NCBI GenBank assembly: GCA_963965975.1
Contig: OZ014416.1
Location: forward strand, 8,060,001-8,124,000
DNA: 64,000 nucleotides
Reading direction: 5' to 3'
From: Xestospongia bergquistia
Lineage: Eukaryota; Porifera; Demospongiae; Haplosclerida; Petrosiidae
This document shows, one piece after another, positions 1 to 64,000 of the stretch. The first letter of the stretch is position 1. Every line of letters begins with the position of its first letter. The position numbers and the translations under genes were made by a program. Below the pieces are notes generated by a model. The model was not told the DNA's origin. It saw nothing but the letters and a program-made list of their open reading frames with translations, and did not search any database.

Positions 1-2019
1 TTATTTTAGAATAAATGTACTAATAATTGTAGTACTTGGACTAATAATATCCATAGAAGGTAAGAAATTAATGCATTAATAAAAGAATGGATTAATTAAT
101 GGATAGGAGGACAGAAGAATAAATGAATCAATAAACAACCAATCAATAGATGGATGGATCACAGGTCGTCACAATGTACTTTAGTGACAAATGTTTTTTG
201 TTTTCCGTTCTCAGGAGATACTAAACATCTTAAAATACAAGGTGGTGTGGGGAGGGATGTTTCATTTACTTGCAGCAGTAATGATTGTACGTGGGAGTAC
301 AGCGTTCACTCTGGTGGTAGTTATAGCAATCCATCAAATAAGGCTGGTGTCTCTGTACTTGGAGGGTATCTTGAAATTAATAATGTAGTTGCAGATCATG
401 AGGGAATATATCGTTGTGTATACAATGGAGGACAAGATTTATTTAATTTGACTGTTGTGGGTAAGTAAGACTTCACAAGAGTCTTTACCATACATATTAT
501 ATTTATATTATATTATATTTATATATTGTATATATTATATTCATATATTTTGGTCTTATTTTACAGCTGTTCCAACTTTTATTGGTTGTACTCCACAGTC
601 ACATTGTAATCCTGGTACAACACTACATTTCTCAGAAGGTCTGGATATTACTCTAAACATCTCTATAAAATATGTCAATGGTGGAGCTCGTGGAGAGAAA
701 CAAGGCATTAAATTCATGAGATTTAAAGAGTCTTCTTCAACTACTAATCTTTTATCTTGTTCTCAAAGTGGTCTATGTATGACTGATCCAGCTCGAATTG
801 GTTCATCGTATACTTGTAACTCATGGAATTTGACTTTTAATATCAATGATGTTACATTAAATGATACCAATCTATATTACGCAGAAGCTGATCTAATTGA
901 TACCACTGATGAAAACTCAATATCAACTATTACTTCAGCTGTGACTATCACTATTACATCTACTGAAGGTACCTGAATATAATAATTAACACATCGTTAT
1001 ATTATACATGTAATCTATTTATCTTTTAATGTCTCTTTCTATTATTGTATAGGACATTTCTATACCTCGATTGTTTCCACATCTCTATCCATGGTTACTA
1101 TGGTAACGAGCACACCCTTATTGTCAAGCACTATAAAAGAGACACAGACAACAAGTGATACTCTATTGACCTCGCTTGAGACTTCCAGGCCTATAATTAG
1201 TACCACTATACCTGTCGTTATAACCACTATGCCTGTTATCAGACCTTCTATTGTCTCCTCAATTGTATATACCACTATATCTAATAATTCTCCTTCTCCT
1301 GTTCTTCTCTCTTCTTCTAGTACATCAGAGTATGCAATAGAAACAAATGGTATTTCAGGTATGACTAAAATGGATTAATCATTAAGGGTTTTTTTGGTAT
1401 GTAGTGTGGGTTTTACTAGAGTGGACTTTGAGAATGTTTAAGATACAGGAATTGTGACTAAATCAATGATGTAATCTTTAATGAGGTTACTGATTCCCTA
1501 ATGTTTTCGCTCTCCATTGATTACTCAAGATAATTCAGTTGTGTGTAGTTCTGTAGGAGGAATTGGTTGGAGAGAGAGGGAAATTATTACATGATAACTA
1601 CATGTAATCTCTTGCATGAGTACTTGTGAAATATTTTATAATTTGTTTGAATTTGTACTAGACATAATCCCATATGAATTTCATACCCACATATTATGTT
1701 CTTACATGTTGTCTGTTTTAATGTTTAGCTGTTTTCCCTTTGGACAATGCTCTTTTAAATAATTCATAATTTTTCATTTGTTTTAGATTCTCAGCCATCA
1801 GGTGTCAAAGACTCTCCTGCAACTTATGTTACTGTTGTAGTTGGTATATTGTTGTTTATCATCATAACTGTTGTTATAACAATTCTTGTTGTTGTGAGTA
1901 TTTTAAAAGTGAAAAAAAAGGATATTGTTGAGCGTGGAATTGGTTACGAAAATCCATTATACTTAATTTCAGGATTGAAATTACCGGAAAATCTTAACTC
2001 ACCAATTATATCTGTTTAA
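1..2019 (+). CDS. Ig-like receptor 1, type I membrane protein (5' end outside window)
   Basis: Five exons are seen: <1-59, 215-460, 567-968, 1053-1358 and 1787-2019. All junctions are phase 1 with GT-AG ends. The first exon gives a hydrophobic stretch that ends a signal peptide. Exon 2 is an Ig-like domain with a strand-B Cys (FTC), a Trp (CTWEY) and the strand-F motif DHEGIYRC. Exon 3 is a longer second Ig-like domain with several N-x-S/T sites. Exon 4 is a Ser/Thr-rich stalk. Exon 5 carries one transmembrane helix (about 1829-1905), a basic stop-transfer KVKKK and a tail with NPLY, an NPxY-type PTB or endocytosis motif. It is a tandem paralogue of the gene at 3863-6546. I expect a cell-surface adhesion or recognition receptor; the ligand is unknown. 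The start codon lies left of the window. Confidence 0.85.
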
Positions 2020-3862
2020 ATGTATTGTTTTTCTTTTTTAATGTTCTAGTATTTTTTCACAAACATATATGCACAAAAGTAATATTGAACTATTTGTTAT
2101 AATGTTTGTTAATGTTTGTTAATGTTGTTTTAATTTTGTTTACTACAAATAATAGTCATATTTTTTTATCTAGTAAATTTTTATACATATTTTAATAACA
2201 CAAGGAAAGTTATAACACACACATGTGACTGACAAAGAAGTGAATGTACCATAACATTGCCATATCAGTTATTAAAGCATCACGAAGATGTGGCTGCTGA
2301 GTTCCAGTTCTTTTATAGTGTAATATAGTGTTTGGTAAATACATCCTTTAGAATTAGGATGGTTTCTAACTAAATATGTCATTTTATAACAATAAAACCC
2401 ATTAAAAAATGTCTCTGTAACTGGCACACTTACTTTAAGATGGTTTCTATTATTAAGAAAGTGACATAATTTATTAATAATTTCCATGTAAGCCTTTTAT
2501 TACCAATTATAGTCATTATGAAGTTGCTTGATGATCTCAAAAGTATAGGTGTATTTGGTGTAACGTCAGTATATTATATCATTGGATATGAGATATGTGT
2601 CTATGCCTTATAAGGTATTATCTAATTATTAGTACAATACTATATCACTCTTAATTAGTGTAAACTACTATTGTCTTATGTAAACCAAAAAAATTCAGAC
2701 ATTTCCTTTTTTCTTGTAATTTATTAGCACATGTACATGTACAGAGAGAGGTGGTACCAATGACACAATGGCCTGACCATATATGTACATATTTGGACAT
2801 GTGTGGTTTTGGATACAGCCTAACATAGAATAACTCCCATTATATAGACACCATATTTGTTGTATAACAGAATAACCTGATTATGTTAGACATTGTTTAT
2901 GCTATGTAACTTCTAATCTGAGGTCAAATCAGTGGTCATGTTTACATAATTTTGTGGTTAATCAAAGGGTTGGGCTATAAATAGTGTGGAGACTTTCAAC
3001 AAAGTTATAAGGAACTTTTTACTTATTATATAATATAGTATAGTATGTCTTTACTTTACTTTTTGCGAAACAAAATGTGTGAGAGAGGACTCAAGCAATG
3101 ACTAATAAATCAGGGCAAGCATAGTCGTGTTGTTATAACAACTGATGTTGCAGGAAATACTTTTAACATCTTTTGTATTGTCAGTGTTTTGCTGATAGAT
3201 ATCTTTTGTGCGTCTGTGAACAATGCTAGGTTTATGACTACAAGCTGAAAATTTACAGTCACTACTTCATCATTGAGGTTTGTAATGACTAGTACTCAAA
3301 TGGTGTCATACTAAATCAATGGACTTGTTTTGACTGCAGAAAATGACTGTTTTCAAATACCTGAGGTTCAAGTGTACACAGCATCTGTCAAACTTGAAAG
3401 AGCTGGAAAAGAATACTGATCATATATTACATATATAATATACCTTTTGATCAGATAGAGATTGTGGTTTTGTAGACAGATGTTTGACATTGTCATGAAA
3501 GTACTAACATAAAATTAAAAAACGAGCACTGTCATATCAGATCTAGAACTAAACTCAATAGTGTTAAAACAACTTACTGTTCATAGTTTTGAGAGATAAT
3601 AACTGACTTCTACCACACAGTTATGACACAGGAAGTAGTACATTATTGAACCATGTGACTGTTGCTTTTTAATAAAAGAGCAAAAAATTATTATTATTAA
3701 AATTTCTAGAGTATAGTTTGTTAGCAGAAATCAAGTGTACTATCAAGAGCTACAGGTAATGATAATATTTTTATTAAAGTTTAATAAATAGATATAGTAG
3801 CTATATAGTCATTATATCAATATTGTAGTCATAATTGTAATGATTGTCTTCAGTTTTAGAGA
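2020..3862. other. intergenic region between the two Ig-like receptor genes
   Basis: AT-rich sequence with no open frame that looks coding on either strand. It should contain the 3' UTR of the first receptor and the promoter of the second, but no promoter motif could be assigned. Confidence 0.6.
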
Positions 3863-5976
3863 ATGGAGTACTTTTCAAAACTACAAAATGGACATAAACT
3901 ATTATATGAATATTTCATTATCAGAGAAGTTGTACTAATACTATTACTGATGTTGTTATCACCTTCTGAACGTAAGAATGAGTGAATTGAGAGTGAATGA
4001 ATAGAGATCAATAAACTTTAATAAATAAATGAAAAGATTACTCAACTTTTTATCTACAGAAGCTATTCAACATCGTAGAATACAAGGTGGTGTGGGAAGA
4101 GATACTACATTTTATTGTAATAGTGGTCAATGTACTTGGTATTATGGTGGTCCTAGTGGTAGTGCCTCCATTAATCCTGGAACTCTTTCTGGTGTCTCTT
4201 ATGTCTATGATACTCTCGCAATTGAGGATGTAGTAGCAGATCATGAAGGAGTATATCGTTGTGAATACAATGGAGGACAAGATATATTTAATTTGACTGT
4301 TGTGGGTAAGTAATAAACAATACTTGTAGATACTTAATGTGTTATAAAACTAGAAATATATATTATTTCCTTTTTACAGCTGTTCCAACTTTTGTTGGTT
4401 GTACTCCACAATCACATTGTAATCCTGATACAACACTACATTTCTCAGAAGATTTAGATATTACTCTAAACATCTCAATACAATATGTCAATGGTGGAGC
4501 TCGTGGAGAGAAACAAGGCATTAAATACATGAGATTTAAAAATTCATCTAATGATGATAGCTTAATACGTTGCGATCAAAGCTCATGTACTGGTAATTCT
4601 AGAGTTGGTTCATCATATTCTCAAGATTCTTGGAACTTAACTTTCAATGTCAGTAATGTTACTGTCTATGATACTGGTAAATATTATGCTGAAGCTGATC
4701 TCATTGATCCCAATGATCCAATCACACTTTCTGTAATCACTTCAACTCTTACAATTAATGTTACTTCAACAATAGGTAGGTATTTAAAGTTAATAATAAG
4801 TACATTATCTTATACTGATATATATGGTCAGTAGCAATTTGATTAGATGATGTTATCAAGATCCTTTTTAGAGTAGACAGCATGACGCTATTCCATTAAC
4901 TAAAGACATTATATATCATTAAGAGGAAATAAGATTATGTTATTTGGCTCATTAGTAATTATCCCAATTTTGTTTTAGTTGTAATCACACAATAACATCC
5001 TTTATTAATATAAATTATAGTCTAATTAGTAAAATTCCTTGTAATTCTCATGTACTTTCATTGCAGCACCTTCATCAACGTCTATGGTATTTGTCATGAT
5101 GACTAGTCCACTTTCATCATCACCAAATATCTTTACTACACAAACTACAAGTACTAGTTCAGTTATTTTAAACTCAATTAAAGAAAACACAATGTCTACA
5201 TCAGTTGATAAGATCAAAGTAACTACTTTTAACTCTGTACGAGAGATCACAAGGGCTACATCAGTTATCTCAAGTTCAGTTGAAATGATCTCTACATCCT
5301 TTCCAGTCTCTAGTTTGTTTTCTATTACCTCTCCCTCACCAACTCTTTCCCTGAAATCCTCTTCACTGCCATCATCTTGTCCTAATACTTCAAGTAAAAT
5401 AGTTATTAATAATGTACATTTTTTAATAACTATTATTAACTAACCACATACCTATTAGACAATACTCTATTGTTAATTTAATTAACTAGACTGTATGTTA
5501 ACACAGGATGTGTCAATTATATTGGTATGAATAAATTCCCCTAATTTTTGTTTCTCTCCTATTACGTATATACCATTGACAATTTGTAAACATTAAAACC
5601 ACACCCATATAAATATCACAAGCATATTAGTAGATTATACAGTTGATATAATACGTGATCCTTCCCTTAGAGTCTTGCCAATATACCCACATGTTACTAC
5701 TCACATGTTACCAAGGATGTATCTAATTGCACACAAGATACATATACTTTGAGTGGAGCCATATATCATAGAATAAAACAAAATGATTGTAAATTGTGGT
5801 CATAATAAATAATACTTACTTTTTATACCATAATTTGTTCTTTATTACTCTATTAAATTAATATATATTATATATAATATATAAAATATCAAAAACATAT
5901 AGTACATTATATAGTGGGAGACCATTTTCCTACCTTCAACTCCTACCAATGTATATATATACCATGTTCCCACTTT

Positions 5977-6009
<33 letters not shown>

Positions 6010-6546
6010 CACACATTATAACATGTATTTAATTCCATAAAACAGTATGTACATGTTTCCTCCTTCACTGAAACTATTGTTTGTTAGGAGTGTATGACCA
6101 AAGTACATTATATAGGGGGAGACTATGTTGCTATCTTCAACTCCTACCAATATACACCCACACATTATAACATGTATTTAATTCAATAAAACAGTATGTA
6201 CATGTACATGTGTAGAATGTATGATTGTATTTTGTCACAATATCAAACTTTATGTTGTAATCCTATTTTTTTAGGTTCTACTAGTCAAGTCATTACAACT
6301 TATAGAATTGTTATAGTAATAATGGCAGTAGTGATAATTGTTTTGTTGATGATCATCATTTTCATGTCTGGTTTAAATGTTATCAAATGTCTGACTAACA
6401 AAGTGTCAAAAGAGACACAAATGATGTATGAAGAAGAATCTATTACTGGTTTTCCACAAGCTAGTAACCCTTCTTACAAAAGAGGTGGACCATCTATTGT
6501 ATCTGATCCATATATAACCACTAAGAAAGGTGATGTCAATAAGTGA
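3863..6546 (+). CDS. Ig-like receptor 2, complete type I membrane protein
   Basis: Five exons: 3863-3971, 4060-4305, 4380-4775, 5067-5393 and 6275-6546, all joined in phase 1. The ATG at 3863 opens an exon ending in the hydrophobic signal-peptide core VVLILLLMLLS. Exon 2 is an Ig-like domain (FYC, CTWYY, DHEGVYRC). Exon 3 is a second Ig-like domain, beginning AVPTFVGCTPQSHCNP as in the neighbour. Exon 4 is a Ser/Thr-rich stalk likely to carry O-glycans. Exon 5 has a transmembrane helix (about 6305-6370) and a longer tail with NPSY, again an NPxY motif, plus a further Tyr (DPYITT). Exon order and phases match the upstream gene, so this is a tandem duplicate; the ectodomains stayed similar while stalk and tail diverged. 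The family is not recognised beyond the Ig fold. Confidence 0.88.
5899..6210. repeat. direct repeat pair with (AT)n tract in intron 4 of Ig-like receptor 2
   Basis: Two similar segments, about 5903-6055 and 6103-6205, share the phrases TTCAACTCCTACCAAT and CACACATTATAACATG in the same order. An uninterrupted (AT)n run lies at about 5978-6006. Confidence 0.6.
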
Positions 6547-8646
6547 CTGGACTTAATAGTAACTGTAAACATGTATTGTTGTTGTTATCTAAACATACTG
6601 TATTTTATTAATATTTACAGACAATTTTGTTTATTTATCAACTCCTTATTTATTAATTCAAATAATCATGTCATTGATTTTATAATTATTTATATAATTA
6701 TCTTATTGAAATAATAAATACAATCATTTTATTGTCACCTTGTAATGTCATTCTCATTAGATCCTTAAAAACTAATTTTAAGCATGACATGACTCCTTAA
6801 ATAAAATCAATATAGCAAGATAATAGTAAAGTTAGATACTATAATAGGCAAATTTAACACGTATGTAGGAACATATATCATGTAGTATCATGTACATTGG
6901 TATGGTCCATGTCTTGATGTATGTCATTGTATCAATGTCATGTGACTAGTATCACATTCGCTGTCACAGTTACATGTTACCCTATCAAGGGATATGCCCT
7001 CTTCCATATTTGATTCTAAACATTCAAGGAATGTCAACAATAAATGCGAGGAGTAAATATAACAATAAAGATATTTATGATATACTAACACACCAGTCAC
7101 ATGAGTGTGGGTAGTACAGTGACAAAGTATGCTCAGTTATTATAACATATTCATTAAATTTAATAGACAGTTAACTTTAATGCTGAAAGAACCTTGTTTG
7201 TGTCTATTAACTTCTAACAATGACAGAGCAAGTTAAATTAAGTGTTTGTTAGTCCCTTTTGTAATGGGAAATTTTGAATCGTTCACTTTGTAATTAATGG
7301 TAACTAATGGCAACTAATGAAGCTTGTACTATGACGTCTCCATTAATTAAAGGATATACCCTTTTTTATTGGGAAATTTTGAATCGTTCACTTTGTAATT
7401 AATGGTAACTAATGGCAACTAATGAAGCTTGTACTATGACGTCTCCATTAATTAAAGGATATACCCTTTTTTATTGGGAAATTTTGAATCGTTCACTTTG
7501 TAATTAATGGTAACTAATGGCAACTAATGAAGCTTGTACTATGACGTCTCCATTAATTAAAGGATATACCCTTTTCCGTAGTTTGTTTTCAAAAAATTTA
7601 AGAAATGTCAAAAATAAAGTGAGAAGTAAATATAATAATAAAAATATTTAAGATTATTTAAGACATCAGTCATGTGTGTGGGTAATACCATGACAAAGCA
7701 TGCTCAGTTATTATTGTAATTCATTGGCTTAAATAGACAATTAATTTAAATGCTGAAAGAAACTTGTTTCTGCCTGTTGACTTCTAACAATGACAGAGCA
7801 AGTTGAATTAAGTTTTAGTAGATCCCCTTTTTAATAAGTAATTGTTAACAGCTTGTTTAGTAATGATAACTGATAAAGTTTGTATTATATCATTCCAATC
7901 ATGAGAAGACACTTTGTATTCTAATAAAATTGCAATAATGCTACGTGTAGCAATGAACAAGCAGATAATATTACAAAGAATGTCATAATGAAGGTCATAC
8001 TACTTGTTATATGGCGTAATACAGGAACTATTATATGAACCATTCCTTCATTAGTCACATGTTTGTCTATAGTGAAACAGCAAAGTCTGTCTATTGATGA
8101 ATCTAGAATGTTCTAACTATGACTCAGTAAGTTGAATTAATTGGTTGTAGGGACTTTTCTTAGTAGTTAATTATAACATTGTAACTCTATTATTGTACTA
8201 ATTAAGGGTAATTAATGATAACTAATGTCATATCTTTCCCTTCAAAAGATACTTTGTAGTATAATAATAATATTAATAATATCAATTAATAATTAGTACA
8301 TATTATTGCAAAAAATGTCATTGCAATTTATACAGAATGAACAAAAAATGAGTAATAAAATATAACAATGGATTTCCCTCATATCCATTTTTAGCTCTGA
8401 TTTCATATTATCATACTCATAGTTCAGATGATCTTATATCACATGTACAAACAAATTATTATAATTATAATTATAATAACTTCCTTTATCAGTTATTATT
8501 ACTATATATATATTAACACAATAGAACAATATGTGTCAAATGATATAATACATGTAAACCTGAACATAACAGTACATGAATAATTATTGTAATGATAAAC
8601 TCAATTATATCAATATAATAGGGTCACTTTATGTTCTACCCACATC
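6547..8646. other. intergenic region with a diverged repeat cluster
   Basis: No coding exon is supported. About 6990-8250 holds three diverged copies of a unit of several hundred bases, recognised by phrases such as CATGCTCAGTTATTAT and AATGACAGAGCAAGTT near 7125-7235 and 7697-7805, with a weaker third copy near 8050-8250. The 105-bp tandem array sits inside the first unit. The flanking genes converge here: the Ig-like receptor on + and the LITAF gene on -. Confidence 0.6.
7266..7580. repeat. 105-bp tandem repeat, 3 copies
   Basis: Copies begin at 7266, 7371 and 7476 with GGGAAATTTTGAATCG and are almost identical to one another. The exact 105-bp spacing indicates recent tandem duplication. 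No open reading frame runs through the array. Confidence 0.9.
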
Positions 8647-11600
8647 TCATCCTATGGTCCTCTTGTATAAACCTAGTTCAGTACGACAATCTGGACAAAC
8701 ATGTTTGACGTCTTTACACATGTTCAAACAAAATGGTATCAAAAAACAACCTCTAAATGTAGGAAAAAAAGAGATAACACTTTAATAATCAGAAATGACT
8801 TGAAATTATATTCAGAGTTAAATATGTCTTCATAATTGATATATTTAATCTTATAAAATTACTAAGTGTTAAAAGAATGGGTAATTAACATTGTTAAGTT
8901 AGCATATTATAGATAATACCTTTAATGGACATATATTAAATCACTTGAGGTTAGTTGTTATAGCATCAATTTAATTTTAGTAAAATTTAAACCTTACATT
9001 CATAACGATACAGACAGTTTATAGGATCATTATAAATAGAACAAAAGATATTTAAATATTAAATACACTAGTTCTAAGAAAAATCATATTACATTACATA
9101 ATGTGAACTTTCTTTAAAAAGAACTTTAAATTGCTGACAATGTATTTATCATTATTTTAGTAGCAAGAGAAAATTATTAAAATAATAACTAAATTTGGTA
9201 ATTTTATACTTTGTGTTTTATAAAAAATTACAAAGACTTGTAGACATAACACAATGTAATTCATTCCCAAAATTCTGTAACATTGTGATACACATCTATT
9301 GCTTCAATTTCACTATTTATTTAAATTAACACTATACGCACATGTATTAAACGAACTTACAGCCAACATCCAAGTAGTAGAAGTATTCCAGATATCAGCC
9401 ATGTTATAAATCCAGCTTTATATTGTATGTGTGTGAGAACCGTTTTTTGACATGTAGGACAGTTAGCATAGACTGGAAATTGATCAAAATCATCTAACTA
9501 AATGGATGAATGATACAATAAAATGGATAGATAGTTGGAAAATGGACAGGATAACACAAAAATGAATGGATACATAGTAGCATTAGAGCAGCTGTGATAA
9601 TGTGAAATATATACATAAAGTCTTTTATGGAGATTTTGTAACTAAAGAATCAGTCCTTAGTACTGAAACTATCCTTAATATAGAGGTGTCCTTAATATAG
9701 AGGTTATATAATACACTAAAGTATTAGTATGGGACTAGAACAAGTGTCCTTAATATAGAGGTTGTATAATACACTAAAGTATTAGTACGGGACTAGAACA
9801 AGTGTCCTCAATATAGAGGTTGTATAATATACTAAAGTATTAGTATGGGACTAGAACAAGTGTCCTCAATATAGAGGTTATATAATACACTAAAGTATTA
9901 GTATGGGACTAGAACAAGTGTCCTTAATATAGAGGTTGTATAATACACTAAAGTATTAGTATGGGACTAGAACAAGTGTCCTCAATATAGAGGTTGTATA
10001 ATATACTAAAGTATTAGTATGGGACTAGAACAAGTGTCCTCAATATAGAGGTTATATAATACACTAAAGTATTAGTATGGGACTAGAACAAGTGTCCTTA
10101 ATATAGAGGTTGTATAATACACTAAAGTATTAGTACGGGACTAGAACAAGTGTCCTCAATATAGAGGTTATATAATACACTAAGGTATTAGTATGGGACT
10201 AGAACAAGTGTCCACAATATAGAGGTTGTATAATACATTAAAGTATTAGTATGGGACTAGAACAAGTGTCCTTAATATAGAGGTTGTATAATATACTAAA
10301 GTATTAGTATGGGACTAGAACAAGTGTCCTCAATATAGAGGTTATATAATACACTAAAGTATTAGTATGGGACTAGAACAAGTGTCCTTAATATAGAGGT
10401 TGTATAATACACTAAAGTATTAGTACGGGACTAGAACAAGTGTCCTCAATATAGAGGTTGTATAATATACTAAAGTATTAGTATGGGACTAGAACAAGTG
10501 TCCTCAATATAGAGGTTGTATAATATACTAAAGTATTAGTATGGGACTAGAACAAGTGTCCTCAATATAGAGGTTATATAATACACTAAAGTATTAGTAT
10601 GGGACTAGAACAAGTGTCCTTAATATAGAGGTTGTATAATACACTAAAGTATTAGTACGGGACTAGAACAAGTGTCCTCAATATAGAGGTTGTATAATAC
10701 ACTAAAGTATTAGTACGGGACTAGAACAAGTGTCCTCAATATAGAGGTTATATAATACACTAAGGTATTAGTATGGGACTAGAACAAGTGTCCACAATAT
10801 AGAGTATGTTCTATGTGAGAATTATTATTGTATTATTGAAATGTACATGTGAAATAATTTAATGAACACACAAGGTTAGAGTGTATCATAACTTACTGTC
10901 AAAATACTACTAGGTCTTTCAGATTTGTAACTCTCAGAGGATGATGAGTCCAATGTTCCATAGGCATGACTCTATTGGATAAGAAAACACAAAAATGTTT
11001 GTGGTACATGGAATGTTAATAAAGTATGAAAGGTTGGAAATGAGGTATGACATGAATGATATTTTAACAGTGGCTTACTGTTCTAGCTTCTCTGGCTAAT
11101 TCCATTGAATCTGTAGACAATTAAATGATATTATTATATTTGTTAAGTAAACTATATTTAATGTGAGTGTATATATTTTTGGCTGTAAAACAACGTGAAG
11201 GTGCCAAAGATAATAATCTACATATTAAGGATATAGATGTTCCAGGAAGTGATAATAAAAATATGGAAATTATATCATATCATAAGGACTTATAATGATG
11301 TCAGGTTTGTTAAAGTATTCTCCCTTTTCAGAGCTAAATATCGTAGATGCTTATCTCAATACTCAAGGGAGATTTTTAAAATAATGAGATACCTTTAAAT
11401 TAAGGTCATTTACAAGTCAGCGTCAAAATATTAAAATTCCTGATCTCTAAAATATAATAGCTAATGACGTTGAAGGATATTATTATATAGTCATTTAAAT
11501 CTTAAGAGTATTATAATATAATAATAATATAAATGTAGTCATTACAATTGATCTACATGTAATAAATATATCATGTATATGTAAGTATACATCTACTGAT

Positions 11601-11992
11601 ATTAATGCACATATCAATGTGTTTAGTGAAGAACTATATAACATTTAGTATAACAGATTGAATTATAATAATGATCTTTATATTACTAAGGGCATTACAC
11701 TGTCAGGGGTGGAGAAACCTCAAATGAGCTGCCCAGGCCATTGCAAACGAAGTGCAGCAATTCATGATCATTGAATTCAAGAATTTAATTACTATAGTTA
11801 AAAGAAAAAATAGTTGTCCTCAAATTATTCCCCAGGCCATGCATGGCCTGAAGGCCTGGGTGGAATCTCCAGGCCTGACTGTTAACTTAACACTATTAAT
11901 CCTTCTATATGCATAGTGTATTTATTCTGAAGAATATGTTACTCACCAACTAATGAGCCTACAAGACGAGTGCTCTCTTCTGAATGACTCAT
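8647..11992 (-). CDS. LITAF-domain (SIMPLE-like) membrane-associated protein, 131 aa
   Basis: Five exons on the minus strand: 11947-11992 (ATG at 11992), 11079-11110, 10897-10971, 9361-9497 and 8647-8752. Phases agree and the sum is 396 nt. Residues 1-51 form a Ser-rich N-terminus. The LITAF domain spans about residues 58-127, with a first knuckle C64PTC67, a hydrophobic in-plane membrane segment (WLISGILLLLGCW, then CFLIPFC), and a second knuckle H114VCPDC119. In this family the two CxxC halves bind one zinc and the hydrophobic part dips into late endosomal or lysosomal membranes. No PPxY motif is visible in the short N-terminus, unlike human LITAF. It lies downstream of, and in the same orientation as, the methylthioribose kinase gene, 348 bp away. 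Confidence 0.92.
9688..10808. repeat. 58-bp minisatellite, about 19 copies, in intron 3 of the LITAF gene
   Basis: The unit contains AATATAGAGGTT, CACTAAAGTATTAGTA and TGGGACTAGAACAAGTGTCC. Copies differ at a few positions (CTCAAT/CTTAAT, GTAC/GTAT, CACT/TACT), and these variants recur in blocks, suggesting higher-order duplication. Many copies contain CCTC-AATATA-GAGG, a short inverted repeat. The spacing is contiguous, with no unique spacers. Confidence 0.93.
11700..11885. repeat. GC-richer palindromic patch, possible mobile-element remnant
   Basis: This intron 1 stretch is clearly more GC-rich than its surroundings. It contains the perfect palindrome AGGCCATGCATGGCCT (about 11834-11849) flanked by CCC and GGCCTGGG, so a longer imperfect hairpin is possible. 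It is unlike the surrounding AT-rich intron. No protein or terminal repeats with a target-site duplication could be defined. Confidence 0.4.
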
Positions 11993-12340
11993 GGTATCGC
12001 TATTAATAGAAGTATTGTGAAGTTGAGACATCAACCACAGCAGCCAAGGAAATACCACCTCAGATTTAAGGAGGGGCTGTTTATTAAATTATGATAATAA
12101 TTGCTGTTTTTATTGGCAGGTTTATCACTACCAGTAGATAGTACATTATTATAATACATTCTTATAGACATGTTTTACTTAGATAACTTTAAAATTTGAC
12201 ACACACATATATATATATATGTATATATTTGTAGTTACTAACTAATATAGTATACAGTTAAACTTCTATATAATCATTTTCTTTACTTAGTTTGTAAAAG
12301 AACATTCATAAAAATCGTAAAATATGTCTAAAATAATTTC
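11993..12340. other. short intergenic region, LITAF promoter side
   Basis: 348 bp between the LITAF start codon and the stop codon of the methylthioribose kinase gene, both on the minus strand. It includes an (AT)n run near 12203-12230. Nothing coding is seen. Confidence 0.6.
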
Positions 12341-13255
12341 TTATAATCTTCTCTTCTTCAGTATAGTTGTAATGACATTTGTCATATCTTTGTCTGATTT
12401 TAATGAGTCAAGGAACAGAAATTCTCTTCCAAGTTGTAGAGACATTAGCTCTCCTTCTGGTATAGAGCTTAAGTCTTCAACGTGAGCTGCACCAATAACT
12501 CTAATTATAGGTAAATGAAAGAAATAATATCAAAATTAAAACTCTATACATGTACAATTCATGTAACAATGTGTAATTTTATTTATAAGCATGTGAATTG
12601 TAGTATTATATGCAGTAAAAATGAGTTGGTTGCTATATTTCATTTACTTACCTTCTTATAAGTTCACAACCAATAAAACCATAGGTCATTGTATTAAAGT
12701 CATCAGTACCACAGATTAAATTAGACGTTTCTGCATTATAGTAACTTTTGATAGCTTCTGTAAGACTTGTCCAAAGTATTTCAACTATTGACAGATTTTT
12801 AAGATGATGATGTCGTATAATAGCAAAAATAATGTTAGCAAGGAACATGCCAAAATCAAATGAAGCTGGTCCCATAAATACAAATTCAATATCAAACATC
12901 TAGAAGAAAGAAGACATTCATTCTGTCAATCTCTCTGAATCAACTTGTCTGTCCATCTGCTCTAGTATCTATCCATTCATTCATCCATACCTTTGCATCA
13001 CTCTCCTTATTCATGACAGAGCCAGTATGTAGATCACCATGACAAAGACATTGATGATATTCTAAAAATATTTTTCTCATTTTAGCTGCTCTTTGACATG
13101 CCTCCTTATCAGCTCTTAATTTGGTAACTTCTTCATTAAGAAGTGGGTGATGTTTGTTAGTTTCATCGTCATTGAGATAAGGTTTTGTAAAGATGTATTG
13201 ATCAGTGATGGACACCATGGCTGTATTTCTGAAAGGGCAATGCAACAATGCAACA

Positions 13256-13295
<40 letters not shown>

Positions 13296-14200
13296 TTACT
13301 TAAATACTTCACATAGCTTCTGATGTTCAGCACTACCCAACACTTCCTGAACTGTCATACGATGCGTAGTTGCTATAGCAACCATAACCTCATTGATTGC
13401 TCTCAAATCTACAACTCCTTTAACAATATTAGAACGCATTACCTGATAACCAGTCAGATCCTCCATAACAACTATAGAACAAAGGAAATGTTACCATGAC
13501 TACAATGTACAGTACTGGCCATCATCTATATAGGATTAACTTACTAGCACTGAACTCTTTGTCGTAAAGTACAGGAGTGGGAACACAAAATGGGCGGAGT
13601 TTATGATATTGACACATGGCTTTGTACTCTAACTCCAGTCGTTCCTGAGTAAGTAGGTAGGCGGGGCCAAGACACTGTATGAAATGGTTATTTAAAAGAC
13701 ATATGACAAAATGCATGTTGTTTAATAAACTTCACAGTTAATAACTAGTTATTATAGAGTTTTAATAACTAGCAATTGCAATGTTTTAATTGATTTTACA
13801 TATAAATTAATTATTGTAACATATAATGGTATGTTTAAATAGATCAAAAATGGATACATAAAAATAAGAATGGATGCATAAAAATAATAATGGACAAACA
13901 AAAGGAAAATGGACATCTTACAAACAGATATAACAAGTCTACATATTATTAACTTACTCTGATATAAGTAGATGCATATTTAACAACTACAGTAACTGCA
14001 CTCTTCTCATCTCGTCCAAGCCACACCCTAAATATAAAGTTAATATTACCATCTCCAATCTCCTCCCATTTCAATGGGACCAGATCATCACTTGATAACG
14101 CAGGTAGATTTGGTAGCTTGGAACCTAAGGTGTCTTGGAGGAGTTTGTATAGGTCGCCTTGGTGTTTCTGAAAGAAATTTTTAACTGAAAATTCTGACAT
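12341..14200 (-). CDS. mtnK: 5-methylthioribose kinase (MtnK), 396 aa
   Basis: Six exons: 13958-14200 (ATG at 14200), 13545-13674, 13300-13471, 12991-13228, 12652-12899 and 12341-12500. Phases agree and the sum is 1191 nt, the usual size for the family. It should phosphorylate 5-methylthioribose at O1 in the methionine salvage pathway, in the cytosol. Support: glycine-rich loop IGDGNINFIF (48-57), ATP-site Lys in VVVKYA (K74), YIRCLGPAYLLTQER, VVMEDLTGYQVMR, catalytic loop HGDLHTGS (D247), the family's DxE metal motif FDIEF (D264, E266) in place of a DFG, and the C-terminal RRVIGAAHVEDL. All key residues are present and there are real introns, so this is not bacterial contamination. Animals normally use MTA phosphorylase instead. 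Confidence 0.92.
13259..13293. repeat. (GA)n microsatellite in intron 3 of the mtnK gene
   Basis: An uninterrupted GA dinucleotide run directly beside the splice donor side of exon 3 on the minus strand. Confidence 0.9.
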
Positions 14201-14257
14201 TGTTGACTGCAGTATGGGGGGAGTGGCTCATAAATTAATAGTGGGGGTGGTTAAAAG
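14201..14257. promoter_or_regulatory. 57-bp spacer between divergent start codons, probable bidirectional promoter
   Basis: The ATG of mtnK (minus, 14200) and the ATG of the WD40 gene (plus, 14258) are 57 bp apart. Both 5' UTRs must therefore be very short, or must overlap the neighbour's first exon. The spacer has G-rich runs (GTATGGGGGG, TAGTGGGGGTGG) in an otherwise AT-rich region. No TATA box is evident. Confidence 0.65.
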
Positions 14258-17200
14258 ATGGCTGCTAGTGAAGAGGTTGAAGGGCTGAAGTATGGATTCA
14301 CTGCTGAGCATTCTTGGGGTGTAGCTAGTGCTCGACACACATCTGGAGTGGTTGTCAGAGATGGGGAATCGCCATATTTGTTTGATGCGCCATTAGGTCC
14401 TTCTGTAGTGAGATGGGATTTGAAGGGTGAAGAGAGAGTACGTCAATTTCAAGTAGGTGTGGTTTATAATGGCGGTTATGTTCAATGTATTGATGTTAGT
14501 TGAGAAAAAGGTCTAGGTGTTTGAGTAGATTAGTGTTTTCAATATTCATTTTATTTCACCAAACAAAAAATGTATTAGCGCCAAACATTTCAAGATAGTT
14601 GCTCTGACTATTGAAACATTTGGCGCTAATACATTTTTATTTGGTGAAATAAAATGAATATTGAAAACACGATGTTAGTTGATATCCCCACTCCATGAAA
14701 TAAATTAAACATTGTGTCAAGTGATCTCAACTCCCTCTTCTTTACCTACAGGCTCACTCTGATCTCATTGTTTGTATGCGTCTCTCTCCTAATGCACAAT
14801 ATATTGCCACATGTAGTAGTGGGGGAGAAATTAAACTGTGGACTCATTCCTGGACACTGGTATCTGAGACATTGGCTCCAATAAATTCATTATTTCATGT
14901 AAGAATGATACATCTATATGCAATTATTACTGGAGTCTATTTAATATTTTATTTAATGGAGTACATATACTTGACATGTATATAGCATTATTAGTACCTT
15001 AGTACAGTAACTCTTAATATGTAATGATAGTAGTATTGTAATATTATTTCACACTATATTATTTTATTATAAATATTGATATCTTAGAATTCAAAGTACT
15101 ATATTTCTTTTAGTTAGGTTGGTCAGCTGATAGTCAGAAACTAGTCATTGTTGGTAATGGACATAACTCATCAACATTATTCTATGCTATCTGTAAAGGT
15201 GAAGATCAGAAGAAGGTTACATTGAAACTTCTCTGGCAAACACCGGCTGGTCTCTCTCAGACTAGAGAGTCCACTATTGATAAATTGCACATTCAATCAC
15301 ATGACATTTCTCATGATCAAGAACAGAGATCACATGATGCTTTACCTACTAGACAAGTACCATCACATGACAGTAAACCAGAGTCACATGAACATCACAT
15401 GACAGGAAAGGACTATCACTATGGTGATGCTTATTATATGGCAGAAATTAATCCTAGTGGTAACTGTTTTGTTGTTGAAGAGAGAGAGAAAGCATGTACA
15501 TTAATACATTTACTTGATGCCAAAACTGGGAAGAATTTAAAAACAACAAAGTTGTCTTCATTGGATGGTCGTCGTGAGGTCCATTCATTGTTGATGTCAT
15601 TATTACATCATGGTAGTTATGTCATTATGGCAGAAGGTGGATATATAGTTGTGGTAAAAGGGGAGGAGCTTGAAATTGTGACTATATTTAACGTGGTAAG
15701 TGAAATTGTTATGTGAAACTATTCTTCTTTCCTCTCTCTCCCCTGTCCTCCTCCCCTCCCTTCCTATCTCTTTCCTGTCCTCCTCCTCTCCCTTCCTTTC
15801 TCTTCTTTATCCTTCTCCCCTTCCTCTCTCTCCCCTGTCCTCATCTTCTCCCTTCCTTCCCATGTAGGGCAATTCATCCAGAACTTGTGTATGGGATGGA
15901 GATTTATTAATATTACCTACAGACTCTGGTAAACTCACATGGGTTGATATTACAACAGGTACTTCTCTATAATACTCTATTTTTAACTCTAATATGCATA
16001 CATGTACAATGTATCAATGGAGACATAATATTTGACAAGTTCATGTAACAAACTTTCTCTTTGTTTTTAGGTAATAAAATTTATGAATTTAAAGTTGGTT
16101 CTAGTGATTTTATTGTACATATTGATTGGTCTATTAATGGAGATGGATTAATGATATGTGGATTTAGTAACTTGAGTTATTGTATTGTAGAAAGGAATGA
16201 TAAAGGTAATGGATGGATGGATGGATGAATGGATGGATGGATGGATGGATGGATGGATTGATGAATGGATGGATGGATGGATGGATAGATGGATGGATGG
16301 ATGGATGGATGGATGGATAGTCTAGTATACATATGGACATATTTATAGACAGACAAGCAAACAAATGGATTAAATATATCATATATATATATCACATTCC
16401 CATCTCATATTTATTTTGTACATGTGTTTTTGTGCAGACATTATTACTAAAGTGTCTTCAACTTATAAAGTACACACTCATGAAATCAGTTGCTGTGGGG
16501 TGGGGTTCTCACCTGACTCCACCTACTTAGCTGTGGGAGATTTAGTTGGCAATGTGTATCTTTATGGATGTCATATAGATTTATCAGTACCGTTGGAAAT
16601 GTGGAATGTAAGTTGGTCTGACTAGTATTATGATATGATAGATAGTACTTTAATAAGTCATAATAATGTGTAATAATCATTATATAATATTGTCACATAT
16701 TCCATATAAGGTAGTAAGTCTGCCTGTCTGATTATTAAAATGAGTAGGGGTTATCTCATTAGACTAATACTGTATACATTTTAATAAATGTGACCTGATT
16801 TGTAAAAAGGGACACTTCTATCAAAACATTCATCACCTGATTTGTTAAAAAACACTGTTAAAACATGTCAAAAACCCAGTTTTGTATACATACAGAATAG
16901 TTGTGTATCTATAGCAACCGTATGTATACAAAAGTGTTTTTAATTGTGGTCCCTTATTGCAAATAAATCAAGTCACAAAATGTGTTTATAATAATTACAG
17001 TGATGTCATTATTTGTAATGGTTGTAGGTTGGAGCATCAGTACGATGTTTAGTGTGGCTGAATAATACATCATTGTTAGTTGGTTGTCTTGACGGATTAA
17101 TTCATTACTGGAAGATTGAAGATGGCATTAAAGTAACTACATATGTGTGTCATATAATATATTTATTATTAACATACTTTTCTTGTCTTGTCATTCCATT

Positions 17201-19345
17201 TTATCTTGTTATGGTTAGTTTGTACAATTTATAAACACATAATTTGTTTTTCTATCATTCATTACTTTATCATATATAACTACAGCATCTGTTTATTTTT
17301 AACCCCTAGATATTCTTTGCTATGGAAGGTAGTATAATACATATGAGAGTTAGTCATGATAACAAGGTATGTACATTATCACTATAATAGTTATCACTGA
17401 CTTGTTGTGTATATGTCCATGTTGTATGTGTCCATGTTGTATGGGTCCATGTTGTATGGGTCCATGTTGTATGTGTTCATGTAAAGTGGTACATTCCTAT
17501 AATGGACACTTTTAGTTTGGGACTTCCTAGACTCACTGTATCTACCCCTTCAAAATTTTAATATACTATAGTACAATTTGTACAAGAAATACAAATTTTA
17601 TATTGAGCTCAAATTAATTTGGCAATTGTCATATTAAATTTAGACTAGTTATAATAGAGTATAATATTGTGTATTTGTAGAGACAGATTAGGAGATCTTA
17701 TGCAATTAACAGAGGGTATTATTACATTGTGAATATATACACTCTCCATGTTCAATTAATACTAACCTGCTTCCCAAAGATCAATTGTATAGAAGACAAA
17801 TATATCACTGCTGTTAGTCAAGATAAGAATGCTTATGTTAGTATGGGACTAGAACTATAGTCTTCTCAATATAGAAGGTATCCTTTATGAGATATTCCAT
17901 TATATGAATTAATAGAAATTATAAATAGACTAGGTCTTTCCTCATTGTGTGTCTATTTTATTGAATATTTAATTTATTATTAGTATCTTGCTGTTGGGAC
18001 ATCTCGAGGTAAAGTGGGTGTGTATTTATTGGAAGATATGGGTGTGGCTTCACATGGAGGGACGTCTCATGAGACAGTCTGTCCAGTTAGTGTGTTTTTA
18101 GCTCATAAACCACAACCTGGAAAACATGACAGCAGATTTGGTCAACTTGGAAAACAGTAAGTGTAGCCTTAACTCCTTGAGTCTACATTTTGAATAGCCA
18201 GTTATAGTTCATATAGTTTACTTGTCAGAACAAGTGATTGTAAGGTCCTGGGTTCAGATATGAGCTAGGGTAGTTTTTCCTTTTGATATTCTCTTTATAA
18301 TCACTGTATTATAATGCTCTTTATGGCTGTTGTGTTAATATATAATACATTGATATTGTAGGGCTGAAGTATGGAGCTTATGTTGGAGCCCTGATAATGG
18401 TCACCTTGCTACATGTTCAGAGGATCAAACTGTAAAGGTTTGGGATACGAGGTCTTGGGTGGGTGTGGCTACACTGACAGGTCATGCAATGGCTGTGACT
18501 AGTGTTGATTGGAAGGTCATTGATGGGCGGAGCTTATTGGCATCTTGCTCTGATGATAGGGTAAGAACATCTGATCTGTTTGAATCTGTTCCATTGTTGA
18601 TCCATTGTATGTTCATGATATATTAGTGGTTAGTAATTCATATATCATATACATAATATTATTAGTATATATATATATTTCTGTATATCTATCTACTCAT
18701 TCATTTTACCTACCAATCTGTTCATGTACCTATAGACTATCAGATTATATGAAGCTATTAATATACAGTTTAACCTCCTCCATGTTATGTCTACTCAATC
18801 AATTTATGGATGGCATACACTTACATATCTTGCGTTCAGTCCGTTTACTACTAATAAAACTAATGAAGTATTACAAACTAAAGAGGTATTAGAATGTAAT
18901 AATGTATTGGAAAGTAATGATGTATTAAACTGTATTAATTCCATACATTTAACATGTAATACATATTTCCTTAATACGTAATAATGTTATCAAATTATGT
19001 GTCAATGTTAAATTGGTAATAATATAGTGTCAGATAATTGTGTATGTGATGATGTGGCATTTTATTATTCTGCCTGTTTGTTCTGCCAAATGTATATCTC
19101 TCTCTTTGCTCTCTTTTATTCTTCCTCTTTTCTCTCTCTTTATCTTTCTTCTCTAGCCTCTATTAATGGTGACCACTCAACATGGTTATCTTGTCCTATT
19201 CCATGTGATCACAGCTCAAATGGTGTCATGTCATAAAATGCATTGTGGATCAGTGGAAGGATTAGTCTGGGACAAGAAAACCAATCACGTAGCAACAGTG
19301 GGTGGAGACTGTGCTGCTTATGCCTGGAGTGTAATAAAGTGCTAG
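14258..19345 (+). CDS. WD40-repeat protein, about 780 aa
   Basis: Thirteen exons: 14258-14452, 14752-14898, 15114-15695, 15868-15958, 16071-16205, 16438-16607, 17028-17132, 17310-17366, 17681-17836, 17984-18156, 18362-18560, 18736-about 18885 and 19157-19345. WD40 blades are recognisable from phrases such as [86 protein letters not shown] and [14 protein letters not shown], enough for two beta-propellers. Exon 3 has a His/Asp/Ser-rich insert (repeated SHD) between blades. The end of exon 12 is uncertain because four GTATT(A/G) sequences in the same phase could each be the donor. I could not assign it to a named WD40 family; it presumably acts as a scaffold. It shares a short divergent promoter with mtnK. 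Confidence 0.85.
14504..14670. mobile_element. fold-back (palindromic) MITE-like insertion in intron 1 of the WD40 gene
   Basis: Two arms of about 60 bp, about 14533-14590 and 14613-14670, are near-perfect reverse complements. Each reads through GTGTTTTCAATATTCATTTT and ATGTATTAGCGCCAAA or its complement, around a roughly 20-bp loop. A 12-bp direct repeat GATGTTAGTTGA lies at 14492-14503 and again at 14671-14682, a candidate target-site duplication. Between the left direct repeat and the left arm there are 29 extra bases absent on the right, so one end may be truncated. Confidence 0.75.
15719..15866. repeat. pyrimidine-rich tract in WD40 intron 3
   Basis: About 150 bp of nearly pure C/T on the plus strand, built from degenerate repeats of CTCTCCCCTGTCCTC and CTCCCTTCCTTTC. 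It fills almost the whole intron and runs into the acceptor, making an exceptionally long polypyrimidine tract. A triplex-forming structure is possible. Confidence 0.85.
16206..16322. repeat. (ATGG)n microsatellite in WD40 intron 5
   Basis: A tetranucleotide array with a few interruptions (ATGA, ATTG, ATAG) starting right at the splice donor. Long reverse-strand open frames made of His-Pro-Ser-Ile repeats are artefacts of it. Confidence 0.95.
17405..17482. repeat. 15-bp tandem repeat, about 5 copies, in WD40 intron 8
   Basis: The unit GTCCATGTTGTATGT/G repeats in tandem with one-base variants and ends in TTCATGTAAAG. Confidence 0.85.
17836..17880. repeat. single unit resembling the LITAF-intron minisatellite
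   Basis: The sequence starting at the exon 9 donor contains TTAGTATGGGACTAGAAC and then CTCAATATAGAAGG, in the same order and near the same spacing as one 58-bp minisatellite unit at 9688-10808. It lies on the plus strand, just inside the intron. Confidence 0.6.
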
Positions 19346-20733
19346 TTTATACTATAGGAATATTTGTATTCAAAAGTCATTTTCAATTACCTTATTCAAT
19401 AGATATAGACAATCATTAGTTGTATTATTATATGATGTGTTTAGAGGTCCAGTACTTAGACAAATGACCTCTAAATGTTAGATAATATCTTTAAATATTT
19501 TATTTATTATATATTATATAACTTGTTTCCTGGAAATAGCAAAAGAACGAGAATATCTCAATGTTATCCGGAGGACAGTCTCAGCTAATTATATTCATAG
19601 CTGTATACGACATATAATTATTTCTTTTTGGGAGGAGTGGCATCTAGCTCGAACTACTTGACGTTCTTTCCCTCTAAGGGCACCAAATGTCCTTCTTGCA
19701 GTAATATAAATGTAAGTTGTTGTCTAACTGCAACGTTCTCTAGCAAATGGCATTGTAAAGAGTATTGCTGGAATCTAGAGTGAATAAATATGTATTATAA
19801 TTGCTAGTTTATTGATGTAACTAGACTATAGTACATGTACATCCAATAGTCTGCACTGACTCAGATATAATATTACAGTTGACCAATCTCGCCATCTTAT
19901 AGTAGTATATAATATTGAGTTAGTGATATATTTACTGATATATTGGGCGATGCTAACATTAAGTGATTGTATTGCTTGACTAAACTCTAGTTATCAATAC
20001 TTACTAGTTTGATTTGTGAGTAGTTATTATATAACTTAGATATATGTTCTATATTGTATATTAATATATATATATATATGAACAGTGTTATATGTACAAG
20101 TACATACTTGGGGATAATGTAAATTATGTAAGATAGTTGTTAGTGTACTATGACGTCTGTTGTTAATAGTATTGATTATTGTAATCTCAATAGTTTAGTT
20201 AATGGCTATTAACTCAAGTTATAATAATAATTATTATAACTATCAATCTGATTGTTGCTACAATGTTATTATAAGGGCGTATTACTATTGATAGTGGTCA
20301 TTCCAGCATTGTGAGGAACCTCCCTTGTTTATTAGGTATTATGTATGAAATAGTCACTGATCAATGATTTTTTAGCTTTGGCCCTTACTGAACCTCCCTC
20401 CCTTCTTTAACTGACAATTGTGTAAACATATTTAATTGTTAAGTAATGATTTTATTATAATAGTGACATTGTTCTCTTAGACATTAGATGTATTACATAG
20501 TAACTCCTTCAACAATAATAACAATACTAATAAGCAATAGCACTTTTTTATTAAGTTATAGTGTGTAGTGTTCATTATTGACAATATGACATCCTTTGTA
20601 TTTATAACACTATATACTTTATAGTGGTACAGGTCAAAGGTCATAAAGTGACCCCTATAATGAGGTCACAAAGTTGATTTATATAGTTGACATTAGTATT
20701 TTGTGTTATTTTTCTAACAGATATCTCAACAAT
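19346..20733. other. intergenic region between the WD40 and phospholipase genes
   Basis: No coding exon is supported. It should hold the WD40 3' UTR and the phospholipase promoter. TTTCTAACAG at 20711-20720 looks like a splice acceptor just before the phospholipase ATG, so a 5' UTR intron is likely. Confidence 0.55.
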
Positions 20734-23700
20734 ATGGCGTCATATGATCCCTCATCTACAAATTCCTCTTCATATTTCAATGTTCCTAATATTCAAAGTC
20801 GTCTTGTTCCTTTTAAACAGTTAAGGGAGAGAACACACAGAAAATCAGAAGAAACTCCTCCCCTTTCAGCATTGCAGCAGCAGGAGACAACACAGCCTAT
20901 TCCAGTACCCAGACGTAAATGTCCAGGATCCTCTGACTACATCTCAAGATCTCCAGTACCAGGACGAACAGAACCTGAGAATCAGACACAGCAAAGGCCA
21001 CGCCCATCTAGTTTCCATGGTGAAGATTCATTGAAGATAATTGAACTTCGATATCAAGAGTCATCAGAACCACAGCCAACTAATGAACAAAAACCAGTTC
21101 CAAAACCACGTACTAAGATACCAGGTAGAGGTTCTATATCAATAACACAGGTACCTGAAATGCAATTTAAACATAAGATTTCTCAAGAGTCACCTGATGA
21201 TGGCAGAAAACGTGTTTATTCTAAAGGAAGTAAAGAATATAAACTTGAACATAAGAAAAATCAAGAACAGTCAAAAACGAAAGCCAATGGTCATTATATA
21301 TCTCCATTCCCAGTTCATGGTACTGGTATGAGTCCGTGTGGGTCTGATCCTCCTAGTCTCATACCTATATTAGATTTGGCAACTGATAATTTTATGTCAA
21401 TACGACATCGTTATGTAGGAAATGATGAAGAAGATATCAAAGAGAAAACCGTATGTTATGTAATGTAAAGTGTATCCATTTAGTTATCTATCCATCCATT
21501 CATCTATTAATTTATATATCTTTTAACACAGTTGGATATCAATGAAATATCTACTCGTGATCTTCTGGGAGAACGAGAGTCAACTCTAGAGACACCTGAC
21601 TTTGAAATACCTGGTTTATCATTTAAAGAAGTGAGGATTTTCATAAATTAACATCATTATATTATTGTGTTCACTATCTGTATAGACTCAAGATGGATTA
21701 CATCATATTACATCATCAACAGAAAAGAGAACACCTCCTGATAAACCTCCAAGGTAAAGAAAATATTTAACTACAATTAACTGTTTAATTAATGGAACTA
21801 TTAATTATGTATTGTTCATTTTTTCTGAGATAGAAAGAAAAGTGCTCCCATCACTGAGACTCCTCCCATTTTGTATCATTATGAGCAACGTCAAACTTCT
21901 CCAGAATTACCTAGATCGTCATCCTCTGTATCTTTCCAGTCATCATCTACAGAGAGAAGTAAATCTAAAGGATTTTTTGATGTAATTAGATGTGTAAGTT
22001 AACATCTATAATAACTTTAATGGTACCTTTTGTTAAAAGTATGTAAGAGAAAATGATCAGATAATCTCTGTATATCTTTTTATATTCTTTGTATATTTCT
22101 GTATATTCTACTGTCATTATAAATGGATATTGACACAATGTAGTTTATTAATAGAATAATATAATTTGCTAACATTTTTTGTTCATTTAGAGTCCTATAT
22201 TTGGGAGGAAGAATAAGACTCCACCCACTATTACTGATACACCCACTACTGATATAACTGTTGATATTAGACCTAGAATGGATGATGAAGAGAGTGTTAT
22301 TAGTCAGGTATAAGATCAATAAATATATTAGTAGTATAAAGACTACAAGTGTAGTGGATTAGTTTAATGAGAACAAAGTATGATGTCATAATAGTAACTT
22401 TTGTTATATTTCCTACTCTATTACTGAATAAGAGAACAATGACATTATATTATATTATTATAATCACTATTTAATTGAAGATGTATTGTTAAAATTTAAT
22501 CATCAAATGAAATGTCATGTTATGTGATATAATATAACAAATATACAATGAATTGATATGTAATGTTATTTTATTTACAGACAGGAATTTCTAAATCAAA
22601 ATTACCTCCTCTTCATAGAGCGACTTTAAATGTGAGTTTAACACTTTCCTTTTTCTTTCTGTTATATACAGTTAATGTATTCTCTCTATAGCAACTCTGT
22701 AACATTTTAAAAGATAAAACTATAGACCCTAATATCAGAGATGATGAAGGATATACTGCTCTTCATTGGTATGTACAGAAACCACGAAGAGCTCGTCATA
22801 AGTTATTACTAATGTGTCTTCAAAGTGGGTGTGGTTTTGATATTGATGCACAAGATAACTTTGACAATACTCCATTACACATTGCAGCTGAGGTAAGTTT
22901 TTAAAAGAATTAAGTCTCTTGTGAGACCACTTTTGTTTTCTATTGATCAATATATTATACATGTACATGTAAAAGTTGAAAGATTTCTCTAATTTATTGT
23001 TTTAACTTACTTTATTTAGAAAAATGATTATTTGTATGGCAAAATTCTTGTTGCATTTGGAGCTGATATATTAGTAAAGAACTATCAAGAGCTAACACCT
23101 AGAGATTTAGCAAAACAGGGTCAACTGTTAGAGCTACTAAGTCAATTTCCAGAGCCTTTGGTCAATGAGTTTCTATCATTAGCATCATTACCTCAGGAGC
23201 TAGAATCATTAAATGTTGATGAGTTAAAGAATGAAATTATTGGACGTCTTATGGTACCAGAAAGAATGTCTGGTTTAGTACGACTTATGGACACTGAAAT
23301 ACAACACCAAAAGGAGAAACTTCATGTAAGTCCTGAGGACGAATTCTTCTCAATGACTCAACGAAGTTTGGAGCAGATTTCTGAGGATATAGCAATGAAT
23401 GGTCAATGTTCATATATTAAAAATTGGAAAAAAACTGCTGGAAATCGTGTGTTGTTTCTTGATGGAGGTGGTATCCGAGGTCTTGTTCAAATTGAGGTGT
23501 TGATGGAGTTAGAACATCGTACTGGTCGTAGGATAACAGAACTCTTTGATTGGATCATTGGTACTAGTACTGGAGGTATAGTAGTACTGGGACTAGTATA
23601 TGGTAAGTAAGGATAGTATTAGCTATAGCTTACATCTGTACATGGACAACTGTGAACCTATAGTCCTAGGTAGGTGGTACTGCTGTTTACTAGTCTAGAG

Positions 23701-25013
23701 CTTACTAATGGTAGCTAACCTAAGTCACTGTAGTAAGTATTAATATAGTGTTTATTTATTTATTTCTATATATAGGTAATAAGACACTGACTGAGATGAA
23801 ACAAGTATATTTTCAAATGAAGAATGAGGTATTTGTTGGTTCAGGTATTGCTGGTACATTCCTCAATATGGCACAAAAATCACGTAATCTTGAGCACATT
23901 CTAAAAAGAGAAATTGGAGATACTCCACTTAACATTATCCATAAACCAAAGTATAATTGATATATAATATGTACTTATGATCATTTGTTTATTAGAATAA
24001 TGATATGTACTGTTAACAAAGAACAGCTTCCAATTAAAGTTCAATTTTTTAATAACTTTATGACAGATAAACCAGAACTAACAGACAGTAAGTTTTAATA
24101 TGTAACTAAACAATGTATCATTTCCTTCCATAGTTCCTGCTTGGAAAGCAGCTAGAGCAACTAGTGCTGCTCCTATGTATTTTACACCCTATCAAGGCAA
24201 GTATGTTGATGGAGGTGTTATGGCTAATAATCCTTGTGAGTTTGCTATGAAAGAGATCAACTTGTATGACCAGTCTATGGGAATACCAGAGCGACATTTT
24301 CTATTAGCTATGTCTGTGGGTACTGGTATATATCCAGACAAGACATTAGAAGGAGGAGAATGGGGCAAAGGATTTAATATTAAGAAACAGTTACAGTATG
24401 TTAAAGAAATGGTGGACATGTTAACTCAAGCTGTGAGTTGTATAACTAAATAATGTTAACATATAGTCTCATTGAAGAGGAAGTAATGAAAACAGTTTTT
24501 ATAGATAACTTAGATGACCATATAAGGAAATGTTTAATTGTATTCATAACATAGTCAATAGTTAATTGAAACTTCCAAATATGGTCATGAGCTTGTTAAT
24601 AGTTCCTTCTTTTGTTATAAATTATTGTCTATGTAAACTGTGTTCAGTTATGTCCATGTAGTATGTTTGATAATATAACATTGTTAGTTTATATATTACA
24701 TGATCTCTTATTTACTATAGATTGGTGAGTCAGAGACAGCTGCTCAAAATTTTGCTATCTCATGTCAGAAATATCGTGATCCTATTCCTTTCTTTCGTTT
24801 TAATCCTCAACTAATAGAGGGTGTGTCTCCTGGAGAGATTGATGACTGGAAAATAGTAGAACTAATACTACAAACAAAACAATACTTAGCTAGTCAAGTT
24901 AGTATTATTTTATATATTCTAGTTATATGTCACTATTGTAGGATGTACAAGATAAACTTGACCAACTAGTTCAACTCTTTAAACGTCTTGTTGATCAATC
25001 TACTCATCAATAA
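20734..25013 (+). CDS. calcium-independent phospholipase A2-like protein (ankyrin + patatin), 936 aa
   Basis: Thirteen exons: 20734-21450, 21532-21630, 21686-21753, 21834-21993, 22191-22307, 22581-22631, 22692-22892, 23020-23602, 23776-23950, 23996-24087, 24134-24432, 24721-24897 and 24942-25013. Phases agree and the sum is 2811 nt. Residues 1-400 are disordered, rich in Pro, Ser and basic residues, with PxxP motifs (PIPVPRRK, PVPKPRTK) fit for SH3 binding. Ankyrin repeats follow (YTALHWYVQ, NTPLHIAAE; about 405-505). The patatin domain has the oxyanion loop DGGGIRG (619-625), nucleophile GTSTGG (S654) and catalytic Asp in VDGGV (D780), so the Ser-Asp dyad is intact. It should release fatty acids from phospholipids without calcium. 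The long Pro-rich N-terminus is unlike the short one of typical PLA2G6. An in-frame upstream ATG at 20674 is less likely because a splice acceptor lies between. Confidence 0.9.
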
Positions 25014-26191
25014 AGACACTACATTAGATAACTACTCACTGTTGTTAGTAAATGTGTTATGAAAAATTATTACACAATTACTGAATAATGTTGTATATTG
25101 TTTTAATGAAATATTCTAGTTATGTAATTGTGGATTACTTCATATTTTATGTTATTAATATAATAATAATAATAGAGGATTAATTTATGACATTGCTAAA
25201 CCACTCCTCCTCTCTTCAACCACCCTTGCCCCCTTTACGCTGATGACATTCTTCTATCTCAAGAAATTTACTTTCCAACTTCAATGTCCACTTTCAATCC
25301 AACATGAATCCATTAAATAATTGTATATTTCAGTTTTAGTTTATTGTTATTACTAAAACAATTTTAAAGAACAAACAATACTCTACAAATGTATAGTGAG
25401 TCATAGGTAGTTAATTAAATTAGTGTAATCAGCTTCATTTTTTGGTTTAAACAATATATCCAAAGCAGTTACAAGGATCTCTCTTTTAAGATATTGAGGT
25501 ATATATCTGTGGAATTAATAGATAATAATTATGTACAGTAACTACAAAATATACCTAACTACCAATATAATAATGTTAATTAGAGTATAACTCCTATGTA
25601 AATGGTTAAAATAATAAATCTTCCAACGATAGTCATATTACTATTTTTAAACAAAAGCTTAAGCAAGAAGACTAACTTGTGAGTGAGGGCTTACTAAACT
25701 ATAGTTTGTTGTTCAGATTCACATTATTCTTGCCTTACATAACTCTTAATAACAACACGTAGGCTATGAATAACAACAGTCTATGATGGTACAAAGGCTT
25801 TTAGTACAAGAATATCATAGAAATAGCAACAGAGAGAAAATACACTTAAGCCTGTAACATAGATATGTGTGACATAAACATATTGATGTAAATCTATCAG
25901 TTAAAATGACCAGTGTGGGAACATTCTAATTATTTGTGTAGAAGGTTCACATTCCTCTCTGTTTTGCCTTTTCTGTAATTATGGACTTAGTCTTATACAT
26001 GTAGTGGAACTGACTTGCTAGTAAAGAGACAATTTTTGAATCCAAAGCATTGTCCACAAATCATTCAATTTTTTTAATAGTTCAAATGAACTATCTTTTA
26101 CATGTACACATTAATATATCCACATAACACATACATACTTGTATTAAGGTAACTAGTATACTTACTGAAGTGTTGATATACATAACATCAC
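25014..26191. other. convergent intergenic region
   Basis: Separates the ends of the phospholipase gene (+) and the large multi-domain gene (-). It contains a small reverse-transcriptase relic at about 25198-25290 and otherwise AT-rich sequence. A stretch at 25440-25507 has a minus-strand acceptor and could be an alternative last exon or 3' UTR of the minus-strand gene; this is not supported further. Confidence 0.5.
25198..25290 (+). mobile_element. fragment of a non-LTR retrotransposon reverse transcriptase
   Basis: On the plus strand 25236-25262 reads YADDILLSQ, the reverse-transcriptase catalytic box (Y/F-x-DD) with its usual hydrophobic follow-up. The patch is more GC-rich than its flanks. 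Only about 90 bp are left and the frame closes soon after, so it is a dead relic. The match is short, so chance cannot be fully excluded. Confidence 0.4.
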
Positions 26192-26753
26192 TTATATAGA
26201 TTGAGCACTCTCATTTTGTCTCACCTACAAAATTAGAAAATTAATTTGTAGTTTACATACTCAATAATATAATAAAGCCAATGTTATATCAACAATATAG
26301 AAATTAACAGTCAGTATACTAATATTGCAACTAAAGTTACTATTAGTGTCAAATTTAAATGTAGATCAATGTCGTGTAATAATATGAGGCTATTCTTAGC
26401 TAAGGGGTCCACTCCATGTACATGTATGTACATTAATGTGTGGAGAATGTAACTTACAATCGTTTCTAAATATTTTTCATACTCTTTTGCTTCATTATTC
26501 TGTCTAATAGCTCTTAAAGCAACTAATAAATTCCTCCTTGTTGCATTTTCAGCTTTCTCCATAATCCATAACTGATACATACTAGTATAATCACAACATC
26601 CAGCTAGTTTGACACTGTCTAGTTGTAGTGTTACACCTAACAGATTATAGTATGCAGTTCTAGCATGTGTAGTCACTTCTTGAATTGTAGGTTTTTGATC
26701 CAAGAGATCATCTGGTAAAGTAGATACATGTACACCTCCTTCAACCATATTAC
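26192..26753 (-). CDS. C-terminal Death domain and tail exons of the giant gene
   Basis: Exon 26458-26753 (phase 1 in, phase 0 out) encodes a helical domain of about 85 residues after a short acidic lead. It contains KPTIQEVTTHA, WIMEKAENATRRNLLVAL and NEAKEYEKYLETI, the helix pattern of a Death domain (six helices, with a basic patch in helix 5). The last exon 26192-26224 adds VRQNESAQSI and stops. A Death domain at the extreme C-terminus after ZU5-UPA is the arrangement in UNC5, PIDD and ankyrins, where it recruits partner Death domains. Domain identity is by pattern only. Confidence 0.7.
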
Positions 26754-29700
26754 CTAATATGGAAATGGAATAATATACAATTTAATATTGATTTAAGAAA
26801 ATGATTTTTTCTTTGTTAAACAATATAATAAGTGTAATTAAGTTGTTGATAGATTAACACATGTATAGATGACTTAACAAGTCAAACTGTTCAAAAAAAA
26901 CTGCCAAAATTTAAAATACAAAAAACAAACACAATATTCATAGTTGGGAGTGGCTATGAACAGGAAGTTTGTACTTTTGGATTTATTTTATTTAATATAG
27001 CTATATAATTGCTAAAAGAAAATTAGGTTAAAGTTTCAAGTATTCAAAGATTAAGTAGTCACAGTTTAGTATTAAGTAGTCACAGAAATGATTATACCTA
27101 AAAAAAATTTCAAAAATCATTATTGCTTTAATAAACCATAAAACAAACTGTCAACTATTATATGTACATGTAATTAGTCATCAGATTGCATCATTTGTGG
27201 TCAATAATGTTAGCTAAAATCTGTGTTTTGTGACAGGTATTGTCTATTGAGAGAATTGTCTATACTTATTGATGTTTTAGAGCACTGCATTTTCTAAAAT
27301 ATGTAAGAATTGAGCTGATTGTTATAAAATGAAAGGTAAGTAAGATAAGAGTCATGTATGCATATTTGTAGTAGTTACTATATCACACCTCTTCAATGAA
27401 AATGGTAGAATGTTAAATAGACTTCATTAAGTGTGTTAATAGCTTGTTATTATAAAAAGGAGGTTTACTAATAATTTAATTTGTTAGTCTAAGAAAATAA
27501 TCTCTAAATCTCAAGATATGGTCAACATACTTGTGTCTGGGAAAGTATACAAGATACAGGCCTATTCTTCTTTTGTAAAGGAACTTCTACAACAAAATGC
27601 ATTTGCATGTAAGTAAGCATACAATGTACATGGACATGACTTACCAACACTATATAACTGTATCATTATTATAAAATAGGTATATATATGTATACACAGT
27701 TATGTCTTGAGCCACATGTAAGTAGTTATAGATAGTTATGGCTTAAACAGAAGTGTCCTGTTGAACATTATAAGTCTTGGTCAAATTCTTAGATCTAAGG
27801 TGTTGTTAAGAAACTCTCTCCTATTAAAAAAGTTGAACATGCCTTTATTTTAATGGGGAAATCTACTCTACTGAATAAAACTGTACTTGTGTTTGCATTT
27901 TCTTGACCACTGTCTTATTGTGACTGGACATTTGAATCGTCTCATATCTGACAAACTAGAATCTTTCATTGTCTATCACCCTTCATCCTACACTCCTTGA
28001 TATTTTTCATCATACACTTATAATTGCATTCCTGAACATTGATAAGTGTATTACTGAATGCAGGCATACATATCACAAATTGGAATAAAATTCATTTGCT
28101 TTAAATTTGTTTCTAAAGCCTTGATGAGTTCTTTAATTGTGGTTTGTGCATATTATAAGTGTGGTCCTTTAGATATATATTTGTTATTATAATGACCTAC
28201 AAAACTTATATAACACAAACATTACTGAATTTACTGAAGGTACACATATATAATATATGTATTGTGGCTTAGAATTGAGAATCATAACAACCATAATAAA
28301 TTTGCCTTGTGCTTGAGCACTTAACTAATATCATTAATGACATTATTAGGAACGCTCAGAATAAGGTTATAATTTGGATACTACAAAAACAAGTAGTAAA
28401 CAAAAACTCACTTTGTAAATTACTGGCCAATGATCTAGTAATCACAATTTGAGGTCTATTGTCAGACGATGTTTGACTCTGAGTAACTTTAATACCTTCA
28501 ATTGTTATAGAATGTTTGAAATTATTTCTGAAATCACTCATTATAGGATTAGCAGATACTTTCACAGGAATATTAGGAGGATTAAAACTCAATGACTGAT
28601 TAAAGTCATCTACATCTTTCCTGTTAATCTATATCAGAGCAATTAAAATGTAAAAAATAGAGAACTTAAAGTACATGTAGCTTACAAATATTTTTCATAA
28701 ATACCACGTCCCCCCTCCCACACATGCACTCACTCACAAAACACATATCACTTACTACTAGTGGTCTACGTAGAGGTGTTATTTCCCACCCATGAACTGC
28801 TTCATCTGGGAATCCTAATAACTTTAAACTCTCTTCTCTTTCACCCTGTTCTGGTGATAAAGATACATTAGTAGCAAAACAAAATCGAAAGCTGTCTTCT
28901 TCGTCACCAAACTTGAATGTTAGTTTTAGAGTTACCTATATAAGAGAAATTAATGATTAAAATAATCATTTAAAGCATTGAACATTATTACATAAGAATA
29001 TATGGTATCTTGAACAACTGTGAATCGCATGTTCCATGTTTCCCTATTCTCTACTTTGTAGAAGATATAAGCTCGATAGTTGCAGTCAGGAACTTCTGTA
29101 TCTGTATAAATAGGTAATGTGTATAATTAATATGTTAGGTTTTAATTCAAAATTTACTTTATAACACAAAACATACAATTACTGACTTAACAGCACTGCT
29201 CTAAACATTTTATCTCATACATGTATTAGTGATAAGTATATACTTACTAGTTGCATAATGATATCCAATAGCACTGCCAACTGCACCTCCTAGAGCTACT
29301 CCTCCTAGACCAAATGTGGCACCACCAACTGCAGCACAAAGTACTATAGCTAGGAATGAAAATTCTTTGAGATGTATAATGCCATATCGTGAACCAGGAC
29401 AAAATGATCCTCCTGGTAAATATTCAAACTTGAAGGGTGGACCAGATTTAGCAACAACAAAACTGAGATATTCTGCTTGTTTCTCATCTGTAATATTAGC
29501 ACAATGTTCTAGTTGAACTTTAACTGGTTTAGTGAGTTGAGATGAACTAGATACTGATATATAGCACACTCCACTGATAAGTATGGTATTTTCAGGAAAT
29601 TCAAATTTGCCACCCCACAATCCATTAGCAGTAATTTCATATGAACCATCTACTACTTGTGCAGGTATTAAAATTTTTAGCCCACATTCTTCAACTGATA

Positions 29701-32700
29701 ATTGTTGATCTTCAGCAGCATTAAACTTGGAATAGTTCTTTCCTACTATTATCATTCCTTTAAATAGACCTGTGTAATAATAATTATACATATAGTCACA
29801 GTGATTATTTAATGACAACAACATATATCATAATAAGATTACCAATAATACCTTCTTTGAGTTGAGTTGATTGTTCCTTTACTAGTTGCAAATTTTCTAG
29901 CAAAAGATCTTTAGTTTCACTTTCTTTCATCACTCTTCCTGTAACTAATAATATACCAAATTAAGAGGATAAAAGATAATATATACAGTTACAATAATGT
30001 TAGCAACATGATCAGATTTGACTATTTACACAGCTCATATAGCCTTGATGAGTTCTTTAATTGTGGTTTGTGCATATTATAAGTGTGGTCCTTTAGATAT
30101 ATATTTGTTATTATAATGACCTACAAAACTTATATAACACAAACATTACTGAATTTACTGAAGGTACACATTTTCTTGACCACTGTCTTATTGTGACTGG
30201 ACATTTGAATCGTCTCATATCTGACAAACTAGAATCTTTCATTGTCTATCACCCTTCATCCTACACTCCTTGATATTTTTCATCATACACTTATAATTGC
30301 ATTCCTGAACATTGATAAGTGTATTACTGAATGCAGGCATACATATCACAAATTGGAATAAAATTCATTTGCTTTAAATTTGTTTCTAAAGCCTTGATGA
30401 GTTCTTTTATTGTGGTTTGTGCATATTATAAGTGTGGTCCTTTAGATATATATTTGTTATTATAATGACCTACAAAACTTATATAACACAAACATTACTG
30501 AATTTACTGAAGGTACACATATATAATATATGTATTGTGGCTTAGAATTGAGAATCATAACAACCATAATAAATTTGCCTTGTGCTTGAGCACTTAACTA
30601 ATATCATTAATGACATTATTAGGAACGCTCAGAATAAGGTTATAATTTGGATACTACAAAAACAAGTAGTAAACAAAAACTCACTTTGTAAATTACTGGC
30701 CAATGATCTAGTAATCACAATTTGAGGTCTATTGTCAGACGATGTTTGACTCTGAGTAACTTTAATACCTTCAATTGTTATAGAATGTTTGAAATTATTT
30801 CTGAAATCACTCATTATAGGATTAGCAGATACTTTCACAGGAATATTAGGAGGATTAAAACTCAATGACTGATTAAAGTCATCTACATCTTTCCTGTTAA
30901 TCTATATCAGAGCAATTAAAATGTAAAAAATAGAGAACTTAAAGTACATGTAGCTTACAAATATTTTTCATAAATACCACGTCCCCCCTCCCACACATGC
31001 ACTCACTCACAAAACACATATCACTTACTACTACTGGTCTACGTAGAGGTGTTATTTCCCACCCATGAACTGCTTCATCTGGGAATCCTAATAACTTTAA
31101 ACTCTCTTCTCTTTCACCCTGTTCTGGTGATAAAGATACATTAGTAGCAAAACAAAATCGAAAGCTGTCTTCTTCGTCACCAAACTTGAATGTTAGTTTT
31201 AGAGTTACCTATATAAGAGAAATTAATGATTAAAATAATCATTTAAAGCGTTGAACATTATTACATAAGAATATATGGTATCTTGAACAACTGTGAATCG
31301 CATGTTCCATGTTTCCCTATTCTCTACTTTGTAGAAGATATAAGCTCGATAGTTGCAGTCAGGAACTTCTGTATCTGTATAAATAGGTAATGTGTATAAT
31401 TAATATGTTAGGTTTTAATTCAAAATTTACTTTATAACACAAAACATACAATTACTGACTTAACAGCACTGCTCTAAACATTTTATCTCATACATGTATT
31501 AGTGATAAGTATATACTTACTAGTTGCATAATGATATCCAATAGCACTGCCAACTGCACCTCCTAGAGCTACTCCTCCTAGACCAAATGTGGCACCACCA
31601 ACTGCAGCACAAAGTACTATAGCTAGGAATGAAAATTCTTTGAGATGTATAATGCCATATTGTGAACCAGGACAAAATGATCCTCCTGGTAGGTATTCAA
31701 ACTTGAAGGGTGGACCAGATTTAGCAACAACAAAACTGAGATATTCTGCTTGTTTCTCATCTGTAATATTAGCACAATGTTCTAGTTGAACTTTAACTGG
31801 TTTAGTGAGTTGAGATGAACTAGATACTGATATATAGCACACTCCACTGATAAGTATGGTATTTTCAGGAAATTCAAATTTGCCACCCCACAATCCATTA
31901 GCAGTAATTTCATATGAACCATCTACTACTTGTGCAGGCATTAAAATTTTTAGCCCACATTCTTCAACAGATAACTGTTGATCTTCAGCAGCATTAAACT
32001 TGGAATACTTCTTTCCTACTATTACCATTCCTTTAAATAGACCTGTGTAATAATAATTATACATATAGTCATAGTGATTATTTAATAACAACAACATATA
32101 TCATAATAAGATTACCAATAATACCTTCTTTGAGTTGAGTTGATTGTTCCTTTACTAGTTGCAAATTTTCTAGCAAAAGATCTTTAGTTTCACTTTCTTT
32201 CATCATTATTGCTGTAACTAATAATATACCAAATTAAGAGGATAAAAGATAATATATACAGTTACAATAATGTTAGCAACATGATCAGATTTGACTATTT
32301 ACACAGCTCATATAATGTACAATATCAATTAATAATAGATTAGAGTCTAAGACCAAGGAAACTATAAAAAATTATAGTATCAATAATAGTCACTATATAT
32401 AAATATAGGCAATGACTTATTGGGATAACAATCTTCAAATTTAGTCAATAGCTTCCAACTATTTTTGAACTATAGTCAATTTAGCAAGATAACTACACAG
32501 ATATCTTTATTGGAGATAAGAAAGTTAATGAGTTATTTGAGGTAATTGAAAAACTAGTTATCAGTATCTAACTAATGAGATTACTTGAAGTCAAATATAT
32601 TACTCTGAAGTGTAAAAAGTAAGTGATTGATTTATTTTATTCATCAATGTATTTGATAGCAGTTATCAAATATATAATATAAAGGATTGTCCACACATAA

Positions 32701-35700
32701 GCATACAAAGTACAACATGTACTGCGCCATCCAAAATAATTCAGACAGAAGGTAAATCAACATTAAGTTGGAAATATCCATCACCACATTTACTAGAAAG
32801 CCCTTTCTCCAAGCCTTAACATAATTTTAGTTGTTGAAGTTAATTATGTTGTCTACAATGACTATTGTTTGTTATTTAAGAGTGTTTGAAAATTGTGTGA
32901 ATTATATGTACACTCAGACCAAATAAAGATGATCAGAGGCACTTTACATGCATGCAAACTAACTGCTTACATATATCATCACATTTTGTGATTATTCATA
33001 TCACAATTACTAAATAATCTCTACGTTGTGTGAGACAGCTACTTGCTGAAAGCAAAAATGAATTTGTTATTGTAACCCATTTGGCTAAGAAACAATTATA
33101 GACTGCCATGCCTGCATAATATTTAATTATTTACCTAGCACAGTCAGTCACTTACATAATTCGTAAACTTCTAAATATGATAACAAGCTTGTTTTTCTAA
33201 TACTATAGAATGGGATTTGCACAGTCTAATGTAACTAAGGTGTCGTGCTATTAGGTTTTTGTGAGTTAACAAATGCTGTCATGGGGTAAGCAGTCCTAAA
33301 TTAATGTTATTGGCTTTGATAACACTTTTGCTTCGAAGCATATAGAAGACTGGATACTAAGTAGGCAGAGTTAGCATAAGTTATTACATAAAAATAAACA
33401 CATTTTTCATTATTTAATTATATTACTTAATTATAACATCACAGTAGATTACTCAATTATGACATCATTCAAGACTCACTCATACAAACATTAATATTCT
33501 ATTATAATTATAGTGTTATATAATAAAATGTCTTACTTTCTAGTTGACTTTTCATTCTTGTACCAATGTCTTTTAACTCCTGGTTCTGCTTTAGAAGAAA
33601 GTCACAAAGAGCTTTTAAAAATTCAAGTCCTTTTTCTTCAACCTGTCGTTGTAGCTCATTAACTACTTTATTTGCTTTGTCATAATTATCACCACTCATA
33701 CTTTCTACATCTTTCTTAAAAATTAAAGATATCAATCTAGCAGTATAGAGCCGATTAACAATAGAAAGTGGTTTAACTTCAATGGCATCACAAATATCAG
33801 CAAAATAATCCAGAAATATTTCTGATGGATCAATAGTACCTACAGGATAAGTAAATAATTTAAAGAATAGTTAGTAGAAGAGAAGTAATGAATTAATATA
33901 TCTTAATTTGTCATGATCTCAGTAATCAAATATAACTCTAAATGGTCTATTTATTAATATATATAAACTACTTATATCAACAATAACAACATAGACTATA
34001 TAATAACTGTATATAAACACAATTGAAATCATCACATACATTATATGTAGTGTTTATTATTTAGATGTCTTATATTACCTTGTTGTGTAGTATTACTAGG
34101 GAGAGTATCTGCTTTGTGTTCACTTGATAATTCATTAGTAGAATGTTGCTATTAGATACAAGATATAAGTGATGATATATGAGGTATATAGTATTGTAGT
34201 TTTATAATACACAATATTGATGATGTATCTATTGTTTGTATTATTACTAAAACTAGAGGTAAGGAATTACAATGTAACTGTTAGTAGTAATCATTGTCAC
34301 ATAGTGAAACTATTAATCTATCATGTCAAACTTAGGAATCCTTCTAAGAACCCACAACCACAAAGAATGTTTCATGGGTGTGGCTGGTCAGTTGCATACC
34401 AGAAACCATTATCAAGAACATATCACTTCAACAAGTGAGATTTCTCATTTTGTCTGTGAATAGATCAGACATTCTTTCTGACATTAATCTAGTCTGACAT
34501 TAATCTAGTAAGTATCTGGAATGAGACTACACAGTTTACAAAAAGCAAATGATCTGATTAGCAAGAATAACTCCTAATTACTGAAAGAAGCCATTATGTT
34601 ACAGCTGACAAGACTAATTACTAAGTTATTATTGAATTGTTACTAATAACCCTGGCTTATTATAAAGTATAAACTCTATTGCTAGGATTTGTTTATAAAT
34701 TTTACTGTGTTAAAGTTCAGCTGGAAAACTTACTATCATAGCTATAAATTATCCATTAGTAATTTTATTTATTATAGTGACTTTATAATAGTGTCAGACA
34801 TTTTGAATTATATGTATATCCTAACACTGTTAACAAATCAAATTTGTTAATGACTATAATTAATACAATCTATTACACAAGTGTACAAATCATACCTGAT
34901 GTTCCATTGATAAGTTGTCAGTAATAGACCCTTGAGTTGAATCAACAGCACTTGATTCCATAGCATGTTCTATAGAATATTGAGTAGAACAAAGTGATAA
35001 TTATATTATAGGATAAATGTTGTAGTAAATGTTTGTGTCATATACTAATATGTATTGAAGTTGTCAACTGTAATGTTGAATCAGTTAATCACACTACTGA
35101 AGAGGAACTGATTACTGACCAATAAGCAAATTTTCAAGAATAAAGCAATTTACTATGGTAGAAGCTAATTATACACATTAGTATAGATTATATTAGTTTA
35201 TCAAACCTTGTTCCTGTGACACTTTGTTCAATAAATCCTTTACATTGGTATATAATCTATATTTGTTAAATTACACAAGTATATAGTATGTAACGGGAGC
35301 CATACTTTTGTATCAAATGCAGTAAATATGATTGTTTTAAAAGAAATATAATGAGTACTTCTCTATTGTATACATTATTCATGATCCATTGTGTAATCAT
35401 ACAAAGTTTAGTAACATGGATTTACCATCAGTTTGATCATCAATTGTGTTTTTGTCTGCTTGTGTTACACATCCTATAATAACAATATACAACAATTAAT
35501 TAAAGTATTTTAATATAACAGTAGCAGCTATTAAGGCAACATTATTATTATATTATAAACTATTACTTGTAAGCTATTCCTTAACTCGATGAACAGCTAA
35601 GTCATTGAAATTATAACTAAAGATACAAGTGTCCCTATATATTCAATTTCCTTTAAGATTATTAACTAATTAAGTATCATTATCATTTAATTCAAATCTA

Positions 35701-38700
35701 CATACACATGTATTCATAATGATATACCTCTGACATTACTCTCTTGTTGTTCTTGAACATACTTCTTAGCTTTAGGCAAATCATCTAATATTGTGTAAAA
35801 TAAAAGAACTATATTAAAAAGTAAGTTAAATATTAGATACATAGAATCAAACACAACATGTATTCCCTAACACTTTGTTATGAACATAATTAAACTACAT
35901 TAGTTTCCTTTACTTTCCAAAGTAGACAGATAATTGATAAAATATTTGTTCATGTTTAAGATAATTATATAGCATTGTCTGTGTTATCAATTGAAAATAA
36001 ATTCCTCATATTATAATGTTACAAACATAGCATGTACATAGAAAATAATTATTTTTACCTAATAAAAGAACAACTAATTTGTTGTTATTACCTGAATTAA
36101 AGTTACTACTATGCTTGCGTTTAAGAGAGCCAGGATTGGTTTCTATAAAAATAGATAACATAACATATCATAACTCCAAATACAAGTATAAAGTATAAAG
36201 TGAGTTAAAACGATATATAAAGTTATCTGTAAATGTAGATAATAATTTAACAACTGTGTGTGTGACACTTTAAATAATCCACCTAATTGATCATTATCTG
36301 TGTTATCAGATTGTTTGAGCTTCTTTGATGTCGAATGGGAAAAGGATCTCTTACGCTTAGCAGGAGCTGAGTATAAATAAAAATCATGTCATTGATTAAA
36401 CTAAAATAAAGGTTTATGTAACACTGTGATGTCATAATAAGAATAAAGGATATTCACTACCTATTCAGTAAAAATTGCTAAATTTCATAATATGTAGTTA
36501 TTGTTGTTAGGACATGAATATATGTAAATTACAAATGATATGATTATAATGTATCTCTTTCTGTAATATATAGGTACTTGTCCTAGACCACACCCCAAAA
36601 CATTGCAAAACCATAAAGTGTGGTACTATGTCCACATTCTATGCAATCTCAACTTGATTTATTTAACTTTCAAAGTACCACCTTTCAAGTGGAAGTTGCA
36701 TGCTCTTCCCTCTATTGCATGACTATGGGCTACTAATATGTAGAAACATCTATGCTGTCTTGTTTGTTGACAAGTAAAGATAATATGATATTAGTGATGT
36801 CTAAGAATTAATATATCTTAATTTCTCATGATCTCATTAATCAAATACAATTCAAAATAATCTATTTATTAACATATATAAACTACTTATATCAACTATA
36901 ACAACATAGACTATATAATAACTCTATACAAACACAATTGAAATCATCACATACACTATATGTAGTGTTTATTATTTAGATGTCTTACATTACCTTGTTG
37001 TGTAGTATTACTAGGGAGAGTATCTGGTTTGTGTTCACTTGATAGTTCATTAATAGAAAGTTGCTATTGGATACAGGATATAAGTAATGATATATGAGGT
37101 ATTAAGTATTGTAGTTTTATAATACACAATATTGATGATGTAACTATTGTCTATATTATTTTTAAGACTGGAGATGAGGAATTACAATATAATTGTTAGT
37201 ATCAATCTATCTATGACAAACTTAGGAATGCTTCTACGAACACATAACCACAAAGAATGTTTCATGGGTGTGGCTACACATAGTGATATGACTGCTCACT
37301 TGACATAGTCACAGGTCCAGACACAAACTTGCTTAATGTGAAAAAATATTTTTGCAATATGTAGAGCAAATCACAGCTCTGCCCTCTTCCCTATAAATAT
37401 ACTAGATGACCTTTCTCACATTAAGCTATTGAGTGTCTGGGCATTAATCTATACAGTTGATAAAATACAAATAATTTAATTAGCAAGAATAGCTCCTGAT
37501 TATTGTAAGAAGGTATTATGTACAAACTGGCAAGAGGAATATCCCCTAATATCTTTTACAAATTGAATTTGTTAATAACTATAATTAATATAATCTACTA
37601 TTTAATATGATAAATCATACCTGATGTTCCATTGATAAGTTGTCAGTAATAGAGACTTTAGTTGAATCAAGAGCGCTTAATTCATTAGCACATTCTATAG
37701 AATATTGAGTAGAACAAAGTGACAATTATATATTAATAGTTACATTACTTCCAATATAATTGTTATATAACATGTACATTAAACTATATATAATATGTGA
37801 ACAGTCAGTAAAATACAATACATTTAATATTTATTAGAAAGTATCTATTCTTTAATATATATATATATATATACAATGATATAATGAACCACTTTTTACA
37901 AATTATAGTAATAATAAACTTACCATTAACTCTGTGACTGTCTTCAGTAATAGATTCACTAACACTTTTATTAACACCTATATTGTGAAGGACATATAAC
38001 AATTATCATTATGAGTTATTATGTAATCATGTACATGTTAAATGATATAGATAAAATAACTTACCATCAGTTTGATTATCAAATGTGTTATTGTCTGTTT
38101 GTGCCACACCTCCTATAAAATTGTAATATAACAATGAACATAGTATATACTAGTGTATATATGTACCATTATTATCATGAGCTCTAGAGGACTCTTCTCT
38201 AACATGTTCATTGTTACTACTTTTAATAAAATAGCTTGAAAATTGAAACTGTTTATTTTGAACTCTTTCAGGTAACCATAGGTAAACTAATTATCTCATA
38301 GACAATATTTTATTGTTATATTCCATAACAATTAAAGATACTTGTAAAGCTATGACAAAATGTCTCCTAAAGTGACCTCCAATATGGCTGACATGAGTAA
38401 TTAATTACCTCTTTAGTGACCATGGAATTATTATGCAAGTAGTCTATATAATTCTAACAACTAAAGATCATATTGTCCACTTACTTTGAGCAATCTGTTG
38501 TACAGAACTTTGTAATTTCAAATACTCATATATTGTCATAGCATGAGCTTTGTTTTGAACAAGTGGTCCCTTGACGACATCTAAAATGGTAATCCATGTG
38601 ACAGGAGCACCTTCACCTCGACCATTCATGTCCAGCCAATTCTGAATAATTTCACTGAGTCGTGTTTGATTTGGCTTATTAGATTCATCCAAACCTTTAA

Positions 38701-41700
38701 TGACATTATAACTCACTCGAAGACCTTCTCCAATACTACGCCATGAAGCATCAATACAAGCTAGCTTGTTTAAGACTTCATATCTTGTAGGTCTTTCAAC
38801 TGTAAGTACAATAAGATAAAGAACTATCATATAAGATTGTCTAACATACATAATTTAGGGAAATGACTGAATTCATCAGTTAAACTATCCTTTGTTAACA
38901 TTGTCTCCTGACTACTACCTGTAATATAACAATATATAACAATGAATGAAAGTAATCAAATATAAATGTAGTAGATATAAAAACAAGAAACTATTAATAA
39001 ATAAACTAAATTATTGGAAATATAACATTTTCTTGACATGTAGACATACCTCCAACATTGTATGTAATAGATGATGACATCTGTTTGTCAGGTTTGGTAA
39101 CAGGATTAATAAAATCTGTAATAATAACTAAGTCAATACAAGAGAATACTGACATAATTAGAACCTTTTGTTGTTCTTGTCTGAACATGTTTTGATAATC
39201 TTTGTATTACATCATCTTTTATTGGTGGAGAAGGTATACTCTATGTAGAGGAAATAAAACAATTTAATAGACACACTGTTAAGAGAAAGTGAATGTAAAC
39301 TTACCAAAGGATTACGTCCAGCAAAAATACTAAATTTGTTGAGATGTTCTCTTACAGAGAGGTGGGTAAAATCTAATAGTGGATAGAGGAACATGATCTC
39401 CCCACATACTTCATGTATATGTTGGACATAGTGATCTGGTAGTGGTAGATCTTTGTTGCTGTCGGTAAAGAGAGCTTTGGTCACAAGAGGGGCAAGACAG
39501 AGGTATGGTTCCTTTTCACCAACTACTAATTGGACAGCAACACTTTTGTCAGTAGAGGAAGTAATGGTTTCTCTTGTTAATACTCCTTTAGCAACATTTC
39601 TCAGACCATAGAGGATGCGATTTTTCTGTTCTTTTTCCATTACATCCTTAATGTTACCAGGTGCAATAGCGAACTGTTTTGAAGTACATGGACATAATTC
39701 ATTTTTAAGATTAAGTACTTCTTTGATGAGTGATGCACGGAGTTGATAACTTTCAATTAAGGTGCTGTGAGACACAAGAACTGTAACACATCGGTTGGCT
39801 TCAGTAACCTCAACCATCACTTCAAGGTTATTCTCCTCTTTCCAATAAATACCATTTTTCCACATAGTACAGACTCGATGTAATTTTTGGATTGCTGCAT
39901 TATAAGTAATATCATCTGTTTCCTCAGGAGGAGGAGGACAGCAAGTATAAGCTAAGTGATGAAGAAGAGTATGGAGAAAACGCATGGAGAGAAATTGATG
40001 TGATTCAGGACACCATAGGCACCAACCGAATCCATCTGTTGTTTCAAAGATCGAAGTAGGCTTGTCTGCTGTAATAAGTGCAGGAAAAAATAAAAATTTC
40101 TCATCTTTACTAATAGGGAAATCATCAGATGGTACATTGTTAGTGATACAAGAAACAGCATAAGAGTTCATTTGATGACAAAATTGTAGACTTGTTAAGA
40201 AACGAATCAGCATATCTGTGTTGTGGTTTTTGAAAAGGTTAGCTAGAGTAGAGACAGGCATTATACCAGTATTACTGGCAACTGGTTTACGTTCACGATC
40301 AATGTTTTTATTGAATAGGACACCATTTACATCAGTTAAGAGAGCCTTTTGGTCAATAATCACCCATGTGTTAGCCAGAAACAAAATGAGACCCTTGCTT
40401 CCAAGAATGGTCAAAAATTCTAACACTGTTGATCTATCAGTCAAAAGACAAGGCTCATTTAGTTCCATTAATTTGGAACATAGCTCATCTAGGCTAATAG
40501 CAACCACCTCCAGCTGTTGAAGATAAGAATTTAGACAATGGCAGTGGTAGCTCATCTTATCATTTTTGTCCACAACAGCTTCACAGCTCTCTCTTAATTT
40601 CTCCATAAATGTCTCGACACCTTTTCCTCCTGGTCGATGACAATCTAGTGGAAAACACCCTTTGTAATTTTGAAAACGAACAGCCAAATTAGCTACATTA
40701 TTTACAAAAGGTTGGAAGTCTTTTTCACTGGACAGTTCATCAACGTGACTTCCAAGAACAAGTACTTGACTTGAGCTAATTAACTTCATGCTTACATTTT
40801 CAACAAAGTTAAACCAGAAAAGCAGGTCCTTCTCAATCGTCTTCTCATCGTCGGTAAGGTTGCTTAAAATTGCAAAAACAGCTGGTGACCTCAACAAAAG
40901 AGTTTCCAGTATTGCAGCATGGCTACTGTAATATTCTGCATGTCCAGCAAAATCAAAAATTACAACATTTCCTATTTCCCAGCTGCAAACACTGTGGTAC
41001 TCAATTCCAGTGGTTTGTAATACAACACCTTCAACACATTCTTCTAGATCAATATCATCATGAAAATTGTCAGCACGATAAGAGATAACAGCAGCCAATG
41101 AGCTTTTACCAGCTTTTGTCTTTCCGCAGAGAAATAATTTAGCATATGATTCTGTGAGGTAGTCTCTGTGACATTGTTTGAATGGTTGAAACAACTTCAG
41201 TAATTGAAATCTATTACTTTTAGATGGTGGAATACGATCCACTGGCATTTGATGACTATTGTTTAGAGCTACTAGATGATCTGGATTTAGCTGGACATTA
41301 TGTAAAAGGTAGTGTATCGTTTCTTCATTGCCACTTTTACAGGCAAAATGTAGTAGATTATTGCCATTCTAAAATTAAAATAGTGAAAATATAAATAACA
41401 ACTGCATTGTTATAAGTAATATAATATATATATCATGTGTAATATGATGAAAAATAAACAGATTAACTTGATTATAATAATTTTGAAGAATGCTTTTGAT
41501 ATATAGCTTTAAGAAAAAAAGACTAAACTTTCAAAAGAAAGGTTTATACATTATACAATGACAAGGAAGACATATAGACCTGACCATGTGTTAAGAGAGT
41601 GAAAATGCAAACTGGCTGTTATGGTATGTGGTGATGATCTTTCATATAGAAGTACAGACTGTCACTAATTTATGCTGCATTGTATCACTATGTGTTCATT

Positions 41701-44700
41701 AGATCATGTCCCACAAACAAACAGGTAATCACAAAAGAATAGACAAGTTTTTATGTGCATGTGTATATATGTGGGAGGGCTAATAAAGGGGGTGGTTCTT
41801 GGTGGAACTTGAATATGATGACATCATCATGACATATGACACATATTGATGTCATCATCATAGTACAAATTATAAGTTACACCAAGAAGCAACCTAAACC
41901 CTAAAACCCAAAAAACTAAACCATACATTCACACTGTCATTATTATCCTGTATGACACATAGTGATGTCATCATCATAGTACAAGTTATACCAAGAAGTA
42001 CTCAACAAAGGTCACATATAACATGCTAAATTTTGTGTATTAATTATTCATGATCATTAATTAATTGACCATTAATAAATATTGTAATTGTTTGATGTAA
42101 TGACAATAGGCTATGTTTGACATATTGTAAGTAAAAATCTAAATTTGATTTTGGACTATTGTTCTTGGAACATCTTTTGCCAAAAACATGTTATCAAAAT
42201 ATTGGACAATTTGTATATGAGTGAGGCTGATATCAATATTGAAGATAATATTAAATGTCATACTTCAAAGGAATAATTCATAAGTAACTATAATATGACT
42301 TACATTATCTGTAGCATTTATGTCAGCTTGTCTCACTGTAATTAATAACTTTAGAACATCAACATGACCATTCTCTGCTGCAAGATGTGCTGGTGTTACT
42401 CCACCCTAGAAAACAAAAGAAGAAAAGTTATTCAATTATAAAAAGTATCATACAATAAACTATATAGTCAATATAACAGTCATTAATACAGATAATCATA
42501 ACTATTGTATTGTTATGTCAAAACTGACCAATGACAGAGAGACAGAAAGTAAGATATTAAATGACTCTCAATTTACTATAAACATTGTCATTAATAATAA
42601 ACTACATCATTTATGTCACAATCTTATCACACTTATAATGATTATTAATTCTATTAACTAAATATTCAAATTTGACTTTAGGACTACATATAGAATTTCT
42701 AAGTATTATAATCACTGAGAAGATGTTCTATGGAGGAGGTTTCATTGTAATATATTATGGAAGTGATACGTTTATCATATAAAAGTAATAATAGTGTCAT
42801 TTTATATAATAACTAACAAACACTTTTCTTTGTCCTTATTGATTATTGTTAACATTAGTTTTTTTTTAATAATAGAACAGACTGTGGGTGTATCTAATGT
42901 ACTCCATGTGAAGTTAGTATGTATGAATGTTATAAGCCACACCCACTTATATGCAATATAGTGCTAGTCCTTTTATAAGAAGAGAAATTATTCTTCAATA
43001 ATCACAAACTGTTGGCAAGTAATTGCAATATATATCAAGTATGCCATCAATGGTAAGGTTTAATTTTTAAGGGGAGAAGTCTAGTTATATTAGTAACCAT
43101 AGGTAATTTAGATGTTTTAAGGACAGTCCCAGATAATGCACATTGCTCCACGTCAAATCAACATAGAAATTTCTAATAACCACACCCATTACTCCTTATA
43201 TCTTACTTATATTGATAGGTAATACCATTATTAATTAGTACTCTCATAGTCAGGTGTTTAGTCATGAAAGGAATGCCTATACTTTATATTTAGTTTATGT
43301 ATAAATTTAATCTCATGTAAACAGATCTATCAGTGACAGTCACTGATATAGGACATAATTGTACATATGTTACATAGATGTACATATGTTAGAGTTCATA
43401 TCAAAGACTACCTCTTTAACTAGTTAATAAAGATTACCAATATTAGTCTGGCATTGCTAACCCCTCCCAAAGAGATGAAGGGTCTGGTGACAAGTACATA
43501 TAGGACTCATATAGTAAGAATGAGGATGTATGTAGAGTATACATTGACCTGAGCATGAGTTAAGAGAGTGAAAACACAAAATGGCTGTTATGGTATATGT
43601 TGAATGTAGTGATAATCTTTCATATAGAAGTACAGACTCTTTTTATTAACTTTATGTTGCCTCATATCACTTATTATGTGTCCAGTAGATCATGTGAACA
43701 TTTGTTTTACATACAAATGAACAAAATGGCTTGTCCACATGTCAATGTACTTCCACCTCAAATTGGTAATCTATTTAGAATATATGAAGTTCCTAAGAAT
43801 GCTATTACCTAATTATAGGACAATCAATGTAGAGTGTATTGTAACACAGAGACTCAAAAACTATTGAAGCCACAAACAGACAGGTAAATCACGAGTATAG
43901 ACAAGTTTTAATGTGCATGTGTATATATGTGGGAGGGCTAATAAAGGGGGTGGTTCTTGGTGGAACTTCAATATGATGACATCATCATGACATGAAATAT
44001 ATTGATGTCATCATCATAATATAAGTTACAAGTTACACCAAGAAGCAACCTAAATCCTAAAACCAGACATGGGGCAAGCACTTGAGTGCTTGTGCTTGAA
44101 AGCACTTTAAGCACTTTTTTTTCAAGTGCTTGAAGGGCTTCAAAGCATTTTTCATATCATAAGCACTTGTGCTTGGCTTGTGCTTAAGCCCTTTTTTAAT
44201 GTTAATGCTTCAAAGCACTTTTAAAGCATTTTTCAAGCACAAATGCTTTCAACCATGACATGTTAATGTGTAAATTGTATGCCTTGAAGTCTTCTCTTGC
44301 AGTAGCCACTCACATGACTCACATAATTTGTGTGTATGCATGCCTCACTACTCACTAGTGATTCCAGCTGCAGTTGCACAACTGTCAGCTGCACTATAGT
44401 ACAGTAGTAGCACTACTGATTCGTACTGAAAATGGCTGAAAAGAGTATACATGTACCTGCTGTTTTGGATAACTTTGTTCTTCCTGAGAATGTGAGTGGT
44501 GTTTTCAGGGCAAAATGCAAGCACTGCCCTAAGACTATATCTGGGTCCACTAAAGTCACAAAGTAAAGGATGGCTTCAAGACTGCTTCTTAGATTGATTG
44601 GGTCATTAACAAATGTTCCAAAATTGTGTCACACGTGCGACGATCAACTGTAGCACAAGACACTTTAGATGGTGAAAAAACCCTTAAGTTAGCCAATGCA

Positions 44701-47700
44701 ACCCGCTGGAATTCCCAGCTTAAAATGATTAAATCCATCCTTGCTATTCTATCTGACAAGTAAGACTCTCTTGATGTGCCAAAGTTAACCATGTACGAAC
44801 GCAATATCATCAAAGAAGCAGTGAAGATATTAACACCCAATTAACACTTGTAATCATGTATTGTTTGGTAAGACCTATTGGTCACTAATATAACATACAC
44901 TGTAACAGTTATATTAACTAGGATATTAACATTATATTTCAAATATTATTTAGTTCTAGATTGATTTTAGTATTAGTTTAGATTTACTTTACCTATCAAA
45001 AAAGACTTAAGTATATACATTTTATTGTATTTTACAAAAGAAATTATTTAAAAGAGTGAACTTACAGAGTTCACTGATAACCATTGGCATTGTTTTAAGA
45101 TTTAACAACAACTTTCTTTCGCCTGTTCTTTTTCTTTGAAGAGGCTACTGATTTCGCACAGATTGAAGACTATCCCTCTGCTGGTTACGTTCTTTCAAGT
45201 ATTAGGGGTTTGGAGCACCCGTTAAATAATGTGATAACAAAATATCATTGCTCATTTGTTCATGCACTTAAGGATTCCCTATTGAGGCGAATGGCTGTAT
45301 ATGAAGCAAATGATGATTACATCTTAGCTGCCATACTTGATCCTTGTTTCAAATTGCTGTGGTGTAGAAATGACGATGAAAAGAAAAGAGCTGAGGCTCT
45401 TTTAACAGCAGAGATGGCAAAAGTAAAACCACAAGACATATCTGATGTCACTGAAGAGGAAACACCTATTTGCAAAACACCTAAGAAGAAATGTAAGATC
45501 TTTACTTTCATGGATGAAGACAGAGACAAGCATACACAAAGTACATGGAGTATTACTGAGCAGAAATTAGAGATACAAAAGTATCTTGAGGATCCACATG
45601 AAGATGACAAAACATGCCCACTACAATATTGGAAGGCCCATCGAAATGTTTATCCCACACTAGCAGAAGTAGCACAACTGTCCTGGGAATTCCAGCCTCC
45701 TCTGCGGCAGTTGAATGTCTATTCAGCGTAGCTGGAAAGATCTTTAGGCCGGAAAGGTGTCGGCTAGCCGATAGTACTTTTAAAAAACTAATGCTCATTC
45801 GTAGCAACAATAAATATTTCAAAAATTAACAGAGTGGTGTGAATCATGTGATTTAACTATGAATAAGGTTAAAACATCAAAAGTGCTTTTGCAAGTGCTT
45901 CAAGCACTTTGTGGGTGCTTGAATTTGTGCTTCAAGCACTTTGTTTATTAAAGCATTTGTGCTTGTGCTGGTGCTTAAGCACTTTCCCAAGTGCTTAAGT
46001 TGTGCTTCAAGCACTTGAGTAGGTGCTTGCCCCATGTCTGCCTAAAACCCAAAAAACTAAACCATACATTCACACTGTCATTATTATCCTGTATGACACA
46101 TAGTGATGTCATCATCATAGTACAAGTTATACCAAGAAGTACTCAACAAAGGTCACATAGAACATGCTAAATTCTGTGTATTAATTATTCATGACCATTA
46201 ATTAATTGACCATTAATAAATATTGTATTTGTTTGATATAATGACAATAGGCTATGTTTGACATGTTGTAGGTAAAAATCTAAATTCAATTTTGGACTAT
46301 TGTTCTTGGAAGATCTTTTGCCAAAAACATGTTATCAAAATATTGGACAGTCTGTATATGAGTGAGGCTGATATCAATATTGAAGATAATATTAAATGTC
46401 ATACTTCAAAGGAATAACTTATAAGTAACTATAATATGACTTACTCCATCTGTAGCATTTTTGTTAGCTTGTCCCACTGTAATTAATAACTTTAGAACAT
46501 CAACATGACCCTTCTCTGCTGCATAACGTGCTGGTGTTTGTCCTTGCTAGAAAACAAAAGAGGAAAAGTTATTTAATTATAAAAGCACATGAACTATCTT
46601 ACAATAAACTATATAGTCAATATAACAGTCATTAATACAGATAATCATAACTATTGTATTGTTATATCAAAACTGACCAATGACAGAGAGACAGAAAGTA
46701 AGATATTAAATGACTCTCAATTTACTATAAACATTGTCATTAATAATAAACTACATCATTTATGTCACAATCTTATCACACTTATAATGATTATTAATTC
46801 TATTAACTAAATATTCAAATTTGACTTTAGGACTACATATAGAATTTCTAAGTATTATAATCACTGAGAAGATGTTCTATGGAGGAGGTTTCATTGTAAT
46901 ATATTATGGAAGTGATATGTTTGTCATATAAAAGTAATAATAGTGTCATTTTATATAATAACTAACAAACACTTTTCTTTGTCCTTATTGATTATTGTTA
47001 ACATTAGTTTTTTTTTTAATAACAGAACAGACTGTGGGTGTATCTAATGTACTCCATGTGAACTTAGTATGTATGAATGCTATAAGCCACACCCACTGAT
47101 ATGCAATATAGTGCTAGTCCTTTTATAAGAAGAGAAATTATTCTTCAATAATCACAAACTGTTGGCAAGTAATTGCAATATATATCAAGTATGCCATCAG
47201 TGGGAAGGTTTAATTTTTAAGGGGAGAAGTCTAGTTATATTAGTAACCATAGGTAATTTAGATGTTTTAAGGACAGTCCCAGATAATGCACATTGCTCCA
47301 CGTCAAATCAACATAGAAATTTCTAATAACCACACCCATTACTCCTTATATCTTACTTATATTGATAGGTAATACCATTATTAATTAGTACTCTCATAGT
47401 CAGGTGTTTAGTCATGAAAGGAATGCCTATACTTTATATTTAGTTTATGTATAAATTTAATCTCATGTAAACAGATCTATCAGTGACAGTCACTGATATA
47501 GGACATAATTGTACATATGTTACATAGATGTACATATGTTAGAGTTCATATCAAAGACTACCTCTTTAACTAGTTAATAAAGATTACCAATATTAGTCTG
47601 GCATTGCTAACCCCTCCCAAAGAGATGAAGGGTCTGGTGACAAGTACATATAGGACTCATATAGTAAGAATGAGGATGTATGTAGAGTATACATTGACCT

Positions 47701-50700
47701 GAGCATGAGTTAAGAGAGTGAAAACACAAAATGGCTGTTATGGTATATGTTGAATGTAGTGATAATCTTTCATATAGAAGTACAGACTCTTTTTATTAAC
47801 TTTATGTTGCCTCATATCACTTATTATGTGTCCAGTAGATCATGTGAACATTTGTTTTATATACAAATGAACAAAATGGCTTGTCCACATGTCAATGTAC
47901 TTCCACCTCAAATTGGTAATCTATTTAGAATATATGAAGTTCCTAAAAATGCTATTACCTAACTATAGGAAAATCAATGTAGAGTGTATTGTAACACAGA
48001 GGCTCAAAAACTATTGAAGCCACAAACAGACAGGTAAATCACAAGAGTATAGACAAGTTTTAATGTGCATGTGTATATATGTGGGAGGACTAATAAAGGG
48101 GGTGGTTCTTGGTGGGACTTCAATATGATGACATCACCATGACATGACATATATTGATGTCATCATCATAATATAAGTTACAAGTTACACCAAGAAGCAA
48201 CCTAAACCCTAAAACCCAAAAAACTAAAACCATACATTCACACTGTCATTATTAACCTGTATGACACATAGTGATGTCATCATCATAGTACAAGTTATAC
48301 CAAGAAGTACTCAACAAAGGTCACATAGAACATGCTAAATTTTGTGTATTAATTATTCATGATCATTAATTAATTCGTCATTAATAAATATTGTAATTGT
48401 TTGATGTAATGACAATAGGCTATGTTTGACATATTGTAGGTAAAAATCAAAATTTGATTTTGGACTATTGTTCTTGGAACATCTTTCGCCAAAAACATGT
48501 TATCAAAATATTGGACAGTCCAGATATGAGAGAGGTTGATATCAATATTGAAGAGAATATTAAATGTCATACTTCAAAGGAATAATTCATAAGTAACTAT
48601 AATATGACTTACATAATCTGTAGCATTTATGTCAGCTTGTCCCACTGTAATTAATAAATTTAGAACATCAACATGACCCTTCTTTGCTGCAAGATGTGCT
48701 GGTGTTTGTTCATACTAGAAAACAAGAGGAAAAATTATTCAATTATAAAAAGCACATGAACTATCATTCAATAAACTATATAGTCAATATAACAGTCATC
48801 AATACAGATAATCATAACTATTCTATTGTTATGTCAAAACTGACCAATGACATGCTAAATTCTGTGTATTAATTATTCATGACCATTAATTAATTGACCA
48901 TTAATAAATATTGTAATTGTTTGATGTAATGACAATAGGCTACCGTATAGTGGGTATTATTGGCGGCAAATTTAATCTGGTGTATTGATGGTCTGCAACA
49001 AAATCAAAAACCGTTAATAATTTTTCACGCCTCTTTGCACGTGATCCCCATCTGCTACCCTTCTACGTAAATGGCGTTACTTAGGTATAATATTTCACGA
49101 AGAGAACTGGCCCCCTAATGAAGAACAGTGCGCACCCTTACCTGGAAAAAAACTAAAAGAAACTAACGAGCTTTCATGAGAATTCACTTGGTGTTATATA
49201 GTACCCGCAGTACCACCCACATTTAATTACAACAACTATTTCTAACAAATTGCCAAATTTTAATTTTGCTTATTTTGACAGCAGACTGTCAAATATTTTG
49301 ATTGCCAATAATACCTGCTATACAGTATGTTTGAAACCCTAAAACCTAAAACCTTCTTAATCCAAAAAACTAAACCATACATTCACACTGTCATTATTAA
49401 CCTGTATGACACATAGTGATGTCATCAACATAGTACAAGTTACACCAAGAAGTAAGGTCACATAGAACATGCTAAATTTTGTGTATTAATTATTCATGAC
49501 CATTAATTAATTGACCATTAATAAATATTGTAATTGTTTGATGTAATGGCAATAGGCTATGTTTGACATATTGTAGGTAAAAATCTAAATTTGATTTTGG
49601 ACTATTGTTCTTGGAACATCTTTTGACAAAAACATGTTATCAAAATATTGGACAGTCTGTATATGAGTGAGGCTAATATCAATATTGAAGATAATATTAA
49701 ATGTCATACTTCAAAGGAATAATTCATAAGTAACTATAATATGACTTACACAATTTGTAACATTTATGTCAGCTTGTCCCACTGTAATTAATAACTTTAG
49801 AACATCAACATGACCCTTCTTTGCTGCAAGATGTGCTGGTGTTAGTCCAAACTAGAAAACAAAAGAGGAAAAATTATTCAATTATAAAAAGCACAGGAAC
49901 TATCATACAATAAACTATATAGTCAATATAACAGTCATCAATACAGATAATCATAACTATTGTATTGTTATGTCAAAACTGACCAATGACAGAGAGACAG
50001 AAAGTAAGATATTAAATGACTCTCAATTTACTATAAACATTGTCATTAATAATAAACTACATCATTTATGTCACAATCTTATCACACTTATAATGATTAT
50101 TAATTCTATTAACTAAATATTCAAATTTGACTTTAGGACTACATATAGAATTTCTAAGTATTATAATCACTGAGAAGATGTTCTATGGAGGAGGTTTCAT
50201 TGTGATATATTATGGAAGTGATATGTTTATCATATAAATGTAATAATAGTGTCATTTTATATAATAACTAACAAACACTTTGTCCTTATTGATTATTGTT
50301 AACATTAGTTTTTTTTTAATAACAGAACAGACTGTGAGTGTATCTAATGTACTCCATGTGAACTTAGTATGTATGAATGTTATAAGCCACACCCACTTAT
50401 ATGCAATATAGTGCTAGTCCTTTTATAAGAAAAGAAATTATTCTTCAATAATCACAAACTGTTGGCAAGTAATTGCAATATATATCAAGTATGCCATCAA
50501 TGGGAAGGTTTAATTTTTAAGGGGAGAAGTCTAGTTATATTAGTAACCATAGGTAATTTAGATATAGGACATAATTGTACATATGTTACATAGATGTACA
50601 TATGTTAGAGATCATATCAAAGACTGCTAACTCAACATGACCATAATATGACTATAATATGACTTACATTATCTATAGCATTTATGTCACTAATGAGTGT

Positions 50701-53700
50701 GACATTAAAAGTCAAGTGGCACTTCAATGAGGCTTTGTTCTTTTTCTAAACTGCAGTGTACGAAATAACTGGCGGACACTGGCCCTTTTCCGCTCATTTC
50801 TTGCTTTGGTCCAGTCAGAAGGCGGCCACGTGAAACCACACCCATTACTATTGGGTACCACACCCAATTATTGAGCAGGCCAGGTGGAGAGTTTTGCCTC
50901 GAGTGATTGCTGCCTAATAAAAAATGAAGAGAAGCGACTCCTTGGCTACTCCTTCCTCTGTGAAGTGAAGAAGGGTAACTTATGACACATTTGTGAAGTG
51001 GCAGCAAGAGTTGGACAAGGAGATACAAACAGTTTCCTGGCTCGAGTGCGAACCCGAAGTTGAAGATGGAAAGAAAGTTGTTAAGATCAGTTCTTTAGTA
51101 TGTAAGAAGTATTAAGATCATACCAAAGCTAGGTGGATTAGTCATAAGCTAAATGCTCTCAAACGTGTCTTATCAAAGCATGGGGCTTACACAAATCACT
51201 TAGCTGCTCTGTCCATAGATTCCAATGTTAAAAGCACTGATTGTGCAAAAATGAAAGGATACTACACAAAATGGACAGAAAGAAAGTACCTTCTAGGTTG
51301 TGCATTGTTCATTGATCTTCTTACTCCATGTTCAATAATCTCTAAAGAAATGCAAATTGATGATGTTGACATTTTATCAGCCCTAAATAGTTTATTAAGG
51401 ACTATAAAGGAGATAGATAAGCTTAGCTCTAAGAGTCTAGACCAATGGCCAACTTATGCAGCAACTTTGAAGAAGGTCAAAGTTGAGGAAGGAAAAGAAA
51501 CGTATCAATGTCAACAGATCAAGAAATTTTCAGATGCACCAGAACCACTCAGAAGATTTCTGTCGTAGTGTTATTGAGTGTGTACGTTCTAGGATGTCAT
51601 GGTCAGACACCCAGTTAATAAGAGATATCCTCTTTATGCTTGCTAGTCAAGGCTGGGAGAAGGCGATTGAAGAAAATGACACTATGGAGGCCATTCATAG
51701 ACTAGTAGAAAGGTTCTCCATTCCATTGGAAAGTGCATTAGCCAACACAGGTGAAATTGTAGGGGAATTTATCACCATAGTGCAATATGCTATACAGTTT
51801 ATTTCAGTGTCTACACTCGATTATCGTGCTGTTTGGTGGCGTTTGTTTCACGTACCAACTGCTTCGGAGTGGTCTAATGTACTAATTCTCGCCAAACTAC
51901 TGTTTTCACTACCTGCTTCTAATGCTAAATTAGAAAGGATATTCTTACAAGTCAACAATATCAAAACAGACAAGAGCTCACTGCTCTCAAATGATACATT
52001 AGATGACCTACTTTTGTTGACCTCAGATAATGTTCTAATTGAAGATTTTTGTGCAGACCCCGCAATTGACTTGTGGTGGAAATCAAAAGGAGACCTGATC
52101 AGAGTCTTAGAAAGCCTTATAAGAAGCGTTCGTTGGAGCTCAGCTCAAGCACTACAGACACTGAAACAAATGAATGTGAGTCGGAATCTGATTCAGATGT
52201 CTGCTATAGTAATACTCTTATAGACTGGGACAGTTTTATGCACTATAGTGCAGATGATTCTGATTCAGACTAAATTTTCGTTATGTTATCTCTTATCATT
52301 ATGTTATCATTATATTCTCTTGAACACTTGACAAAGCATTTTTCATCATTATTTTGTGTTAAAAATGTCCAATCATTTTCAATTGATGACCATTCAAATT
52401 AGGGACTGGGTGGTCATTATGACCAGTCAATTTCGAAATGTTATTTCATACACTGAAACTGTGTGTTTATAGACTTAGATTTTGCAACGCTTACTATACT
52501 CTTCACTAAACCAAAATATGCATGTGGATAGGACACTCGAGAAAACTCCTTTCACTTACATGTGCAAGTTATTGATCACATGATAACTATAATTATTCAT
52601 CAAATAAGCATGGACACCAAGATCATAGCAGAACAAGGTAAGTTAAATTGCTGCAACTTGAGAATGAAGCATTTTTAGAAAATTCCCACATCGAAAAAGT
52701 AGTTAATTTCATATTATTCCCACAAAAGTAATTTTTTGAGAGTGATAAACTCTACCATATTGCTTGCGCTTTGGAACAGACAGACAGACTGACAAAGCAA
52801 TGTAACCCATGCCCATAGAGTGAGTTATGAGTGTTAATAAGAGGTATATCTCACATTGTGAATATTGTTAGTGATAACCATTAATAATATTAATAATTGT
52901 GTCTTTACACTTAAACATACCAATAAACATAATTTATCTATTTATAATTGATATATTTTAAATTATCAATAGTGTTTTATCATAGTAACAGTTGCTATGA
53001 CAACAACTATTATAATAATGTCCATGTTGTTCAGTAATATCTATCAATTGATAACTTAGTAAAATAAAATCAGTAAGAAATATGTACTATTATAACAGGC
53101 CACACCTACTGATAGCTCTCAATAACTATCCTTATTAATCCTTTACTAAAATAAAATTTAAAGGACAAATCAACATAAAAATTTCCAAATAACCACACCC
53201 ACTACTCCTTATATCTTACTTATAGTGATAGGTAATACCAATGTTAATTATTAGCCTCATAGCCAGGTGTTTAGTGATGAAAGGAATTTCTATACTTTAT
53301 ATTTAGTTTATGTATAAATTTAATCTCATGTAAACAGATCTATCAGTGACAGTCACTGATATAGGACATAGTCAAGTAGAATTGATTAATTCATGTAATA
53401 TAATTTATCATTTTGTCCACATGTTAATGTACTTCCACTGGAAGCTGGTAATCTATTCAGAATATATGAAGTTACTATTGATATGTACTGCTATTATAAC
53501 AGGCCACACCTACTAATACCTGACACTGACTATCTTTGTTAATCCTTTACTAATAAAAATTTGAACAAAAAGTCGATGTAGAAATTTATAACAGCCACAC
53601 CCATAACATTCTATATCTATTAAATACTGATTTAAATCTACTAACATGTAGTAATCTCTACAAACAATATACACTGACCACATCACAAATATTGGGATCT

Positions 53701-56700
53701 GCATTGGAGTTTAACAGTAGCTGTACGATATCACAGTAACCCCCTTTTGATGCTAAATGTAGAGATGTTTGCTGATCCTAGAGGAAGAACACAAGAGTTT
53801 ATTGTTGATTATAATAGCATTAATTATAGAATATATATACCAATAATAAAATAGATCACATATTAAAATTAAACATTATTAAAATTGTCTTAAGATGCTT
53901 TTGGATGTATTGGTATTGCAGTTGTTTTCTCTATTATTGAAAGCTGGAAGTTTCAAGTAGTTATCATAAAATAACAGAGAAGTCTTATAATTAATAGTTG
54001 AAGAGACTACATTTAAAGAAACACTTGATCTTCAAGTAGACATGCTCAGGTTGAATAATTGTGTTGATGGAAAGAGTAAATTAAATTCATTTGTTATGTT
54101 CAGTTAAATTTCATTCACCACTTTCAATATTCGAATATATCTAATAAAATAATGTATAAAAATAGACATTGACATTGTATACAAACAGTCCAAAACATAA
54201 CTGTTTAGTATGTAAAGTATGCTAGTGATAAAAATAATAACTACAACTATTGCAGATATATTTATTAATTTATAATTTACTTAAGTTTATTGATAAGAAA
54301 CAACTGATGATATTATATTAATACAAGTATTAGTATAACAATTGTAACATCTGCTCTGAAAGACATGAGTAATAATTTATTTTTGGATCATGGCTATCAT
54401 TATTATTAACTACATGATATACAGGACTTGTTTGGTTATTATTATGTAATGTCTTTTAAAATAAGATATAAATTTGGTTATGTAATTCCTACAAACTTCC
54501 TTGTTTTGATTTCTATACAATATATCATTACACATGACATGAAAACACAATAGACAATTAATGAAAACTAATATGTTGATATGTAGGGTTTTCCTCACAC
54601 AGTCATACGTTAGATTTAATAACAAATGTGACTTTGATCTCTATCTTTAGTATGTTCAAGATAAACTAAACTTTATCATTTATAATTAAATTTCTATATT
54701 TTTCAGGTTCTAACTTTGTCTTTCATCTTATTTACCTTAATACTGCTCTATACATCTTATATACATCTTTTAGTAGTTTTAAATATGTCTACTTTTACAT
54801 TTTCTAATAATACCTCTTAGTAATAACAAGATAACATCAAGTTTGTACTAGTTTTACAAATCTAGTGGTACTTCTGTTAATACCAGGATTCTTTTAAGGA
54901 TTATCTGCTATATTGTTAGTCTATAAACTAAATAGACTTCAAATGTTAGGTCCATAGAATTTAATAATAGAAATGTTCATGTCATTACATTCACTGATCA
55001 TGAATATTATTTACCATAAGACAAGATTATATCAATAAATACAAATCTATTAGTTTACAAATAAAATAATAGTCTTTTGATAAACTTGAATTTGACAAAA
55101 AGTTGTGTTAATAGTACAAGGTTAGTAGGAAGTTTGCTAAAATGTCAAATAGTCATATTAATTAAAGGTCTGGGATAAAAAATGTCTTGTCCATTAACAT
55201 TGTATGACAATGTCAATAAAGTAAAATAATAGAGAAGTATTATGGAAATAAGAAAAGAGATATTAAACTGTCTTCTAGATGAAACAATGAAAACAATGTC
55301 TACAACAGTGGGTGGGGCTAAATCTCTTAAGTGGCTGTAAATGATCTCCTTTGTTATAAAATATATTACTTTAAAAAGTAAACACTAACAAACAATAATA
55401 ATTTATTATTATTTAATTAGTGTACTAACCTTATTAAGATGACCATGATGAACATTGACATTAGCACCTGATGTAAGTGCTTGAGTTACAGCTTCTATAT
55501 TACCATTTTCAGCTGAAGTCAAAAGTAAGTCATCCTGTTAAAATAAATAATATATTATAACTGTGACATGTACCCACATATAATTAGGTCATGTTTATAA
55601 TATATCATAACATGTAAGATCACTATGTCCATGTCATCATATACAGTAAACATATTATTATATTTATCACTTACATTTCTAACTTGGTCTATATCTCTTG
55701 CTCCAAAAGAACATAAGATTTTAACAATGTTATCATGTTTATACCAGTGTGCTAAATAAAGTGGACTATGTCCCCACTATAAAATGAAAAAAAATTGTTT
55801 AATAATAACAATAGATTAAACTTGTTAAAGTGGACATATATAGTAATATATATACACAGATGATCCAAACAATCTTAGAACTGATCATGTTTATTTCAAG
55901 TAAGAACACATTAATATTTTATATATTATTTTACATATTAGGTTTATTATATTTTCCAGTTATATTAGTAATTGTTACCGTATAGCGGGTATTATTGGTG
56001 GCGAATTTAATTTGGCGTATTGGCGGTCTGCATCAAAATCGTCAAATCAAAAACCGTCAATAATTTTTCACGCCTCCCTGCACGTGATCCCCATCTGATA
56101 GCTGCTACGTAAATGGCGTTACTTAGATATTTCACGAAGAGAACTGTCCTGCCTAATGAAGAACAGTGCACATCCTTATCATGAAAAGCACTAAAAGAAG
56201 CCAACAAGAGAGTTGATATGTGTTTAAAGGAATCTTAGAAGGACAATGCAAGCGAAAATGGAGTAGCCAGCAGTCGCAGAGGTCAGTACAATGAATATAC
56301 ATCAGAGCAACGAGCACAGATTGGAAAATATTCGGCCGAAAATGGGCCTACTAGAGCTGCTAGGCATTTTTCTAAAGTACTGGGCATTGTTATTCCAGAG
56401 TCAACAGCAAGAAGGTTAAAAGCTGAATATTTGAAGAAGCTGGCAGATAATGACAATGCATCTGTCACAGTGAAAAGTTTGCCTACTAAACATAAAGGGA
56501 GGCCACTACTGCTTGGTCAAATCTTAGACACAGCCATACAAGACTACATTAAGGCACTGCGTACAATGGGAGGGGTGGTGAACACCAGTATTGTTATGGC
56601 TGCTGCAGAAGGAATAGTAGCTTCTCGTGATCGAAGTTTATTGATACAATATGGTGGACACATTCAAATCACAAAAACATGGGCTAAATCTCTACTTTCT

Positions 56701-59700
56701 AGGATGGGCTACGTTAAAAGAAAGTGCTCAAATGCAGGAAAAGTGTCAGTTCAACAATTCAAGGAGCTTCAAGGTGTTTTCTTAGCTGATATTCAGGCAG
56801 AGGTTGTGATGAATGACATTCCAAATGAAATGATTTTTAATTGGGACCAAACAGCTCTCCAGTTTGTTCCAACAGGTCAGTGGACCATGCATCATGCTGG
56901 AGAGAAGGTTATCCCCATTGCCAATAGCGATGACAAGCGTCAAGTCACAGCTGTTATTGCTGCTACTCTCACAGGTGAACTCTTGCCTCCTCAAATCATC
57001 TATAAAGGTAAAACAGGGCGGTGTCATCCAAAGTGCACTATTCCTAAAGATTGGGACATCTGGCACAGTGATAATCACTGGTCCACTGAAGATACCATGA
57101 AAAGGTACGTGGAGAAAATCCTTGTACCTTTCTTAATGAAAAACGAGCAGATTTAAAGCTCAATAGATGCCATCCTGCATTAGCAATTTTTGATTGTTTT
57201 CGTGGACAAACTACACCTGACTTCTATTCCCTACTAAATCAGTATAACATTATTCCAATTCTAATACCAGCAAATTGCACTGATAAACTACAGCCACTAG
57301 ATGTTTCCTTGAACAAGCCTCTTAAAGATGAAGTGAAGAAGAGATTCCAGGCTTGGTATGCTAATGAGATCCAAGAGCAACTTGAAACTGTTCCTGTTCA
57401 TGAAGTAAAAGTTGATGTCACAGCTAGTATTATCAAGGCAAAAAGTCTTGGCTGGTTTATTTCTGCTTTTGAAAGCATTCAAGCTAGACCTGAGATAATA
57501 GTCAATGGCTTTAGAGAAGCTGGCATTTTGGAAGCTGTCACCTCTGTTACGCAAGACTTATAGACTTCTTTTACACTTAAACATATTTACTGTTGTATAT
57601 TAAATCAACATATGATGTATTAATTACATTGTTTCAAATGATAAGGAAATGGTCAATGCATGTGTAACACAAGTATGTTCTAGAACTTTCTAACATTACC
57701 TATAGTCTGCATGGTCTCTACCGGGAATGATACAAGATGACTATCTTCAAAACAATTCAATAAATGCTCTCTCATGCATTGTTGTTTGTAGATGACAGAA
57801 CTTGGATCGCCACCATTAGCTAGCAATGTAGCTGTAGCTATAGCAAACACACCACAATCCTTTACACCAACCTGCTTTGGGCCTTCTTCCACCATGACCT
57901 TAATGCCTGCTCCAAAATGCTTTAAGATGACTTGTTGTGTTGTTGGGTCAACTGATGAATATAGAGAATCAAACACTTTTACTACACCTTGAGGACATCC
58001 AATTGTTGTTGCAACAATCCAATGATTCCCTCTACAGTGCATTATCTGCAAGGCACGGGAAGAAGTAATCGTAGTAGTAAGTGTAGGCAATAAAAAGGTG
58101 AATTGAAGTCCTGAAATATCACGATTTTGCTTTTTCAGAAGTCCTTGAGCAAAGTTCATGTGCTTGTCTGTCATCCAATTTCCAGAGGTAATGATCTCTT
58201 TATCCTCCAGAGTTAAGTCAATACAATCATAAGTTATCCACAGACCAGGACTCTTCTCCTCCTCAGTGACTATTTCATCTAGCTCTACAGAATCAAACTT
58301 TTTTTTCTTATGTGGCTGTTCTAATGTAGTTTCAGGTTCATAGACATAACGAGCCAGTAGATTTGATTTTTGCCACATTATCACTCACACCTCTAAATCT
58401 CAGGAGACAAGGAACATCTAGTCCTCCTTGTGGAAGGTCGATGGAATACTGCCTCTTTCCTGTAATAACACAACTTATGCTGCCATTTCTTTTAATGAAG
58501 AGATAGCAAGCAGCAGATATTTTTCTAGGGATATGGCCGACAACAATATTTTCCCTCAGTACAGCAACTGCATATTGATATTCTACATTACCTTCTTCAA
58601 TTTGACATTTCACCTCTTCGCCAAGTACGGGTCTCCAAACTCTTTTATGTATATGGTGACCTTGTACACAACTAGCAATCTCGTAAGTATCCATTGATCT
58701 ACTTTCACGAGAGTTCACGTGGCGTTATATAGTACCACCCACCTTTAATTACAACAATTATTTTAATAAATCACCAAATTTTAATTTTGCTTATTTTGAT
58801 GGCAAACCGTCAAATATTTTGACTGCCAATAATACCCGCTATACGGTATATATCAAACAACAAATGAAAGCTACTTTGTCCTATCCATACTTTATTGAAA
58901 ATTAATTACATTACATTGGCTTTGATCTATATCCTGTTGTACTATACAGGTAGTACTACATATATGTACATGTAGTAGAGATAATAAATGAAATATAAAT
59001 TATACACAATACATACTGACCTTGTTATAAATATTAGGATCTACATTTGACTGTAGTAGAAATTGGACTACCTCAGTGTGACCATTACGTGACGCTAAAT
59101 GTAAAGCTGTATTATCATCCTAATAATAAAACAATAAAGAATGTGAATGAAAATATCACTACTATAATTTTTAAAATACTACAGTAAGAGAATATAACTA
59201 AGTCTGATAATCAGTTACAGTATATAGCGAAGATATCACAGCAATGTTGAACATCATACTATAGAGTTAGTAACAGTTTAAAAATATATATGTGTACACA
59301 GATGAAGTAGTGACTTTGTCAATATCAGAATTAGTCATCTATTACAGAAATACAACAACATTGCTTATTGAGGTATATAGATATAGTAAGTTCATAATAT
59401 AGAAGTCAAATTATATATTGAACTGTGGATTCTTATTATGTACTGTGACTTTGAGTATCATACTTTGGTTTTCAATTGTTAGTATCTATACACAAACTAT
59501 TTCAATGTCCTAGTGTTTTCATCATTATATGATTACTATATTACAATGTTATGACATATACAGTATAGCTCATTAGGGTTTGAATATTTCATGACAAAAA
59601 TATCATTCAAAGCATTAAATCTTGTACATCTGACTTCTCTTGAAATATTGTTATATTAGTAACCATAGGTAATTTAGATGTGTTAAACACACCCCCAGAT

Positions 59701-62700
59701 AAGGCACATTGCTCCATGACATTACTCTTTGTCCATCAGAATTAAGGGGTAACTGTGTCTTATCAATGTGACCACAAGTTTATTAGAATAGCAATCTCTG
59801 TTACATGTTAATATATTCAGGATATAGAGAGGTTTAACATCTAGTGAGTAACACATATCAATGGATGACATAAGCTTATTCAACATCCATAATGTATGTT
59901 CTATCCTTCCTATTGTTACTATGAAGTACATGTAATGAAAATAACAAACTACAACTACCACAGATATATTAATTAATTTATAAATTTATATTAATTTATA
60001 ATAGTAGTATATAAATTATATGGACTACTATTATAACAGGCCACACCTACTAATACCTGACACTGACTATCTTTGTTAATCCTTTACTAACAAACATTTG
60101 AACAACAAGTCAATGTAGAAATTTCTAACAGCCACACCCATAACATTCTATATCTATTAAATACTGATTTAAATCTACTAACATGTAGTAATCTCTACAA
60201 ACAATATATTGATCACATGATAACTATAATTATTAAGCATGGACACCAAGATCATAGCAGAAGAAGGTAAGTTAGATTGCTGCAACTTGAGAATGAAGCA
60301 TTTTTAGAAAATTCCCACATCGAAAAAGTAGTTAATTTCATATTATTCCCACAAAAGTAATTTTTTGAGAGTGATAAACTCTACCATATTGCTTGCGCTT
60401 TGGAACAGACAGACAGACTGACAAAGCAACGTAACCCTTGCCCATAGAGTGAGTTATGAGTGTTAATAAGAGGTACATCTCACATTGTGAATATTGTTAG
60501 TGATAACCATTAATAATATTAATAATTGTGTCTTTACACTTAAACATACCAATAAACATAATTTATCTATTTATAATTGATATACTTTAAATTATCAATA
60601 GTATTTTATCATAGTAACAGTTGCTATGACAACAACTATTATAATAATGTCCATGTTGTTCAGTAATATCTATCAATTGATAACTTAATAAAATAAAATC
60701 AGTAAGAAATATGTACTATTATAACAGGCCACACCTACTGATAGCTCTCAATAACTATCCTTATTAATCCTTTACTAAAATAAAATTTAAAGGACAAATC
60801 AACATAAAAATTTCTAATAACCACACCCACTACTCCTTATATCTTACTTATAGTGATAGGTAATACCAATGTTAATTATTAGCCTCATAGCCAGGTGTTT
60901 AGTGATGAAAGGAATTTCTATACTTTATATTTATAAATTTAATCTCATGTAAACAGATCTATCAGTGACAGTCACTGATATAGGACATAGTCAAGTAGAA
61001 TTGAATCATTAATTCATGGAATATAATTTATCATTTTGTCCACATGTTAATGTACTTCCACTGGAAGCTGGTAATCTATTCAGAATATATGAAGTTACTA
61101 TTGATATGTACTGCTATTATAACAGGCCACACCTACTAATACCTGACACTGACTATCTTTGTTAATCCTTTACTAATAAAAATTTGAACAAAAAGTCGAT
61201 GTAGAAATTTATAACAGCCACACCTCTAACATTCTATATCTATTAAATACTGATTTAAATCTACTAACATCTAGTAGTCTCTACAAACAATATACACTGA
61301 CCACATCACAAATATTGGGATCTGCTTTGGAGTTTAACAGTAGTTGTACGATATCACAGTAACCCCCTCCTGATGCTAAATGTAGACATGTTTGCTGATC
61401 CTAGAGGAAGAACACAAGTATTTATTGTTGATTATAATAGCATTAATTATATAATATATACCAATAATAAAATGGATCACATATTAAAATTAAACATTAT
61501 AAAAATTGTCTTAAGATGCTTTTGGATGTATTGGTATTGCAGTTGTTTTCTCTATTATTGAAAGCTGGAAATTTCAAGTAGTTATCATAGAATTATAAAG
61601 AAGAATGTCTTACTACTGACTGTTCTTTCCTACACTCAAGGGTTTAAGCTTTAAATTTTTTGGTGCAAGTCTAATAACATTATAAAAGTATAGTATAATG
61701 CTGATGATATAAATGTACTACTATTATAACAGGCCACACCTACTAATACCTGACACTGACTAATCCTATATTAACAAAAATTTGAACAACAAGTCAATGT
61801 AGAAATTTATAACAGCCACACCCATAACATTCTATATCTATTAAATACTGATTTAAATCTACTAACATGTAGTAATCTCTACAAACAATATACACTGACC
61901 CTGTCACAAATATTGGGATCTGCATTGGAGTTTAACAGTAGCTGTACGATATCACAGTAACCTCCTTCTGATGCTAAATGTAGAGAAGTTTGCCGATCCT
62001 AGAGGAAGTACACAAGTATTTATTATTGATTATAATAGTATTAATTATAGAATATATACCAATAATAAAATGGATCACATATTAAAATTAAACATTATTA
62101 AAATTATCTTAAGATACTTTTGGATGTATTGGTATTGCAGTTGTTTTCTCTATTATTGAAAGCTGGAAATATCAACTAGTTATCATAAAATAATAGAGAA
62201 GTCTTATAATTAATAGTTGAAGAGACTACATTTAAAGAAACATTTTCTGTCTTCAGGTTAAATTACTTAACACTTGGTCTTCAAGTAGATATGTTCAGGT
62301 TGAATAATTGTGTTGATGGAAAGAGTAAATTAAATTCATTTGTTATGTTCAGTTAAATTTCATTCAACACTTTCAATATTCAAATATATCTATAAAATAA
62401 TGTATAAAAATAGACATTGACATTGTATACAAACACAGTCCAAAACATAACTGTCCAGTATGTAAAGTACGCTAATGAAAAAAATAACAACTACAACTAT
62501 TGCAGATATATTTAGTAATTTATAATTTATTTAAGTTTATTGATAAGAAACAACTGACGATATTATATTAATACAAGTATTAGTATAACAATTGTAACAT
62601 CTGCTCTGAAAGACATGAGTAATAATTTATTTTTGGATCATGGCTATCATTATTATTAACTACATGATATACAGGACTTGTTTGGTTATTATTATGTAAT

Positions 62701-64000
62701 GTCTTTTAAAATAAGATATAAATTTGGTTATGTAATTCCTACAAACTTCCTTGTTTTGATTTCTATACAATATATCATTACACATGACATGAAAACACAA
62801 TTGACAATTAATGTTAAACTAATATGTTGATATGTAGGGTTTTCCTCACACAGTCATACGTTAGATTTAATAACAAATGTGACTTTGATTTCTATCTTTA
62901 GTATGTTCAAGATAAACTAAACTTTATCATTTATAATTAAATTTCTATATTTTTCAGGTTCTAACTTTGTCTTTCATCTTATTTACCTTAATACTGCTCT
63001 ATACATCTTATATACATCTTTTAGTAGTTTTAAATATGTCTACTTTTACATTTTCTAACAACACCTCTTAGTAATAACAAGATAACACCAAGTTTGTACT
63101 AGTTTTACAAATCTAGTGGTACTTCTGTGAATACCAGGATTCTTTTAAGGATTACCTGCTATATTGTTAGTCTATAAACTAAATAGACTTCAAATGTTAG
63201 GTCCATAGAATTTAATAATAGAAATGTTCATATCATTTATTGGCCGACATTCACTGATCATGAATATCATTTACCATAAGACAACATTATATCAATAAAT
63301 ACAAATCTACTAGTTTATAAATAAAATAATAGTCTTTTGATAAACTTGAATTTGACAAAAAGTTGTATTAATAGTACAAGGTTAGTAGGAAGTTTGCTAA
63401 AATGTCAAAATAGTCATATTAATTAAAGGTCTGGGATAAAAAATGCGTTGTTCATTAACATTGTATGACAATGTCAATAAAGTAAAATAATAGAGAAGTA
63501 TTATGGAAATAAGAAAAGAGATATTAAACTGTCTTCAGATGAAACAATGAAAACAATGTCTACAACAGTGGGTGGAGCTAAATCTCTTAAGTGGCTGTAA
63601 ATGATCTCCTTTGTTATAAAATATATTACTTTAAAAAGTAAATACTAACAAACAATAATAATTAATTATTATTTAATTAGTGTACTAACCTTATCATACT
63701 GACCATGACGAACATTGACATTAGCACCTGATGTAATTGCTTGAGTTACATTTTCTATATCACCATTTTCAGCTGAAGTCAAAAGTAAGACATCCTGTTA
63801 AAATAAATAATATATTATAACTGTGACATGTACCCACATATAATTAGGTCATGTTTATAATATATCATAACATGTAAGATCACTATGTCCATATCATCAT
63901 ATACAATAAATATATTATTATATTTATCACTTACATTTCTAACTTGGTCTATATCTCTTGCTCCAAAAGAACATAAGATTTTAACAATGTTATCATGTTT
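26192..64000 (-). CDS. giant ankyrin-Roc-COR-Death-CARD-like-(ZU5-UPA)x2-Death protein (5' end outside window)
   Basis: Forty minus-strand exons join with matching phases into one frame of 7266 nt (2421 residues) ending at the TAA at 26192-26194. Order: ankyrin exons 64000-63935, 63794-63690, 61998-61900, 61400-61302, 59119-59021, 55776-55675, 55534-55430, 53777-53679, 49851-49750, 48714-48613, 46546-46445, 42405-42304; ankyrin plus Roc-COR 41368-39305; linkers 39240-39165, 39115-39050, 38918-38850; Death-like 38799-38485; linkers 38112-34079; CARD-like 33839-33537; two coil-ZU5-UPA sets 32211-30685 and 29938-28412; Death 26753-26458; tail 26224-26192. It resembles a mix of ROCO/DAPK, ankyrin, UNC5/PIDD and NLRP1/CARD8 parts, so it is probably a cytosolic scaffold or sensor that signals by Death-fold assembly. 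The joins at 39165 and after 38485 are the least certain. Two genes are possible, but nothing in the phases suggests a break. Confidence 0.8.
28412..29938 (-). CDS. second coil-ZU5-UPA module of the giant gene
   Basis: Exons 29852-29938 (short coiled coil with KESETKDLLLENLQLVKEQ), 29248-29769 (ZU5), 28992-29101, 28756-28935 (UPA, FRFCFATNVSLSPEQ) and 28412-28628. Phases 1-1-1-0-0-1 match the first module, so both can be spliced in series or used alternatively. The ZU5 exon has GLKILIPAQVVDGSYEIT, the usual ZU5 strand pattern, and ends with EFS followed by a glycine-zipper hydrophobic segment. It differs from the first copy by only a few residues. Confidence 0.75.
30685..32211 (-). CDS. first coil-ZU5-UPA module of the giant gene
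   Basis: Exons 32125-32211 (coiled coil), 31521-32042 (ZU5, about 174 residues), 31265-31374, 31029-31208 (UPA) and 30685-30901. The ZU5 exon shows GLKILMPAQVVDGSYEIT and GGKFEFPENTILISGV, then EFSFLAIV at about 31618-31638, the place where PIDD and NLRP1/CARD8 proteins cut themselves between Phe and Ser. Here the preceding residue is Glu rather than the usual His. Directly after comes GVALGGAVGSAIG (about 31535-31620 for the whole hydrophobic run), with Gly at every fourth position. The UPA exon has VTLKLTFKFGDEEDSFRF and GWEITPLRRP. Confidence 0.78.
33537..33839 (-). CDS. CARD-like helical domain exon of the giant gene
   Basis: A single exon (phase 1 to phase 1) encodes about 101 residues that read as an all-helical bundle: an N-terminal part with LSIVNRLYTARLISLIF, then NYDKANKVVNELQRQVEEKG and LEFLKALCDFLLKQNQELKD. 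The spacing of hydrophobic residues and the closing G-x-x-F-x-x-L-x-x-x-L pattern are those of a CARD. An unrelated helical coiled domain is the alternative. It lies just upstream of the ZU5-UPA modules. Confidence 0.5.
33890..38112. repeat. about 2.7-kb-spaced intragenic duplication in the linker region
   Basis: About 33890-35475 and 36810-38112 share exons and intron sequence in the same order, for example AGAATGTTTCATGGGTGTGG at about 34365 and 37255, and the exon pairs listed for the linker. Offsets vary from 2.6 to 2.9 kb because of later insertions and deletions. This duplication is older than the ZU5-UPA one. Confidence 0.75.
34079..38112 (-). CDS. low-complexity linker exons of the giant gene, with duplicated exon block
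   Basis: Ten small exons: 38065-38112, 37924-37977, 37621-37694, 36994-37063, 36283-36366, 36092-36142, 35728-35784, 35426-35473, 34896-34969 and 34079-34148. Phases are mostly 1. Three of them are repeated: 38065/35426 (QTDNNTFDNQTD versus QADKNTIDDQTD), 37621/34896 (SITDNLSMEHQ in both) and 36994/34079 (DTLPSNTTQQ in both). Exon 36283-36366 carries PAKRKRSFSHSTSKKLK, a classic bipartite nuclear-localisation pattern, and 36092-36142 carries another basic cluster, LKRKH. The rest is acidic, Ser/Thr/Asn/Gln-rich and presumably disordered. A further small exon near 38166-38220 is possible, but its acceptor does not fit the phase. Confidence 0.65.
38485..38799 (-). CDS. first Death-like domain exon of the giant gene
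   Basis: One exon, phase 1 in and out, 105 residues. It has the Death-domain skeleton: WRSIGEGLRVSYNVIKGLD, then RLSEIIQNWLDMNG, then TWITILDVVKGPLVQNKAHA and a final helix MTIYEYLKL. The pattern W-x-x-I/L-G-x-x-L, xxWL and TW-x-x-L-x-x-x-L matches Death domains found at the C-terminus of DAPK-type ROCO proteins. It lies two linkers after the COR region, where DAPK has its Death domain. Confidence 0.8.
38850..39240 (-). CDS. linker exons between COR and the first Death-like domain
   Basis: Exons 39165-39240, 39050-39115 and 38850-38918. The last two join cleanly in phase 1. The donor of the first is doubtful: GTTCTA at 39159-39164 keeps the phase, whereas the better-looking GTCAGT at 39148-39153 would break it. 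The protein is a short polar linker with no recognisable domain. Confidence 0.5.
39305..41368 (-). CDS. Roc GTPase and COR exon of the giant gene, led by a final ankyrin repeat
   Basis: One 2064-bp exon, phase 0 at both ends. It begins with an ankyrin repeat (NNLLHFACKSGNEETIHYLL), then a Roc domain: P-loop GKTKAGKSS (about 41099-41125), switch-2 DFAGH (about 40940-40954) and a G4-like SHVDEL (about 40735-40752), where the usual N/TKxD is replaced by HVDE. A COR region follows, with winged-helix phrases such as VLEFLTILGSKGLILFLANT. ROCO proteins bind GTP through Roc and dimerise through COR; this protein has no kinase in the visible part. The lack of a canonical NKxD could change nucleotide specificity or affinity. 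Confidence 0.85.
42304..49851 (-). CDS. proximal ankyrin-repeat exons of the giant gene (four exons)
   Basis: Exons 49750-49851, 48613-48714, 46445-46546 and 42304-42405 are each 102 bp, phase 0 to phase 0, encoding one 34-residue ankyrin repeat with TPAHLAAKKGHVDVLKLLIT or a close variant, and ending near ADINATD. They are near-identical paralogues. 46445-46546 has drifted most (TPARYAAEKGHV, QANKNATD). Because exons are symmetric, gain or loss of any one keeps the frame. Confidence 0.85.
44064..46040 (+). mobile_element. hAT-family transposon (BED finger, dimerisation domain), decayed
   Basis: 1977 bp bounded by terminal inverted repeats CAGACATGGGGCAAGCAC and its complement. An exact 8-bp target-site duplication CCTAAAAC lies at 44056-44063 and 46041-46048. 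The duplicated introns at about 41890 and 48205 still have the uninterrupted site. Both ends are packed with the subterminal motif AAGCACTT/AAGTGCTT (about 44080-44250 and 45880-46030), likely transposase binding sites. It sits in an intron of the giant gene, opposite to its transcription. Confidence 0.93.
44432..45829 (+). pseudogene. broken hAT transposase
   Basis: Pieces in order: a BED-type zinc finger (AKCKHCPKTISGSTKVTK, from the ATG at 44432, then a stop), the middle region with ATRWNSQLKMIKSIL around 44700-44750, an open frame at about 45136-45731 with DYILAAILDPCFKL, and the C-terminal dimerisation domain (IPASSAAVECLFSVAG, ending at 45829) in another frame. Stop codons after the BED finger and a frameshift near 45685 show it is inactive. 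Confidence 0.88.
48943..49325. mobile_element. 383-bp MITE, internal-deletion derivative of the pogo-like element at 55978-58846
   Basis: It begins CCGTATAGTGGGTATTATTG and ends with the complementary CCAATAATACCTGCTATACAG, flanked by TA on both sides. Its left about 220 bp match the left end of the large element (through CACGTGATCCCCATCTG and AATGAAGAACAGTG) and its right about 155 bp match the right end (CATTTAATTACAACAA, CAAATTTTAATTTTGC). The middle, with both genes, is missing. It interrupts the duplicated intron at GGC-TA-TGTTTGA, still intact in sister copies. Confidence 0.9.
50668..50690 (-). pseudogene. truncated ankyrin exon
   Basis: After a good minus-strand donor (50662-50667) the sequence matches the 3' end of the proximal ankyrin exons (ending DINAIDN) for about 22 bp, then homology stops. 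The rest of the exon and its acceptor are gone, so it cannot be used. Confidence 0.7.
50754..52455 (+). mobile_element. second hAT-type transposon (ZNF862-like), decayed
   Basis: Ends are CAGTGTACGAAATAAC on the left and the complement of CAGTGTATGAAATAAC on the right, starting with CAG as hAT repeats do. A direct repeat AAACTG flanks both ends; this is shorter than the usual 8 bp, so the duplication may have mutated. The interior carries a broken transposase. The neighbouring truncated ankyrin exon and the lost homology suggest a deletion accompanied or followed the insertion. Confidence 0.75.
50923..52273 (+). pseudogene. broken ZNF862-like hAT transposase
   Basis: Reading frames in order: TFVKWQQELDKEIQTVSWLE near 50975-51035, KWTERKYLLGCALFIDLLTP (51275 on), an open frame 51567-52090 with the dimerisation domain SLPASNAKLERIFLQVNNIK, and a tail with SLRKPYKKRSLELSSS in another frame, ending at 52273. 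An in-frame stop near 51114 and frameshifts near 51540 and 52080 break it. The combination is that of the hAT-derived ZNF862/KIAA0543 family. Confidence 0.8.
53679..64000 (-). CDS. distal ankyrin-repeat exons of the giant gene (eight exons seen)
   Basis: Exons 53679-53777, 55430-55534, 55675-55776, 59021-59119, 61302-61400, 61900-61998, 63690-63794 and 63935->64000, all phase 0 at both ends and 99, 102 or 105 bp long. Typical repeats are TALHLASRNGHTEVVQFLL (59021) and LHLASEGGYCDIVQLLLN (61900); 55675 reads SPLYLAHWYKHDNIVKILC. The last exon runs off the window edge, so more repeats and the start codon lie to the right. Confidence 0.85.
56239..57563 (+). pseudogene. pogo-like DDE transposase with a frameshift
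   Basis: An open frame from after a stop at 56236 to 57156 encodes a helix-turn-helix start (YTSEQRAQIGKYSAENGPTR), a second DNA-binding part (KTWAKSLLSRMGYVKRKCS) and the first catalytic Asp in IFNWDQTALQFVPTGQW. One base later the frame shifts near 57120-57150. The remaining frame reads on through the second catalytic Asp (AIFDCFRGQTTPD), the third (KLQPLDVSLNKPLKDEV) and stops at 57563. All three acidic residues are thus present but split by one frameshift. No ATG opens the first frame, so an upstream exon or a lost start is likely. Confidence 0.82.
57680..58718 (-). CDS. transposon-borne HIRAN-like plus Ulp1-like (C48) cysteine protease gene
   Basis: Two overlapping minus-strand frames. 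The first (58718-58338) has a HIRAN-like fold pattern with NIVVGHIPRKISAACYLF and ITGKRQYSIDLPQGGLDVPC. The second (58384-57680) is a Ulp1-type protease: His in RGNHWIVA (H121), Asp in VFDSLYSS (D139), the oxyanion Gln and catalytic Cys in KQVGVKDCGVF (Q171, C177). So the catalytic set is complete. The frames overlap by 47 bp, so one frameshift or an unrecognised small intron separates them. Ulp1-type enzymes remove SUMO or related tags; in a transposon it might protect transposase or modify chromatin. That role is inference. Confidence 0.75.

Follow-up and report, generated by a model that had tools for sequence, protein, structure and literature searches.

A giant sponge gene of a large, partly clustered Roco family probably joins ankyrin repeats, Roc-COR, Death-type domains and tandem ZU5 cassettes

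Introduction

Ankyrin-1, -2 and -3 combine ankyrin repeats with ZU5, UPA and Death domains, and the Roco proteins LRRK2 and DAPK1 are medically important. According to the available text of PMC6320773, DAPK1, a member of Roco group 3, is built of a kinase, ankyrin repeats, Roc-COR and a Death domain. Trichoplax has at least 17 ROCO genes, in which Roc-COR is accompanied by CARD, death and other domains (PMC4104024, available text). In brown algae, 9 to 47 ROCO genes were counted, and exon-shuffled LRR-ROCO families were proposed as immune receptors (PMC11378527, available text). In Amphimedon, 357 Death/TRADD-N proteins were described, often with ankyrin repeats (PMC8195603, available text).

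The giant gene described here lies on the minus strand of the window, a stretch of 64,000 nucleotides (C6:8060001-8124000) from a 146-Mb sponge genome in 21 contigs. It resembles ankyrin-1, -2 and -3 in having ankyrin repeats, ZU5, a UPA position and Death, but Roc-COR, a Death domain and a CARD-like exon sit between its ankyrin repeats and ZU5. As in DAPK1, ankyrin repeats are followed by Roc-COR and then Death (PMC6320773, in part); DAPK1, however, has an N-terminal kinase, whereas a Pfam scan of two N-terminal coding exons of the giant gene revealed no protein kinase, and a CARD-like exon, ZU5 and a second Death domain are added. Trichoplax, likewise an early animal, also places Roc-COR amid CARD and death domains (PMC4104024, in part), but has fewer genes, and ZU5 and ankyrin are unmentioned in the main text of that article. 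A large family, one repeat per exon and same-phase exon shuffling are shared with the brown-algal genes, which differ in their LRR repeats, their simple LRR-ROC-COR layout and their mostly dispersed positions (PMC11378527, in part); the sponge genes have ankyrin repeats and animal death modules, with many copies on one contig. PIDD, UNC5 and CARD8/NLRP1 have in common with the giant gene ZU5, a region at the UPA position and Death, together with an F-S at the CARD8 cleavage place (PMC3210808, available text). In the sponge gene, by contrast, ankyrin, Roc-COR and Death precede ZU5, a glycine zipper lies between ZU5 and the UPA position, the cassette occurs twice in tandem, and a counterpart of CARD8 His-270 at the same spacing is lacking. 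The Amphimedon proteins are similar in their N-terminal Death-like domains, often followed by ankyrin repeats, and in their great module diversity; the available text of PMC8195603 does not mention Roc-COR, and the TRADD-N profile is unmatched here.

A limited literature search returned no report of Roc-COR, ankyrin repeats, a death domain and ZU5 together. Roc-COR joined to ZU5 is also absent from the available portions of PMC6320773, PMC4104024, PMC11378527 and PMC8195603, and proteins of this kind may already exist in unpublished or automatic annotation. We consider it reasonably likely that the gene encodes one Roco scaffold of ~3,080 residues, comprising an N-terminal Death unit, 16 ankyrin exons, Roc-COR, Death, a CARD-like exon, two ZU5-zipper-UPA cassettes and a last Death domain, and that it would work in the way proposed below.

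Gene structure

Starting with the last ankyrin exon and ending at the stop codon (42405 to 26192, minus strand), 29 exons with AG/GT borders and agreeing phases encode a product of 2065 residues without internal stop. Eleven further ankyrin exons with candidate AG/GT borders and phase 0-0 lie upstream, ten of them within the window and one truncated at the window edge (64036); the exon at 63794 has an uncertain 3' border. These two sets add up to the forty exons of the initial annotation, which had joined them in one frame with a phase conflict at two linker joins. A fully phase-consistent path does exist. The large exons of this path were placed by homology. The ten short ones between the first Death domain (Death1) and the CARD-like exon were partly picked for fit, only some of them recur in paralogs, and linkers lkD, lkE and lkH to lkK are unmatched in the paralogs L031 and L032.

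The initial annotation covered 26192 to 64000, with 2421 predicted residues; position 64000 is only the window edge. In numbering continued past this edge (extended coordinates, >64000, into stretches L009 to L012), an ATG exon, a Death-domain exon, two linkers and four ankyrin exons form one open frame of 653 residues. The gene starts near extended position 70053, outside the window, and opens with a Death-containing unit. It is a real gene and larger than first described: the whole model has ~3,080 residues over ~44 kb and 16 ankyrin exons, the eleven middle ankyrin exons being included in it by their candidate borders.

The 5' end could also be shorter, the Death-containing N-terminal unit (extended 70053-67785) being a separate gene and the ankyrin-Roc gene starting later. 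Matches to the N-terminal Death exon on C6 were found only at 8128486, 8440344 and 8459296, so that the other Roc places of this contig have no recognisable one. Moreover, reading through after linker lk2 hits a stop (GVRNKS*), and the join of the first two coding exons is the weakest in the model because it needs a second-choice donor. On the other hand, everything from the ATG through the fourth ankyrin exon is in frame, and in L013 ankyrin exons lie behind a related unit, in the same orientation. We therefore regard a shorter 5' end as somewhat unlikely and keep the start near 70053.

The ankyrin assignment is certain. The edge-cut exon at 64036 ends one block (GARDIDQ) and the exon at 63794 opens the next (LLLTSAENG); both (63714..64000) were recognized by an ankyrin HMM and have candidate phase-0 borders. 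The same pair is present in paralog L034, which is located upstream of L031 and has the same ankyrin order as the giant gene. Two exons at 61998 and 61400 (61303..61998; ankyrin HMM E 1.3e-19 and 9e-19, AG/GT, phase 0-0) are followed by four at 59119, 55776, 55534 and 53777 (53680..59119). Among the window exons scanned with Pfam, 59003-59119 (Ank, 43.6 bits) was the sole one above its cut-off. The block 53680..59119 is a duplicate of the 60-65 kb region and carries a transposon in its introns. Four second-type ankyrin exons (49851, 48714, 46546 and 42405; 42304..49851) were likewise recognized by the ankyrin HMM, with AG/GT borders and phase 0-0. An Rfam scan (gathering threshold) and a tRNA scan found nothing in the window, and PADLOC and NCBIfam scans gave weak, unrelated matches only.

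Domain composition

The initial annotation had suggested a Pfam search for Roc, COR, Death, CARD, ZU5 and UPA. This search bore out Roc, ZU5 and Death, directly or via paralogs, gave weak evidence for COR, and provided no profile support for CARD or UPA. In the window copy itself, the scores were all below the Pfam cut-offs, given in brackets: Roc 19.5 (27), Death1 16.8 (22.6), ZU5 16.4 (21) and the last Death domain (Death2) 14.8 bits (22.6).

One exon (39305..41368), an open frame of 718 codons, encodes a partial last ankyrin repeat, the Roc GTPase and a presumed COR. Roc contains a P-loop (GKTKAGKSS), a DxxG motif (DFAGH) and a base-recognition motif (SHVD, within GSHVD), and residues G82, G87-S90, D139, G142, H143, S207 and D210 are invariant in nine of nine aligned members. 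Pfam Roc matched all nine family members at E up to 0.1 (best 4.9e-06), and Roc aligned to that of LRRK2 (E 0.0015). The ~460 residues after Roc are alignable in nine members. A COR is expected there, since neither Roc nor COR is found alone and the two go together (PMC6320773, available text). COR-B matched weakly in one of the nine family members (E 0.0049); the window copy has no COR profile match and is absent among the 150 COR-A places listed. We thus assign COR to this exon tentatively.

The dN/dS of Roc-COR was 0.34 and 0.38, which indicates purifying selection and supports a working Roc-COR. These values bear on the view that the gene is a decaying or non-functional member, namely a mosaic assembled by duplication, in which the open frames are only recent remains. 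Such decay would fit the tandem and segmental duplications along the whole gene, the transposon pieces in introns, the partial neighbouring copy and the matches interrupted by one or more stops in 29 of the 62 Roc rows used, but it is contradicted by the Roc-COR dN/dS, by the conserved GTPase motifs and by the 2065- and 653-residue parts, both free of stops. Decay is therefore very unlikely in our judgement, and we retain the reading as a scaffold. Constraint on other parts is left undecided by their dN/dS, which was 0.67 and 0.88 for ZU5 (few changes), 0.53 and 1.14 for Death2 and 0.89 and 0.29 for the CARD-like exon. For L031, the dN/dS calculation used a Death1 end at 2387; the exon actually ends three bases earlier, at 2384.

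Three short linker exons (38850..39240), all present in L031 and L032, lead to Death1 (38485..38799). A Death match was obtained in 9 of 11 family members, and 11 of the 13 PDB matches of the family profile were FADD (best E 0.0029); by profile comparison, Death1 is FADD-like. For Death2 (26458..26753), paralog L032 reaches 24.8 bits, above the cut-off of 22.6, and the last exon with the stop codon (26192..26224) has a match in L033. At the other end of the gene, the Death domain of the N-terminal exon scores 38.4 bits, above cut-off, and is the sole significant Pfam match of that exon. TRADD-N was considered for the N-terminal unit because of the domain order given in PMC8195603, and was rejected: genome-wide, PF20694 matched twice (E ~0.03), both times outside this exon family.

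Between Death1 and the CARD-like exon, the ten short linker exons (34079..38112) are internally repeated and probably disordered. Their paralog matches are partial, with the types lkF/lkL and lkG/lkM in L031, L032 and L033, lkD/lkK in L033 and the other linkers unmatched. The CARD-like exon (33537..33839), of unproven family, has at least 150 matches in the genome and shows 18% identity to the gene's own N-terminal domain. No CARD profile match was obtained in the window copy; one of nine members matched at E 0.12, and none of the eight PDB matches of the exon was a CARD. The name CARD-like, which the initial annotation had introduced, is thus kept here as a label without profile support.

Family size, paralogs and module adjacency

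The giant gene belongs to a Roco (Roc-COR) family that is very large and partly clustered. Its own subfamily gave 66 Roc-COR matches in the genome, made up of 58 near-full-length places and four partial places with two rows each, and at least 150 COR-A matches were listed, 100 of them above cut-off on their own score; these numbers are exon/profile matches, not curated genes, and some may not be intact. On contigs with Roc matches, none of the COR-A matches lies within 5 kb of a Roc place. The genome searches scored the best candidates, and the totals of ~150 rows for the CARD-like, ZU5, Death1 and Death2 modules are lower bounds. Within 4 kb downstream, COR-A clusters favour different modules: ZU5 at C2:5.13-5.26 Mb (6 of 7) and C3:0.41-0.45 Mb (3 of 3), the CARD-like exon at C11:6.37-6.47 Mb (6 of 13) and Death1 at C12:5.39-5.46 Mb (4 of 9). 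On C13, near-identical full Roc-COR-Death2 blocks lie ~0.2 Mb apart at 3411460, 3632916, 3822674 and 4032956, each near a partial reverse-strand Roc fragment.

Two paralogs, L031 on C6 and L032 on C13, each matched 14 exons in the same order and on the same strand, with AG/GT kept. Length differences in L031 were +3 (Roc-COR, cut by the stretch end) and -6 (Death1), and those in L032 were +3 (Roc-COR), -9 (lkB), +3 (lkC) and +12 (ZU5). All are multiples of three, save the end of L032 Death2, which is not conserved: a GTAAGT donor makes the exon four bases shorter, and reading on in frame meets TAA at once, so that L032 may simply end there. Since the exons recur in order with the frame kept in two paralogs, Roc-COR and everything after it, through the last Death domain, very probably belong to one gene, and the giant gene as a whole is probably a single, very large one. 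The order ankyrin, Roc(-COR), Death, CARD-like, ZU5, (UPA), Death proved to be as first described, and the paralogs confirm most of the joins from Roc-COR to the last Death. Over this part, the earlier claim of one protein is well supported by paralog exon order. A third paralog, L033, is decayed: its ZU5 is missing. We considered a direct splice from CARD-like to Death2 in L033 and discarded it, as its CARD-like exon runs into a stop codon and the coil exon survives as a remnant; ZU5 was probably deleted there.

Module order around the Roc places was then counted for 62 of the 66 Roc rows (four short second pieces on C13 were dropped, and four of the 62 are partial). Within 16 kb downstream on the same strand, and with hand-picked module rows (17 of 151 ZU5, 71 of 150 CARD-like, 12 of 150 Death2 and 44 of 150 Death1), 47 of the 62 places had at least one tested module (Death, CARD-like or ZU5), and 25 had exactly Death1 then CARD-like. 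Roc-COR, Death1, CARD-like, ZU5 and Death2 followed each other in this order and strand at six places including the window. The six include four near-identical copies on C13; the independent places are therefore the window, C6:7.245 Mb and C13. The initial annotation knew of no protein with all these parts together; the layout is not unique, as Roc-COR, Death, CARD-like, ZU5 and Death occur at five other Roc places. At these five places (four being the near-identical C13 copies), ZU5 lies ~4 kb after Roc-COR, and at two C7 places Death1 and CARD-like are accompanied by a distant ZU5 (36% identity).

Within 10 kb on the same strand, using 22 ZU5, 101 CARD-like, 33 Death2 and 75 Death1 rows from contigs with Roc matches, the downstream versus upstream counts at the 62 places were 45 versus 0 for CARD-like, 37 versus 0 for Death1, 11 versus 0 for Death2 and 8 versus 0 for ZU5. 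On the opposite strand, CARD-like, Death1, Death2 and ZU5 were found downstream in 5, 4, 4 and 4 cases and upstream in 1, 0, 0 and 0; four opposite-strand cases are taken to be inverted partial Roc copies on C13.

We performed a similar count within 4 kb of 149 of the 150 COR-A rows, which represent other Roc subfamilies (a second piece was dropped), with 147 ZU5, 75 CARD-like, 134 Death2 and 110 Death1 rows, leaving out the C6 CARD-like rows, nearly all C6 Death1 rows and some partial or distant rows. ZU5 was found downstream on the same strand at 10 of the 149 places, at 1.1-2.8 kb, and neither upstream nor on the opposite one at any of them; at nine of these 10 places it starts 1.1-1.5 kb after the COR-A start. 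Death2, CARD-like and Death1 each lie behind COR-A in 8 of the 149 (same strand), with 1, 3 and 2 cases upstream and none on the other strand. Because ZU5 is near Roc-COR at five places and also lies behind COR-A, a gene boundary between COR and ZU5 is unlikely. Among 46 zipper-type ZU5 rows, selected on their identity and on where the match ends in the query and compared with parts of the lists of the other modules, Death2 was downstream in 16 and upstream in one; CARD-like was found 8 times downstream and 8 times upstream, and Death1 3 times on either side.

These counts can also be held against a reading as at least two neighbouring genes, in which an ankyrin-Roc-COR-Death gene stops within the linker/CARD-like region and ZU5-UPA-Death forms a gene of its own. 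In the window, ~5.4 kb separate Roc-COR and CARD-like; most Roc places have no ZU5 or Death2 downstream (ZU5 in 8 of 62, Death2 in 12 of 62, Death1-CARD only in 25 of 62); and ZU5-Death2 pairs occur on C4, a contig without a match in the Roc-COR search of this subfamily. The partial second copy at extended 75-94 kb is without the Roc-Death1 and ZU5-Death2 blocks, and the ZU5 cassette has a separate, younger history (dS 0.05-0.06 versus 0.19-0.26 in Roc-COR). A split is nevertheless opposed by the phase-1 joins and the coil exon, kept in two paralogs, by the distance of only ~4 kb from Roc-COR to ZU5 in the paralogs, and by the narrow spacing of ZU5 behind COR-A, on the same strand only, at nine of ten places. 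Two separate genes are thus very unlikely, and a single gene remains our preferred reading.

The ZU5-zipper-UPA cassette

The initial annotation had listed a single ZU5-UPA, but the cassette is doubled in tandem. Two units (27896-30041 and 30169-32314) are 99.25% identical over 2146 bp, with 16 differences, and the region 27896-32314 is a 2.27-kb tandem duplication of the coil-ZU5-UPA cassette, introns included. Copy a consists of a short exon before ZU5 (32125..32217; in the 29-exon model and in paralogs), ZU5 with an EF/S motif and then a glycine zipper (31521..32042; profile and paralogs), and three exons at the UPA position (30685..31374). Copy b (28412..29944) is near-identical and in frame. 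The duplication could be a recent event or an assembly artefact. Each cassette begins and ends in phase 1, so that its gain or loss preserves the frame. Synonymous divergence from the paralogs is far lower in ZU5 than in Roc-COR, and the cassette was thus probably exchanged or converted recently. Paralog L032 scores 22.8 bits for ZU5, above the Pfam cut-off of 21, and the best PDB match of the ZU5 profile is the ZU5 of ZO-1 (E 0.05). The three exons at the UPA position are kept in L031 and L032; Pfam UPA and a PDB profile comparison gave nothing relevant for them, and the UPA identity asserted earlier is putative.

CARD8 is cut at F296/S297 (PMC3210808, available text), and the EF/S motif lies at the end of the sponge ZU5, at the place of this cleavage. 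F-S is kept in 13 of 17 distinct readable ZU5s, which include several close relatives; F-C takes its place in two, and the other two differ. Compared with the motif given in the available text of PMC3210808, the residue before F is E here, H in PIDD and S in CARD8. A likely counterpart of CARD8 His-252 is present (LEHCAN), and there is no His at the His-270 spacing, both read by eye.

Directly behind the F-S strand, both copies (31521-32042 and 29248-29769) carry a hydrophobic glycine-zipper segment, GVALGGAVGSAIG, with the pattern GxxxGxxxGxxxG. It is the most hydrophobic segment of the 2065-residue product. Its GxxxGxxxG count was reached in 1 of 2000 shuffles, a control that is flattering because the cassette is present twice. 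The segment is unchanged in L031 and kept in L032 with a Glu inside. The ZU5 of L027 (65% identity) has a different, equally zipper-like segment, with a stop codon shortly before it. No zipper segment was seen in the distant ZU5s examined; ZU5 matches of at most 45% identity end at query residues 133-152, and the zipper lies at ~145-170. A limited literature search found no report joining a glycine zipper to ZU5. Neither this ZU5-zipper cassette nor the family's size, the most interesting aspects of the gene, featured in the initial annotation.

Proposed function and significance

From this gene structure, with its motifs, family expansion and module shuffling, we infer a ligand, a switch, an inhibition and an output. 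The scaffold would presumably be cytosolic. Its fast-duplicating ankyrin array, with one repeat per exon, may bind a ligand or a guard partner, and the Roc GTPase would act as a GTP-driven dimerisation switch. The ZU5-UPA modules could restrain the C-terminal Death domain, by analogy with PIDD, UNC5 and CARD8/NLRP1. Upon release, the Death-type domains might nucleate a platform that signals cell death or defence, consistent with the notion of an innate sensor or cell-death scaffold. The scaffold reading has precedents in the brown-algal ROCO families proposed as immune receptors (PMC11378527, in part) and in Trichoplax, whose ROCO proteins carry CARD and death domains (PMC4104024, in part).

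A bolder proposal, which we think unlikely, is that the genome holds an NLR-like immune repertoire built on Roco GTPases, with ~200 Roc-COR genes, ankyrin sensors of one repeat per exon and swappable phase-1 outputs (Death, CARD-like, ZU5). In the subfamily of the giant gene, ZU5 would cut itself at F/S, and the resulting fragment, with a leading glycine zipper before the UPA region and Death, could insert into a membrane or oligomerise, acting as a GTPase-gated, self-cleaving death executioner. Under the preferred scaffold reading, a family of this size that couples Roc-COR to Death and ZU5 would provide material for asking if Roc-COR began as a switch between sensor and death platform, parallel to NACHT in NLRs. 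The 66 plus at least 150 exon/profile matches of this genome compare with 47 ROCO genes, the highest brown-algal count in the available text of PMC11378527. Its cassettes in phase 1 and ankyrin exons in phase 0 are a clear example of exon shuffling that diversifies possible innate receptors.

Genomic neighbourhood

A patatin-like phospholipase gene region with an ankyrin-like frame is located on the plus strand at 20692-25186, convergent with the giant gene; a 95.8% copy at extended 70494-74966 is divergent from the giant gene's start. Beside this copied patatin gene, a partial second copy of the giant gene was found at extended 75245-93625 (L010, L011), with ankyrin exons, linkers and the CARD-like exon (97%). 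The introns contain pieces of hAT-type (two, just below the Pfam cut-off) and DDE_1-type transposases on the plus strand (45099-45731, 51116-52223 and 56239-57563). On the minus strand, an intron holds an Ulp1-type peptidase frame beside a weakly HIRAN-like frame (57680-58724), adjoining the DDE_1 element; both frames are probably mobile-element cargo. A tandem array with a 58-base period was observed at 9686-10804.
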